Shown here piece by piece: positions 1 through 64,000 of a DNA stretch of 64,000 nucleotides. Source of the stretch: Latrodectus hesperus (Eukaryota > Arthropoda > Arachnida > Araneae > Theridiidae); contig CM075850.1 of the NCBI GenBank assembly GCA_037975125.1, positions 75,604,152 through 75,668,151 on the forward strand. The letters are read 5' to 3'. The position numbers and the translations under genes are program-made. The first letter of the stretch is position 1. Each line of letters starts with the position of its first letter. The notes beneath the pieces are model-generated. The model was not told where the DNA came from and did no database searches. It worked only from the letters and a program-made list of their open reading frames with translations.

Positions 1-768
1 AAATTTATCAGTTAGCGCTTCCTCCCTCACTCTAGAGTGAAGACGTGTAATCATCCGAAACATGTGCCCAGCTAAGCAAAGCACTCAGTTGTTGACTCCC
101 TAGGATTAGTTTCAACACCAGGGAGTAATAAATTGTTTCAATATTCCAATATCAATACGTCTAGTTGTTGAGAAACTGAGATTAAATCCAAATAGTCGAG
201 TATTGACGAACTTTCCTTTCGACGCTATTAATTAGGGTTGACATTTATCAGAGGAAAATAAATACTACTATCACATTGACGGAAGGTTTAATAATTTGTC
301 GGCACTAAGAATAGCTAGAATTTGTTTAATAATGGGCTGCTTTCATTGGTTAGAGAATTCTCACTGGTATGAGGAAAATAGAAAATACCCTCTTTGTTGA
401 TAAATTTGTAATGTCTTAGTATCTAATGCATAATTTACTATTAATAAATAATTTAGATTTGATGAAGATTTATTAATGGAAGATAAGAGATCTGCTAATT
501 CTTAAGATTTCATTTTTATTTATTTTTAATTTAAAATTCATGTTACATGCTCTTACTGGAATCTATGATAAGATGATATGAATCAAGATTTTATTTAAAG
601 TTTATATCCTTCAACATCGCATATTCTTGTAGTGCCACATAGATTGTAAGTATCAGGTAATGCAATATGTTGAAATTATGAAACATATAAATATACACTC
701 CTTAATTCAAAGGAATTTTTCCATAATGAGTTGAAACTAACAAAAATTAATAAGAAATCAATTAATTA

Positions 769-857
<89 letters not shown>

Positions 858-3327
858 CTAATAGGACACTAAGATCTTTTAAACTTGTTAAAAAACAATA
901 AAAATAAACAAAACTATTGTTGTCATTCAAGGTAAGCAAGATATATAAAGTTTAATTATTTTATGAAATAATTTAAAACTAAAAGAAATGTTAACTTTAA
1001 AAAGGAAGTAATAATTTTATAAAATTAAATCAAATGTAAATATACCTAAATCAACAACAATGAATATTTCTTAATATTGTTTTTAGCCTTTATGTATTAT
1101 ATTTTTATTTTATTTTAGAAAAAAGAAATTTATAAGTTAAGCATAAAAATGTAAATGTGTTTTATGTCTTTTAACTTTGAAAAATTAAATAATAAAAAAT
1201 TAAGAATGTGTTATTTCAATTTACATTTTTCACATCAAATGAAAACCTTTTTTATTATTTATCAGTTTTTTTAAGTATCACAAAATTTCAATTGCTTAAT
1301 TTTATCTGAGATGCAGAAGAAAGAAATAAACCAACAAGGTGGGACTCAAAATACTAAATATTAACTTATCACGACACAATTCAATTAAAAGATACAATTT
1401 TAAAAGATTAATTTAAAATGTATTGTTTAAAATAGGTAGTTTACTAAAAGTAAAAGATGGTACTGCAGCAGAAAAATTACTTAATTATTTTAAAAAGTAA
1501 ACAAATAATAAATTGATAAGAACAGCATCCTTATATAGTTTCATAAACATTAGCGGAAGGTTTTGAAAACAAATTTTGGAAAATTTTGCCCTGATTATTA
1601 TGAGTTTTTCCCTTTTTTATTCAATAAACATTTAAAATAATCAAAATCCTTCTTTGATTGCATTTGCATAAATTTATTACTTAAAACAAAATCATTACTT
1701 TCAAGATACATTGTTTCAGATTATTTTATAATTTAGTTCAGATAATTTTATAATTTAATTTTAGGTAGAACATTTAAGTATTAAAAGTAAAATGTTTCGA
1801 TGAAGACAAAATGTTTGTGAGGCGTATCGTGTGAAATTTTTCGATGTATATATTATCATAAAATTTTGAAAGCAAAAACAATGTATGCAAATTATATAAA
1901 TAAGGTTTTATTAATTTTACATCATTAATTTTTAATTTAATTTTATATTAATTTATTTTAAATTATTCAATTGTTATGGAATGATAATAGTAATATTTAT
2001 ATTTTACAGTATCAATGTAAAATAAAATTATTTTATCTTATTCATGAAAAATAAAAATATTCCTTACCTATATATTAATTACTGAAAGAAAATGTGATGG
2101 ATTGAATGAAATCAAAAAGTAAAGGTAATTTTCCTTTTAAACCACAGCAATAAAGAGAAATCTACAATTTTTTGAGCAACTTATAAAGTGGGACAACCTC
2201 GGTTTCCAAATCTAGGATATAGAAGGTGTCATTTAATCAATAAAAGCGATAGAACTATTTTTCTTCTGTATATTGTTAAAATGTTCATTAATACATAATA
2301 TATACAAAGTAACATAACATATTCATAAAAATTATTTGTACTTTTTCGTTTGTACCATTCATTTGTTTGTACCATTCATCAATTTTTTTTGAAATTTAGA
2401 GGGTAATATATAAGTTTCTAACACATTTTCAAAATGTGTAAACGGAAACTAATTAAATTCATATAATTATTTGCTTATCTTTATATTTTATGATTTGTAA
2501 TAAGTTTTAAAATTAAAATTTTTAAACAGAAAAAAGTTTTTAAAATTGTATTTAATAAGTTGTATTGTTTGGTAAAATGTTGAAAGAAGAGCCGTTTTTT
2601 TCCAATAATTACAACAAATCTTATAGTACTGAGCCTTTTCCATTCTACTGGGCTGTCATTTATTCTCATGCATGTATATATTATTTATTTTTACTTTGGT
2701 CCTGCTGTTAAGTGATTACTTTTGCTCTTCCAGCAAAATCATGTTTCCAAACAAATCCCAAAGGAGGAAAAGTGAATTGTATTTTGATCTCTACCATATA
2801 TATTAATATAAGATCGTTATTTCTAGTTATCTTATCATTTTTCTTGAAATCTTCATCACAGTAATACAAGTATGCAAAAGTTTCAGATTAATACTTATTT
2901 TCGTGACATTATTAATTAAAAGACTCACGCATATTAACTGATATAATCTCATTTAATTTCATCATTTTCCCATTTGTTTTAGCTGCTATTAATAATTAAA
3001 TCTTGCATGTTTCTATGTCATTATTTATGATAAATAAGATACTAATACATAAATTTTTTGATAAAATACATTGCTAAATCAATAGGTCCAAAAATAATGA
3101 AAAAAGTTCAAAAATGAATGTTTTGTGCATTTAAGAGTCATTGTAATACCGATTTGAAAAAAAAAAGATTATAATTAAAATTTACTCATAATTTTACATT
3201 ATAAAACTAATAATTCTATTAGAAAGATTAATTGTATGAAATTTTATAGCACGATCATCCAGCAATATACATCCTTAAGCAATAGTGATAATTTTATTCT
3301 GTAACCATTCTTGGGAAAAAACAAATA
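1..3327. other. Intergenic DNA left of the duplication
   Basis: AT-rich DNA with no coding region I can support. The only reading frames are short, biased toward Ile, Asn, Lys and Phe, and lack recognisable domains. The first ~130 bases are noticeably less AT-rich than the rest and could be the end of an exon or an old repeat, but nothing identifies them. A long AT microsatellite is listed separately. Confidence 0.6.
769..858. repeat. (AT)n microsatellite
   Basis: An almost pure AT dinucleotide run of about 75 bases, followed by a short imperfect extension containing ATAC. It is self-complementary and likely to be length-polymorphic. Confidence 0.95.
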
Positions 3328-3765
3328 TTTGTTGCTCAGAAATTTATTTATTACATTATATTCTTATTATAGTGCGCAGCACAAAAAGCAAAATTTTAAA
3401 AAAAGAATATAAAAAAAATTTAGCTCCAAAATTATTATCTCACTTAACCTACACACTTGATGTCTGGGATTAGATTCCCATTTTATAATCCCTTTTGTGT
3501 CTCCATGGTAACTGAGTACATATTGCCAATGCAATTTGATAAAATAGTTCGTTTACAACTATATAATTCATATTTTTAATATAATATGATTTGTTTCGAA
3601 ACAAGAAAACTGATGGCTTTCTATGGACACATAATTTAATGTAATACCAGAGCCAGTGTCATGCGATTACTTTTTCTTTATACATTGATAAATAAACATC
3701 TTTTAGTGTAGCATTGATATCACACGTTTAAGTTTGTTGTAGAATTTAAGTCAATCTCAAAGTCA

Positions 3766-3905
3766 AATAGTAAACCTACTTGTCTTCGATTCAAAAGTTT
3801 GTGGGTTTTGGATGTTGTGATTCGGAATCCACTTTTTAAACGAAGGAGTTTCAATAATTGGTCTTGCAGTTATTGAAACTCCGACCCTCTATCTTCTCTC
3901 CTATG
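3766..3905 (+). mobile_element. Decayed tRNA-derived SINE remnant, copy A
   Basis: The phrases CTTCGATTCAAAAGTTTGTGGGTTTT and ATTCGGAATCCAC resemble the better-preserved SINE at 24186-24371 (TTCGGTTCAACAGTTCGTGGG and GGTTCAGATTCCAC). The tRNA-like B box is destroyed. The same remnant occupies the matching place in copy B (about 32797-32925), so the insertion predates the duplication. Confidence 0.45.
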
Positions 3906-4757
3906 AAGCACAAAACTATAACTTAAATAACTACATACCACCAAAATTTATTTAGATATTTAACTTTATAGTTAGCTGTATACATTTTAAATTTGCATCT
4001 TTCTAATTATAACAAATATTTTATGAGCCAAGTTAAACGGTCTCGTCTTTATTAAATTACCATAATATTTAATTAAATTAAATTATCTTGAAATTTAAAA
4101 ATTATTTATTTCAAATATATTAAATACATTTATTTAAAAGAATTCACCTTTTAATAAATTTACATGAGGCCTATTTAATTAAAATATGTAACTAAATAAA
4201 TAATATTATTGATCTCAAAATAGAAAGCAATTACATTTAATTTTGACATTCTGCATATTCTTAATTTTATCGCATGAAAAATTCTCTATTAAAATCAGAA
4301 AACATTATCTACATAAAATACTTTCCGTTCTTTATACGAATAAAAGGGCATTTTTAAAAAATAGAATTTTAATTTTTCTATGAGGATAATTCAAAATCTT
4401 GTCTCATTTCAGAATGAAATTATATTCTACCTCACCGAAAATTAACAATAGATTTAATTGAAAGTAAAAATATTAATGTATGTGAAATGTGTTCTTTGCA
4501 GGAAATTCTATTAATATTTCAGCAACAGAATACAAAATTGGTATTATCCAAGAATAATTTAATGTAATTAACGAGTATTTTATTCAGCCAGGCGGATAGT
4601 GCATTTCTGAATTTTTATAAACATTTTGGACTTATTTTGCTTGAGTAGCAGTTATGAATCAGCATAAGCAAGAAAACTGTACAAGACATAACTGACACGC
4701 AAAGAAACCTTTTAAGAATATAAACCTTGATTGATAAACAAAAATATGCATTTTAAA

Positions 4758-5964
4758 TTGAATAATTTGAATTTAATTAAAATGTTTTTGATACATATAG
4801 TTTAAAACATTGCAGTCAGAGCATAAAAGTTTTCCATTGTTAATTCAAGTTTTTTTTGCGATAATATTTTTTCTTTTGAAGTCTAAAGCAAAATTCATAA
4901 GCAAAAAATTAAAGCTAGTTTTTGAAGACATACCTTATTTTTGATTTTGTAAAAAACAATTTCGCAAAATATAATAAATTGATATTATTACATTTTTAAT
5001 TTATTATTTTGAAATTAACTATGCCTTATTATTAAAATTTACAGTAATATAATAACTGTGTGCTTTCATTTTTATTTTCTATTAATCCCAAAACAACGTT
5101 AATAATTTTTAAACTTTTATATCAACAGAAGCTGAGAATTACATCGAGAAAGTAAAACAATTTATCGTTTAAGAAAAATTTAAATGCAGTTATAGGATAA
5201 TTATGGTAATAATAATTTAAAGTACTACTTATTAAGATGAAATGAGCTAAATTGAAACCTGATGAACTTTGGCCCATTGCAGAAATTTTTAGGCGACGCT
5301 TAAGGCTTTGTTTTGTTGCCCAAGGGGCGATTTTGAAAATACTTAAATATGTTGTATCTAAGTAACAAATGACTTAAGTAAAAAGTTAGTTTTTTGAAAA
5401 TAAATTCCATGTTTCAAGTTTAATACAATATTTTTCTGTCAACGGGATAAAAATGTCACCCTGTATTTTATTGAATCAATAATTGTTCATAATATTAGTT
5501 TATTATCTGTGCGATAATTTATACATTTATGTTGAAACTTATCCTAACGTAATTTCAAAAGTCAAGATTTAAAAACATATCTGTCAATATTTTCTATCAA
5601 ATTTAATTTAGTCGCCTCCTGTTAGCCTAACATTTTGGTGAATGTCCATTTTACTTAAAAGGTAGATGATGTAAAAATATGATAGTAAAAAAAACCATAA
5701 TGTTATCAAAAACATGTCATTAAATTTAAATTCATTAAAGAGAATTTATATACCGATGGTTTTTATGAATTTATTCTTTAAATATTTCATTAAATTATAT
5801 TCTTCAGTTGGTATTTGATTTATATTTAAAGTTATCAGACAAAATTCACAGTTGCTTTTATAAAAAAATATACATGTTAATGTATGTATACATATTAATG
5901 TTTTAATTAATGTATATTAATTAATGCATATTAATTATTGTATGTATACATATTAATGTAATTA
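4758..5964. other. Copy A-specific segment, no genes
   Basis: Homology with copy B stops at about 4757 and resumes at 5965. The intervening ~1.2 kb has no counterpart; copy B carries unrelated DNA there (33772-34819). I see no coding region in it. The right end contains several TTAATGTATA-type repeats around 5877-5965, a plausible breakpoint substrate. Confidence 0.7.
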
Positions 5965-6202
5965 ACTAATATGCATACATGTTTAAGAGAAAATGTTGAA
6001 ATTTTTGCATTGGTTTTATTTATCCAAAATCTTGGTAAATAGCTAACTATAAAAATTTGAATGAAACTTAAAAATGACTTAATTAAAATGTATTCATTAA
6101 GGTATTTTAATAAAATGAAATATTTGCAGATGCCAAAATTGCTAATCGGCTCAACGTACCTTAATAGCAGGAGCATACCTTCAGCAATGAAATTCCTAAT
6201 TT

Positions 6203-6218
6203 CGCGCGCGCGTACGCG
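6203..6218. repeat. CpG-rich alternating GC block
   Basis: A run of alternating G and C with one TA, flanked by TTTC on the left and GAAAC on the right, so the whole forms an imperfect palindrome. The aligned place in copy B (about 35040-35046) reads straight from AATTTC to GAAAC with the GC block missing. It stands out strongly in this AT-rich DNA and has Z-DNA-forming character. Confidence 0.75.
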
Positions 6219-7055
6219 AAACATCAGATAAACTAATTACCCGATAAGAAAATGCTAATGCTAAGTTTTCAAAATTATTATCCCTTTTGATTTCTGATTA
6301 TAAATATGATTTTGATGTCATTTTGCCATTTTTCTCTTATTTGCAAATATATCTGTTAATCTAAAATTACTCAATTATTAAATGGTGGTTCTACAGATTT
6401 TTTATTATATTATTTTTAATAATAGTTACAAATAAAGTTACTGGTTATCAATCACATAATACTAAATCTAGGTCTTTATATAAACCACTTTATGAAACTT
6501 TGTATCATTACTTTGCATATTCAAGCGGGCTGCAAATGAATTTTGAACACAAATTTTAAAGGAATATTTTAAGCAATGTGAATCATTAATTTATTTCGGA
6601 ATACCATTTGCCAAAGTTATAAAAATTAAAACTGTAAAATAGTGTTCTCAGTGTGACGGCAACCTAATAAAAAAGAGCGTTCTGATCGACCGTAAAATAT
6701 TATACATTCGATGCACCTGAGAAGAAACACATTCTAAAAAGAATATAAATTCTCAAATCCTGCAGTTATCGTTCTGTAAGCTGAAATGAAAAGCCTCAGC
6801 TCAGGTGATGCATTCATCAATTGAAAATGATTCAAAGTTACGATGAGGGTGGTTGTAATTAGGAAATTCGGTAGGCAGAAAAATGCTGTCGGAAACATAT
6901 TGCAATAAATCCATCTCACATGAATCAATAAACTACATCGGCAGATGTAATTTAAATGATATCTGTTCCGCATTGATTCAGTCGTAAAATTCATTTGCAT
7001 ACTGGTTTTTTATAAACTTTATGGCAGGTGGCAACATTTTTGTTAATTTCTTATG

Positions 7056-7064
7056 TATATATAC
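7056..7064 (+). promoter_or_regulatory. Possible TATA element upstream of the 424-aa gene
   Basis: TATATATAC lies about 136 bases before the ATG at 7200, and the same element is present in copy B (near 35915-35925). In DNA this AT-rich such matches are common. Conservation between recent duplicates is not informative either, so this is only a candidate. Confidence 0.2.
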
Positions 7065-7199
7065 TCAACATCTTAAAAGCTAGGTTGTTTCATGTGTTAG
7101 TTGGTATCTAACGTCACTTTCATATTTCCTCTAACTTCATTAAAGTATTGTTATAACTTTATGTACTTGTGTGTTCTTCACTAGGTCGAAATAAAAATA

Positions 7200-8474
7200 A
7201 TGAAAGACACTGTAGAATCCAGATTTGTGATGAACTTGCTTCATTTTGTATTCGAAGCACATGAACTTGATTTTCCTGAAATTTACAGCGAGGTATATCC
7301 TGATATAAACTATTCTAAGGACACTCATCTTACAACTGCTATGCGTGAAGGTATTATTGATAACATAGAAAACCTGACTACTGTTTCGAGACGCGCAGAA
7401 TGTGATGATATTGGTGAATATTTTTTGAAGCAGCTAATGGATAATTATAGTGAAGAAAATCTGCTAGACTTTATTACCTTCAAAGCGCGAGTTTTTTTGT
7501 TTGATAAACTTGATGCTGCTGATTTAGTTGACCAGTTTGAGCTCATAATGAATGTCTTTCAAGATGCAATTATAAGTGAGAAGTTTACCCGGAATTCCTG
7601 GGACAGACTTGAAATAGCGGCAAAACATGCTACAGTTATTGCCAAAGAAAGACGAGCGGCTAATACTCGGCGCTTGGCATTCGGCAAACAATTCCCGAAA
7701 GTACCAACTAGCTCAGGCTCATCTCTGGACACTACAGATGAGACAGAGTGGAAAAAATCCAAGCCAGCCATGACAAGTACATCTAGCAGCGACGGTATAA
7801 TTGAAACAGGAGCTGTATTGGCAGAATTTGAAAAACTACAGTTATCCGACTCTGACGATGATAAAACGCTAAAGGTTGAAGATTCTGTTTTCTTAGACGT
7901 TCAGGTAAGTAAAAATCAAAGAAAGAAGATTGGAATATCTCAGCGTACTGAAACGGAGCCGAGTACCAACGTAGAGTCTGGGGATATTACAAAATCTGTC
8001 ATTGAGGAACAGATTAAAAGTGAAATTCCTAAGAAAACAAAGAATTCTGAAGCAACTGCAGACATCTTTGCGAAAAGTGAAACGAATGTAGAAGGAATAA
8101 AAGCTACTAAGGAATCTCGTGAAATAAAGGCTGAACATGAAGTATCTTCTGAATGTTTCATTGAAGCAAAACATAAATCAACTCAAGCAACTGATACGGA
8201 AACAGAATCAAAAGAGTTTGAGGAACCTGATTCTGTGAAAAGTAGTGTTGAAGACAACCTGGCGTCTAATCGATCTGAATCCGCTAACACATCTGATGAA
8301 AGTGAGTCCCTAAGTAAAGATCTTCTAAAAATGAGTGATGCAAAGATGGAGTTAATGAAAGAGAAAGGTGAAGCTGAAATCTGTAATATAGACAGTGGAG
8401 AGGAACCTGCTATTGAAACTGATAAGGACACTCAACCCTCTGATGTTGAATATTCTGAAGTCCGAAAAAACTAG
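7200..8474 (+). CDS. Unknown 424-aa protein: helical domain plus acidic disordered tail
   Basis: An intact single-exon reading frame that I do not recognise. Residues ~5-148 are predicted by eye to be all-helical, with amphipathic segments around 9-20, 44-60, 71-80, 84-101 and 110-126. The domain closes with FTRNSWDRLEIAA (129-141). The same closing pattern occurs twice in the 408-aa protein at 14715, so the two are probably related. Residues ~165-424 are rich in Ser, Thr, Glu, Asp and Lys, with no hydrophobic segment, and are likely disordered. There is no signal peptide or membrane span. The ATG at 7200 is preceded by AAAATA, and a possible 3' splice site (TTCTTCACTAG, ending at about 7183) suggests a 5'-UTR intron. 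The 292-aa copy-B protein (36065) is its paralogue and is 132 residues shorter. Reality as a gene is supported by length and by frame-preserving differences between copies; function is unknown. Confidence 0.8.
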   Translation: MKDTVESRFVMNLLHFVFEAHELDFPEIYSEVYPDINYSKDTHLTTAMREGIIDNIENLTTVSRRAECDDIGEYFLKQLMDNYSEENLLDFITFKARVFLFDKLDAADLVDQFELIMNVFQDAIISEKFTRNSWDRLEIAAKHATVIAKERRAANTRRLAFGKQFPKVPTSSGSSLDTTDETEWKKSKPAMTSTSSSDGIIETGAVLAEFEKLQLSDSDDDKTLKVEDSVFLDVQVSKNQRKKIGISQRTETEPSTNVESGDITKSVIEEQIKSEIPKKTKNSEATADIFAKSETNVEGIKATKESREIKAEHEVSSECFIEAKHKSTQATDTETESKEFEEPDSVKSSVEDNLASNRSESANTSDESESLSKDLLKMSDAKMELMKEKGEAEICNIDSGEEPAIETDKDTQPSDVEYSEVRKN

Positions 8475-8620
8475 AAATTTAATATTTTTCAACTTTTGTG
8501 AAGTAAGATGTTTTAAGAAATGTTTTAAGTGTTTTTTTAATTAAGAGATTTGTGAACTTTGTTTCTTAAACCATAAGCTAAAATAGCTTTGTTTAAAGAC
8601 GATTGAGTGTTTTACTGTGT

Positions 8621-8626
8621 AATAAA
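8621..8626 (+). terminator. Candidate polyadenylation signal (AATAAA)
   Basis: The first canonical AATAAA after the stop codon of the 424-aa gene, about 147 bases downstream. The aligned position in copy B reads AATAAG. Such hexamers are frequent in AT-rich DNA, so the assignment is tentative. Confidence 0.4.
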
Positions 8627-9744
8627 ATAGGATTATATTTAAGACGTACGTTTGAATAATTTTTAAACCATCACATATACAAAATGTAAAAATTTGTTAT
8701 TTTGTGAGAAATGTTTTTAGTAAATTTTAATACTTATTAGATACACTTTTGAAATTTAAAGAATTGCTAATTATATGAAGTTTCTTTTAAAACGGAGTTT
8801 TTTGTTGAAGGAAAATTGAAATAGTCATGATCAAGCAAGCAGATAAATATGTTGTAAATAATTCGAATATTTCTTTATTAGCTATAAACGAATCATTTTC
8901 TAATTAAACAACAAATTATCTCTTAAACTTCGTCAATTGGTCGGGTCTTTTAAATTTGTTGAGATTGACAAAATTTGCGAAAATTCAAATACTTCTAAAA
9001 TTGAAACGAAGTTTTCGTACTCTTCGAACTGAAATTTATGTATTCATATAGTTATAGTTGAGATAAAATTGGAAAAATCAACTAAACTACCTTACAACTA
9101 TTAGTGCCTTTTTCATATTTTGTATAAAGCGTTAAATGTTTCACTTTAACTTAAAGAAAACTTAGGGATATAGTTTCTTTAGTTTACGTTCATAAAACTG
9201 TAAAGTTCAAGGAGGTTGGGAATTAATCCTTGATCCAAAAGTTTAGAGCTACGAAACTTGAATTGAAAAACCTATATTCCTTATTCCATACTAAAGTTTT
9301 GCTAAATGACGCAAGAACTTCCGATAGCTTCTAATAAATTTCATAAAAAGAAATGTTTTCTTATAACATTTAATCGCTACATAAAGTTCCTTGTGACGAC
9401 GCAAAAGTAAGTTTAGGTATTGCTAATCTCGCGTAACGTTAAATGATATAAATTTATTAAAATGTGTTATTACTTCCTCGCTGGAAATCTTTTAAAGTAT
9501 GGAAGTAAGAAAGGCGGTAATATATAAAAAGGTCTATGATAATTAGCATCGCAAAAAATCTTCACTATTCTCAATAGTTGTTTTAAAGCACAAAACATCT
9601 ATCTATATCATATTAAATACAATATCAACCTACTCTTCATTTCAATTATTTGAATTAGGGAAGCATTGGAAACTTTCTAAATAAGTCTATATATATATAT
9701 ACAGACTATTTCGAACGTTTTATTTTGAAGTCCGTATTTTTTGA

Positions 9745-9767
9745 CACTTGCAGAAAAACTGCAAGTG
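9745..9767. repeat. Perfect 9-bp inverted repeat with A5 loop
   Basis: CACTTGCAG, then five A, then CTGCAAGTG. The stem is perfect here but carries a mismatch in copy B (CACATGCAG near 38195), so it is not conserved between the duplicates. Confidence 0.7.
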
Positions 9768-11570
9768 CGTTCATATTTAGATTTTACTTCAATCATTTAA
9801 GTTATTTTAAAAACTTTTTCATATTGTAACTACTCAGATTTTGTAACTTTGTGTAAGAACTAGCAATTAAAATTGTATCGCATTAATCTTCTGTAGAGTT
9901 TATTAAGCTTTATCAGGATGTCATATTCTAAAAGTATCTTCATTGGATTACTCTTAGGAAATGACTTCAAGAAAACTGAATCGACTAACACATAACTAAA
10001 AACTAATGTAAATTTTAAAATTATCAAGTCAAAAACATTTTGTTACACTAACAACTTTATTAAAATATTTTATTACATTTTAGACAAGGAACTTTTATTT
10101 TTAAAAATATTAAATATATATGAAATATACTGTCTTAATATTTTGATAACGTTCATTTCTTTTAAATTAATAGTTTGAAAGAGACTAATCAGGTATGATC
10201 AAATAATTATATATGTACACATAATAAACATGATGCATCCAAAAAAACAAAGATTTGGTTTATTTCCCGAGAGAACATTTGTTCAAATAATATCAATAAA
10301 TACCTAAAGTAAATTTAAAAAACTGTGATTAATATAAGCCAAATTTTACAAATTATAAAACTTGCAATAAATCTTTCTAGAATATTCATTTCTAATCTAA
10401 TAACTCGAAGAAATGTTAAAAAAACTTTGTTAATTTTTATAAAAATGAAATGTTTTTGTATTTGTTTTAAAAAGAGAAACCTAATTGGAAAACGTTCTAC
10501 ATTATTCATTTGTTAAGGTCAAATTATTTCAGACCGAGATCTCGTAATTTGCAGCCTTTATATTTAGTCTCTAAGCTTATTTTCATACACGAAAGGTAAT
10601 TGAAATTTACCAGAAGATAAATTTAATTTTATATACATAATTCTGAGAGTATTACATATTTTCCGATGTTGTGAATTCGGTAATTTCACTTAATTCGCAC
10701 ACGATATTGATATTCTATTGAACTATTTTTGTTTTGTAGCTTCAAAAATTTCATTTCATGCTTATTATTTAAGTTTCTTCTTAAAAATGATTGTTCGACT
10801 TCAGAACTAAATCTTTAAGCCCTTCACTATCAAGATTTTTTAAATTATGGTATCGAAATTTAAGTTTTCTTTCCTGCTGTTTATAGCCTAAGTTACATCT
10901 TATGTTAATTTATATTTTCATTGCAATTCAATATATTTTAAGTTTTTAACAGGTGAAATAAGAGTTTAAGCTGAATATGCGAGTTGTTTATTCAATTTAA
11001 ATTATTTCAAACAGCTAAACATATTCCAATTTAGAACTGTTTTTAAAGTTTTATAGCATAATCCACCATAATTGCATTTTTTAAAGAGTTATTGCTAAAT
11101 GGTACTGAACATATCTCTCTCATTTTACTTTATATATAGCCGATATATTACTTGTTCATGTTTTAAAAATGAATCTAGATTTTAATTTGAAGACGAAATA
11201 TTGATACTGGATTAGCAAATTATGTTTACAGCTTTTGAACTTATTTCTTCATACATTTAAATAATGTCATGGTTGTGTGTTTAGTTTTATAAACTTGGTT
11301 TGGTTTCTAAATCACAAGAAATGTCTTGTAATCATGTATTGTAACATTTTTAATCATGGTGAAAAGGTATATTTTGATTTTTTCCGAAAATGTAATTCTT
11401 GATTTCAATTTATGACACACTGCTGTGTTTTTTTATGTACATATTTATAAGATATATTAAAGGCAATATATTTTAATTTTAACCAAATTAAAAGTGGTTG
11501 GGGATTTTTAATGGCGCAAAGTCCAAAAAGCACGCGTTGCTAATCTGCTCAAAGAATTTTCATTCCGAAA

Positions 11571-11607
11571 TTTTAGCTTAGAAGTGTATACACATTCTAA
11601 GCTAAAA
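11571..11607. repeat. Long perfect palindrome (13-bp arms)
   Basis: TTTTAGCTTAGAA (11571-11583) is the exact reverse complement of TTCTAAGCTAAAA (11595-11607). The 11-base interval between them begins with GTGTATACAC, itself a 10-bp palindrome. The whole could extrude as a long hairpin with a single bulged base. It lies in the segment unique to copy A. Confidence 0.85.
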
Positions 11608-14600
11608 ATATACAATGTCTATGTATTGGTGAAGTGGTTTGAGAAGAATGCATGCACTGAAATCATCACCTCGTCATTTGATCGTAACTCTGAAGAATAT
11701 ATCTATGGCTTTTATTTAACTGTTTCCATAAGCAGATAAATCTGCACAAAAATATATAGCAAATACATAGCCTAATCTCATTTGTAAAAATCAATTCTTT
11801 TTTCTTGAATTCTAATTTGGCACTCTTAAATAAAAGTGGGATCTGTGTAAAAATTTTCTCCCTATTATATTAAAATGAGTAGTTTTTGATAATATTGACT
11901 TTGTTAATTTTTTTAAGATTCATTGAGTCGTGAACATTACTGCTGTTATATAATAAGTATTAAGATAATTATTGCACTATTTTACTAGCCTATGCTTGGG
12001 ATAAAATCTCAATAATGCTAATTGCTGTTTGATATTCTACTTAAGCGACAGTGAGCTTCAACTTGTATTTTAGAAATTTGTAAAAGTTTATTTTCTAAGA
12101 TTTACAAATGTGATGTGCAATTCTGGCATAACTTAAATTTTTATGATTAAATCTGTTTTTGACGAATTATGAAACTCTAGCAAGAGAGAAAAGGTTACAA
12201 TTCATCAGAATGGATATTATACTCTGCTTTTGAGTTTCTTAAATACTTAATTGGGTCTTATTCAGACCACATTCATTATTCAGTTTCATATTCAGACCAC
12301 TTTTCAACCTTATGTGATAATACTATGGAATTGAAACTTTCAGCAATGCTTAAATAGGTATTTAATATGCTTATAAACCTTTAATGATAATTATAGTTAT
12401 TTCAACGTAAATTTATTAAATGCATTAACTGCACAGCTCTTGAAAATTTTAAAATGTTATTGGATTAACTTTATCATTAAATATATTTTAAGTCCTTTAA
12501 ATCATATCCAAAATTAACTGAAATTTGCTTACAGTTCCTAAAGAAAATTATAGTTTGAACAAGAAAAATGTTTTATTTAATCATTGTTCGTGACAATATT
12601 TTTACGTTTTAGTGTGAATGCAATCATTTTCAACTTATTTAAGTGGGTTCTTAACTTTTAAGGCTTACCCTAGCTTGACAAGAGAATCGAAACCATGAAA
12701 TGTTGAAATGAAGTCTAGTAAAGATAGATTGGTGAGCAAATCGTTTGATAAATTGTACTTCGAGGATGGATTTTATACATCTTCATATTAATTTATAAAG
12801 ATTGATAATGTTAATCGTATATGCTGCTAAAGTTGTATTGTCACAATTAGTTTCCAATCTTTTCTTCAGAGGTGCACACATCTTTAATCTTTTTACTACT
12901 GATCACTGGAAACATATGAACCATTATAAAATTTATAAGTATTAATTAATAGTAATATGGTATTTTAACACTTAAAGGTTATCTCTTGTTATAATCAATC
13001 AGATCGGAATTATTATGTTTATTTAAAAGTTTTGATTCTGCTAATACAGATTGCAGACTGCATAATAAGTAAATTTCATCAACAATTGGAGCTAAATTGG
13101 GATTAAACCTCATCAATTACGGGTTAAAATGTATTTAATTTACATTAAATATAATGCATTTAATGGGACATAAGTGACAGCTTGTGATATATTCTAAAAC
13201 TAATTGAGAAAATCTGATTAAGGAGCAGTAAAGTGATGAAATTAAAAAAAAAATTTTCTGTATTTTTAAGTGCTCCATACATTGATCTGAATTTTTCACT
13301 ATTTCAGTATCGAACCGACAATGTACTTGAATTGTGGGAATTATTTTTATCTTCAGGGCTGGTAAAATCCAAGCAAAAAGGTATTGGATAAAATGAGGTT
13401 CAAACTATTATATTGTGTTCAATTATAATTAACATTAGATTTTGAATAACAATAGTTTTTTTATGACATAAGTCGTTTATTCAAAGTGAACTCAGATTTG
13501 GGTCTTTTTTTCTTTTACTGCTAAAATATTTAAAATATTTTTTTGTTATAAATCAATAAATCATTTAGCTCTAAAAATAAATTATAAAGTGAGGTTTATT
13601 TCTGAGAATTAATTTGACAAATTTGCTTATAATTAAGTAGAAATGGTCTAGTACTTCTGAAAAAATTTTAATTATTGGAAAAATTTAAGCTTTTATTTTT
13701 ACTTAAAATACATATTTATGTATATTTCAAGAAATACGCATATTCTACAAATATAAATTCATTGCTCCTGAGAATTGTTTGCTTACAAAAGAAATTACTT
13801 TCAAATTAAGTTACATATTTTATCAAATTATACTGATTTTTTGCCTATTATTCACTTTTTCCTGAAATAATTTAGGCGCAATCTATTTTAAATTATAATT
13901 TTTTTATACTTATTTGTTTTTCTTAGATATATTTAAATACATAAATTTTTAAATTTAGAGGACCAGTACAAAAAATGCTTTAATAAACTTACAATGAATT
14001 AATCGGAAAGTATTTTATCTTAACTTTCTTAATTTCAACGGAAGTTAAAAATTTTTTAAATTGTTAGACAATTATTAATTTATTTTAGCTTTATTAATAA
14101 GACAATTATTGATTTCTTAAAAAAGACCTATTTTCAAAGTAATTTACCTAAATATTTAGTTTGCCTTGAATTCCATAATGTCGATAAAATTTTTAAAGAA
14201 ATTCATTAAAATTAATTTAAATAAGATTTTTGGAACACAACTTTTGATAAAATAAATTAATTTTTTGTGTTGAGAATATTCTGAGTGATTATAATATTAA
14301 TATGAAGAGACAATTATTCAACTCAAAATTTATATATTTGCTTATAATCATAATTATTGCAAAAATTAAGTAATCCGTATAACACTTTATCAATTACTTT
14401 TGAATACCCTGAAGTAATACAAGTCTGAATAAAAGTGTATTCAGAGAGTAAAATGCTATCACTTTTAGTTCCCAATATATGTGACCTCGAATAAAAGAGT
14501 AAACTAGTTACTTGAGCTGTTTGGCAACACAGGATATCACGAGCATCGATAAGTTGTAATAGTGATAAAATTAATTCGCACTCCGCGCCTAGTAGAAATG

Positions 14601-14654
14601 AAAAGTTATCGCTGACACGATTTCAAGTCAAAACAAAATTCCTATTCATTCGGA

Positions 14655-14751
14655 CAAGGTAAGCAGTAAAGCTATCGATATTATTTATTTTTATTATATA
14701 TCTTATGTGCTTTAATGTCATTAACAATTGAAATGACTTCATTTGGCATAG
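14655..14751 (+). other. Possible small 5' intron of the 408-aa gene
   Basis: AAGGTAAGC near 14655 matches a 5' splice donor. A pyrimidine-rich stretch ends in TTTGGCATAG at about 14751. If used, this intron would remove the first two ATGs of the frame (14715 and 14733), and translation would begin at the ATG of MISF (residue 24). This is a sequence match only; transcript data would settle it. Confidence 0.25.
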
Positions 14752-15941
14752 ATCTCGTTAAAGACCGTAAATCTGTTTTGAACATGATTTCTTTTATCTT
14801 TTTAAATCATGAAGAATATTCTACAAATAAACACGTGCCCGATAATCTTCAGAAATTACTCGGAGATCTACCCTTTTATGCCAAACAATTCTTCACTGAC
14901 AATATTGGAAATGCTTTGGGATTTTTAATGAAAAGCAAATTTACCACAGACGAAATAGCAGGGGGAATTGGTTCAGCAACTTTTTTCTTCCGAGAATCGA
15001 AGCTCTGGAAAAGTTACCAAAGTAGAGAGTTTCTTTATTTCTGCGCTTGCTATATTCCCAAAGCCGTGAAACAGTATTACAGTCTTAATAACTTCAAGCC
15101 TACCAGAGAAGTGTATGATGCAATAATTCGTATCATTAGACGCAATCGTCAGAAAGCTTTATTCAATGATGAATCTTGGAAATCCCTTGACGAAATATCC
15201 TCACGCATAATAATGGTAGAGACAATTCACAAAGAAGAACTTGAAAAAATCATGTCATCCATAACTCGGGTTAAATTCCTTAAAAGTAACTTGGACTTGG
15301 TGGAGGAGCGACAATTTCTGCTTGAAATGTTTAAATATATATCAAATTCTTTCTTCAAGAGTGTACCCAACTGGATTGATAGACTGTATGCCAAGATCCC
15401 TAACAAAGGAAAATCTTACTTGACACCAACAATTAAGAAGTCTGCACTAATTATTCTAAGAAATCAGATCTCCATATTTGAAAAGATTAAAGTTGAAGGA
15501 ATTAGGCAGTTTGACCAATGGCTTGGAAGGCTTGTGATATCTTTCCATGCGAGAGACTTCTTAGAATGTTGTGTTTGTCTGGCACATAACCATATTAAGG
15601 AATATTTTGAGGAAGATAAATTTCACTCACCTTCACAAGCATATCAAGCGTTACTATACATTTTCAAACAAAATAAAGAAGCTGGAATGTTTACCACTTT
15701 GTCATGGGAGGTTATAGAGAAAGCTGCAATGCAAATTATAGATGAAAATGACACTCATGCCACTGAAAGCTTTGATGGCACTTTAATTAATGCAGAAAGC
15801 AGTACGACGGGAGAAAATCTAAACTTCGAAAATATCGATGAAAGTTCAAGCACTTATGAAACTGGCTCTCAAATTCACATCATACAAAATCTAATATCTG
15901 ATGACGGTTATAAATGTAAATTCTGCTGCATCATTTGTTGA
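14715..15941 (+). CDS. Unknown 408-aa protein with two tandem helical domains and CaaX-like tail
   Basis: An intact single-exon frame that I do not recognise. It appears to hold two copies of one ~140-residue helical domain, residues ~15-170 and ~196-345. The second half of each domain aligns without gaps over 53 residues (103-155 against 279-331), with about 15 identities by hand count. These include R, F, L, C, C, K, Y, F, Y, A and I, and the closing F-x3-S-W (150-155 and 326-331). The same domain is seen once in the 424-aa protein at 7200. Residues 346-400 are acidic and Ser/Thr-rich. The last nine residues, KCKFCCIIC, contain five Cys and end in CIIC, which fits a CaaX prenylation box with extra Cys for palmitoylation; this suggests a lipid-anchored cytosolic protein. 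There is no signal peptide or membrane span. It lies only in copy A, because the copy-B counterpart is deleted. Confidence 0.8.
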   Translation: MSLTIEMTSFGIDLVKDRKSVLNMISFIFLNHEEYSTNKHVPDNLQKLLGDLPFYAKQFFTDNIGNALGFLMKSKFTTDEIAGGIGSATFFFRESKLWKSYQSREFLYFCACYIPKAVKQYYSLNNFKPTREVYDAIIRIIRRNRQKALFNDESWKSLDEISSRIIMVETIHKEELEKIMSSITRVKFLKSNLDLVEERQFLLEMFKYISNSFFKSVPNWIDRLYAKIPNKGKSYLTPTIKKSALIILRNQISIFEKIKVEGIRQFDQWLGRLVISFHARDFLECCVCLAHNHIKEYFEEDKFHSPSQAYQALLYIFKQNKEAGMFTTLSWEVIEKAAMQIIDENDTHATESFDGTLINAESSTTGENLNFENIDESSSTYETGSQIHIIQNLISDDGYKCKFCCIIC

Positions 15942-16225
15942 AGAAAATTTTATATTATGCAAGTTTTTAACTTTTTAAAATTGTAAATCAAGATCCTTAG
16001 GTTTAATTTTTTATGCAATATACTTTAATGATTTTTCCTATATTTTTATACTTTAAATTAATGTAAAGATACATTTGTAAATATATATAATACCTTGAAG
16101 TAATTTACAATGTTATTTTACACTGAAACTTATTTTGATGTTATATAAAAATTGAAAAACTAGAAGTGTTGCTTTATTTCCATGCTTAAAGATAGAACAT
16201 AAACTGTTAGCGAATTCTCTTATTA

Positions 16226-16231
16226 AATAAA
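16226..16231 (+). terminator. Candidate polyadenylation signal (AATAAA)
   Basis: A canonical AATAAA about 285 bases after the stop codon of the 408-aa gene. Tentative because of base composition. Confidence 0.35.
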
Positions 16232-19200
16232 TTTTTTAAAACTTTTATTCAATTTTGCTTTCTGTAACATTTAATTTTAAATTTTAACTAACGCATTATA
16301 AGCAATATTTAACGAATTTCATTAATAACAGAAATCTTATCCTATTTTATTTAAATAACTATCGCAAATTTGATTGCATTATTAAAGCAGTATCGAGACT
16401 AAACTTTTATCAAGATTTTATTGTGTTCATATGAAATTTTTTAATACCTTAAATTTGATAACAAAACAATAAAATATGCATTAATAAAAATATTACTTTA
16501 CAGACATTTACAGTGTAGTAAACTTTTTTAGTTTGCAGTGATCGTTGTTTTTATATAAAATTTATTTTCACAAAAACACTTTATATAGAATTGATAAAAT
16601 ATTAAGCATTTAAATAACATTTCCTATCATTAATGCACGGAAACTTAGTTAATTTAAAGAAATGTAAGTATGTCAATTTTCATTATTTCAAATAATTTTA
16701 AATACTTTATGCATAGACTAAACGTATTTTAGTGGATTTCATTAAGTAAATCATCCACTTTGCATTAACATTTTTTGAAGATAATAAAATTGCATTAATA
16801 ATATTAAATATTGGTAAATGTTTTAATGTTACTCTAAAAAAATTAAATATCATGATCAAACAATTTCGTAAAGTCAATTGTTAAATATAAATTTAGTTGG
16901 AATTGCTTCTGCGACTTTTGTTAAAATGCCGATATAAAATATTATGAATATTCTTTTAAAAAAACCGCAAATTTTTAATCTGCTTAAATTAAAATTTACT
17001 ATCACTAACTATTAAAATAAATTTGATTAAAATTGAAATTTTCAGAAGTTTTCTGTTTGCTTACTATTTTGTTTTTTAGATAGTATATTAGGAATTTTGA
17101 TTTTCTGTGGATTCGAACACTATTAGAACTGTTCATTGTGATATTTTAATACACTTTGTAAATATATTGATAGTTGTTTAAGAATTTCCAAACAGATATT
17201 AATTTACTAATATTTGTGTTTTATCTATTGTATGATACTCTAAATTTATTTATAAATTCAAAATATTTTCTTGACAAATATTGCTACAAAAATGTTAGTC
17301 TTTTGGCTTAAGTACCCCAAAGTTTAGTTTCTGTGATGAATTAATCTGGAATAACACCACAATGTGCCAAGTTTTCTGTTTTATATATTATGCTATATTC
17401 ACAAATGTTAAATATAATTTTATGTATTTTCTTTTTTTAAATTATATGTTACAGCTAAAACCAATTCCAAACATCCTTTTTCAGCACATTATCATTTATT
17501 TCTATTGATTTATTTCATATTTCTCCTCATTTTAGCTTTTTCCTGGTGGAGCTCATTCACTCTTGTATGTTTAGAAATTAATATAAAAATTTATAATGTC
17601 ACAGAGATTAAAAAAATAAAAATATTTTTTCGATTCAATTTCGATTCCAGTGTCTAAATATAAAATATACAAAAAATTATTAATAATATTCACTTTACAA
17701 GAATGTAATTGTATCAATTACTTTTAGTTAATATTCTATATATAACTTTGCTTGGGCTAGTTTGTTCTAAGCTGGAATTTGCGCCCACAAGCACTTCATA
17801 TAATCAGTTAATCATGGATAAAATAAGTTAAATGTTATGAATTAAATAGCTTTATAAATAAAACAGTATGAAAACTTTTATAAAATTTACAAGGAATGAT
17901 CTGATATGTTTCTACTTCACGAGGAAACAAATCCGCAGAAGTTAAATTTTTGTTTATTTATAATATTAATGATGGTATAATTTAAAATATCTTACATCCT
18001 GTTATTGTAATTTTGAATGTAAAATGACACATTTGTCTACACAATTAATAAAATTAAATACAATTTCATGTATCAATAACAATAATCGTCTAGGCCTTTA
18101 TATTAAAGCTTAATTTAGTAAAATTCAAGGCAATGGAATAATACCCATAAAAGTTTAAGTGAAATATGCAAGCAATATGCAAACAAAACTAATATTTTCC
18201 TAATATAGAAATGCTTTTTAAAATATATAGAAATTAAAGTACTTAAAAATGAATTGCGTAATGAAGAATATTAGAGTTTTGCTCGCGCACGCGCGCATTC
18301 TGAATATATAATCTAAAATATTTTATTAAGTTGATTTATGATTAAGTTAAATATATTTTATTTACTTCATTTTATTTTGGTAAATTATATTTTTGATTTG
18401 GCGTTATTCATAATAAATTAAAAATACTCTTAAAATCAAATTTCATTCTCTGGCTAAAATGTAAAAACGTATATGTCTAAAAGAGCGTGTGCTGAATTTT
18501 AATACATTTTATGTTTTTCTGCTATTTTAATTATTCTTTTGTAATATTAATAGGAACGAAATACTTATGTTAACATACCGTATTTGATTCAATTTACTCA
18601 AAAAGAAGGACGGTGTTAATTTGTTTTTGAAATTGCCTACTGAAATATTCAGTGTAATCGGTAAGCATTTTTGAATTCCCTTGTCAGTAACTAGCGCACA
18701 GCTTGTCCTACTTTGGACCTTGCACCACAAAACCAATCAACCATTATCTATAGTTGAGTAAATATAATTGGTAATCTACTAATTTGAATCATATGATGTC
18801 TGAAACTAGGCAACGCTTTGAGACTTATAATTTGTGAAAAATATCTTAATTTATTTCTTCACTAAAATTCGCATTTTTTAAATTTAATTCATTCTACTAA
18901 TTACTATTTTAACATTAGCTTCTTTGAAACACATCATGTATTAAAATTTAAATAATAAAAGTTTAGAATATCTATAAAATATATATTGATATAAAGGTAA
19001 ATAAAGCAGTATATTAGAACTGTATAACTTAAAACTTTTAACTTAAAATATTTCACGTAGCAAAATCTGAATCCATTTATAAGCTATTGAAGAAAGCAAA
19101 ATTTTATAAATGCTTGATTAAGTTAAGGAAAATATTTCATATTATAACGTAAGAAAATACTCTGACTTAAAGCTGTTAATTTGTAATGATTAAGAAATTT

Positions 19201-20017
19201 CACAATAGCTATGGAAACACGAAAAAAGGCAATTCAAATTTAATAAATAAGTTTAGCTTAATATTTGAACGATTCTGTAACTAAATCAGAATTTTTTAAG
19301 TTGAAGAATAAAATTTCACAACTTCTAATTATTAATTATATGGTCTCAATGAATAAAAGTATTAATATGAGGTTTTTCTAGTAAGTCTTTCTACAAAAAT
19401 ATACAATTATAACTATGTTATTAAAAATATTTATTTTAAAAATCAAACTTTATTTTAAAAATCGAACTTTTAGCAATCTCCTAATTGGTAATATTTTTAA
19501 ACTTCAGTATATAACAGGAGTCCAAAAATATAATTTTTTTTTACTAAACGTGTGACTGTTTCTGTAAACATTAGTCTGTCTTTAAAAAGACAAAAAAATG
19601 TAAAAATTATCTTATTAAAAAAGGTTATTTTATTTATTCAAATCATATCACAATATATTTCAATTTTTAATAGAAAAATAGAAAAATCAATAATTTTATA
19701 GCAATTGACAATAATTGAAGTGTTAATTCTTTAAATACCATTATTTACAAATTGTCATAAAAAGTATTGTCGCATAATTCTACTAAAAATTCTATTTAAT
19801 AATGTACAAACTTATTTGTCCAAAATTCATAAAAATGTTTAAAAAATGCTTACATTACACAAACACGAAAAATTAAATGTGAAAAGGACATCAAATTTTT
19901 TGCGCATAGGCAAATATTCGATTTATTAGATAGGGATTCTTGCATTTTTCCAAATGTAAGAATTAATGATGGTATTTAATGTTTAGTAACAAAATAAACA
20001 ATCTAAAAAATTTAGCC
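16232..20017. other. Intergenic DNA, copy A only
   Basis: No gene seen. A 69-residue minus-strand frame at 18527-18736 shows no recognisable domain. A short alternating GC run (CTCGCGCACGCGCGC) sits at 18282-18296. Confidence 0.6.
18282..18296. repeat. Second alternating GC/CA block
   Basis: An alternating purine-pyrimidine run rich in CpG in otherwise AT-rich DNA, similar in kind to the block at 6203-6218. It lies in the segment missing from copy B, so it cannot be compared there. Confidence 0.6.
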
Positions 20018-20481
20018 AAGAGCAGGGATGCCCACTTTCAATGGATTCCTTCCCACGTTAACATCCAAGGCAACGAAGTTGTAATTATCTGGCAAAAAGA
20101 GGTTGCTCCGAGTTGACCAACAGTGACTACAAATTTACCTATAAAGAAACTTTCTCCATCAAGAAGAAAGAAAACAAGCAAGTCTGGCTCACCCCTCCTG
20201 CCCATCCCTGGTTCATCAGGAAGACACCTGTGGGTGTGTTAGATTTCGAAGGTGACAGACATGATCCAACCGCCGTTTAAAGTCTTTTAAGTGGACACCT
20301 GAGATGCATGAAATTTGAAGCTGGGCTCAAAGTATTTTCTTTGTGCACAAAATGCAATCTGAAGTCGGCTTCCCCCAATCGCATCCTAGATTGTTTGGAA
20401 TTTGCTTTGGTGGATGTTTACCCATGTCCGCTTTTGATGCTCGATTTCGCTAGGGTTCACAGTGTCATGGATCTGATCTAG
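20018..20481 (+). pseudogene. Fossil 3' end of a LINE (RNase H to C-terminus), copy A
   Basis: Translation with frame breaks shows FQWIPSHV...QGNE, which is the last catalytic block of the RNase H domain in non-LTR retrotransposons. Then come LAKRG-like and ELTNSDY-like residues, LSGHLRCMKF, CTKC and ILDCLEFALVDVYPCPLLML, ending near VMDLI before TAG at 20479. This terminal arrangement (RNase H, Cys-containing block, H/RILxCL, PLLxLxF, VMDL) is typical of arthropod LINE ORF2 ends. The fossil has at least one frameshift and an in-frame stop (near 20278). Its 3' half is also in copy B, so it predates the duplication. Confidence 0.8.
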
Positions 20482-22341
20482 CTGCCGCTAGATCTCTGAA
20501 GGATTGGAAACAGCAGCAACAACATTTTTCAAGAATGTTTGTAATGAGTCCTTATTTTTGTTTAAAATAAGTAATATTTACAATTCTGAAGAAAATTTTA
20601 AACTTTTTTCCTGTTTGAATGTACTTAGTCCTTTCAAAATTTATTTTTTGACAAACGTTTTGGGTTAATAGAATCTAAATGATACACGAGTCAATTATCA
20701 TTAGGCTACATAAGCAACCATTAAGTATTGGTCAAAGTGATCTAGCAGGGTAATTGAAGAATGGAGTAAGGTGAGATATCTTATTACAAATTGCGATGCA
20801 CATTGACAAACTTTCAATAAAGGTGAAATTAAAAATTTCGTTATAAAATAGGTGTTACAATAGCTGTAGGTAATAAATACAAGACAGTTGCCATTTCAAT
20901 TTTTGCAGATTTATTTTTTGTTCTTAAATTTATATTTATCTAATCATCCGTCATTTGCTTTGAAAACAAATATCTCTTTTTTCAAACATTTCATTACACT
21001 ATGTTGACAAAAATGTAACGAATAGAATATTAATGAATGATATTAACAATCAAAAATCAATTATTTCAATTAAACTAATAAAAATTAAACTGTAGGATTA
21101 AAATATTCAATTCATAAAAATGAATTAAATTTTAAAGGTTTACTTTTCATAATTAAATGTAGCTTTACTTTTGTATAAATTTAAATTTTACAAATATTTT
21201 GTTGCCTGAATTTGATCTCGAACTATTTCAAAAGAGGAGTATAACAAAGGAGTATTTCATAACTATACTGTCTTGAGAAATTTAAATTTTAATAAAGAAT
21301 TACGTGTATACGCTTTATTGGCATTAAATATAAATTTATTTTTAGAATTTTTACAAGTAATATTAGTGAAGTACTTTACTTGCAAATTTCTAAAATAAAT
21401 TTTTATGTAAGAACAATCATTACTTTAAAAACTGTGTTAATAGTGAGTTAAAACATTGTGTCCTTATACTTGATCTATAACTGTATTTTATTCATGACTG
21501 TGTCACCTAATTTTAATTCAATTGAATCAAATGTAAGGCTAAAGAATTCGTGCTGCTTTAAAATAGTCTAGCATATGCTTCTTTTCGAAGAGCTCTCAAC
21601 TTTTGTGCAGTTCATTAAGGGCACAGTCCTGATACCATCTTGAATTTAAATCATGTGTGTGGCAGCTATTATTTAAAACACGCGACTTTAAAAGTGTTAA
21701 ATGTTTTCTCTGTCTTAACATTTGCTTCATTTAAATATCACGAAATAAGTTGTAGAAACTTTGTAAGTCTAAAGTAAACTATGTAACGTATCGTTCTGAA
21801 GTAAAGCAGCTACTATTTCGATGCTGCATAACACGAAGACAGCTTGTTTAAGATAAAATTCTTAAATGCTTCTTATGAATTAAATCGCTCTTGCAGTTAT
21901 ATATTTTATATATTTCTTGTCAGAAATTGTGGTTATTATTGTTTTAATCGATTGTCAACAAATTATTTATCTTATAGATAATAAAAAAATTATTAACTGA
22001 AACATTTTAAAGGATTCTCTATATACGTTTTGTGTTTTTTTTATTAATATCTGATTTTCTTTTGTAATCAATTTTAAACTAGAAATTGGAAAACTATAAT
22101 TTAATTGAGCTTTAGGATTACGAAATTTGTTGCTGTGTTTATATCATGATTAAATGCTTGCTGGGACAGATTATGTAGATATTAAATTTAACACAAGCAG
22201 ATTTCACAATATTGTTTTTACCTTATTCAAATTAATTATGAAGACGTTTTCTAGAATGAAAAATATTTAATTTCGCTTGATTGGTTAAGTAATATACACG
22301 TGAAAAAATAACAGAACTTTCAAATATACATGTATATAGAA
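20482..22341. other. Intergenic DNA shared by both copies
   Basis: No coding region seen. The stretch corresponds to about 39063-40762 in copy B. Confidence 0.6.
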
Positions 22342-22731
22342 CTGTAAATTTATAAAATTTTAAAAACTTGCAATTGAAGAAATATTCTAGCTTGTTTTAA
22401 AATATAATAATTGACGTAACATTTTGAAAAATTATGTATGAATGATATTTGTAGCTTATATATATATGCAAAAAGATAAACACATTTTAATTGATTAAGA
22501 AAAAGAATATAATAATACTGACTTGTTTGTTTTCTGTTAAATATAATCGACATATAAATATACCAATTTTTTATAATTAAAAAAATTGCCAACAGTTAAA
22601 AATGATGAAAATTTTAGGGAAACGTATATAAAGTATGATTAGAATCAGTGATAACATTTACGGTGTTACCCCAGCGATAATAAAATAAAACTGTATCTCT
22701 GTTGTCTAAGCTGTCAGTTATTTATAGTTAA
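22342..22731 (+). repeat. Local tandem repeat in copy A, unit 1
   Basis: A ~390-bp unit running from AACTGTAAATTTATAAAA to the TCAGTTATTTATAGTTAA motif. A second diverged copy follows at 22754-23115. Both share ATAATAATTGACGT, GAATGATATTTGTAGCTTAT, TTGCCAACAGTTAAAAA and ATCTCTGTTGTCTAA. Copy B has only one unit (about 40761-41126). Confidence 0.85.
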
Positions 22732-22753
22732 CAGTAAATATACTGTGAATATT

Positions 22754-23115
22754 ACTGTAAATTATAAAAACTCTTCAATTGCAAGTCTTTAAAAATATTC
22801 TAGCTTCTTATTAAAACATAATAATTGACGTTTCATTTTGAAAAATTCTATATGAATGATATTTGTAGCTTATGCAATGAGATAAACACATATTTTAATC
22901 GATTAAGAATAAGAATATAATAATATTGACTTGCTTATTTTCTGCTTATTATAACCGAGATATAAATATATAAGTTTTTTATAATTAAAAAAAATTTTGC
23001 CAACAGTTAAAAACTATGAGTATAATTAGAATCAGTGATAACATCTATGAAGTTACCAGTGATAACAAAATAAAACTATATCTCTGTTGTCTAAACTGTC
23101 AGTTATTTATAGTTA
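22754..23115 (+). repeat. Local tandem repeat in copy A, unit 2
   Basis: Second unit of the local repeat. It is closer than unit 1 to the single copy-B unit at several places: both read TCTTCAATT, CTTCTTATTA, TATGCAATGAGATAA and TCTGCTTATTATAACCGA. This suggests unit 1 is the additional or more diverged copy, or that copy B lost unit 1. Confidence 0.85.
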
Positions 23116-23689
23116 AAATATTTACGTGTAAACTAATATTTTAAAAGCAATTTTATGAAAATTTAAATTTAAGTAACAACGTAACAGGAAAAAAAATTAC
23201 TTATTAAACAGTCTTATTTTTATTGTTATAATATTTGTAATAAAAAATTAATCTTATTTTTATTGTTATAATACTTTTATTTGGCATCTTTTGAGGATCG
23301 TTTAACATTTTCAAAGTTTTCAAGTCATGAAATGTTGCTTGCATAGGAAATTTTCTTTTTCTTTCTTTATATTTATGGTTCTTTTAGTTGACATTTTGTA
23401 TCAGTGAAGAATTGTGTAATTTCTCCTTAATAACACGAATTCTTTTAATTCATTTATACGGTATAGTCCGAAAATATTAATTATATATTAACATTCATGA
23501 AGTGGGATTATTATGCGTTAAATATTGTTTTTATAGGTATTTCAATCGTCTCTAAAATATTGAACTACTTATTGAATAATACCATAAATTCTAAGCACTT
23601 CTCTCAGATGTTAATACAAACGTCGTGTACAATGTTGTCACACTCTCGAAAGATAATCGATTGATAAGTAGAAAGAAGTAATGTGGCCT

Positions 23690-24005
23690 GCAAATCAACT
23701 TTTCGACTTTCCCAACAACAAGACGCGTGGACATTTGTTGGATATCAGCACAAGTATATGATCATGATTGCTACATTCATCTGTCCAAGTATGAAGGTGG
23801 ATCTGTCCTAATATGGACAGCTGTGTTGTGGTTTTCTGTGAGACCAATCTTAACCCAGGAAGAAGGGATCACTGGACAGAAGTACAGTGAAAATTTGGCT
23901 GACTAGGTCCATCATAGATTGGATTTTACAGGAATATTGCAGCCATCTATGCAGTGGTAAAAATTTAGTCATGTTTTACGAAATACAAGAATGTCCTTAA
24001 ATATT
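23690..24005 (+). pseudogene. Fossil Tc1/mariner-type transposase fragment, copy A
   Basis: Remnant of the catalytic region of a Tc1-type transposase. The tell-tale block is GG-x-SV-x-IWTAVLWFSV-x-PILT, followed by GITGQKYSENL. In copy A it is interrupted by stops (TAG after LAD near 23906). The matching copy-B sequence at about 41660-41960 keeps a longer open frame. Both lack the N-terminal DNA-binding domain and any recognisable terminal repeats, so this is old and inactive. Confidence 0.7.
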
Positions 24006-24185
24006 TACTTTGGAACGCAGTCTCTCTCGAAATCCCAATGACTGAACTATTATAGTCTATTATAGATAATTTACTACGGAATCAATAACTCTTCCACTAA
24101 CATATCTCTCAAATGAATTTCACCCCCAAATAATCCCCATTCGTTCAAAGAATGGTACAATATTCCCCTGAATGACATCCAGCAC

Positions 24186-24371
24186 TTGCCGAGCTGGCAG
24201 CCGAATGTTTAGCGCTCTTGCCTTCGGTTCAACAGTTCGTGGGTTCGAATCCCACCTTGGGCATGGATGTTTGTAGTGGTTCAGATTCCACTTTAAACCG
24301 TAAGTCCCGGTCTAATTAGGCCTCGTGTGCAAAAAATGACCGTTGAGCGACAAACAAACCAAACCAAACCA
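24186..24371 (+). mobile_element. tRNA-derived SINE, insertion specific to copy A
   Basis: A 186-bp element with a tRNA-like head. It has a degenerate A box near GGCAGCCGAATG and a good B box GGGTTCGAATCCC, followed by a body containing GGTTCAGATTCCACTTTAAACCG and GGCCTCGTGTGCAAAAAATGACCG, and an AAACCAAACC-rich tail. It is flanked by the 12-bp direct repeat GACATCCAGCAC (24174-24185 and 24372-24383). The aligned sequence in copy B (about 42135-42150) is an uninterrupted empty site. The insertion therefore postdates the segmental duplication. Confidence 0.92.
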
Positions 24372-24383
24372 GACATCCAGCAC

Positions 24384-26467
24384 ATGTATAAATCGATTCC
24401 TAACCGAATTGAAGCTGTATTACATGAAAAAGGAAATTTTACACCATATTAATAATGGAATCGTATAAATCTAACATATTTACCATAATTTTTTTAGGCA
24501 CTATATATAAATGTGGAGGTACGAAAACATGTTTACTGTGTTAATTGGTTCTAACTATTGATTTTAAATATTTAACTTCGGTTGGCATTAGACACGCTCT
24601 TCCGTATGTATTAGGTAATGTGGGTCTTGTTTAGAAACCTTTCTCATTGATGCTTAAATATTTCTTAGATAGTTAAAGATTATTATGTTTTATGAAAAAT
24701 AAAATGACTCCTTTAAAAATTATTTTAGATTAATCTCATATTTCATATTGTTAAATTAATCCCAAAATTCATAATGTTAAAGGAACTGAGGAACTGATAA
24801 ATTTACTTTTACTATTGAGTGACAAACGTTATTTTTTACGAAGAAAAATTCCCTTATCAAAAAATATATTTATATTTTATACAGAATATATATTATACAA
24901 ATCAATTTAAAAGAATGCCAGTTGTGTATTTACATATTCCAATACTTTCAAAGAAAATAAATGTTAAACTAAGCAATTTACTAAAATTGCGTTTTTGTTT
25001 GATTAAAAAAACATAAATTTTTCTATATATTTTATCAAACTTTTTATAGCGATGCAACTGTTTGCAATGAACCTAATTTTATTTTTACTTTCTTATTATT
25101 GCTAGAAGGGCAATCATTAGTACTTGCATCTGCACCTGGAAACCGAAAAGAAAATTGTCGCGTCTCCAATATTAAGACAATCTAGGTTTGGATATCAATA
25201 CTAAAGAGAATATAGAGACTTACATCCACATACACAGTTTTTGATATTATGTCTGTCTCCGAAAATAATTGGATAACTTGTTTGTATCGGGTATATTCTT
25301 TTCTTTTTCCACCATTTAAATCAAAAGTGCCTGTAGATATGAAATCAAAACCATTTGTCGTAAAACAGTTCAATCGATCTCTTTTAAAATATATATTAAA
25401 AATATCGTTATCTTAAAAATCAGATATGCGAAATAAATGTCAGTTAATATCTTTTAAAAAACAAAAAGTTGCATTATTGTGAATACAATTTAAAAATTTA
25501 TGATGAACTAATATTTATTCTACAGTCAGATAAATAATATTCTGAAGTATAGATAAATAAACTGTGAAATCAGGCATATATATGTTTAGTATAACACTGG
25601 AAAAATCATAATTTATAGAACATAAATAAAAAATAATATAAAAATAATGATTAATATTTACTAAAAATAGAAGAACTGCAGATGAGATGAAATTATTATA
25701 TATAGGAATACTGCTTTCAAATGTCAGCTGAAGCTATTCTTTTAACATTAAAATAGTATACTTTTTAAAAAATAACTCGTATTGCTTAGTAAACATTAAT
25801 ACCGTACATTTTGTTACCATTTTCAACTATATATTAGGCATATTTATGGCATTGGGAAAATATCTTCGATTTAAGTTACCCACACAATTTATTGTCAGTC
25901 GTTACACTATTTCACTCAATTGCAATAGAAAAACACAAGAACGAAAATGAATTTTGAATTCAATCTCAATTTATGAAGCAGCAACTAGCTAAAAGGTACC
26001 CCAATCTCTATATTCAATAAATTGTTTAATAGCTTTTTCTGTAGTTTAACTCATGAAGAGATGGTAGTAGTGACTTGAAACATATGCATCACACACATTT
26101 GATATCCTTTGTAGATTAAATGTGATAGTGGAATAGCTAGCGAATAGTTATCATCATTTATCAGTTTGTGAGTTGCATACTCATATTGAGCTTAAATGCT
26201 TGTAGAGTCTTGAAATAAACATATTTTAAGTTTTATTTAAATTAGGTCTAATACAAAAAAGTAAAGCACAGAGCAAACCAGTTTGCCTTTTATCAATTTG
26301 TCAATAATGTGATCTTGAGTAAAGTCAATCAAATTACAGCTTTTGAATGTTCTATTACTCAAGCCAGTCGATTATGACAATTTGACTTTTTACATTCATT
26401 CTCCAATTTTTAATTGCTTTGATGGCTAATATATCCAGTTTGCTTTCTATACCTTGATTTGTGGTTG
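24384..26467. other. Intergenic DNA shared by both copies
   Basis: No supported gene. Short AT-rich frames near 24819-25016 and 25182-25373 are not maintained as credible proteins in copy B. Confidence 0.55.
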
Positions 26468-26675
26468 TAAGTATATAATTGTATAATTAAATATTGTATC
26501 GAAAATAATCGAAAAATATTGTATGGTAGCACAATATTTTTCGCTTCTTTGAAATTTAATATGAAGGAAAGTAATCCAATGATAGGGACTAAGATAAAAT
26601 TTGCTTTCAATTACGTTTGCACTTAAAAGCTTCGTAAAAATTCTATTAAGATTTGTAGTACATGCTAGGATATTT
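26468..26675. repeat. ~205-bp segment only in copy A, with a 13-bp hairpin
   Basis: Copy B passes from GTGGTTGTAAGT almost directly to GTATACAGAATGCTC (about 44200-44220), skipping these ~205 bases. The segment contains a perfect inverted repeat, CGAAAAATATTGT (26510-26522) and ACAATATTTTTCG (26531-26543), with an 8-base loop. It may be a small inserted element or a deletion from copy B; I found no clear flanking duplication. Confidence 0.6.
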
Positions 26676-27137
26676 ATGTATACAGAATGCTCGATATAGC
26701 GACCAGTTTCCAAACTTCCATCTCATCACTTGTCCTTTGGTCCAAAAATTCACTTCATATTTTGTTATAACTCTTATTCATTAATAAGGACCACACTTTT
26801 TGCAGGCCAATCTTATAGCATTCAATAACAACTTGTGATTCACAGTAGGATTCGTCTAAATTTTGTTAAAGCGTAACTAATATACTTTTTCTTGTACAAA
26901 TCTCTAATATATTTTTATTAGATATATCTCATGAATGCAATGAAAAATGAGGAAACTCTTAAATGTTTTTCAGTTAGTTGAATATTTGTTGCTCTGAAAT
27001 TTATTTATTACATTATATTCTATTATAGTGTGCAGCACAAAAAACAAAATTTAAAAAAAAATATCAAACAAATTTAGCTCCAAAATTACTATCTCACTTT
27101 ACCCAAACACTTGATGTCTGGGGTTAGATTCCCATTT

Positions 27138-27148
27138 TATAATTCCTT
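27138..27148 (+). repeat. Target-site duplication of the LINE, left copy
   Basis: TATAATTCCTT, repeated exactly at 32504-32514 on the other side of the LINE. The single copy-A version (about 3483-3493) reads TATAATCCCTT and is uninterrupted. Confidence 0.9.
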
Positions 27149-27163
27149 AGGTTAGGTTAGGTT
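27147..27163 (+). repeat. Telomere-like (TTAGG)3 at the LINE 3' end
   Basis: Three perfect TTAGG units followed by TTAT, at the element/target junction. In element orientation this is a CCTAA tail. TTAGG is the ancestral arthropod telomeric repeat; here it serves as the terminal simple repeat of the LINE rather than a poly(A) tail. Confidence 0.85.
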
Positions 27164-27371
27164 ATGACAACAAACTGTTTTGGAGCTTTATGCTCATAGG
27201 CTTATAGCTCGCATTGAGTAAGATTGAGTTTTTATTTGAAACCTAAACAAAAATTGATGGATTGGTGATTTTGAAAAAAAGACAATAAAAAAGAAAAGAT
27301 AAGCACGGTGTGTTGGTTGACAAATGAAGGGGAAATAAGGCAACTTGGAAATACAAACACGAGAAAAAAAA

Positions 27372-27566
27372 TTAGAATCTATTAATTTGTTTCAAAAAAG
27401 AAATTGTTGCGTCAATTTTCTCTTTAGGACTCGTTGACAAATCTAAAATCCAAGAGAAAGAAAGAGCTCCAATTCCAAGTTTTTCTCTTAAGGAATTTCT
27501 TGCTTGATCATATTGAGGACACGATAGCATTATGTGATCAATGTTTCTCTTTCTCCACAAGAGCAT
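27372..27566 (-). pseudogene. LINE ORF2 C-terminus with Cys/His block
   Basis: Residues include RKRNIDHIMLSCPQYDQARNSL, part of the zinc-binding-like tail found after RNase H in many arthropod LINEs (usual pattern C-x-C...H-x4-C). The sequence just upstream (27560-27734) encodes the linker, but the frame is interrupted. It belongs to the LINE at 27149-32503. Confidence 0.75.
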
Positions 27567-27733
27567 TTATCTGTTGAAGAAAGTCTAAATTTGTGTAATT
27601 TAGCATTTGTCGGAAAAGATCTAGTTCTAACTCTAGCTAGCCACACTTCTTCAAGGCGAGAATTAATATAATTACGGTGAATTTTCGTGATAGAAGACAT
27701 GTGCGAAAAGTTAGAGGCATATTTACTATTTTT

Positions 27734-28228
27734 TCATTCGTTGTTATTATAATTGATAAAAATGTTTTTTATAATTTGGATAAGGTCTTCAGGTGAAATT
27801 GAGTGCAGAATATAACTTTTATTAATGGCCGATTTTGACAGAGCATCTACTTTTTCGTTCCCTGCAATTCCGGAATGACCAGGAATCCAAACTAATTGAA
27901 TAGATTTGCAAATCTTAGTTGCATTTCCTAAAGCTGATCCGATGTGTTGAAGGATGGTTGGGGAAGAGGTTGAGAGAGTTTCCAAACTTCTTAGACAGGA
28001 TAAGGAGTCTGATAATATGATATAGTTGGAGGGAGAAATACAGAATTTAGTCACCGCCAGATATAAAGCCAAAGCCTCAGCTGTAAAGATGGAATTAGAG
28101 TTATTGATTTGCCCGGAAACAAAGGAGTTATTACTGCTGTCATAAACAGCGATTCCAAGTTTATTTTCTATTTTAGATGCATCAGTAAATAATAATATGT
28201 GATTGGACCATTCTGAAGTACTATGCAT
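27734..28228 (-). pseudogene. LINE RNase H domain
   Basis: A 164-residue open stretch with all four expected catalytic positions: D16 in FTDASK, E51 in TAEALALYLA, D74 in ILSDSLSCLRSL, and D128 in NEKVDAL, preceded by IPGHSGIAGNE. In life this domain degrades the RNA strand after reverse transcription. The domain is intact, but it is separated from the RT by a stop or frameshift near 28230. Confidence 0.9.
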
Positions 28229-28238
28229 TTCAAAGAGG

Positions 28239-28622
28239 TCATTGATAGTATTTGTTGGAAGATTTTTTAGTCTGAAAAGTATATTTTCTAAGAAATATTT
28301 TAAAATTATTATTAACAGAAGTAGGTTTTGCAGGAACTCTTAAAATATGTGATTCTTGAATTCCATTTTCTTCAAGCCATTTTTTCACTCGCAAAGATAG
28401 AGGAAGAGCACCCGAGATACGGCTGCATGGCATTGATTCCCACAAACTACCACATGGAGATCTAGTAGAAAGTGCAAGATTTCTAATGTACATCCTTGTA
28501 GAGAGAAAGTTCTGTCTTACAGTAAAAGGTAAGACCCCTGATTCTTTCAGAAGAAGTGGAATTGGTGTCCAGCGAGGAATACCTGTAGCAATTCTAAGAA
28601 CTGAGAGATATATCGGATCCAA
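28239..28622 (-). pseudogene. LINE ORF2 linker between RT and RNase H
   Basis: Contains LRIATGIPRWTPIPLLLKESG-type sequence, the conserved connector (L-R-x-x-T-G-x-x-x-x-T-P) downstream of the thumb region in RNase H-bearing LINEs. The frame is shifted relative to both neighbours, showing decay. Confidence 0.8.
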
Positions 28623-28753
28623 GATTTTTCGGTCTGATAAGCTCGCAGATGTAAATACATGACATACATAATCGAGGCTACTTGTAATGAAGGACTGAAC
28701 AATTTGAAGTAAGTGATTAGTTTTTGCTCCCCATCTGTTACCTGCAATTGCTT

Positions 28754-30057
28754 TTAAAACATTAATTTTCTTCTGGATAGATTTTTTTTCATTTGAAAAT
28801 TATACTTGAAGGTTAAGTTATTAGTAAAATAGAGGCCCAGAATTTTTATGTGCTTAGACCAAGAAATAGGTAATTGGTTGATAGTTAGTTCAAAATTTAC
28901 AGGATATTTTTTGGAAGAGAAATCAATAACTGAACATTTTGAGGAATCAATTTTTAGTTTCCATTCATCACACCATTGTTCCAGTTTTATGATTGCAGTC
29001 TGCATATTTTGCTGTAGACTTTCTTGTGATGTATGAGCAGCCAAAAGGATTATGTCATCAGCATAAATAAAACACTTAATGTTAAGAGAGAGAACTTCGT
29101 AAATATCTGACATATAAATCATAAAAAGAAAGGGAGAAATAACACTGCCTTGAGGAACACCTCTATTAGAGAAAGTGGGTTGAGATAAGTTCCACGCCAT
29201 TTCACTTTAAAACTTCTATCCGATAAAGAATCCAATATCCAATGAGCAGCATTTCCTCTGATATCAAATTGGAGGAGCTTATAAATAAGACCGTCTGGCC
29301 ACACTGAATCATAAGCTTGAGATATGTCTACAGTTGCGCATATGATATATTTTCTCTGTGAGCGTAAAGCAATAATATGATGATGAAGCATAGAAAGAAC
29401 ACAATCGCAACCTCTATGAGGCATAAATCCATGATGATTTTGATGAAAATATTTGGAAAGGGAGATATGATTTATTAGACGATTTAATATCATGCGTTCC
29501 ATGACCTTACATAGAACGCTTGTAAGAGATATTGGGCGATAAGAATTGACTGAAGTAGTATCTTTCCCAGGTTTTATTATAGGAATTATGATGGATTTTT
29601 TCCAAGACGGGGGAACAATACCGCTTAACCAAGAGTTATTTATGAGTGACAAAAGGGATCGTAAAGCTATATTTGATACCCCCTTTAAAATTTTAACAGA
29701 TATTAAATCAGGACCAGCTGAAGTATTTTTGCATTTAGAAATCGCCAATTGGAGTTCTGAGAGCGAGAATGCGGAGTTATATTCTAAATCAAAATTTGAA
29801 CTTAAATCAAGAGGTAATACTTCAGTTGCCGATTGACGAGAATAAAATTTGGCAAATAAGTTAGTCTGAACAACAGGGTCCGAAATAATTGAAGTTTCGC
29901 TAGAAATTAGTAGATGATGAGTTGGTGAGTCAGTAGATCTATTTTTAAGCTTTTTAAGAATAGAATAAATGTCCTTAGATATTCCAGCGTTTGTTATAGT
30001 TTTATCCCAGAAATTAGTGGAAAGGGTTAGAAGAAGCTGATGAAGTTTTGCAGACAT
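28754..30057 (-). pseudogene. LINE reverse transcriptase (frameshifted)
   Basis: The upstream part (30057-29119) shows the fingers and palm: SAGPDLIS, PSWKKSIIIPIIKPGKD, SYRPISLTSVLCKVMERMI, GFMPHRGCDCVLSMLHH and VDISQAYDSVW (first catalytic Asp). The downstream part (29200-28754), in another frame, shows NRGVPQGSVISPFLFMIYMSD, the catalytic YADDIILL box, and the W-K-L-K-x-x-x-S-K-C motif. The two parts overlap in coordinates because of a frameshift near 29150-29200. Residues for catalysis are present, but the frame is broken. Confidence 0.92.
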
Positions 30058-30278
30058 TCGCTTGTACTGTATCCACAGAGTCTGTTTAAGAGAACTTTTC
30101 GCTTTCCTCCAAAGTTTTCTTTTTTACCCAAAAGATAACAACATTCCGATGTCCACCACGGAGGATATGACTTTAACGGAAAGATTTGTTTTTTCCTGAA
30201 TTTATCAAGATGGTTTTTGCATAAAATTTGGAATTGATCTACAGATACTAGTCCGTTATTAGCAATTTCAGTGTTCAT
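30027..30278 (-). pseudogene. LINE segment between endonuclease and RT
   Basis: Contains PPWWTSECCYLLGKKE, which matches the conserved P-W-W-x-x-E-C/L motif preceding the reverse transcriptase in many arthropod LINEs. It belongs to the same broken ORF2. Confidence 0.75.
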
Positions 30279-30319
30279 TGAATTGAAGAAGCCAGACCAT
30301 AAAATTCTATTGCGGGAAG

Positions 30320-30980
30320 TACCTTTCGAATAATCTTTATTGTAGATTTTAACACTTGTTGAACAGGGACATGGTCACTACCATAACTATCTGAACTGAC
30401 TGAGAAAGTACAAAAAGGAAAAATATCAGGAGATACAAAGTTATAATCGATAAGGGATGGTCTATGGTGGAGTCCGAAGTGAGTAGGCTGAGAGGTATTT
30501 AAAAGACAGATGTTGCTATCCAGTATCCAATCGAGGAATTCTGAAGAATCGGGAGAGTTTGACTACCAATCGCCGAACTTCGTATATTAAAGTCTCCAAT
30601 TATTATGAAGGGAGGATGAATATTAGATAAAATGCTATGGAACAAAGAACTTGAAAATTTACCGTGTGGAATGTATACATTTACTAAAGTAAGAGATGAT
30701 TTGGTTATAGTAATTTTTATAGCTAGTATTTCTGTATCGTTATCTTCTGAGCAGGATATATTTAAAACTTGCACAGGTAGAGATTTATCAACAGCAAAAA
30801 GAAGTCCTCCACCACGGCCATCTTGCCTATCTAATCTAATTATTGTTTTATTACAAATTTGAAATTTTTAAGAAACGTTTCTTGAATTGCTAGGACCTCG
30901 GAAGATTGAAAGTACGGAAGTTTTACATACGGGCGCTTAGATAGAACGCTTCTTGCATTCCAAGAAATTAAATTGAACAT
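30320..30980 (-). pseudogene. LINE AP-endonuclease domain (frameshifted)
   Basis: From the 5' side there is a SWNARSVLSK-type start (about 30970), then LAIQET (about 30890), IRLDRQDGRGGGLLFAVD (about 30840-30790), LVNVYIP and IIIGDFNIRS (GDFN around 30600), and a Y-x-P-S-L-I-D-like block near 30450. These are the standard motifs of the APE-type nicking endonuclease of LINEs. At least one stop separates the first block from the second. Confidence 0.85.
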
Positions 30981-31179
30981 TAAATATAAACGAAAAACCT
31001 GAACAGTTATTGAAAATCAAAAAAATGTGCGCTCGTAGTAAAAGAATATTAAAAAAATTATGAATGTTTTTTACGACTTCTTCCTGGTTCAATTCTTTCT
31101 TTAATGTTAGGTTCTGCATATTTAATATTTGGTTGAGGAGATTTCATAATAGGTTGTTCGGGAGATATTATTTGCTGAT

Positions 31180-32330
31180 TCACAGAATTTTTGGACTTAT
31201 CTTTCTTGACTGGATAGATCTTGCACGACTCTTTCTTGGAGGAGATCTAGAAACTGATCTAGCTGGATTCGAACATGTTCGCATACATTCTATCATAAAT
31301 GAGAACATTTGTTGACTCATTTGATCTTGTCTAGCCTGTATCGCAGGTAATTTTGCTTCAAAAATAGAAGCCATTTCAGTCACTGCTTTTTTAACAATAT
31401 CAGTTATTTCATTTTGATTCGGCACGAAAGGAATATGACTTTTGGTTACACTGGAGTGACTGGTTTTTAAAGATTTATTATAACGCCTTCTCGCTTCAAT
31501 AAATGAAAGGTGGTTCAAGCTCTTAAATTGTAAGAATTTTTTTTCTTCAAGCCTCGTAGGGCAGGAAATGTCATTAGCTGCATGATTTTCCTGACAGTTT
31601 ATACATTTAGGTGTTTGATTGGTACAGGGAGAGTCTTTATGGAATGTTCCACAGTTTTTACATAGGAAAAAACTTGTGTACATTTTTTCGTAGGGTGAGT
31701 GAATTTATAGCATTTTCCACATTGACGAACGTTGTCAATAAAAGGAGAAATTGGAATGATGGAATAGAATAAATTAATAGTTTGAGGTAAATGATGTCCA
31801 ATGACGCTCACTAAAATATTTTCACTCAATTCTTCAGAATTCTTTTTTGTAAATCTTTGTAAGCTTAATATCGTTAAGCCATTTTGCGCAATTTCTTCAG
31901 CAACAAGATATAAAGGTAAATCTACATTTATTTCTTTTATAAGAAATCTTGAAGAAATGTATTCAGGTTGAAAACTGGAGTTAACAGGAACTCCAAGAAT
32001 ATTATTTATCTTGCTTATTTCAACAGCAGCATCTGGGCAATTAGTTTCGAATAGAAGCTTACCTTGACGGGTGTGTTGAATTTGTATTATTTTCTTGTGA
32101 TTCTTTACAAGTTGAATTATTTCTTGCTTTAAATTATAAGGTTTCTTTGGAATAGATGCAGTACCATCAGTGGGAGACAGGAAAATGAAGAACTTAGTTA
32201 TACCATTTTCCGCAGCTAACTGGATTAGTTGTGGAATAGAATCTTCGAAAGTCAATAATCTTGAAGTATTTATTTTTGGAATGCGTAAATCGCAAACCGT
32301 GTAAATCATTTCAGTCTCAGCTTCAATCAT
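31180..32330 (-). pseudogene. LINE ORF1 (gag-like, zinc knuckles; frameshifted)
   Basis: Starts at the ATG at 32330, ~170 bases inside the element. Residues 1-243 run in one frame and end near a first zinc knuckle, CGKCYKFTHPTKKC (C-x2-C-x4-H-x4-C). A frameshift in an A6 run near 31680 moves the reading into the frame carrying CKNCGTFHKDSPC (C-x2-C-x3-H-x4-C) and CINCQENHAANDISC (C-x2-C-x3-H-x6-C). A basic, Ser/Arg-rich tail (SRSPPRKSRARS) follows. ORF1 proteins of this type bind the element RNA. The array of CCHC knuckles is complete apart from the frameshift. Confidence 0.88.
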
Positions 32331-32503
32331 TTTGAATCCATAATAAAGAAAAAAATAACAAATTAAAATTTAAATAGTAAAAATAAAAGAACAAAAATAC
32401 TCAATCTTAGTCAATCAAATAATGAGAAGTCAGACGATAATTTCAACACGAAACTCCAACGAGAATAAATTTCGCCAGAATCAAGAGTTCATTGATCAAT
32501 ATC

Positions 32504-32514
32504 TATAATTCCTT
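32504..32514 (+). repeat. Target-site duplication of the LINE, right copy
   Basis: TATAATTCCTT, exact repeat of 27138-27148. Copy-A-like sequence (TTTGT...CTC) resumes directly after it. Confidence 0.9.
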
Positions 32515-32796
32515 TTGTTTCTCGGTGGTAACTGAATACATGTTGCCATTGCAATTTGATAAAATAGTTCTGTTACAACTATATAATTCATATTTTTAAT
32601 ATAATATGATTTGTTTCGAAACAAGAAAACTGATGGCTTTCTATAGACACATATTTTAATGTAATACCAGAGCCAGTGTCATGCGATTACTTTTTCTTTA
32701 TACATTGATAAATAAACATCTTTTAGTGTAGCATTGATATCACACGTTTAAGTTTGTTGTAGAATTTAATTAATCTCATAGTCAAATAGTAAGCCT

Positions 32797-32925
32797 ACTG
32801 GTCTTCGATTCAAAAGTTTGTGGGTTTTGGATGTTGTGATTCGGAATCCACTTTTTAAACGTAGGAGTTTCAATAATTGGTCTAAGCAGTTATTAAAACT
32901 CCGACCCTCTATCTTAGAAGCACAA
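32797..32925 (+). mobile_element. Decayed tRNA-derived SINE remnant, copy B
   Basis: Counterpart of 3766-3905, with the same ATTCAAAAGTTTGTGGG and ATTCGGAATCCAC phrases. Confidence 0.45.
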
Positions 32926-33771
32926 AACTATAACTTAAATAACTACATACCACGCAAAATTTATTTAGATATTTAACTTTAAAGTTAGCTGTAAACATTT
33001 TAAATTTGCATCTTTCTAATTATAACAAATATTTTAATGAGGCAAATTAAACAGTCTCGCCTTTATTAAATTACCATAATATTTAATTAAATTAAATTAT
33101 TTTGAAATTTAATAATTATTTATTTCAAATATATTAAAAACATTTAAAAGAATTCACCTTTTAATAAATTTACACGAGGCCTATTTAATTAAAATATGTA
33201 ACTGAATAAATAATATTATTGATCTCAAAATAGAAAGCAATTACATTTAATTTTGACATTCTGCATATTCTTAATTTTATCGCATGAAAGATTCTCTATT
33301 AAAATCAGAAAACATTATCTACAGAAAATACTTTCCGTTCTTTATACGAATAAAAGGGCATTTTTAAAAAAGAGAATTTTAATTTTTCTATGAGGATAAT
33401 TCAAAATCCTCTCATCTTAGAATGAAATTATATTCTACCTCACCAAAAATTAACAATAAATTTAATTGAAAGTAAAAATATTAATGTATGTGAAATGTGG
33501 TGTTTTCAGAAAATTCTATTAATATTTCAGCAACAGAATACAAAATTGGTATTATCCAAGAATAATTTAATGTAATTAATGAGTATTGTATTCAGCAAGG
33601 CGGATAGTGCATTTCTGAATTTTTATAAATATTTTGGACTTATTTTGCTTGAGTAGCAGTTATGAATCGGCATAAGCAAGAAAACTATACAAGACATAAC
33701 AGATACGCAAAGATATCTTTTAAGAACATAAGCCTTGATTGATAAACAAAAATATGCATTTTAAATTGAAT

Positions 33772-34319
33772 ACGTCTTGACTGGAGTTTAAAGTAAATTT
33801 TAATTGATGTGTGTGTGGTAAATTGGCTTATAAATATGTCCTTTTCAAATGATGTAAGGCTTGATAGACCTACAAAAATGTATACTTTAAATTACGTTAG
33901 GTGTCAAACAAAAAGCTGACGTTTTAAATTATCTAAGCCTTGATTCGATTCAAATATACACATTTCAATGATGCAAGGTTTGATTTACAATAGACTTCTG
34001 ACTGCTACTGGCACAAATTTACATTAAATGATTTCTAGTGTTTGACGTTCTTTTTTATTGACTTAATTCTTTATTTAAAAGATAAAATATTGAAACTAGC
34101 ATCCATGTTTCATGGTATTTATTATTAAGAGCAAGCATATATTATCAATATAACTGAGCAAATTGAGAGAAAGTAAATAAATCTAACATTTGTGTGCTTC
34201 AATGTTATAAAATGTATTGTTGAAATTTTATTTTATTAACTATCTTAATTAGTGTTAATGTTAATAGCAGAATAAGTTAGTCCTAGTAATAACTATAATT
34301 TAGCAGTAATCTGCATACT
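33772..34319 (+). repeat. Copy B-specific segment with degenerate ~80-100-bp repeats
   Basis: Not homologous to copy A. A motif like AAGGCTTGATxxAxxxACAAAAATATxCATTTTAAAT recurs with changes near 33735, 33859 and 33939, with a partial copy near 33983. The first occurrence is the one shared with copy A (near 4722). This looks like a decayed minisatellite. No coding region. Confidence 0.5.
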
Positions 34320-34339
34320 CATCTATTTAACCATTACAG

Positions 34340-34804
34340 CACTTGTGACCATGCAGATAAGATGTCTATCTTCTCTGCTGTTAGTGATAGGGGGTCGTTG
34401 AGATCCTGCATGACGTTCCGTATGATTGTCCTGAACCCATCGATTCCATATTCTACTAACAGTCATGGGGTATCGACCGACGCGAGCAGCAATATTGCGG
34501 TACGATAAACCGCAATCCCGGTAGGCTATAATCCTTCCTCGATCAAAGTCAGACACGTGCTGATAGGCATTACAACAACTTTCTTTGCCGAAAACAACGT
34601 TGAAACGGAAATTGAGTATGAGAAAACTGCTGCGAAATCTCTGGTTTTATACACATTGTAGATATCGCTACTGTCGCCTGCTTTGTATGAATGCGCTGAA
34701 AATCTAATCATTTGCATATCACAGCAAGTTCTACCTGTCATGCAAATATCACGTGTGTGGTGTGCCGCTTTCCTGGTGTAGCAATTTTAATGGTCAGTAG
34801 TGTA
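34340..34804 (-). mobile_element. Truncated Tc1-type DNA transposon (5' end and start of transposase)
   Basis: The right end (34804) begins with TA and then, in minus orientation, CACTACTGACCATTAAAATT, a typical Tc1-family terminal repeat. The transposase ATG is at 34556. About 70 residues follow: MSDFDRGRIIAYRDCGLSY, RNIAARVGRYPMTVSRIWNRW and SQRPPITNSREDRH, which form the paired helix-turn-helix DNA-binding region. Homology stops near 34340, so the DDE catalytic domain and the other terminus are missing. The element is in the non-homologous part of copy B and is dead. Confidence 0.88.
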
Positions 34805-36064
34805 CATTCTAATTTATATATATGCATACATGTTTAAGAGAAAATGTTGAAATTTTTGCATTGGTTTTATTTATCCAAAATCTTGGTAAATAGCTAACTA
34901 TAAAAATTTGAATGAACTTAAAAATGAATTATAATTAAGGTATTTGAATGAAAAGAAATATTTGCCGATGCCAAAATTGCTAATCTGCTCAACGTACCTT
35001 AAAACAGCAGGAGCATACCTTCAGCAATAAAATTGCTAATTTCGAAACATCAGATAAACTAATTACCCGTTAAGAAAACGCTAATGCTAACATTTTAAAA
35101 TTAGTACCAACAGTTTGACCATTGTTATATATATATACACTTAACATCCCTCTTGATTTCTGATATATAAATATGATTTTGATGTCATTTTGCCATTTTT
35201 CTCTTATTTGCAAACACTTCTCTGTTAAACTAAAATTACTCAATTTTTAAAGGGTGGTTCTACAGATTTTTTATTATTTTTAATAATATTTAAAAATAAG
35301 TTACTGGTTATCAATCACATAATATTAAATCTAGGTTTTTATATAAACCACTTTATAAAACTTTGTATCATTACTTTGCATATTCAAGCGGGCTGCAAAT
35401 AAATTTAAACACAAATTCAAAAGGAATATTTTAAGCAATGTGAATTATTAATTTATTTCGGAATACCATTTGCCATAGTTATCAAAATTAAAACTGTAAA
35501 ATAGTGTTCTCAAAGTGACGGCAACCTATTAAATAAGAGCGTTCTGCTCGTCCGTAAAATATTATATATTCGAAGCACCTGAGAAGAAAAACATTCTAAA
35601 AAGAGTAGAAATTCTCAAATCTTGCAGTTATCGTTCTGTAAGCTGAGATGAAGAGCCTCAGCTCAGGTGATGCATTCATCAATTGAAAATGATTCAAAGT
35701 TACGAAGAGGGTGGCTGTAATTAGGAATTTCGGTTGGCAGAAATATGCTATCGGAAACATATTGCAATAAATCCATCTCACCATTAATCAATAAACTAAG
35801 TCGGCAGATGTAATTTAAATGTTATCTGTTCCGCATTGATTTAGTCGTAAAATTCATTTGCATACTGGTTTTTTATAAACTTTATGGCAGGTGGCAACAT
35901 TTTTGTTAAGTTCTTATGTATATATACTCAACATCTAAGAAGGAATGTCGTTTCATGTGTTAGTTGGTATCTAACATCACTTTCATTTTTTCTCTAACTT
36001 CAACAAAGCATTGTATAATTTTGTATATTGATTACGTGTTCATCACTAGTTTGAAATAAAAATA

Positions 36065-36943
36065 ATGAAGGACACGGAAGAATCCAGATTTGTGATGAAC
36101 TTGCTTCATTTTGTATTCGAAGCACATGAACTTGATTTTCCTGAAATTTACAGTGAGGTATATCCTGATATAAACTATTCTCTGGACACTCATCTTACAC
36201 CTGCTATACGTGAAGGTATTATTGATAATATAGAAAACCTGACTATTGTTTCGAGACGCGTAGATTGTGATGCTGTTGGTGGATTTTATATGAGGCAGCT
36301 AATGGATACTTATAGTGAAGAAAATCTGCTAGACTTCATTAGCTTCAAAGCGCGAGCTTGTTTGTTTGAGGATGATCCTGCTGTTTTAGTTCACGAGTTT
36401 GAGCTTATAATGAATGTCTTTCAAGATGCAATTATATGTGAGAAGTTTACCCCCGATTCCTGGGACGGACTTGAAAAGGCGGCAAAACAGGCAACAGTTA
36501 ATGCCAAAGAAAGATTAACGGCTAATGCTCAGCGCTTGGCATTCGGCAAAAAATTCCCAAAAGTATCAACCAGTTCAGGCTCATCTCTGGACTCTACAGA
36601 TGAGCCAGAATGGAAAAAATCCAAACCAGCCATGACAAGTACATCTAGCAGCGACGGTATGATGGAAACAGGAACTTCATTGGCAGAATTGGAAAAACTA
36701 GAGTTATCCGACTCGTACGATGATAAAATGCTAAAGGTTGAAGAATCTGTTTTCTTAGACGTTCAGGTAAGTAAAAATCAAAGCAAGAAAATTGGAATAT
36801 CTGATGGTACTAATAAAGTATCGGACACTGATACTGAAATGGAGCTGAGTACCAATGTAGAGTCTGGTCATATTATAAAATCTGAAATTGAAAAGGACAC
36901 TCAATACTCTGATGTTGAATATTCTGAAGTCCGAGAAAACTAG
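36065..36943 (+). CDS. Unknown 292-aa protein, copy-B paralogue of the 424-aa protein
   Basis: An intact single-exon frame colinear with 7200-8474. The helical domain (residues ~5-147) is conserved, including the closing FTPDSWDGLEKAA. The first ~65 residues are nearly identical, while residues ~66-150 differ at many positions. Relative to copy A it lacks one codon in the helical domain, has 8 extra codons near KVSDTDTE, and lacks about 139 codons of the acidic tail, rejoining at EKDTQ. All three differences are multiples of three. The start context (AAAATAATG) is the same as in copy A. A possible 3' splice site (TTCATCACTAG) lies just upstream. The downstream AATAAA of copy A is AATAAG here. 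Function unknown; it may be a diverging paralogue or a gene under relaxed constraint. Confidence 0.75.
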   Translation: MKDTEESRFVMNLLHFVFEAHELDFPEIYSEVYPDINYSLDTHLTPAIREGIIDNIENLTIVSRRVDCDAVGGFYMRQLMDTYSEENLLDFISFKARACLFEDDPAVLVHEFELIMNVFQDAIICEKFTPDSWDGLEKAAKQATVNAKERLTANAQRLAFGKKFPKVSTSSGSSLDSTDEPEWKKSKPAMTSTSSSDGMMETGTSLAELEKLELSDSYDDKMLKVEESVFLDVQVSKNQSKKIGISDGTNKVSDTDTEMELSTNVESGHIIKSEIEKDTQYSDVEYSEVREN

Positions 36944-37088
36944 AAATTTAATCTTTTTCAACTTTTATGAAGTAAGATGTTTTAAGAAATGTTTGAAGTA
37001 TTTTTTAATTAAGAGATTTGTGAACTTTGTTTCTTAAACCATAAGCTAAAATGGCTTTGTTTAAAGACGATTGAGTGTTTTACTGTGT

Positions 37089-37094
37089 AATAAG
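37089..37094 (+). terminator. Altered polyadenylation hexamer (AATAAG)
   Basis: Aligned with the AATAAA at 8621-8626 of copy A. A small deletion changes AATAAAATAGG to AATAAG. If the copy-A hexamer is the real signal, copy B must use another. Confidence 0.3.
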
Positions 37095-38917
37095 ATTATA
37101 TTTAAGACGTACGTTTGACTAATTTTTAAGCTGTCACATATACAACATGTAAAAATTTGTTAATTTGTGAAAAATGTTTTTAGTGAATATTTACACTTAT
37201 TAGATATACACTTTTGAAATTTAAAGAATTGCTAATTATATGAAGTTTCTTTTAAAACGGAGTTTTTTGTTGAAGGAAAATTGAAATAATCATGATCAAG
37301 CAAGCAGATAAATATCTTGTAAATAATTCGAATATTTCTTTATTAGCTATAAACGAATCATTTTCTAATTAAACAACAAGTTATCTCTTAAACTTCGTCA
37401 ATTGGTCGAGATAAAATTCCTTTACATTTGTTGAGAATGACAGAATTTGCGGAAATTCAAATATTTCTAAAATTGAAACGAAGTTTTCGTGGCAGGAATT
37501 TAGGTACTTTTCGAACTGAAATTTATGTATTCGAAAGCTATCGTTGAGATACAATTGGAAAAATCAACTAAACTACCTTATAACTGTTAGTGCCTTTCTC
37601 ATATTTTGTATAAATCGTTAAATGTTTCACTTTAACTTAAGGAAAACTTAGGGATATAGTTTTTTTTTTAGTTTACGTTCATAAAACTGTAAGTTTCAAG
37701 GAGGTTGGAAATTAATGCTTGATCCAAAAATTAGGAGCTACGAAACTTAAATTTAAAAACCTATATTCATTATTCCATACTAAGGTTTTGCTAAAGGACG
37801 CAAGAACTTCCGATAGCATCTAATAAATTTCATAAAAAGAAATGTATTGTTATAACATTTAATCTCTTCATAAAGTTCCTTGTGACGACTCAAAAGTAAG
37901 TTTAGGTATTGCTAATCTCATGTCACGTTAAATGATATAAATTTATTAAAATGTGTTATTACTTCCTCGCTGGAAATCTTTTAAAGTATGGAAGTTAGAA
38001 AGGCGGAATGTAGAAAAGGTTTATGAAAATTAGCATCGCAAAAAATCTTCACTTTAATCTCGATAGTTGTTTTAAAGCACAAAACACCTTTCCATATCTT
38101 ATTATATAAATACAATATCAACTCTTAATTTGAATTGGGGAAGCATTGAAAACGTTCTAATTAGTACTGTATATATGAAGTCCGTATTTATTGACACATG
38201 CAGAAAAACTGCAAGTGCATTCATATTTAGATTTTTACTTCAATCATTTAAATTATTTTAAAAACTTTTTTTCATATTGCAACTACTCAGATTTGGTAAC
38301 TTTATGTAAGAACTAGAAATCAAAATTCTTTCGCATCAATCTTCTGCAGAGTTTATTAAAGCTTTCTCAGGATGTCATATTCTAAAAGTATCTTTATTGG
38401 ATTACTCTTAGGAAATGACTTCAACAAAACTGAATCGACTAACACAACTGAAACCAAATGTAAATTTTAAAATTATCAAGTAAAAAACATTTTGTTACAC
38501 TAACTAAATTGAAATATTTTATTACATTTTACAGAAGGAACTTTTGTTTTTAAAATATTAAATATATAAATATACTGTCTTAATATTTTTTGATAATGTT
38601 CATTTCTTTTAAATTAACAATTTGAAAGAAATTAATCAGGTATGATCTTGTAATTATATATATATACACATAATACACACATGCATCCACAGAAGCAAAG
38701 ATTTGACTTATTTCCTGAGAGAACATTTGTTCAAGTAATATCAATAAATACCTAAAGTAAATTTAAAAAACTGGGATTAATATAAAGCCAAATTTTACAA
38801 ATTATAAAACTTGCGATAAATCTTTCTAGAATGTTCATTTCTAATCTAATAACTCTATGAAATGTTTAAAAAATTAGTTAATTTTTATAAAAATGAAATG
38901 TTTTTGTATTTGTTTTT
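37095..38917. other. Intergenic DNA, copy B
   Basis: Aligns with 8627-10462. No gene seen. Confidence 0.6.
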
Positions 38918-39062
38918 ATTTTTGTGCACAAAATGCAATCTGAAGTCGGCTTTCCCCAATCCCATCCTAGATTGTTTGGAATTTGCTTTGGCGGATGTTT
39001 ACCCATGTCCGCTTTTGATGCTCGCTTTCGCTAGGGTTCACGGTGTCATGGATCTGATCTAG
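38918..39062 (+). pseudogene. LINE C-terminus fossil truncated by the copy-B deletion
   Basis: Carries CTKC, ILDCLEFALADVYPCPLLML and VMDLI, the same as the end of the fossil at 20018-20481. Its upstream part is removed. The preceding bases (38862-38917) are intergenic sequence matching copy A near 10400-10462, so the 66-residue open frame across the join is accidental. Confidence 0.8.
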
Positions 39063-40760
39063 CTGCCGCTAGATCCCTGAAGGATTGGAAACAGCAGCAA
39101 CAACATTTTTCAAGAATGTTTGTAACGAGTCATTATTTTTGTTTAAAATAAGAAAAGAATGGAGTAAGGTGAGATGTCTTATGACAATTTTATTACAAAT
39201 TGCGATGCGCGTTGACAAATTTTTAATAAAGGTGAAATTTAAAAATTTCGTTATAAAATAGGTATAACAATAGCTGTAGGTAATAAATACAAGACAGGTT
39301 GCCATTTCAGTTTTTGCACATTTATTTTTTGTTCTTAAATTTATATTTATGTAATCATTCATCTTTTGCTTTGAAAAGAAATATTTCTTTCAAATATTTC
39401 ACTACACTATGTTGACAAAAATATCACGAATAAAATATTAATAAAAGATATTAACAATCAAATATCAATTATTTCAATTCAACTAATAAAATTTAAACTG
39501 TAGGATTAAAAAATTCAATTCATAAGAATGAATTAAATTTTAAAGGTTACTTTTCATAATTAAATGCAGCTTTACTTTTTAATAAATTTAAGGTTTACAA
39601 ATATTTTGTTGCCTGAATTTGATCTCGAATTATCCAACATAATTCAAAGGAGTATTTCTTAACCGTACTGTCTTTTGAAATTTAAATTTTAATAAAGAAT
39701 TACGTCCATATGCTTTATTGGCATTACATATAAATTTATTTTTAGAATATTAACAAGTAAAATCAAAGAAATACTTTATTTGCAAATATAGAAAATTTTT
39801 ATGTAAAAACATTCACTACTTTAAAAACTGTGCTTAAACTAACTGTGCTGTTCTTAACAGTGTGTTAAAACGTTGTGTCCTTATACGTGATCTATAACTG
39901 CATTTTATTCATGACTGTGTCTCCCAATTTTAATTCAATTGAATCAAATGTAAGGCTAAAGAATTCGTGCTGCTTTAAAATAGTTTAGCATATGCTTCTT
40001 TTCGAAGAGCTCTCAACTTTAGTGCAGTTCATTAAGGGCACAGTCCTGATACCATCTTGAATTTAAATCATGTGTGTGGCAGCTATTATTTAAAACACGC
40101 GACTTTAAATGTGTTAAATGTTTTCTCTGTCTTAACATTTGCTTCATTTGAATATCACGAAATAAGTTGTAGAAACTTTGTAAGTCTAAAGTAAACTATG
40201 TAACGCATCGTTCTGAAGTAAAGCAGCCACTATTTCGATGCTGCATAGCACGAGGACAGCTTGTTTCAAATAAAATTCTTAAATGCTTCTTATGAATGAA
40301 ATTAACTCTCTCTTACAGTTATCTATTTTATATATTTCTTGTCAGTAATTGTGGTTATTATTGTTTGAATCGATTGTCAACAAATTATTTATCTTATAGA
40401 TAATAAAAGAATTATTAACTGAAACATTTTAAAGGATTCTCTATACACGTTTTGTGTTTTTTTATTAATATCTGATTTTCTTCTTTAATCAATTTTAAAC
40501 TAGAAATTGGAAAATTATAATGTAACTGAGCTCTATGTTCATGAAATTTGTTGCTATGTTTATATCATGATTAAATGCTTGCTGGGGAAGAATATGTAGG
40601 TATTAAATTTAACAAAAACAGATTTCACTATTGTTTTTACCTTATTCTGATTAACTATGAAATCATTTTCTAGAATAAAAATATATTTAATTTCACTATA
40701 TTGGTTACAGTAATATACAAGTGAAAAAATAATATAACTTTCAAATATATATGTATACTG

Positions 40761-41126
40761 AACTGTAAATTTATAAAATTCTTCAATTATACACAAGTTT
40801 TTAAAAATATTCCAGCTTCTTATTAGAACATAATAATTGACGTATCATTTTGAAAAATTCTATATGAATGATATTTGTAACTTATGCAATGAGATAAGCA
40901 CATATTTTAATCGATTAAGAAAAAGAATACAATACTATTGACTTGATCAATTTCTGCTTATTATAACCGATATGTAAATATATAAATTTTTTATAATAAA
41001 AATTTTTTGCCAACAGTTAAAAATGATGAGTATGATTAGAATAAGTGATAACATCTAGGGAGTTACCAGTGATAATAAAATAAAACTACATCCCTGTTGT
41101 CTAAACTGTCAGTTATTTATAGTTAA
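40761..41126 (+). repeat. Single copy-B counterpart of the copy-A local tandem repeat
   Basis: Aligns to both 22342-22731 and 22754-23115. Only one unit is present here. Confidence 0.8.
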
Positions 41127-41659
41127 AATATTAACGTGTAAACTAATATTTTAAAAGCAATTTAATGAAAATTTAAATTTAAGTAACAACGTAACAAGAA
41201 AAAAAGATACTAGTTCTTATTCTTATTGTTATAATACTTTTATTTGACATCTTTTAAGAATCATTTAACATTTTCAAAGTTTTCAATTCATGAAATGTTG
41301 CTTGCATAGGAAATTTGCTTTTTCTTTCTTTATATTTATGGTTCTTTTAGTTGACATTTTGTATCAGTGAAGAATTGTGTAATTTCTCATTAATAACACG
41401 AGTTCTTTTAATTCGTTTATACGGTATAGTCCGAAAATATTAATTATATATTAACATTCATGAAGTTGGATTATTATGCGTTAAATATTGTTTTAATAGG
41501 TATTTCAATCGTCTCTAAAATATTGAACTACTTATTGAATAATACTATAAATTCTAAGCACTTCTCTCAGATGTTAATACAAACGTCGTGTACAATGTTG
41601 TCACACTCACGAAAGATAATCGATTGATAAGTAGAAGGAAGTAATGTGGCCTGACAAAT

Positions 41660-41960
41660 CAACTTTTTGACTTTCCCAACAACAAGACGCGTGGACATTT
41701 GTTGGAAATCTGCACAAGTATATGATCATGATTGCTACATTCATCTGTCCAAGTATGGAGGTGGATCTGTCTTGATATGGACAGCTGTGTTGTGGTTTTC
41801 TGTGAGACCAATCTTAACCCAGGAAGAAGGGATCAGTGGACAGAAGTACAGTGAAAATTTGGATGACCAGGTCCATTATAGATTGGATTTTACAGGAACA
41901 TTGCAGCTATCAATGCAGTGGCAACAAAATATGTGTTACGAAATACAAAAATGTCCTTAA
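41660..41960 (+). pseudogene. Fossil Tc1/mariner-type transposase fragment, copy B
   Basis: Encodes a 97-residue open stretch with GGGSVLIWTAVLWFSV, PILTQEEGISGQKYSENL and DQVHYRLD, matching the central catalytic part of Tc1-type transposases. It is colinear with 23690-24005. It keeps a longer frame than copy A by chance; there is no start domain and no terminal repeats. Confidence 0.7.
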
Positions 41961-44517
41961 ATATTTGTTTTGGAACGCAGTTTCTCAAAATCCCAATGAC
42001 TGAACTATTATAATCTATTATAGATAATTTACTACGGAAACAATAACTTTCACTAACATATCTCTCAAATTCATTTCACCTCCAAAGAATCCCCATACGT
42101 TCAGAGAATGGTACAATATTCCCCTGAACGCCATTCAGGACTTATATAAATTGATTCCTATCCGAATTGAAGCTGTATTACATGAAAAAGGAAATTATGC
42201 ACCATATTAGTAATGCAATCGTATAAATCTAAGATGTTGCCATTATTTTGTTAAACACTATACATAAATGTGGAGATACGAAAACTTGTTTACTGTGTTA
42301 ATTATTACTAACTATTGATTTTAAGCATTTAAGTTCAGTTTACATTCGTTCTTCTGTGTGTATTAGGTAATGTGGGTCTTGTTTAGAAACCTTTTTTATT
42401 GATGTTTAAATATTTCTTAAATATTTAAAGATTATTATGTGTTATGAAAAATAAAATGACTTCTTCAAATATTGTTTTCAATTAATCTCATAATTCATGT
42501 TGTTAAAATAATCTCAAAATTCCTAATGTTAAAGGAACTAATTAATTTACTTTTACTTTTGAGTGACAAACTTTTTTTTTACGAAGAAAAATTCCCTTAT
42601 GAAAAAAATATATTTATATTTTATACAGAATATATATTATAAAAATAAATTTAAAAGAATGCAAGTTGTGTGTTTACATTTTCTAATACTTTCAAAGAAA
42701 ATAAATGTTAAACTAAGCATTTTACTAAAATTGCGTTTTTGTTTGATTAGAAAACAAATTTTTCCATATATTTTATGAAACTTTTTTTTATATCGATGCA
42801 ACTGTTTGAAATGATCCTAATTTTATCTATATTTTCTCATTATTGCTAGAAGGGCAATCATTAGTTCTTGCATTTGCACCTGGAAACCGAAAAGAAAATT
42901 GTCGTGTCTCCAATATTAAGAAAATATAGGTTTGGATATCAATACTAAAGAGAATATAGAGACTTACATCCGCATACACAGTTTCCGATATTATGTCTGT
43001 CACCGAAAATTATTGGATAACATGTTTGTATCGGAGATACTCTTTTCTTTTTCCACCATTTAAATCAAAAGTGCCTGTAGATATGACATCAAAACCTTTT
43101 GTCATAAAACAGTTCAATCGCTCTCTTTTAAAATATATTTTAAAAGTATCGTTATCTTAAAAATCAGATATGCGAAATAAATGCCAGTTAATCTTTTAAA
43201 AACAAAAAGTTGCATTATTGTGTGGATCCAGTTGTAGAAATTCATGATAAGCTAATATTTATTCTACATTCAGATAAATAATATTCTGAAGTATAGATAA
43301 ATAAACTTGTGATATAAGGCACATATATGTTTAATATAACACTGGAAAAATAATTTATAGAACATAAATAAAAAATAATATAAAAATAATGTGATTATTA
43401 TTTACTAAAAATAAAAGCACAGTTGAGATAAAACTATAATGGTAATACTGTTTTCAAATGTCAGCTAAAGCTATTCTTTTAACCTTAAAATAGTATACTT
43501 TTTAAAAAATAGCTCGGATTGTTTAGGAAACATTAATACCGTACATTTTGTTTCCATTTTAAATTATATATTAGGCATATTTATGGCATTGGAAAAATAT
43601 CTTCGATTTAAGTTACCCGCACAATTTATTGTCAGTCGTTACACTATTTCACTCAATTGCAATAGACAAACACATGAGCAAAAATGAATTTTGAATTCAA
43701 TCTCAACTTATGAAGCAGCAACTAGCTAAAAGATGCCCGGCTCTCTATGTTCAATAAATTGCTTAATAGTTTTTTGTGTAGTTTAACTCATGAAGAGATG
43801 GTAGTAGTGACTTAAAACATATGCATCACACACATTTGATATCCTTTGTAGAATAAATGTGATAGCGGAATAGCTAGTGAATAGTTATCATCAATTTATC
43901 AGTTTGTGAGTTGCATACTCATATTGAGCTGAAATACTTGTAGAGTCTTGAAGTAAACATATTTTAAGTTTTATTTAAATTAGGTCTAATACAAAAAAGT
44001 AAAGCATAGAGCAAACCAGTTTGCCTTTTATCAATTTGTCAATAATGTGATCTTGAGTAAAGTCAATCAAATTACAGCTTTTGAATGTTCTATTACTCAA
44101 GCCAGTCGATTATGACAATTTGACTTTTTACATTCATTCTCCAATTTTTAATTGCTTTTAATGTATCCAGTTTGCTTTCTATACCTTGACTTGTGGTTGT
44201 AAGTTTATAGTATACAGAATGCTCGATATAGCAACCAATTTCCAAACTTCCATCTCATCACTGGTCCTTTGGTCCAAAAATTCACTATATATTTAGTTCT
44301 AATCCTTATTTATTAATAAGGAACACTTTTTGCAGGCCATTCTTATAGCATTCAATAACAACTAGTTATTGACAGTTGGATTCGTCTAAATTTGATTAAA
44401 GCGTAACTAATATACTTTTTCTTGTATACAAATCTCTGATTTATTTTTATTAGACATATCTTATGAATGCAATGAAAAATAGAGGAAACTCTTAAATGCT
44501 TTTCAGTTAGTTGAATA
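41961..44517. other. Intergenic DNA, end of copy B
   Basis: Aligns with 24006-26984 apart from the SINE and the ~205-bp segment missing here. No gene seen. Confidence 0.6.
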
Positions 44518-45755
44518 ATGGTCTCATAAAAATTGCTTGATTCATGGGACTACTAAAAGTAGTCTTACTAGTAAGCCTTATAACAATGAAAATGAAATTA
44601 GATTTTAAAGACAATTTCACAGTCAAGAATGCTGTTATTATTTTCCATTTAGTTGAAAAATATTCAATATTGCTATCACTTTTCAATAATTGGAAATAAT
44701 ACTAAGTTAAGTAAAATTAAGATTAGTGTTCTTGACTAAATTGTCTCTAAATTATTTTGAGTAAAACTTATATGTGTTGAATGACTATTAAAATCAATTT
44801 AAAAATTGAAATTGAGATAGAAAAAACTAATTTTTAAGTAAAAAAGGAAATCATTGTTTTAAGATTTGAATTATAAAGAAAACTCGTTCGTAAGTAATTT
44901 TTTTAATTAAAGCATTTTATCTGATATTTAAATACTTTTGTGCGTGACACATTTAATTTCTCAAGTTATGGTAAATACTTGGATAATCCTACAGTTCCCA
45001 ATGTTATCACAAAATGTATAATCTATAATCAATCCTTAACCTAATTTTTTTAAGCGAATAACAACATACAATAAAGATAAATACATGCATATTCACCAAT
45101 GGCCATTAAAGTTGCAATACACTTTGAGTTTGGACTGCAGAAATGTTACGAATGCCAATAATTAGCTTTTCAACGCATTGGCATAAAATAAGTGTTAATA
45201 GTGATGCCCAAAATACATTTAAAAGAAAAAATTGAATAGCAAACCTTTCGTGCACAAAAATTGTATTTGAATTTGAATGTTTTATGAAGTTTTTGTGTTT
45301 GATATAAAAGAAGAAATGCTATATATATATAACCTTATGTTATAGTTTTAAATACACACCTTGTTAATCAATGTTACAGTAACTATAACATAATTTATAA
45401 ATATGATAAATACATAAGAACATTTAATAAATACTTTTATTTAGAAAAAATTTTGTTATTAGTAGTATGAAAAAATAGTTTAAATAAAAATTAGTTTAAT
45501 TATAAATTTAAAAAATATTGAATTTGATAAGATTATACTCGTTTAGTAATGATAATTTATCTTATTAGAAATTTTAAATAACAACTTGCATATATATTAT
45601 TGCTTACAAATTAGCTATAACTGCTAATTTAATGTTTGCAAATATTGATGTTTAGGTATAAAATCCAGAACTTCTCTTATAAGTTGAGCTGGTAGCTGAA
45701 TAGAGTTTGATTCAGTTGTTAGAAGACTCGACGCTCATTTTGAAGCTGTTTTTCT

Positions 45756-45757
<2 letters not shown>
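44518..45757. other. Unique intergenic DNA right of the duplication
   Basis: Homology to copy A ends at 44517. No gene seen. A short GAGCTGGTAGCTGAAT string near 45686 resembles the start of the SINE at 24186 but is too short to call. Confidence 0.6.

Positions 45758-45846
<89 letters not shown>
45758..45846. repeat. (AT)n microsatellite
   Basis: About 88 bases of uninterrupted AT dinucleotide. Confidence 0.95.
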
Positions 45847-45849
<3 letters not shown>

Positions 45850-47541
45850 TTTGAAGTACATATTAAATTATTTCGGGATGAATAAGCTTTTTTGTACAAA
45901 AAGAGACAGAAAATTAGCAAAATAATATTTCATTATTACTTAACTTCAAGACAATTTTACTAAAATTTTTAATTGCATTTGTGAAAATGAAATATGATAA
46001 AACATTAAAAACTTACTTCATACGTTTACGATAAAATGCTTTATGTACATGAAAGCATTTTACCAAATAAGTCTATAATTTAGTTGAAAATTTCGTATAA
46101 TCTATAAAATATAAATTTCATTCAAAGTACACAAAATATCAATCTAGTTTCGATTATTTGATTTTACTTTTCATCTTATAATCATTTTATAGCTCCTGGT
46201 AGTTTGATTTTTTTGAAATTTTATACCTTCACAATATTTTCTATTTCCTAAGATATGAGTAATAGTCAAGGAAATAGAATATATACATACTTCTAGCTTT
46301 TTATCACCAGAAGTTTGAAAAATCACGATGAAGACTTTATTTTACATCACATCTATCCTATTTATGGTTAAATCTTCGGAGACTCATAATGTTTTTTTTT
46401 TATCCTTTTTCTAAGGGAAGCGATGCGAAAAGGAAACCTTTTTATTCCCTTTGCCTTCCCAATACTATGACCACTTTTAGATAAATGTATAAAGAGTGAA
46501 AAAAAATACTTTTATATATCTTTATATCACAATTTGCTAAAAAAAATTCCTAAAGCATTTATTTTCACCCTAAAGTGAAAAATATAGTTTTATTGCAAAT
46601 TATTAAACTTTTACTTTTTCTGACTTATTGTTCGAAAGTTAGAAGTTTATTATCAGGAAAAATGTGTAGTTTCACACAAAATTGAACGAAAAAATAAAAT
46701 TCAATTTGGTTTTTGAATTTTTGGGCAAGAACTTATTTATATTTGATGAATTCCAAATTGTATTCGATGAAAATAATATTTGATGAATTAAAATCAAACT
46801 TAGTTTTTCGTATCATGAAATTTTATAATGGAGGAATAAAATTCTCATTTCTCATATCTTTAATACATTGAGTAAACATTTTTACAAAGCATTTACATTA
46901 AACAAAATTTCAATTAAAGAATTGATTTAATAAGATGAATCGTGATTTAATAAGATAAATACAGTGATTTTATAAAATTTTATGATCACGTTTCATAATT
47001 ATACTTTATATGAACTACAGGCTTTTGATATTGTGATAAAACATTTTTCAATTAAAAAATGCGTAAAGCTAACACAATTAAATCTATTTATATACACATT
47101 TTAATGCCCCATAATACTTAACACACTTATATTATATAAATTTATTTTACATTCTAAATGCTAAATTGAGAATATATATTCCTGAATTTCAACCATACTA
47201 TATAGATATTAGTAAAACAAAAACACCTTGAATGCATTAGGAAAAAATGCTGAAAATTGGAAAAAAAGACATAAGTAAACAATAAAAGATATCTATCATG
47301 AGATGACAAATAAAGTGATTACATCGTTTGCTCAAATATCTTGGGTTAGCTTTGATGGCAAGGCATTCAACACACACAGGTACAAACTTAAAGATGGGTG
47401 TGTTGTTTTCTCTGAAATTTATCTTTTTCTCTCAATTATTTGTCTCAATAAATCTTATAAATAGGTCTGTGTAACCGGAGTTTAATCATATACCAAACGA
47501 AAATATTTTTATCAGCGAAAGATTCAGAGACAAAGCCTGGA
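45847..47541. other. Intergenic DNA
   Basis: No coding or repeat feature recognised. Confidence 0.6.
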
Positions 47542-47609
47542 ATAATATATATATATATATATATAGATATATATGTGTGTATATATATATGTGTGTATAT
47601 ATATATGTG

Positions 47610-47640
<31 letters not shown>

Positions 47641-47707
47641 GTATATATATATCTGTATATATATATATGTATATATATATGTATATATGTATATATATAT
47701 ATATATT

Positions 47708-47757
<50 letters not shown>
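47542..47757. repeat. Compound (AT)n/(GT)n microsatellite
   Basis: AT dinucleotides interrupted by GTGTGT, GATAT, CTGT and single GT steps in the left two-thirds, then a pure AT run. All reading frames through it are low-complexity artefacts. Confidence 0.95.
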
Positions 47758-47759
<2 letters not shown>

Positions 47760-47819
47760 TGTTATGTACTATTTGGAGACATTGTACTAATAAAGAAAAA
47801 TTTCGATTTCTTCTGTAAA

Positions 47820-48110
47820 CAGTGTTATCAAGTGGAGCACTTTAGTCAAGTATTTAGCCACTTACGCTATCATGTTTTCCACAATGTATATCTAAGGCAA
47901 TTTTTACACGGTGATTATCAGTGCCTAAAAACGTGTGTGGGTTATCTGAAAACCTTACATCATACCACTCTGAAACCCACGCGGTTCTATATCCATACCT
48001 TGAAATTTGAGAAATCTGCGTTGGACTCGATTGCAAGCTTCATAACTGATTCCCTAAATGTAGGCTATGAGGTGTCAATTTATAATTAATAGATTGACAA
48101 ATTAACAGCT
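47820..48110 (+). other. Patch of higher complexity with an 85-residue open frame
   Basis: 47832-48089 stays open for 85 residues, and the DNA is less AT-rich than its surroundings. I recognise no domain. A minus-strand frame also crosses it. It may be a piece of an old element or an exon; not callable as a gene. Confidence 0.25.
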
Positions 48111-48365
48111 CATGCTTATTGATATCGAAGCATCCAGCATATATCATTTACTGGAACATGGAAACTGAATTAATAGCGTATAAGAGTGCGAATGTTTTGC
48201 ATGCATGCTGAATTCACTCAGACAAAAATTCCAGTTCTGTAATGGGTCAGTTTTTCATTCCAGTCTGTGGAACAATTAGTGCACAGAGAACGCTTGTAGA
48301 TGATTTTCTTTGATTATTTGTGCTAACTTAACCATTATTTTGAGTATTATACTGGTCTGTTTGCA

Positions 48366-48540
48366 GATCTGGTTATCGAATGGTTACCGATCTTGATTTC
48401 GATTCAGCAGTTTGTAGATTTGAATCCCACTTTGGGGTTGGATATTTTGTAGTTGTTCGGAATATCCTTTAAGTCGTATATCCCTGTATAATTATCCTTC
48501 GTGTGCAAAAAGTGATCTTTTAGCGACCAACAAATCAAGC
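48366..48540 (+). mobile_element. Decayed tRNA-derived SINE, same family as 24186-24371
   Basis: Shares GAATGGTTA, TTCGATTCAGCAGTTTGTAG, a mutated B box GATTTGAATCCCACTTTGGG, and the tail phrase CTTCGTGTGCAAAAAGTGA...AGCGACCAACAAATCAA. No clean target-site duplication seen. Confidence 0.8.
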
Positions 48541-51500
48541 ATTGTACTTGCCTGTCTGCTGGAAGTGCTTCCATATTCAGGTGTCATGGTATTCGCCATT
48601 TGTTTCTTGAATAGATTGGCAATTTACAAAGTTATTATTTAAAAACCTGACAACTGATGACTCAACTAATTGTTAAACTTTAAATTGCTTTATATATCTC
48701 AATATAACACATTCTGCACCATTTGCATAAGTTGGTCCCCTGCAATTTACTTATTTTTTTCATTATAAATTTGTGGTGTTGATTGATACTACGACGTTAG
48801 GAAATTAAACTGCTATGTATACGGAAACTATTACATGATTGTTTTCCTTTATGATTTCTGTTGTGATTGCTTAAATCTTTGTCATTTCTTTATCTGCAAA
48901 AAAAAAAATAATAAATAAATCATGTCTCATTAAATTCTCTTTTGGGTGAGTTAGATTGTTTCTACATACTTCATTTTTCATGTCCTGTATGTCCTTCCTA
49001 ACATGGCTTCCTGAAACGGAATCACAGACTAACCTTAAGCTTTAATAAGAAGTTTTTTTTATTAAAAATCTACGTGTTATTTAAATTTGGAAAACATTAA
49101 TTCTTATTGAAAAATATACAGAAATTAATTTATTTAAAATTATATTGTTTCTAATTTATTTGAAGTGTAAATTTGCCCTGAAAATAAAAATAAATTTCAA
49201 TATTTTAAACTTGGTTGAGTTATTTTACGAAGTATAGAATAACATATTTGAATGTTATAATGAATATAAATGAAGGTATACTTTATGATTCAAAATGACA
49301 AAGGGAAATATTGATTTTATTTAAAAATAATAGTCTTTTGGAAAAAATATTTGCAATTTTCTTATATTAAAGGAATAGAGAATGAAAGTAAAATATAGAA
49401 GAGTTATTTTATAAATATTTCAAAAATTAACATGTTTTACAATGAATATGGATGGAAAAATAAGAAAATTTCAAAACTTAATTGAGCTACTTTACAAAGT
49501 ATTATAGAGCATTAGATGTGTATACCTCATATTAATGAAGGTATATACTTTCTAGCAATAAGCATACTTATCAATTCAAAATAGTAAATATTTTGACATT
49601 ATTTAAAAGCAAAATTTTCTTGAGGGAAATCTTGCAGCTTTCTCATATTTAAAGGAATAGATAATGAAAGCAAATTATCAAAGAACTGTTTGATAATTAC
49701 TTTAAAAATTAGTTTTTTATCAAGATAAAGTTTCATTTTCTTAAATTAAAAAAAATATTACCAATTTCTTATATGCGTAGTTTAGTAATAGAAATTCAAC
49801 TTAAAACAATTTAATGTCAAATATAGCAAAATTTAAGTTCACTGATACTTATTCCTACATACATTTATAGTAAGTGAATATTATTTACTTTCAATATTAC
49901 TTAATTTAGTTATGATTAATTTAATTTTATAAATGGAAATGTTTCTAAACAATATATTGAAATAAAGCAATAATTCATATAAAAAGTATAACGAGTTTTA
50001 CCATATAACAAGCTATACAGTAATATTTTATGAAAAATTCTAATCCAAGCATCATTAGGATTTTGTTTTGCAATCACATAGTAGTTCATTAAAATTTTTT
50101 TGGAACACATCTCTACGAATTCAATCACTCAACTGACAGCTAAATTTCTGAGCTTGGCATTCAGTTTGGATTTCCTTCAGTTCAATTATTATAGAAAATA
50201 CATGATATTATCGTTCAAAACTTAAATTAATGTATAAATTTAGGAGTATAATATATTGTATATGAATAACGAAATCATAGCAAAAATTATTTCCAAGTAA
50301 TGAAATTAGGAGCTTTAATAGCTTCCTCGTTTATTTTATCGTTTTTATGGAGAACTTTCAAGACATAATAACATTTTGGGAAGAAACTCTAAAACACCCT
50401 AGGCTAATTTCGCATTATACGCATGCAGAAGCAACACTTTTTTTACTCCAAAAGTTGTTGGAATCATTATCAAGATCAAATATTAATTTGTAATTTTACA
50501 TTTTCAAATGACAGATATCAATAGCTACTATCATATTAAAATTAAATTTTCAAAATGACTTTGAATTTTAGAGCACCAGTTTGTAATTAGATAATTTAAC
50601 ATGCACTTTCTAGATTTGAATTTTAGATCTAGATTCTCTTATACAATACTTAATTTTAACTATCATGTTCTATTACCCTTTAATTTTTTTATAAAACTTT
50701 GCAGTATAATTTCTGCGTCAGGATAGATTTGCTATTTTAATTTAGGAACATCTGTTTTGCAAGCATCCGTTTGCAAAAGAGTAAAATGCGAGTTGCATGA
50801 ATGCTTATAAGGAATTATATTACATTAGTATAAAATTCCTTGAAGATAGTGAAGTCATTTGAAAAACAATTAAAAATGCATTCGGTAAAAGTTTCTTCAT
50901 TATCTACCATGAAGATGGGAAATATTCCATGAAAATATATGCAGAATAAGTCAGAAAACAAATTGGTTTTCTCTGATCTCATTTGTGGCCAATGAGTGGA
51001 AAATAAGATTAATTGAAAAAAAAAGTTTTACTTTATTAAAAAAACTATTTGATTCAATTTCTTGAATAATATTTTATGATCTTTAAACTTAAATAAGTAA
51101 ATTTAAAATGTAATTTTTTAGCATAATGTATTTTGATATGTAAATTATCATGGTTTTTAAAATAATTAGTACGTTAATGTTTTGATAAACAATCTGAAGT
51201 ATTTTCTAAGGGAACGTATAAAGTAAGGCGTGTCTAAATGCAAAATATTGTCTCAAAAGAGAATTTTTATTTTACAAATGTCAAACATAAGGGTTTAAGC
51301 CATATAAGGGGCCACACAAATATGTTTTGAAAACGTTCTTTTACCGAGAAGGTACAATATAGAGATGTAAATACGTAAGAATAATAAGAGAACACTGAAT
51401 GGAGTTAAACAAATATTATTTAAATAAGAAGTAATAAAATGTGTTAACTTTAAATAAGAAAATTTTTCTTATTTATGTTATCAACCAAACGATTTCTATA

Positions 51501-53396
51501 TTATAGTTTTAAATAAAAATATCTTTTAAATTGTTTTATTTACTAATTTACTCACTTTAAGCAACTTACTATGAAGGATTCAATATTTTTTCAATTAAAT
51601 ATATATATAAAAGTGATAAAACTAACCAAGCTTTTATTTCCTGGATGGTGAAACTATTTGATAGACTTGTTAAATGTTTGATAGATAAAAGAGGAATTTT
51701 ATAATTAGATAATTTTATTTAATTCCATTAATCAGTATTGTAAACAAAATTGAAAAGCACAAAAATGAAAGAAATGATGGTTTTATTCATCATGTCATTA
51801 TATTTACGCAAACCTCTGTATAATATCATTAAATTTCTAAACTATCGGCAAGAGATTAACAGCAAATGGTATCAATTTTGTAGTCGTGCTATCAGCTTCA
51901 AATTCCTTAATTAGGTATGTAGTCACTGTAATTGAGGTGCTGCAAGCTGGATGGATACATCTGTAATATGCAAATTGGCCACAAATATGTTTGGAATCGA
52001 TGGTTTGCTAAATTATTCTATAGTTAACAGTTAAGGATTAAAATATTTAGAGATATACGATGGAAACTGGTTACATTGTGGGCAGATCTATACAATTGTA
52101 TACAATCTAAAATGTATAATTAATGAATTTATTTATTTCTTAACGACGTATAAGATAAATAATTTTTACTCCTTATCTCAATCCATGTTTCAGAATTGTT
52201 AACAATTGATTTTTGCAACCATTAGGATTCCGTAGTTTTTCAGTTTTCTTGCAACTCTGAAAACGCTGATCTTCAGTATTATGCTGAATTTATTAGGGGA
52301 TTATAACCATATTCATTGTATAGAAGCAGATAACATTAAAGTAATAAATTCATTTGTATTAATTTTTTTTAAGTTTAAAGTAAATATTTGACTAAAATTA
52401 TCAGTTTATTTCGTGCAGTATTTGAGGTACAATTGTAACAAACTCAGTATTTTGTTTTTTATAAAATTAATCAAATTTATTTATTTAGTCAACCACCTTT
52501 TTTGGTAATAATTATTCCCCACAAAATTAAATTCACGAATTTTTATTGACAAATATAATTATTTAATAAAATTATCTTCTAGATTACCCCTTTGATTGGG
52601 GATTTTAATGATGTATGTGAATTTAATATTCGGTTACATTTTGTATCAACAGATATTTTCATTTACTTTAATTTTAAATATAGCTTATCAATATGCATGA
52701 GTAATGAGCAACGAAACACTTCACTCAAAAATTCGAATGCTGATTGCCCTTAATTTATTTCAAAATAATAAAAATAATCGGCAAAAATGATTTTCGAATT
52801 TTCCAATAGATTGCTGGTTTATCAATGCTTTAAAAATTCCATTGTTCTAAATATTTAGAAAAGTATTTCAGCATGAAAGAGAAGTTATTTAAATATGAAT
52901 TACTTCACATATGCAGACATTTCTTGTCGTGTTTATGTATAATCTTGAAACTCTCTTTTTTAGTAAAAAGAATTCTTGGTATATTTGCACTCTTTAGTTA
53001 AGTTTGGCATAAAGTCCACATTTAAACTTGCAATAATATGGAAATTTCCTTAATTTAGCTGTGAAAATCGTTCTGCAAAAATTACAAAAATTTGTTTTTT
53101 TTCGAAACTTTCAAATGTATAGCTTCGCTTGAGTCATTTGCCACCACTTTTTTTGGACATAATATCTAAAATTTGACAAAATTTCATAATATTAAAATCT
53201 CAATGAGTTATTTTCAAATAATATTAAAAAATCTTTTTTCATTATTTTTATATAAAGTACATTCTCTCTCCATTCATAACTTAAAACCGTTAATCCAAAA
53301 TTTAAAATTCCTTTTGTGAAAAAAAGGATGACCTTATAGATACAAATTATGTAGTATCAATTATATATTAAAAATTAAATGAAGTATTTAACATTA

Positions 53397-53397
<1 letters not shown>
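48541..53397. other. Intergenic DNA
   Basis: Nearly 5 kb with no gene. Two similar stretches near 49165-49420 and 49450-49720 (AACTTGGTTGAGTTATTTTACGAAGTAT-like, then ATATTAAAGGAATAGAxAATGAAAG) look like a diverged ~290-bp direct repeat. Confidence 0.55.
49190..49720 (+). repeat. Diverged ~290-bp direct repeat
   Basis: The landmarks TTGAGTTATTTTACGAAGTAT, AATGAAGGTATACTTT, AAGGAATAGAGAATGAAAG and AAGAGTTATTTTATAAATA at 49212-49415 recur in order as TTGAGCTACTTTACAAAGTAT, AATGAAGGTATATACTTT, AAGGAATAGATAATGAAAG and AAGAACTGTTTGATAATTA at 49480-49700. Confidence 0.6.
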
Positions 53398-53460
<63 letters not shown>

Positions 53461-53490
53461 TATATAAGTATATATGTATATATATGTATA
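53398..53490. repeat. (AT)n microsatellite with imperfect right flank
   Basis: About 60 bases of pure AT, then GTTATATATAAGTATATATGTATATATGTATA. Confidence 0.95.
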
Positions 53491-55278
<1,788 letters not shown>

Positions 55279-55486
55279 AATTAACTATGTTCTAATTACT
55301 CATGAGATTTTACTCAGCAAATAGTGCCAAAAATGATAATCATCGGAAACAAGATTTAAGAATAAATAAATCATTCTTCAGTACATTTTGTGGATTATTC
55401 TTAGTACTAAGAATTATCATTTTAATGTACATTTGTATTATAGAACAAATTACTTTAATGTTCTCAGATATTTTGAACGAACTAAT

Positions 55487-55620
55487 AGCTGAGTGATTAG
55501 CATTTCAGTTTTCAGATCAAAAATTTAGAGCAAGGATATCTGCAATGTTTGATTTTATTTTAACTATAAGGCCTAGTGAAAATATTATATGTGCAAAAAG
55601 TGGTTCTAATGTGACAAAGT
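55487..55620 (+). mobile_element. Strongly decayed SINE remnant
   Basis: AGCTGAGTGATTAGCATTTCAG at the left and AAGGCCTAGTGAAAATATTATATGTGCAAAAAGTGGTTCTAA at the right correspond in order to the ends of the SINE at 24186-24371; the B box is gone. Confidence 0.5.
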
Positions 55621-55639
55621 GATTAATAATATCATACCT

Positions 55640-58029
55640 TTAAAAGGAATGTGTTACTTAGTATAAGGGTATCCATTATCATCCCAGTTTCTAATTTTAA
55701 TTCATTAATATATATTTAATTAATAATGTACTTTAAACTTCAAATTAATTGATATTAAATGTTAATTTATACATTACAAATAGAACACATTTTAATATAA
55801 GATTTTTCTTAGGAAATTTGAATAAAGAACACTGCAATTACTTTAAACTGAAATTTGTCAATTAATGTATATTCTCTTCTCTGGTAATATTATTTATAAA
55901 TTTAACGAATGTGAGTTCTAGAGCTGAGAACGTCTATTGAATATTTTATAAAAACATTGATATTCAGATACAAGATGAATTGAAATTTGAATGTATTTGA
56001 GTGCAATATGTAATGATAATTTGTATTTCTATACCAGGTATACTATACCAGCTGAGATTTAAAATGATTACCTGTGTGAAGTAATTTATTAAAAACTGTT
56101 TCCAGCTTTTAAAATTTACTACATAGGCCATTGTTTTTCAAATACTGATACAATGTTATATGTTACAATTATTCTAGTTGTATAAGTATAGTGTTAAATA
56201 TGATTTTTTATCTCAGTTAAACATTTATTTCAATCCTGTGACACTTAATCTATCACCTTATGTCTGTCACATTCGGATGTTTTCTAATATTGTGAAAAGT
56301 CTTCAAAATATTGAATTGCATTTTTGATTGGAAAATGCAATTATTTTAACTCATAAGCAATATGGGCATTGTTTCGAAACATAGAGTAAAGATCTTAGTT
56401 TCAGATTACATTCTAGTACAACTGATTAAATCCATTCATTTGATTGTAAAAACTGTACTTATTGAGCTAAAATAAGTCCTTACGCGGTGACTGAGAGAAT
56501 CGAGACCATCCTTAACTCAATTCTGTCAACTTCAGTTGATCTGGGATAAAGCTATTTTAAGTAAAGTCTAATTTTGTTTTTGTTTTCGTAGTTAACTTGT
56601 TTGTCGAATTTTTATTGAAACACTTGCTTGTTTTTAAATCCTTATGGATATTTTACTTATTTCATTAAAACATATTTGCAGTAAATTATTTGTTTACAAG
56701 GTATAACACATAAGTTTTTAACAAATATTTGCTAAAATTAATACTAAAAGTTTTAAATGTTTATCTTAGTTTTTTTTTATAAAGATCCGGAATAATATCA
56801 TTTTTTGTGAATAATAACGCTTGTGCTTCAAAATATGCTAACATTTGCTCTGAAAAGTAGACTAATTTATTTCGAGCTTGTTACATACAACTGGGCAAAG
56901 GTTTAAATAATGCATAAATTCACTATCTTCTTAAAATTGTTTCGAATCTTCATTTTTCAGATCTTTATTAGTGATGAATGCTCTTTTCTGGTTGAAACAA
57001 ATATTATGGCAATATTCTGAATTGATTGTGTTTCTGATTATTTAGCGAATCTCATTCAGTCGTAAAGCTAATTTCTTGAAGTCAAATTTATCTTTTTAAA
57101 TGTTTCTAAAATTTTTGATCGTATATTTTTTAAACTGGTTTCACAGTCTGAATCATTTAAGTTTAATTTCAAATTTAACATTATTTTCTTTTTCACTTCT
57201 ATAATTGTTTTTTATTCATCAAAATACTTAAATTTGTAAGCTGATAAACATGAGACGTTATACAGTATACTTTAGTTCATACCAGTAAATAACCAATTTC
57301 CCAAGATTTGCCTTCAAGTTTGATTTTAAAATCTTATTAATAGCTAGACTTTTTAACTGCGTAAGACATATCTATATGAGAAATTTAAAATGATTTAAGA
57401 AATTATTTTTAAACTTTTATATTTTGATTTTTTTGAGCTATAAAATTCACAATTATACGTACATAATATTCATATCAACTCCTTGTTATACAATATAAAA
57501 TGGCCTACTTATTATATCATCGGGATCTTTTATAATCGCTCTTCTTTCATTTAACTGTGCCAAGACTCTCATCTTGCTCTATGAAAAAAATGCAATGTTA
57601 CTTTTTGGGAAATCAGTAAAATGTTACTTCATTCATAGCCTCGAATTTAATTTAAGAATAATATTCTGTGTACCATAAATATTATTGTCTAGATTAGTAT
57701 TTAAAATAGACTCATAATATATTGGTTAATATGTTATAAAAAGATATTCATATTGAATTTTAAAAAAGCTAATGCTTTTGTCAGTGAGTTTAAGCGAAAA
57801 TTATTCTACTTCTTTTATTTTATGGAAACTGCTAGTGGCAAAATATTTTCCTTGTTCAATGAAATGTTTCTGATTGTTCTTCAATGACAGCGATGGCGAA
57901 ATAGAAGTTACGAGAAAGAAAATATTTAAAATACTAAAAAATGTATATGCTTCATGAAATTTTTACAACTTCTAGAAATTTCTTGAAGCCTAGTTATCCG
58001 TGTTTGAGAAGTATTAATTGATTGTATGA
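55640..58029. other. Intergenic DNA
   Basis: No gene or repeat recognised. Confidence 0.6.
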
Positions 58030-58204
58030 CTAGGTAGCCAAATGATTAACCCGCTTGATTTCTGTTCAACAGTCCATGGGTTCGTGTTCAAACTTAGGCT
58101 CGGATATTTGGAGTGTTAGGAATCAAATTTTAACCATTGGTCTCAATCTAATTAGCACTCGTGTGCAAAAAGAATGATTGTTGAACAGCAAACAAACCAA
58201 CCAA
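58030..58204 (+). mobile_element. Decayed tRNA-derived SINE, same family as 24186-24371
   Basis: Contains GGTAGCCAAATGATTAACCCGCTTG, TTCTGTTCAACAGTCCATGGGTTCGTGTTCAAAC (mutated B box), CTAATTAGCACTCGTGTGCAAAAAGAATGA and the terminal GCAAACAAACCAACCAA. An AT microsatellite begins shortly after. Confidence 0.85.
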
Positions 58205-58246
58205 TGTATGTACGTGACGATTAACTGAAATTTATATACGAAAGTA

Positions 58247-58247
<1 letters not shown>

Positions 58248-58314
<67 letters not shown>
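58248..58314. repeat. (AT)n microsatellite
   Basis: About 66 bases of uninterrupted AT dinucleotide, ~45 bases beyond a SINE tail. Confidence 0.95.
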
Positions 58315-58319
<5 letters not shown>

Positions 58320-61300
58320 AGATTTCACTTTTTTTAAAGATTTATTAATAATCTTATTATTGAATTGCCCTACTAATAATTGATTATTTCAAAATTCATT
58401 TTTAGTAAATTTATATGAGTGAATAAAAATAAATTATTAGAAAAATATAATAAATTTTAATTAAGTAATCTTCTTCAAAATATATATATATTCAAATATA
58501 TATATGTGTGTGTGTAATTTTATTTAAAAAATAACCTACAACAAAAAATTCCAACTAAATTAACAAAAAATAGTATAGTTTGTACTAAAATTTCATGAAA
58601 TGTAAAATAATTTGCATTATAAATCGAGTATTACGATGAAATGGAAAATTAATTTTGAATTAATTTTAATTTATTTATTAAAAGTACTAGTTACCAGTCT
58701 TTATAAAAAAGTTTGTATATTTAAGCGTCCACAAGGATTAATAACTATTTTCTTAATACATCTATTATAAATGCAGTATGTTCTAAAAATACATAATTAT
58801 GCATTCCATTAAAATGAGTTTTTGTGGACATAGACAGTAAACACATTTATAGTAAAAATACAAAAAAATAGCTAATTTAGAAACTGAAACAAATGTACAC
58901 ACACATATTATAAAACCTTCTTTATTTTATACCATAAAATTTAAATTATTAAGATGCTAAGTCACACATTTGTGGTGGTTTTATTTGTAAGGTTATATAT
59001 TATAAAAAGAATAAATTCTTTGAACTTTTGTTTTAAACTAATACATTTTTGGAAAAGATTATGGAGATAATATATGTTTGTTTATATATGATAAATATGA
59101 TATTATTTTATGCATAAGACATCTATTATGACATATTTACTTATTAACAAGAAGTCAATTTTCATGATCCCCAATTCTTATGTTCTTAAACAAAAGGTAA
59201 GAATGATGTTTAGAAAAATGAATGAATGAGTTCGTAGAGAAAATAAATGTTTAATTTTGTAACGGGAAATTATTTTCCAGATACTCTCTTAATTTTCGCT
59301 TAATTGAACTCAAAAATTAAAATTTTTATTTCAATATTATTGTTTTTTCACATATGTAAATGCTTAAAAAATCAATTCTACGATTTAATTAAACTATTAT
59401 TTGAAAACAAGGCATTTTTTTCTATAATAGTCGATGAACACACCAATAATTTTACTATATATTTAGAAGACTGATGAGAATAATTTTCATATTTAAAGGG
59501 ATACATCCTCAAGCTCTAAAATAATAAGAGTACAGATCCAATAATAGCAGTAAAAAGAATTTCTATAGGTTTTTATTGCGCAAAAAAAAGTAAACTCAGC
59601 TCTCATGCGAGCGTTTGATCAGCTTACACCAAGTGGCTAACGATAAAAAATTTACTAATATATGTAACCAAAGATGGAGTATGGAATTCAATTTGTTAAA
59701 ATTAAGCTAATGCGAATGTGCACAGTAACTAATAGCAATAATATACAGTTTTTGCTGCAATTAAATGGAGTTTTTTTATACATTTCATAAATTTTGCCAG
59801 TGCGAGATGTATTTGTAACTGCAAAGTTTCAGGTTAATGTGTAGAAAATATGAAATAGATTCATCGAAAGAGAGAGAGGGTGTGTGTCTTTTCTAAAAAT
59901 CTAAAATTCTCCTTTCCCAATTTCTAACAGAGAATGTCAATTACTCCATAAAAATGCTATAACATGTATTGTGAAACAGTTTTTATTTTCAAAACACACA
60001 AGTAGTGGTATTATAGTTCTTCTGCATTCGTATATATTACACTAACTTTAAATAGAAAAATAATTGATTTTACTAAATGTATTAAACCAAACTTGTTTTG
60101 TGGGACTGAATTTAAAGATCAGTACAACATAGATTACATTATTCACTTAATTCAATTACTTTTAGAGGATGGTACGTTTGTGTGGGAAATGAAACTTTTC
60201 AATTTGTGTTTGCAAGGTATTCTTGTCTACTATTCAGGAAATTTTTCTTTGAAAATATTGGTGGATATTATTTGAAAACATGACATTCAATTGCAGCTAA
60301 ATTGATTATTAAACAAAATAAATGTTGGTTATCATATATCATATGATTACGGATCTGGTTTCCTAATATTGAATGTTTTTTCTTTTGTTAAGTGAATTTT
60401 TAGCGATAAAATTTTAAATTAATAAAATTGTTTGCAGAGGCCAGATAAAAAATTTATAAAATACTAATCATACATATTAAGAACAAATCTTTTAAAGTTT
60501 TTCTTTCCTAATGTATTTATATTTTATTCTATGTATAATAATTGCTTACTTGCTTTTTGTAGTCATTGGCAAAGTTGGTGATTGTTTTTCATATAATTAT
60601 AATTAGTCTGATATTGATTCTTATTTGCATTAATGCTGATATCAGACATCCATAATTTAAAGACAATGAAGAAAAATAAATCTTCTTTTGAAAGTTTATA
60701 AGTGATATTGAAGCTAAAATACTTAATATTAAACATTTTTTTTCATATTTTCAGAGCATATTTTACATAAGTTTTATAGGAAGTTTGTCTGTTTAAAAGT
60801 TTAGATTGATGAAAAAAGTTACTTAAAATTATATATGATGATTATAATGCTTAAGGAACCGTTTTCAACATTTTCTTTTCAAATTTCCAAGCAATATTGG
60901 AGTTAGAACTTTGGTCATTTAAATAAAAACATAAAACTTGAAAATAGCAGTCACTCTCAAATATAAAACTTATTCAGAAGTATTATTTGTAAATACCAAT
61001 CACATAAATTTTGAAGACCAAATCCCACTTACATTTGTCATAAAATATTGCCCATAAATTAATGTACGTAATTTTATTTTATGATTCAACGGAGGTGAGA
61101 ATCACATAAAATGTTTTAACTTTTTATCACTAACTATTTATAAGATTAAAATTTATCACAAGATAAAATTGCATTTGGAAATAACTATTTACAAATGCAA
61201 TTATTAATTGCCATGTTTTCTGAGCATCATATTATTAAAATTTCGAAATGCGTAAAATTTACATATAACGCTCTTTTATAAAAATTTAATTTTTTTGAAA

Positions 61301-62350
61301 ATAAGAAAGTATTTTAAAATAAATTCAAGAATTTTAAAAGGCTAAAAAATATAATGTATGAGTTGTAATACATGAGTTGTACTTTAAAATTTTTTGTCGG
61401 AATGTGTATCAGAAAAACAGAAATGCTTTTGACACGCAATTGCAAGTTTAAAGCTTTATAAGATATTTTTGAATTTTATAAACTCTTTTCTCTTAAATAA
61501 ATTAATATGCAATATAAAACCTTTTTTATGCTGTATATATCTAAATATTTGTTTATTTATCTCTTCAAATAAAAATATTTTATGCGCGTTGCCTGGTAAA
61601 AGTGAGTTGATTTTATTCGTCGTAAGAATTTGCAACTAACTTCAAGGGAAACTAGTATACACCAGCCAATTCCCCAGTACCTAACCCAAGAAGGGTTCTA
61701 CCAGTTTAGATGGGAGGAAGGAAAACTAGTGACAAACATATTTATTTCAAAAACATGTGTATAGAAACAACTTCTAAAATTGCAGTATTGTAAAATTATT
61801 CGCAAATAATTCTTAAGCGTTTCTAAAATTTGAGAAGTAATAACGAATTATTATTTTTTTCAACATTTAAAATTGTTCTTATTTAGTTGAATTCGTTGAA
61901 TAAATTTTTCCCTTAGAAAAATAATTAGTTTAATAATTATACACTTTAATTAAATAATTCTCCCTCTAATTTACATTTTATTTCAATACTGAAATTATTT
62001 GTGATAAGTCATTGCAAAGTCTGTAATGTGGTGCATATTTATAATATGTTGTTATTACCGAAAATTATAAGACATTTTGACAAAAATTGGATAGATACCG
62101 AAAATTATAGATATTATGATATAAAATGTTAAAATATAATTTGCCCTATGTAAATACCTATGTAAAAATATTATGTAAAAATATTATAGCCTAAAAACCC
62201 CTATGTAAAAATATTATAGCCTAAAACTGGGAATGCTCATCAGCATTATTTAATAAAATTTTTCTGTGTGATCTCAATAAATTTGGTAAATGAACTAGAA
62301 AGAATATTAAATACATTTAGTTCCAAAAACCAATTTTCAAATTTTGCAGT
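58315..62350. other. Intergenic DNA
   Basis: About 4 kb with no supported gene. A 60-residue open frame at 60093-60275 has no recognisable domain. A short less AT-rich patch at about 61655-61730 (ACCAGCCAATTCCCCAGTAC...) may be a repeat remnant. A ~35-bp phrase TATGTAAAAATATTATAGCCTAAAA is locally repeated at 62159-62226. Confidence 0.55.
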
Positions 62351-62520
62351 TAAAAAGAAAGGCCTTCAGTTCAACAGTATGAAGGTTCGGTTACCACCTT
62401 GGGCTACGATGTTTATAGTGGGTCAGTATCAAAGCTCAACTGAATAGGTCCCGGACAATTTAACTCTTAAGTGCAGAAAATTAGTTTTCAGTGTTAAGCC
62501 AAAATTTACCATTTCTTAAG
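62351..62520 (+). mobile_element. 5'-truncated, decayed SINE
   Basis: Begins within the tRNA head (CCTTCAGTTCAACAGTATGAAGGTTCGGTTACCACCTTGGGC) and continues through a body like that of 24186-24371 (ATGTTTATAGTGGGTCAG, TAGGTCCCGG, AAGTGCAGAAAATTAGTTTTCAGTG). Confidence 0.75.
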
Positions 62521-63502
62521 ACTCTAAAAAACATAACACTTCAATCAGAATTTTTATCAAAAATTATTTTTGTTATGTCTTTTCTGCAAAAAACAAATGC
62601 AGTGTTATGTCAATATGCACTGAAATGTCAATAATATTTAAGGATTATATTTTTCTAAAAAATAATAACTACTCGATTAGTTTAAATTTATTTTTAATGA
62701 TTCTTTATTATTCTTGAATTTGATTGACAATTTGCTCTTGTCATTAAAATTTGGTTACATTAACAATTACTTTAACTTATGCTGTAGTAACATGACAAAC
62801 ATAAATTAACCTGGTAGATGTAAATTGAAATTTGCTTTTGTGATTTAAAAAAAATAACAATAATAATTAAAGTGCACTTCTGTTAATTTTTTATTTATTC
62901 ATATGCATGAAAATGTTTCTGTATGTGTGTGATACATATACAAGTATTAACTCATGTAAAGGAAATTCAAAATAATTAAAATTTCAAAGACATTTTGAAA
63001 ATACCTTAAAGTAATTATTTTCCAGTTATTATTTAATAATTTTCTAATTATTTTGATGTACTTTCTTAATGTAAAAACTTAATATTGTACATATATTTGG
63101 AGTTTTAGAATTTGTATTTAACACTTCGTAATAAAAAAAATTACGCAGAAAGGAATAAACTGCTTGTAATTTTTAGTTTATACTCAAATCAATTAAACAA
63201 TTTAATATTTTATGCTTATTTTTATGCTTCACTTAAATTTTTTAAAGTCTAAACTCATAATCATAATAACTTTGATTATTGAGAAAATTTTGTAAACTGT
63301 GAACTCTGATGTAGCCAGAATGTATTCTATAATCAGAAAACTAAATTATTTGTAAGCGATGGATTTTATCTCCTTAAGGAAATATTTTTCGTAGTTTTTT
63401 TTAATCTAAAATATATTTGAGTAATCACTTCGTTACATATAATTTTAATGAATGTATGTTAATAAATTTTATGGTCAAAATCTGGACTTTTTTTTTACTT
63501 TT
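62521..63502. other. Intergenic DNA
   Basis: No feature recognised. Confidence 0.6.
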
Positions 63503-63514
63503 ATTTTTAAGAAT

Positions 63515-63796
63515 GCCGCCCGCTGTGTATAGTGGTCAGAGTCCTTGACTACGGATAGGGAGGTCCTGGGTTCGAATCCCAGTTCGGTAATGGATGTACT
63601 ATCTCTCTCTATCTATCCTGTCTTTGTCCTTTCTGTGTATGAATGTGTTGTAAATGGTTACCTACCCTATAAATGGGTCCCTATGCATGTGTTTACTGAG
63701 AAAGTCGGACTCCACACCAAAATATGGTTTAGTTGAAAAAGTGGAGCAGCGCATCCCGTATGGCCAGACTAGCTGGCACACGACAACAAAAACAAC
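63515..63796 (+). mobile_element. Well-preserved tRNA-derived SINE, second family
   Basis: A 282-bp element with a tRNA-like head: GTATAGTGGTCAGAGTCC resembles the D-arm/A-box region of tRNA-Asp. A perfect B box, GGTTCGAATCC, lies at 63569-63579. The unrelated body contains a TCTCTCTCTATCTATC stretch and a tail of AACAAAAACAAC. It is flanked by the 12-bp direct repeat ATTTTTAAGAAT (63503-63514 and 63797-63808). Its GC content is higher than its surroundings. The good preservation suggests a younger family than the decayed copies elsewhere in the window. Confidence 0.93.
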
Positions 63797-64000
63797 ATTT
63801 TTAAGAATACATTTCTTATGATTAAAGACTTCATTCACTTTCAATAAGATTTAATTTAATTTGTTACAACAATTCTTGATTGCTCTTTCATATAAAACAA
63901 CTTTAAAATGAAATAAATTTGAATTTCTCCAAATGAACATATATATTGGTAGGAAAGAAATATTACAATATTTTTTCAATAATGTAAAATATTTATAAAC

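What the first reader, a model, noticed from the sequence alone, without database searches (positions are those of the whole stretch)
7200..36943. An apparently undescribed helical domain family, present four times in three clustered genes
The 424-aa, 292-aa and 408-aa proteins appear to share a ~140-residue helical domain: once in the first two, twice in the third. Within the 408-aa protein, residues 103-155 and 279-331 align without gaps, with about 15 identities of 53. The closing motif F-x3-S-W-x2-[LI]-[ED]-x-[AI]-[AS] is found in all four (FTRNSWDRLEIAA, FTPDSWDGLEKAA, FNDESWKSLDEIS, FTTLSWEVIEKAA). Spacing from the leading V-x2-R motif to the W is 129, 140 and 135 residues for the 424-aa protein and the two 408-aa domains. 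I know of no family with this signature.
Basis: partly seen in the sequence, partly recalled or inferred. Interest (0 to 1): 0.8.

Follow-up and report, generated by a model that had tools for sequence, protein, structure and literature searches.

The report
Hidden Bcl-2-like gene family, tandem domains
The repeated helical domain is most likely a heavily disguised version of the Bcl-2 cell-death-control fold, spread as intron-free genes in this animal's genome and sometimes doubled within one protein; its role in cell death or immunity is untested.

Summary
The shared domain is real. The closing motif occurs exactly four times in the six-frame window, and the two halves of the 408-aa protein align far better than shuffles. 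Two of the four copies (424-aa, 292-aa) are 77% identical products of a tandem duplication, so they are not independent.

The domain is probably not a new fold. An AlphaFold2 model (pLDDT 79.9) matches Bcl-2 proteins in all 50 listed structural rows. Its invariant Trp falls on the BH2 Trp. The same genome holds eight further related loci, plus three single-frame genes whose best Pfam hit is Bcl-2, below cut-off. These three bridge the family to canonical Bcl-2: Prob 80 and Prob 96, with 0 of 100 block shuffles reaching either. Direct similarity to canonical Bcl-2 is undetectable, and a second structure model was too poor to use.

Best reading: an intron-free, fast-diverging Bcl-2-fold radiation. 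Its three two-domain members end in cysteine clusters without a hydrophobic tail segment. The mechanism (helix-binding regulator of death or immune signalling) is inferred. Verdict: new variant of a known kind, not an undescribed fold.

The parts
7200..8474 (+). 424-aa single-frame ORF: one Bcl-2-like domain, then a long acidic Ser/Glu-rich tail; no hydrophobic tail anchor
7200..7694 (+). domain copy 1 (residues 1-165); AlphaFold2 pLDDT 79.9, Bcl-2 fold; BH2-like Trp is residue 134
14715..15941 (+). 408-aa single-frame ORF with two Bcl-2-like domains in tandem
14715..15242 (+). domain copy 2 (N-terminal domain of the 408-aa protein, Trp155)
15243..15764 (+). domain copy 3 (C-terminal domain of the 408-aa protein, Trp331)
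15912..15938 (+). C-terminal cysteine cluster KCKFCCIIC (CaaX-like ending; possible lipid anchor, inferred)
36065..36943 (+). 292-aa single-frame ORF, tandem-duplicate paralogue of the 424-aa gene with a shortened tail
36065..36556 (+). domain copy 4 (Trp133)
3324..26984 (.). unit 1 of a head-to-tail segmental duplication carrying the 424-aa and 408-aa genes
   Evidence: blocks 86.7-96.2% identical
26981..44517 (.). unit 2 of the duplication, carrying the 292-aa gene; lacks the counterpart of about 10469-20339 with the 408-aa gene

Best explanation
The domain is an extremely diverged Bcl-2 fold. Indicated by results here: a predicted seven-helix order, a BH4-like first helix, a BH2-like Trp at the start of the last helix, and a chain of profile similarity through single-frame relatives to canonical Bcl-2 genes of the same genome. 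Inferred: a processed (intron-free) copy of a Bcl-2-like gene founded a lineage that spread by tandem and dispersed duplication, doubled its domain within some proteins, and in the window proteins has no recognisable transmembrane tail. Inferred mechanism: the domain binds amphipathic helices of partner proteins, BH3-like in a groove or through another face, and so tunes cell death or immune signalling. The two-domain forms would be bivalent versions held at membranes by lipid on their C-terminal cysteines. The confidence given is for the Bcl-2 origin; for the mechanism I would say 0.4.
Confidence: 0.78

Rival explanations
1. A genuinely separate helical-bundle family that only resembles Bcl-2 in arrangement.
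Against: All 50 listed structural rows are one superfamily; full-length colinear bridge profile, 0 of 100 block shuffles; Trp and BH4 registers coincide.
Confidence: 0.15
2. Bcl-2 fold working without a BH3 groove, as an inhibitor or scaffold in NF-kB-type immune signalling, like the non-apoptotic poxvirus Bcl-2-like proteins (these recalled).
For: BH1 and BH3 signatures are absent while the fold is predicted; coding sequence diverges at least as fast as its flanks (90.0% against 93.4% identity). PMC7022251 (passages) says BH motifs may be absent in viral members and that NF-kB modulation is not groove-mediated.
Against: No partner or expression evidence; the best structural matches are groove-type Bcl-xL, Bcl-2 and CED-9.
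Confidence: 0.3
3. The founder was captured from a large DNA virus carrying an intron-free Bcl-2 gene, rather than retroposed from a host gene.
For: Intron-free domains; viral Bcl-2 proteins are among the matches, e.g. an isopod iridescent virus BCL2-like protein (E 1.5, probability 0.38).
Against: No relative was confirmed among 132 pattern matches in viral contigs, queried with A1 only; 7 other window ORFs scanned in Pfam gave retroelement or helix-turn-helix hits or none; host bridging genes exist. The surroundings were not otherwise searched for viral genes.
Confidence: 0.15
4. Decaying pseudogenes without function.
For: dN/dS is not significantly below 1; L015 has a broken frame.
Against: Open frames of 424, 408 and 292 codons in DNA of 22-34% GC, and of 377 and 357 codons in relatives; both duplicates stay open although 14 and 27 mostly frame-breaking indels lie in the flanks.
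Confidence: 0.06

Closest known systems
Canonical Bcl-2 family (Pfam PF00452; Bcl-xL, Bcl-2, MCL1, BFL1, BAX, BAK, CED-9)
   Same: Predicted fold and helix order; BH4-like helix 1; Trp of BH2 in the same structural place; linked by profile through single-frame genes of the same genome.
   Different: No NWGR, no LxxxGD, no GGW (usually xSW), no hydrophobic tail anchor in the window proteins, no intron after the BH2 Trp, below Pfam detection; some members have two domains.
Arachnid canonical Bcl-2 and Bax (tick RhBcl-2 and RhBax, PMC8336254, abstract and outline seen)
   Same: Bcl-2-family proteins in arachnids.
   Different: Those carry conserved BH domains and interact through BH3; the window proteins lack these signatures. 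The window's taxon is itself unverified.
Motif-poor viral Bcl-2-like proteins (poxvirus and iridovirus types)
   Same: Bcl-2 fold with few or no BH motifs (PMC7022251, passages); single-exon and fast-diverging (recalled).
   Different: These are chromosomal genes with acidic tails or doubled domains; no viral context was recognised in the little that was scanned.

Membership tests
Bcl-2 family (PF00452) | Bcl-2 fold (helical bundle of about 7-9 helices in the Bcl-xL order) | tested here: inconclusive
Bcl-2 family (PF00452) | Score over the curated Pfam cut-off (31.4 bits) | tested here: not met
   No PF00452 hit for the 3 window proteins or for the 9 domains of A5. The three bridges hit PF00452 below cut-off.
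Bcl-2 family (PF00452) | BH1 signature NWGR | tested here: not met
   Absent from the sequences. In 8 of 11 aligned domains an R or K stands just before x-F-L at that place (in one of them across a gap), which is suggestive only; the 424- and 292-aa domains have E.
Bcl-2 family (PF00452) | BH2 with invariant Trp (GGW) | tested here: inconclusive
   Trp invariant in the 9 domains of A5 and structurally on the BH2 Trp; GG is replaced, by xS in 6 of the 9.
Bcl-2 family (PF00452) | BH3 LxxxGD | tested here: not met
   Not in the three window proteins. Some prosurvival members also lack BH3 (PMC7022251, passages).
Bcl-2 family (PF00452) | Homology by profile | tested here: inconclusive
   Transitive: Prob 80.0 then 95.8. 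Direct: Prob 0.5.
Bcl-2 family (PF00452) | Helical ligand binding or control of apoptosis | not testable with these tools
   No binding or cell data.
Bcl-2 family (PF00452) | C-terminal transmembrane anchor (most members) | tested here: not met
   Largest 19-residue hydropathy in the last 60 residues: -0.33, 0.65, -0.28 for the 424-, 408- and 292-aa proteins. One relative, L021, has 2.46 there, in the stretch that aligns with the fifth helix.
Spidroin N-terminal domain (PF16763) | Match over the curated cut-off along the domain | tested here: not met
   One relative (L008 N-domain) matched 31 residues, E 0.0069, 16.9 bits against a cut-off of 27; none of the window proteins.

The most novel reading that the evidence does not exclude
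An arthropod lineage has evolved a large, fast-diverging radiation of intron-free Bcl-2-fold proteins invisible to sequence searches. It includes tandem double-Bcl-2 proteins (the first, to my knowledge), held at membranes by a cysteine-cluster lipid anchor instead of a transmembrane tail, which act as bivalent sponges or scaffolds in cell-death or immune signalling.
Probability: 0.3. Interest if true: 0.8.

Novelty: new variant of a known kind. Interest (0 to 1): 0.62.

Why it matters
[quoted passage not shown] A hidden radiation in one such genome, if the taxon is as supposed, would mean that gene counts by sequence have missed members. It would also supply two-domain Bcl-2 proteins and architectures without a tail anchor, and a ready test of what the Bcl-2 fold can do once its BH motifs are gone.

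Tried and rejected
Sequence routes that gave nothing significant: Pfam, NCBIfam and PDB sequence searches of the window proteins; homologue searches of 5.8 billion proteins with P0003 (residues 1-175), P0002 and A5; viral contigs with A1. Weak PDB and Pfam hits (MarR, eIF2-beta, TRAPP, VsdE, LRRK2, Olfactory_mark, Spidroin_N) disagree with each other and are taken as chance.

Direct Bcl-2 profile match: none. A global-mode score above all 150 column shuffles did not survive a circular-shift control, 35 of 69 shifts at or above it. I later judged circular shifts an unfair null, since they keep long matching stretches, and used 11-column block shuffles instead. In one search circular shifts also reached the bridge-canonical score (58.1 against 57.5 local; 56.5 against 51.0 global) but not the family-bridge score (36.2 against 37.2; 33.5 against 36.3).

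The Trp-anchored gapless comparison put the predicted register first of 25 for four of five domains and second for one. The Trp-Trp match itself supplies part of that, so I give it little weight.

CaaX farnesylation as a general feature: rejected, because the other two two-domain proteins end in CPGCKCH and CKCCPCKCS; only a cysteine cluster is shared.

The 408-aa gene's segment as a mobile insert: no target duplication was seen at its edges, and the best inverted match between its ends was 9 bases; a deletion in unit 2 is simpler.

Dropped rows: L036c (6.1 bits, best of 300 shuffles 9.7), L019:4578-4940, L017:1758-1973 and fragments in L031, L010 (a transposon). L015's first helix lies in another frame and was left out.
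Full report
OBSERVATION. The three ORFs are at the stated places. The internal repeat of the 408-aa protein has 15 identities in 53 and scores 96, against a best of 31 in 60 shuffles. The closing motif occurs four times in six frames of the window, at the four stated sites. Spacings 129, 140 and 135 are right. Similarity between the 292-aa and 408-aa proteins is significant (phmmer 1.9e-4 over 1294 ORFs); none was found between the 424-aa and 408-aa proteins directly.

GENOMIC SETTING. The window lies in a 1.64-Gb assembly of 2912 contigs, on contig C1 at 75.60-75.67 Mb. A head-to-tail segmental duplication fills much of the window: 3324-26984 and 26981-44517, blocks 86.7-96.2% identical. It produced the 424-aa/292-aa pair (77% protein identity over 277 columns). 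Unit 1 alone holds about 10469-20339 with the 408-aa gene. The joint in unit 2 shows no target duplication, and the best inverted match between the segment's ends is 9 bases, so loss from unit 2 is the simpler reading (inference). The 292-aa tail is shorter because of a deletion in the coding sequence.

CODING EVIDENCE. Both duplicates stay open. Upstream and downstream flanks carry 14 and 27 internal indels, of which 1 and 5 are multiples of three; the coding alignment carries 6, of which 3 are. dN/dS is 0.72 (0.48-1.16) overall, 1.05 (0.53-2.48) in the domain and 0.56 (0.31-1.0) in the tail. The coding sequence is 90.0% identical where flanks are 93.4%. So the genes evolve fast, and purifying selection is not proven.

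RELATIVES IN THE SAME GENOME. Searches that were answered and fetched stretches gave, by a family HMM: L006 (377 aa from Met) and L008 (357 aa) at C1:81.35-81.37 Mb, both two-domain; L035 and L021 in the same 60-kb neighbourhood; L015 at C1:75.397 Mb, with a frame break; L016/L032 and L031 at C1:122.45-122.46 Mb; L003 on C10. That is eight loci outside the window, a lower bound. Each listed domain is read in a single open frame except L015. L021 and L035 score 17.6 and 17.2 bits, against best shuffles of 6.2 and 6.4 in 300 each. In a tree of 12 domains the N-domains of the two-domain proteins group together, with L015 among them, at support 59; L006C and L008C pair at 86, while the C-domain of the 408-aa protein stands apart. 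This weakly suggests an old doubling. All three two-domain proteins end in cysteine clusters (4, 3 and 5 Cys in the last ten residues), against 0-1 in the ten others tabulated, and show no hydrophobic tail segment; one single-domain relative, L021, has a hydrophobic stretch in its last 60 residues.

THE BRIDGE. PF00452 against the same genome found four genes above cut-off (L037-L040), each with GT directly after GGW (4 of 4), as expected for a Bcl-2 intron at that place (position recalled). It also found three below cut-off (L041-L043), each a single open frame running on through the BH2 region (3 of 3). Scanned against all Pfam, Bcl-2 is the best hit of each: E 2.3e-5, 1.3e-3 and 0.052, all under the curated score. 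L043 has a long acidic tail like the 424-aa protein. In both, 0 of 100 block shuffles and 0 of 100 column shuffles reach the score, and reversed profiles stay at or below 11.2 and 15.5. Circular shifts stay just below the family-bridge score (36.2 against 37.2) and just above the bridge-canonical one (58.1 against 57.5); they keep long matching stretches, so I count them as an unfair null. Family plus bridges against canonical gives Prob 53.0, over the BH1-BH2 part only (columns 86-146). Leaving out any one bridge lowers family-bridge to 36.9-39.8 and bridge-canonical to 87.5-95.1. Without the window's rows the family reaches 55.3; the window's four domains alone reach 11.3, and the six domains of two-domain proteins 2.3. 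Family against canonical directly gives 0.5 (14 of 100 block shuffles and 1 of 100 column shuffles at or above). Single-sequence scores are weak: against the family HMM only L043 (11.5 bits) clearly exceeded its 300 shuffles (8.5), L040 did so marginally (4.0 against 3.6), and L041, L042, L037, L038 and L039 did not; an HMM of canonical plus bridges scored no family member above shuffles.

READING. Fold, registers and the bridge agree on a Bcl-2 origin; each alone would be insufficient. The family fails the usual membership marks (Pfam score, NWGR, LxxxGD, tail anchor), so I do not file it as a canonical Bcl-2 family member but as a diverged Bcl-2-fold lineage. Intron-free structure suggests a processed founder (inference); a viral founder is not excluded. 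Function is inferred: helix binding that tunes death or immune signalling. The loss of BH1 and BH3 marks makes a groove-independent role (as in some poxvirus proteins, recalled; PMC7022251 passages) a serious rival.

LITERATURE. Searches for spider or arachnid Bcl-2 expansions, tandem Bcl-2 domains and intron-free expansions showed no listed title describing this family. Two lists were cut (15 of 46 papers, 10 of 17), and the library holds open-licence papers only. Beyond listings I saw passages of PMC8998228 and PMC7022251 and the abstract and outline of PMC8336254. PMC8998228 describes reduced Bcl-2 sets in flies and nematodes, exceptions among other Ecdysozoans, and conserved intron/exon boundaries in Bcl-2 genes; PMC8336254 describes tick Bcl-2 and Bax with BH domains.

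Noticed in passing
window 27149-32503, minus strand: A non-LTR retrotransposon (RNase H and reverse transcriptase, and a sub-cut-off endonuclease match, in several frames) inserted in duplication unit 2, flanked by an 11-base target repeat; the empty site is at 3484 in unit 1. Its 3' end carries AACCT repeats resembling the arthropod telomere repeat (resemblance recalled).
   Followed up: partly
window 34323-34646 minus; 41655-41960 plus: Fragments that look like Tc1/mariner-type transposase: helix-turn-helix matches in Pfam for the first; the second by eye only, with no Pfam hit.
   Followed up: partly
L041:1339-1989, L042:1315-1902, L043:988-2034: Three single-frame, sub-threshold Bcl-2 homologues on contigs C2, C13 and C11, one with a long acidic tail; probably worth describing in their own right.
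   Followed up: partly
L015:1041-1725: A family member whose first-helix region appears to lie in a different frame from the rest, so probably a broken copy.
   Followed up: no
L036:6722-7774: A 351-aa ORF beside the C1:81.3-Mb cluster with an acidic N-terminal half and a helical C-terminal half that looks related by eye, but not above shuffles.
   Followed up: partly
window 22322-23116: A local tandem duplication, about 79% identical, inside duplication unit 1.
   Followed up: no
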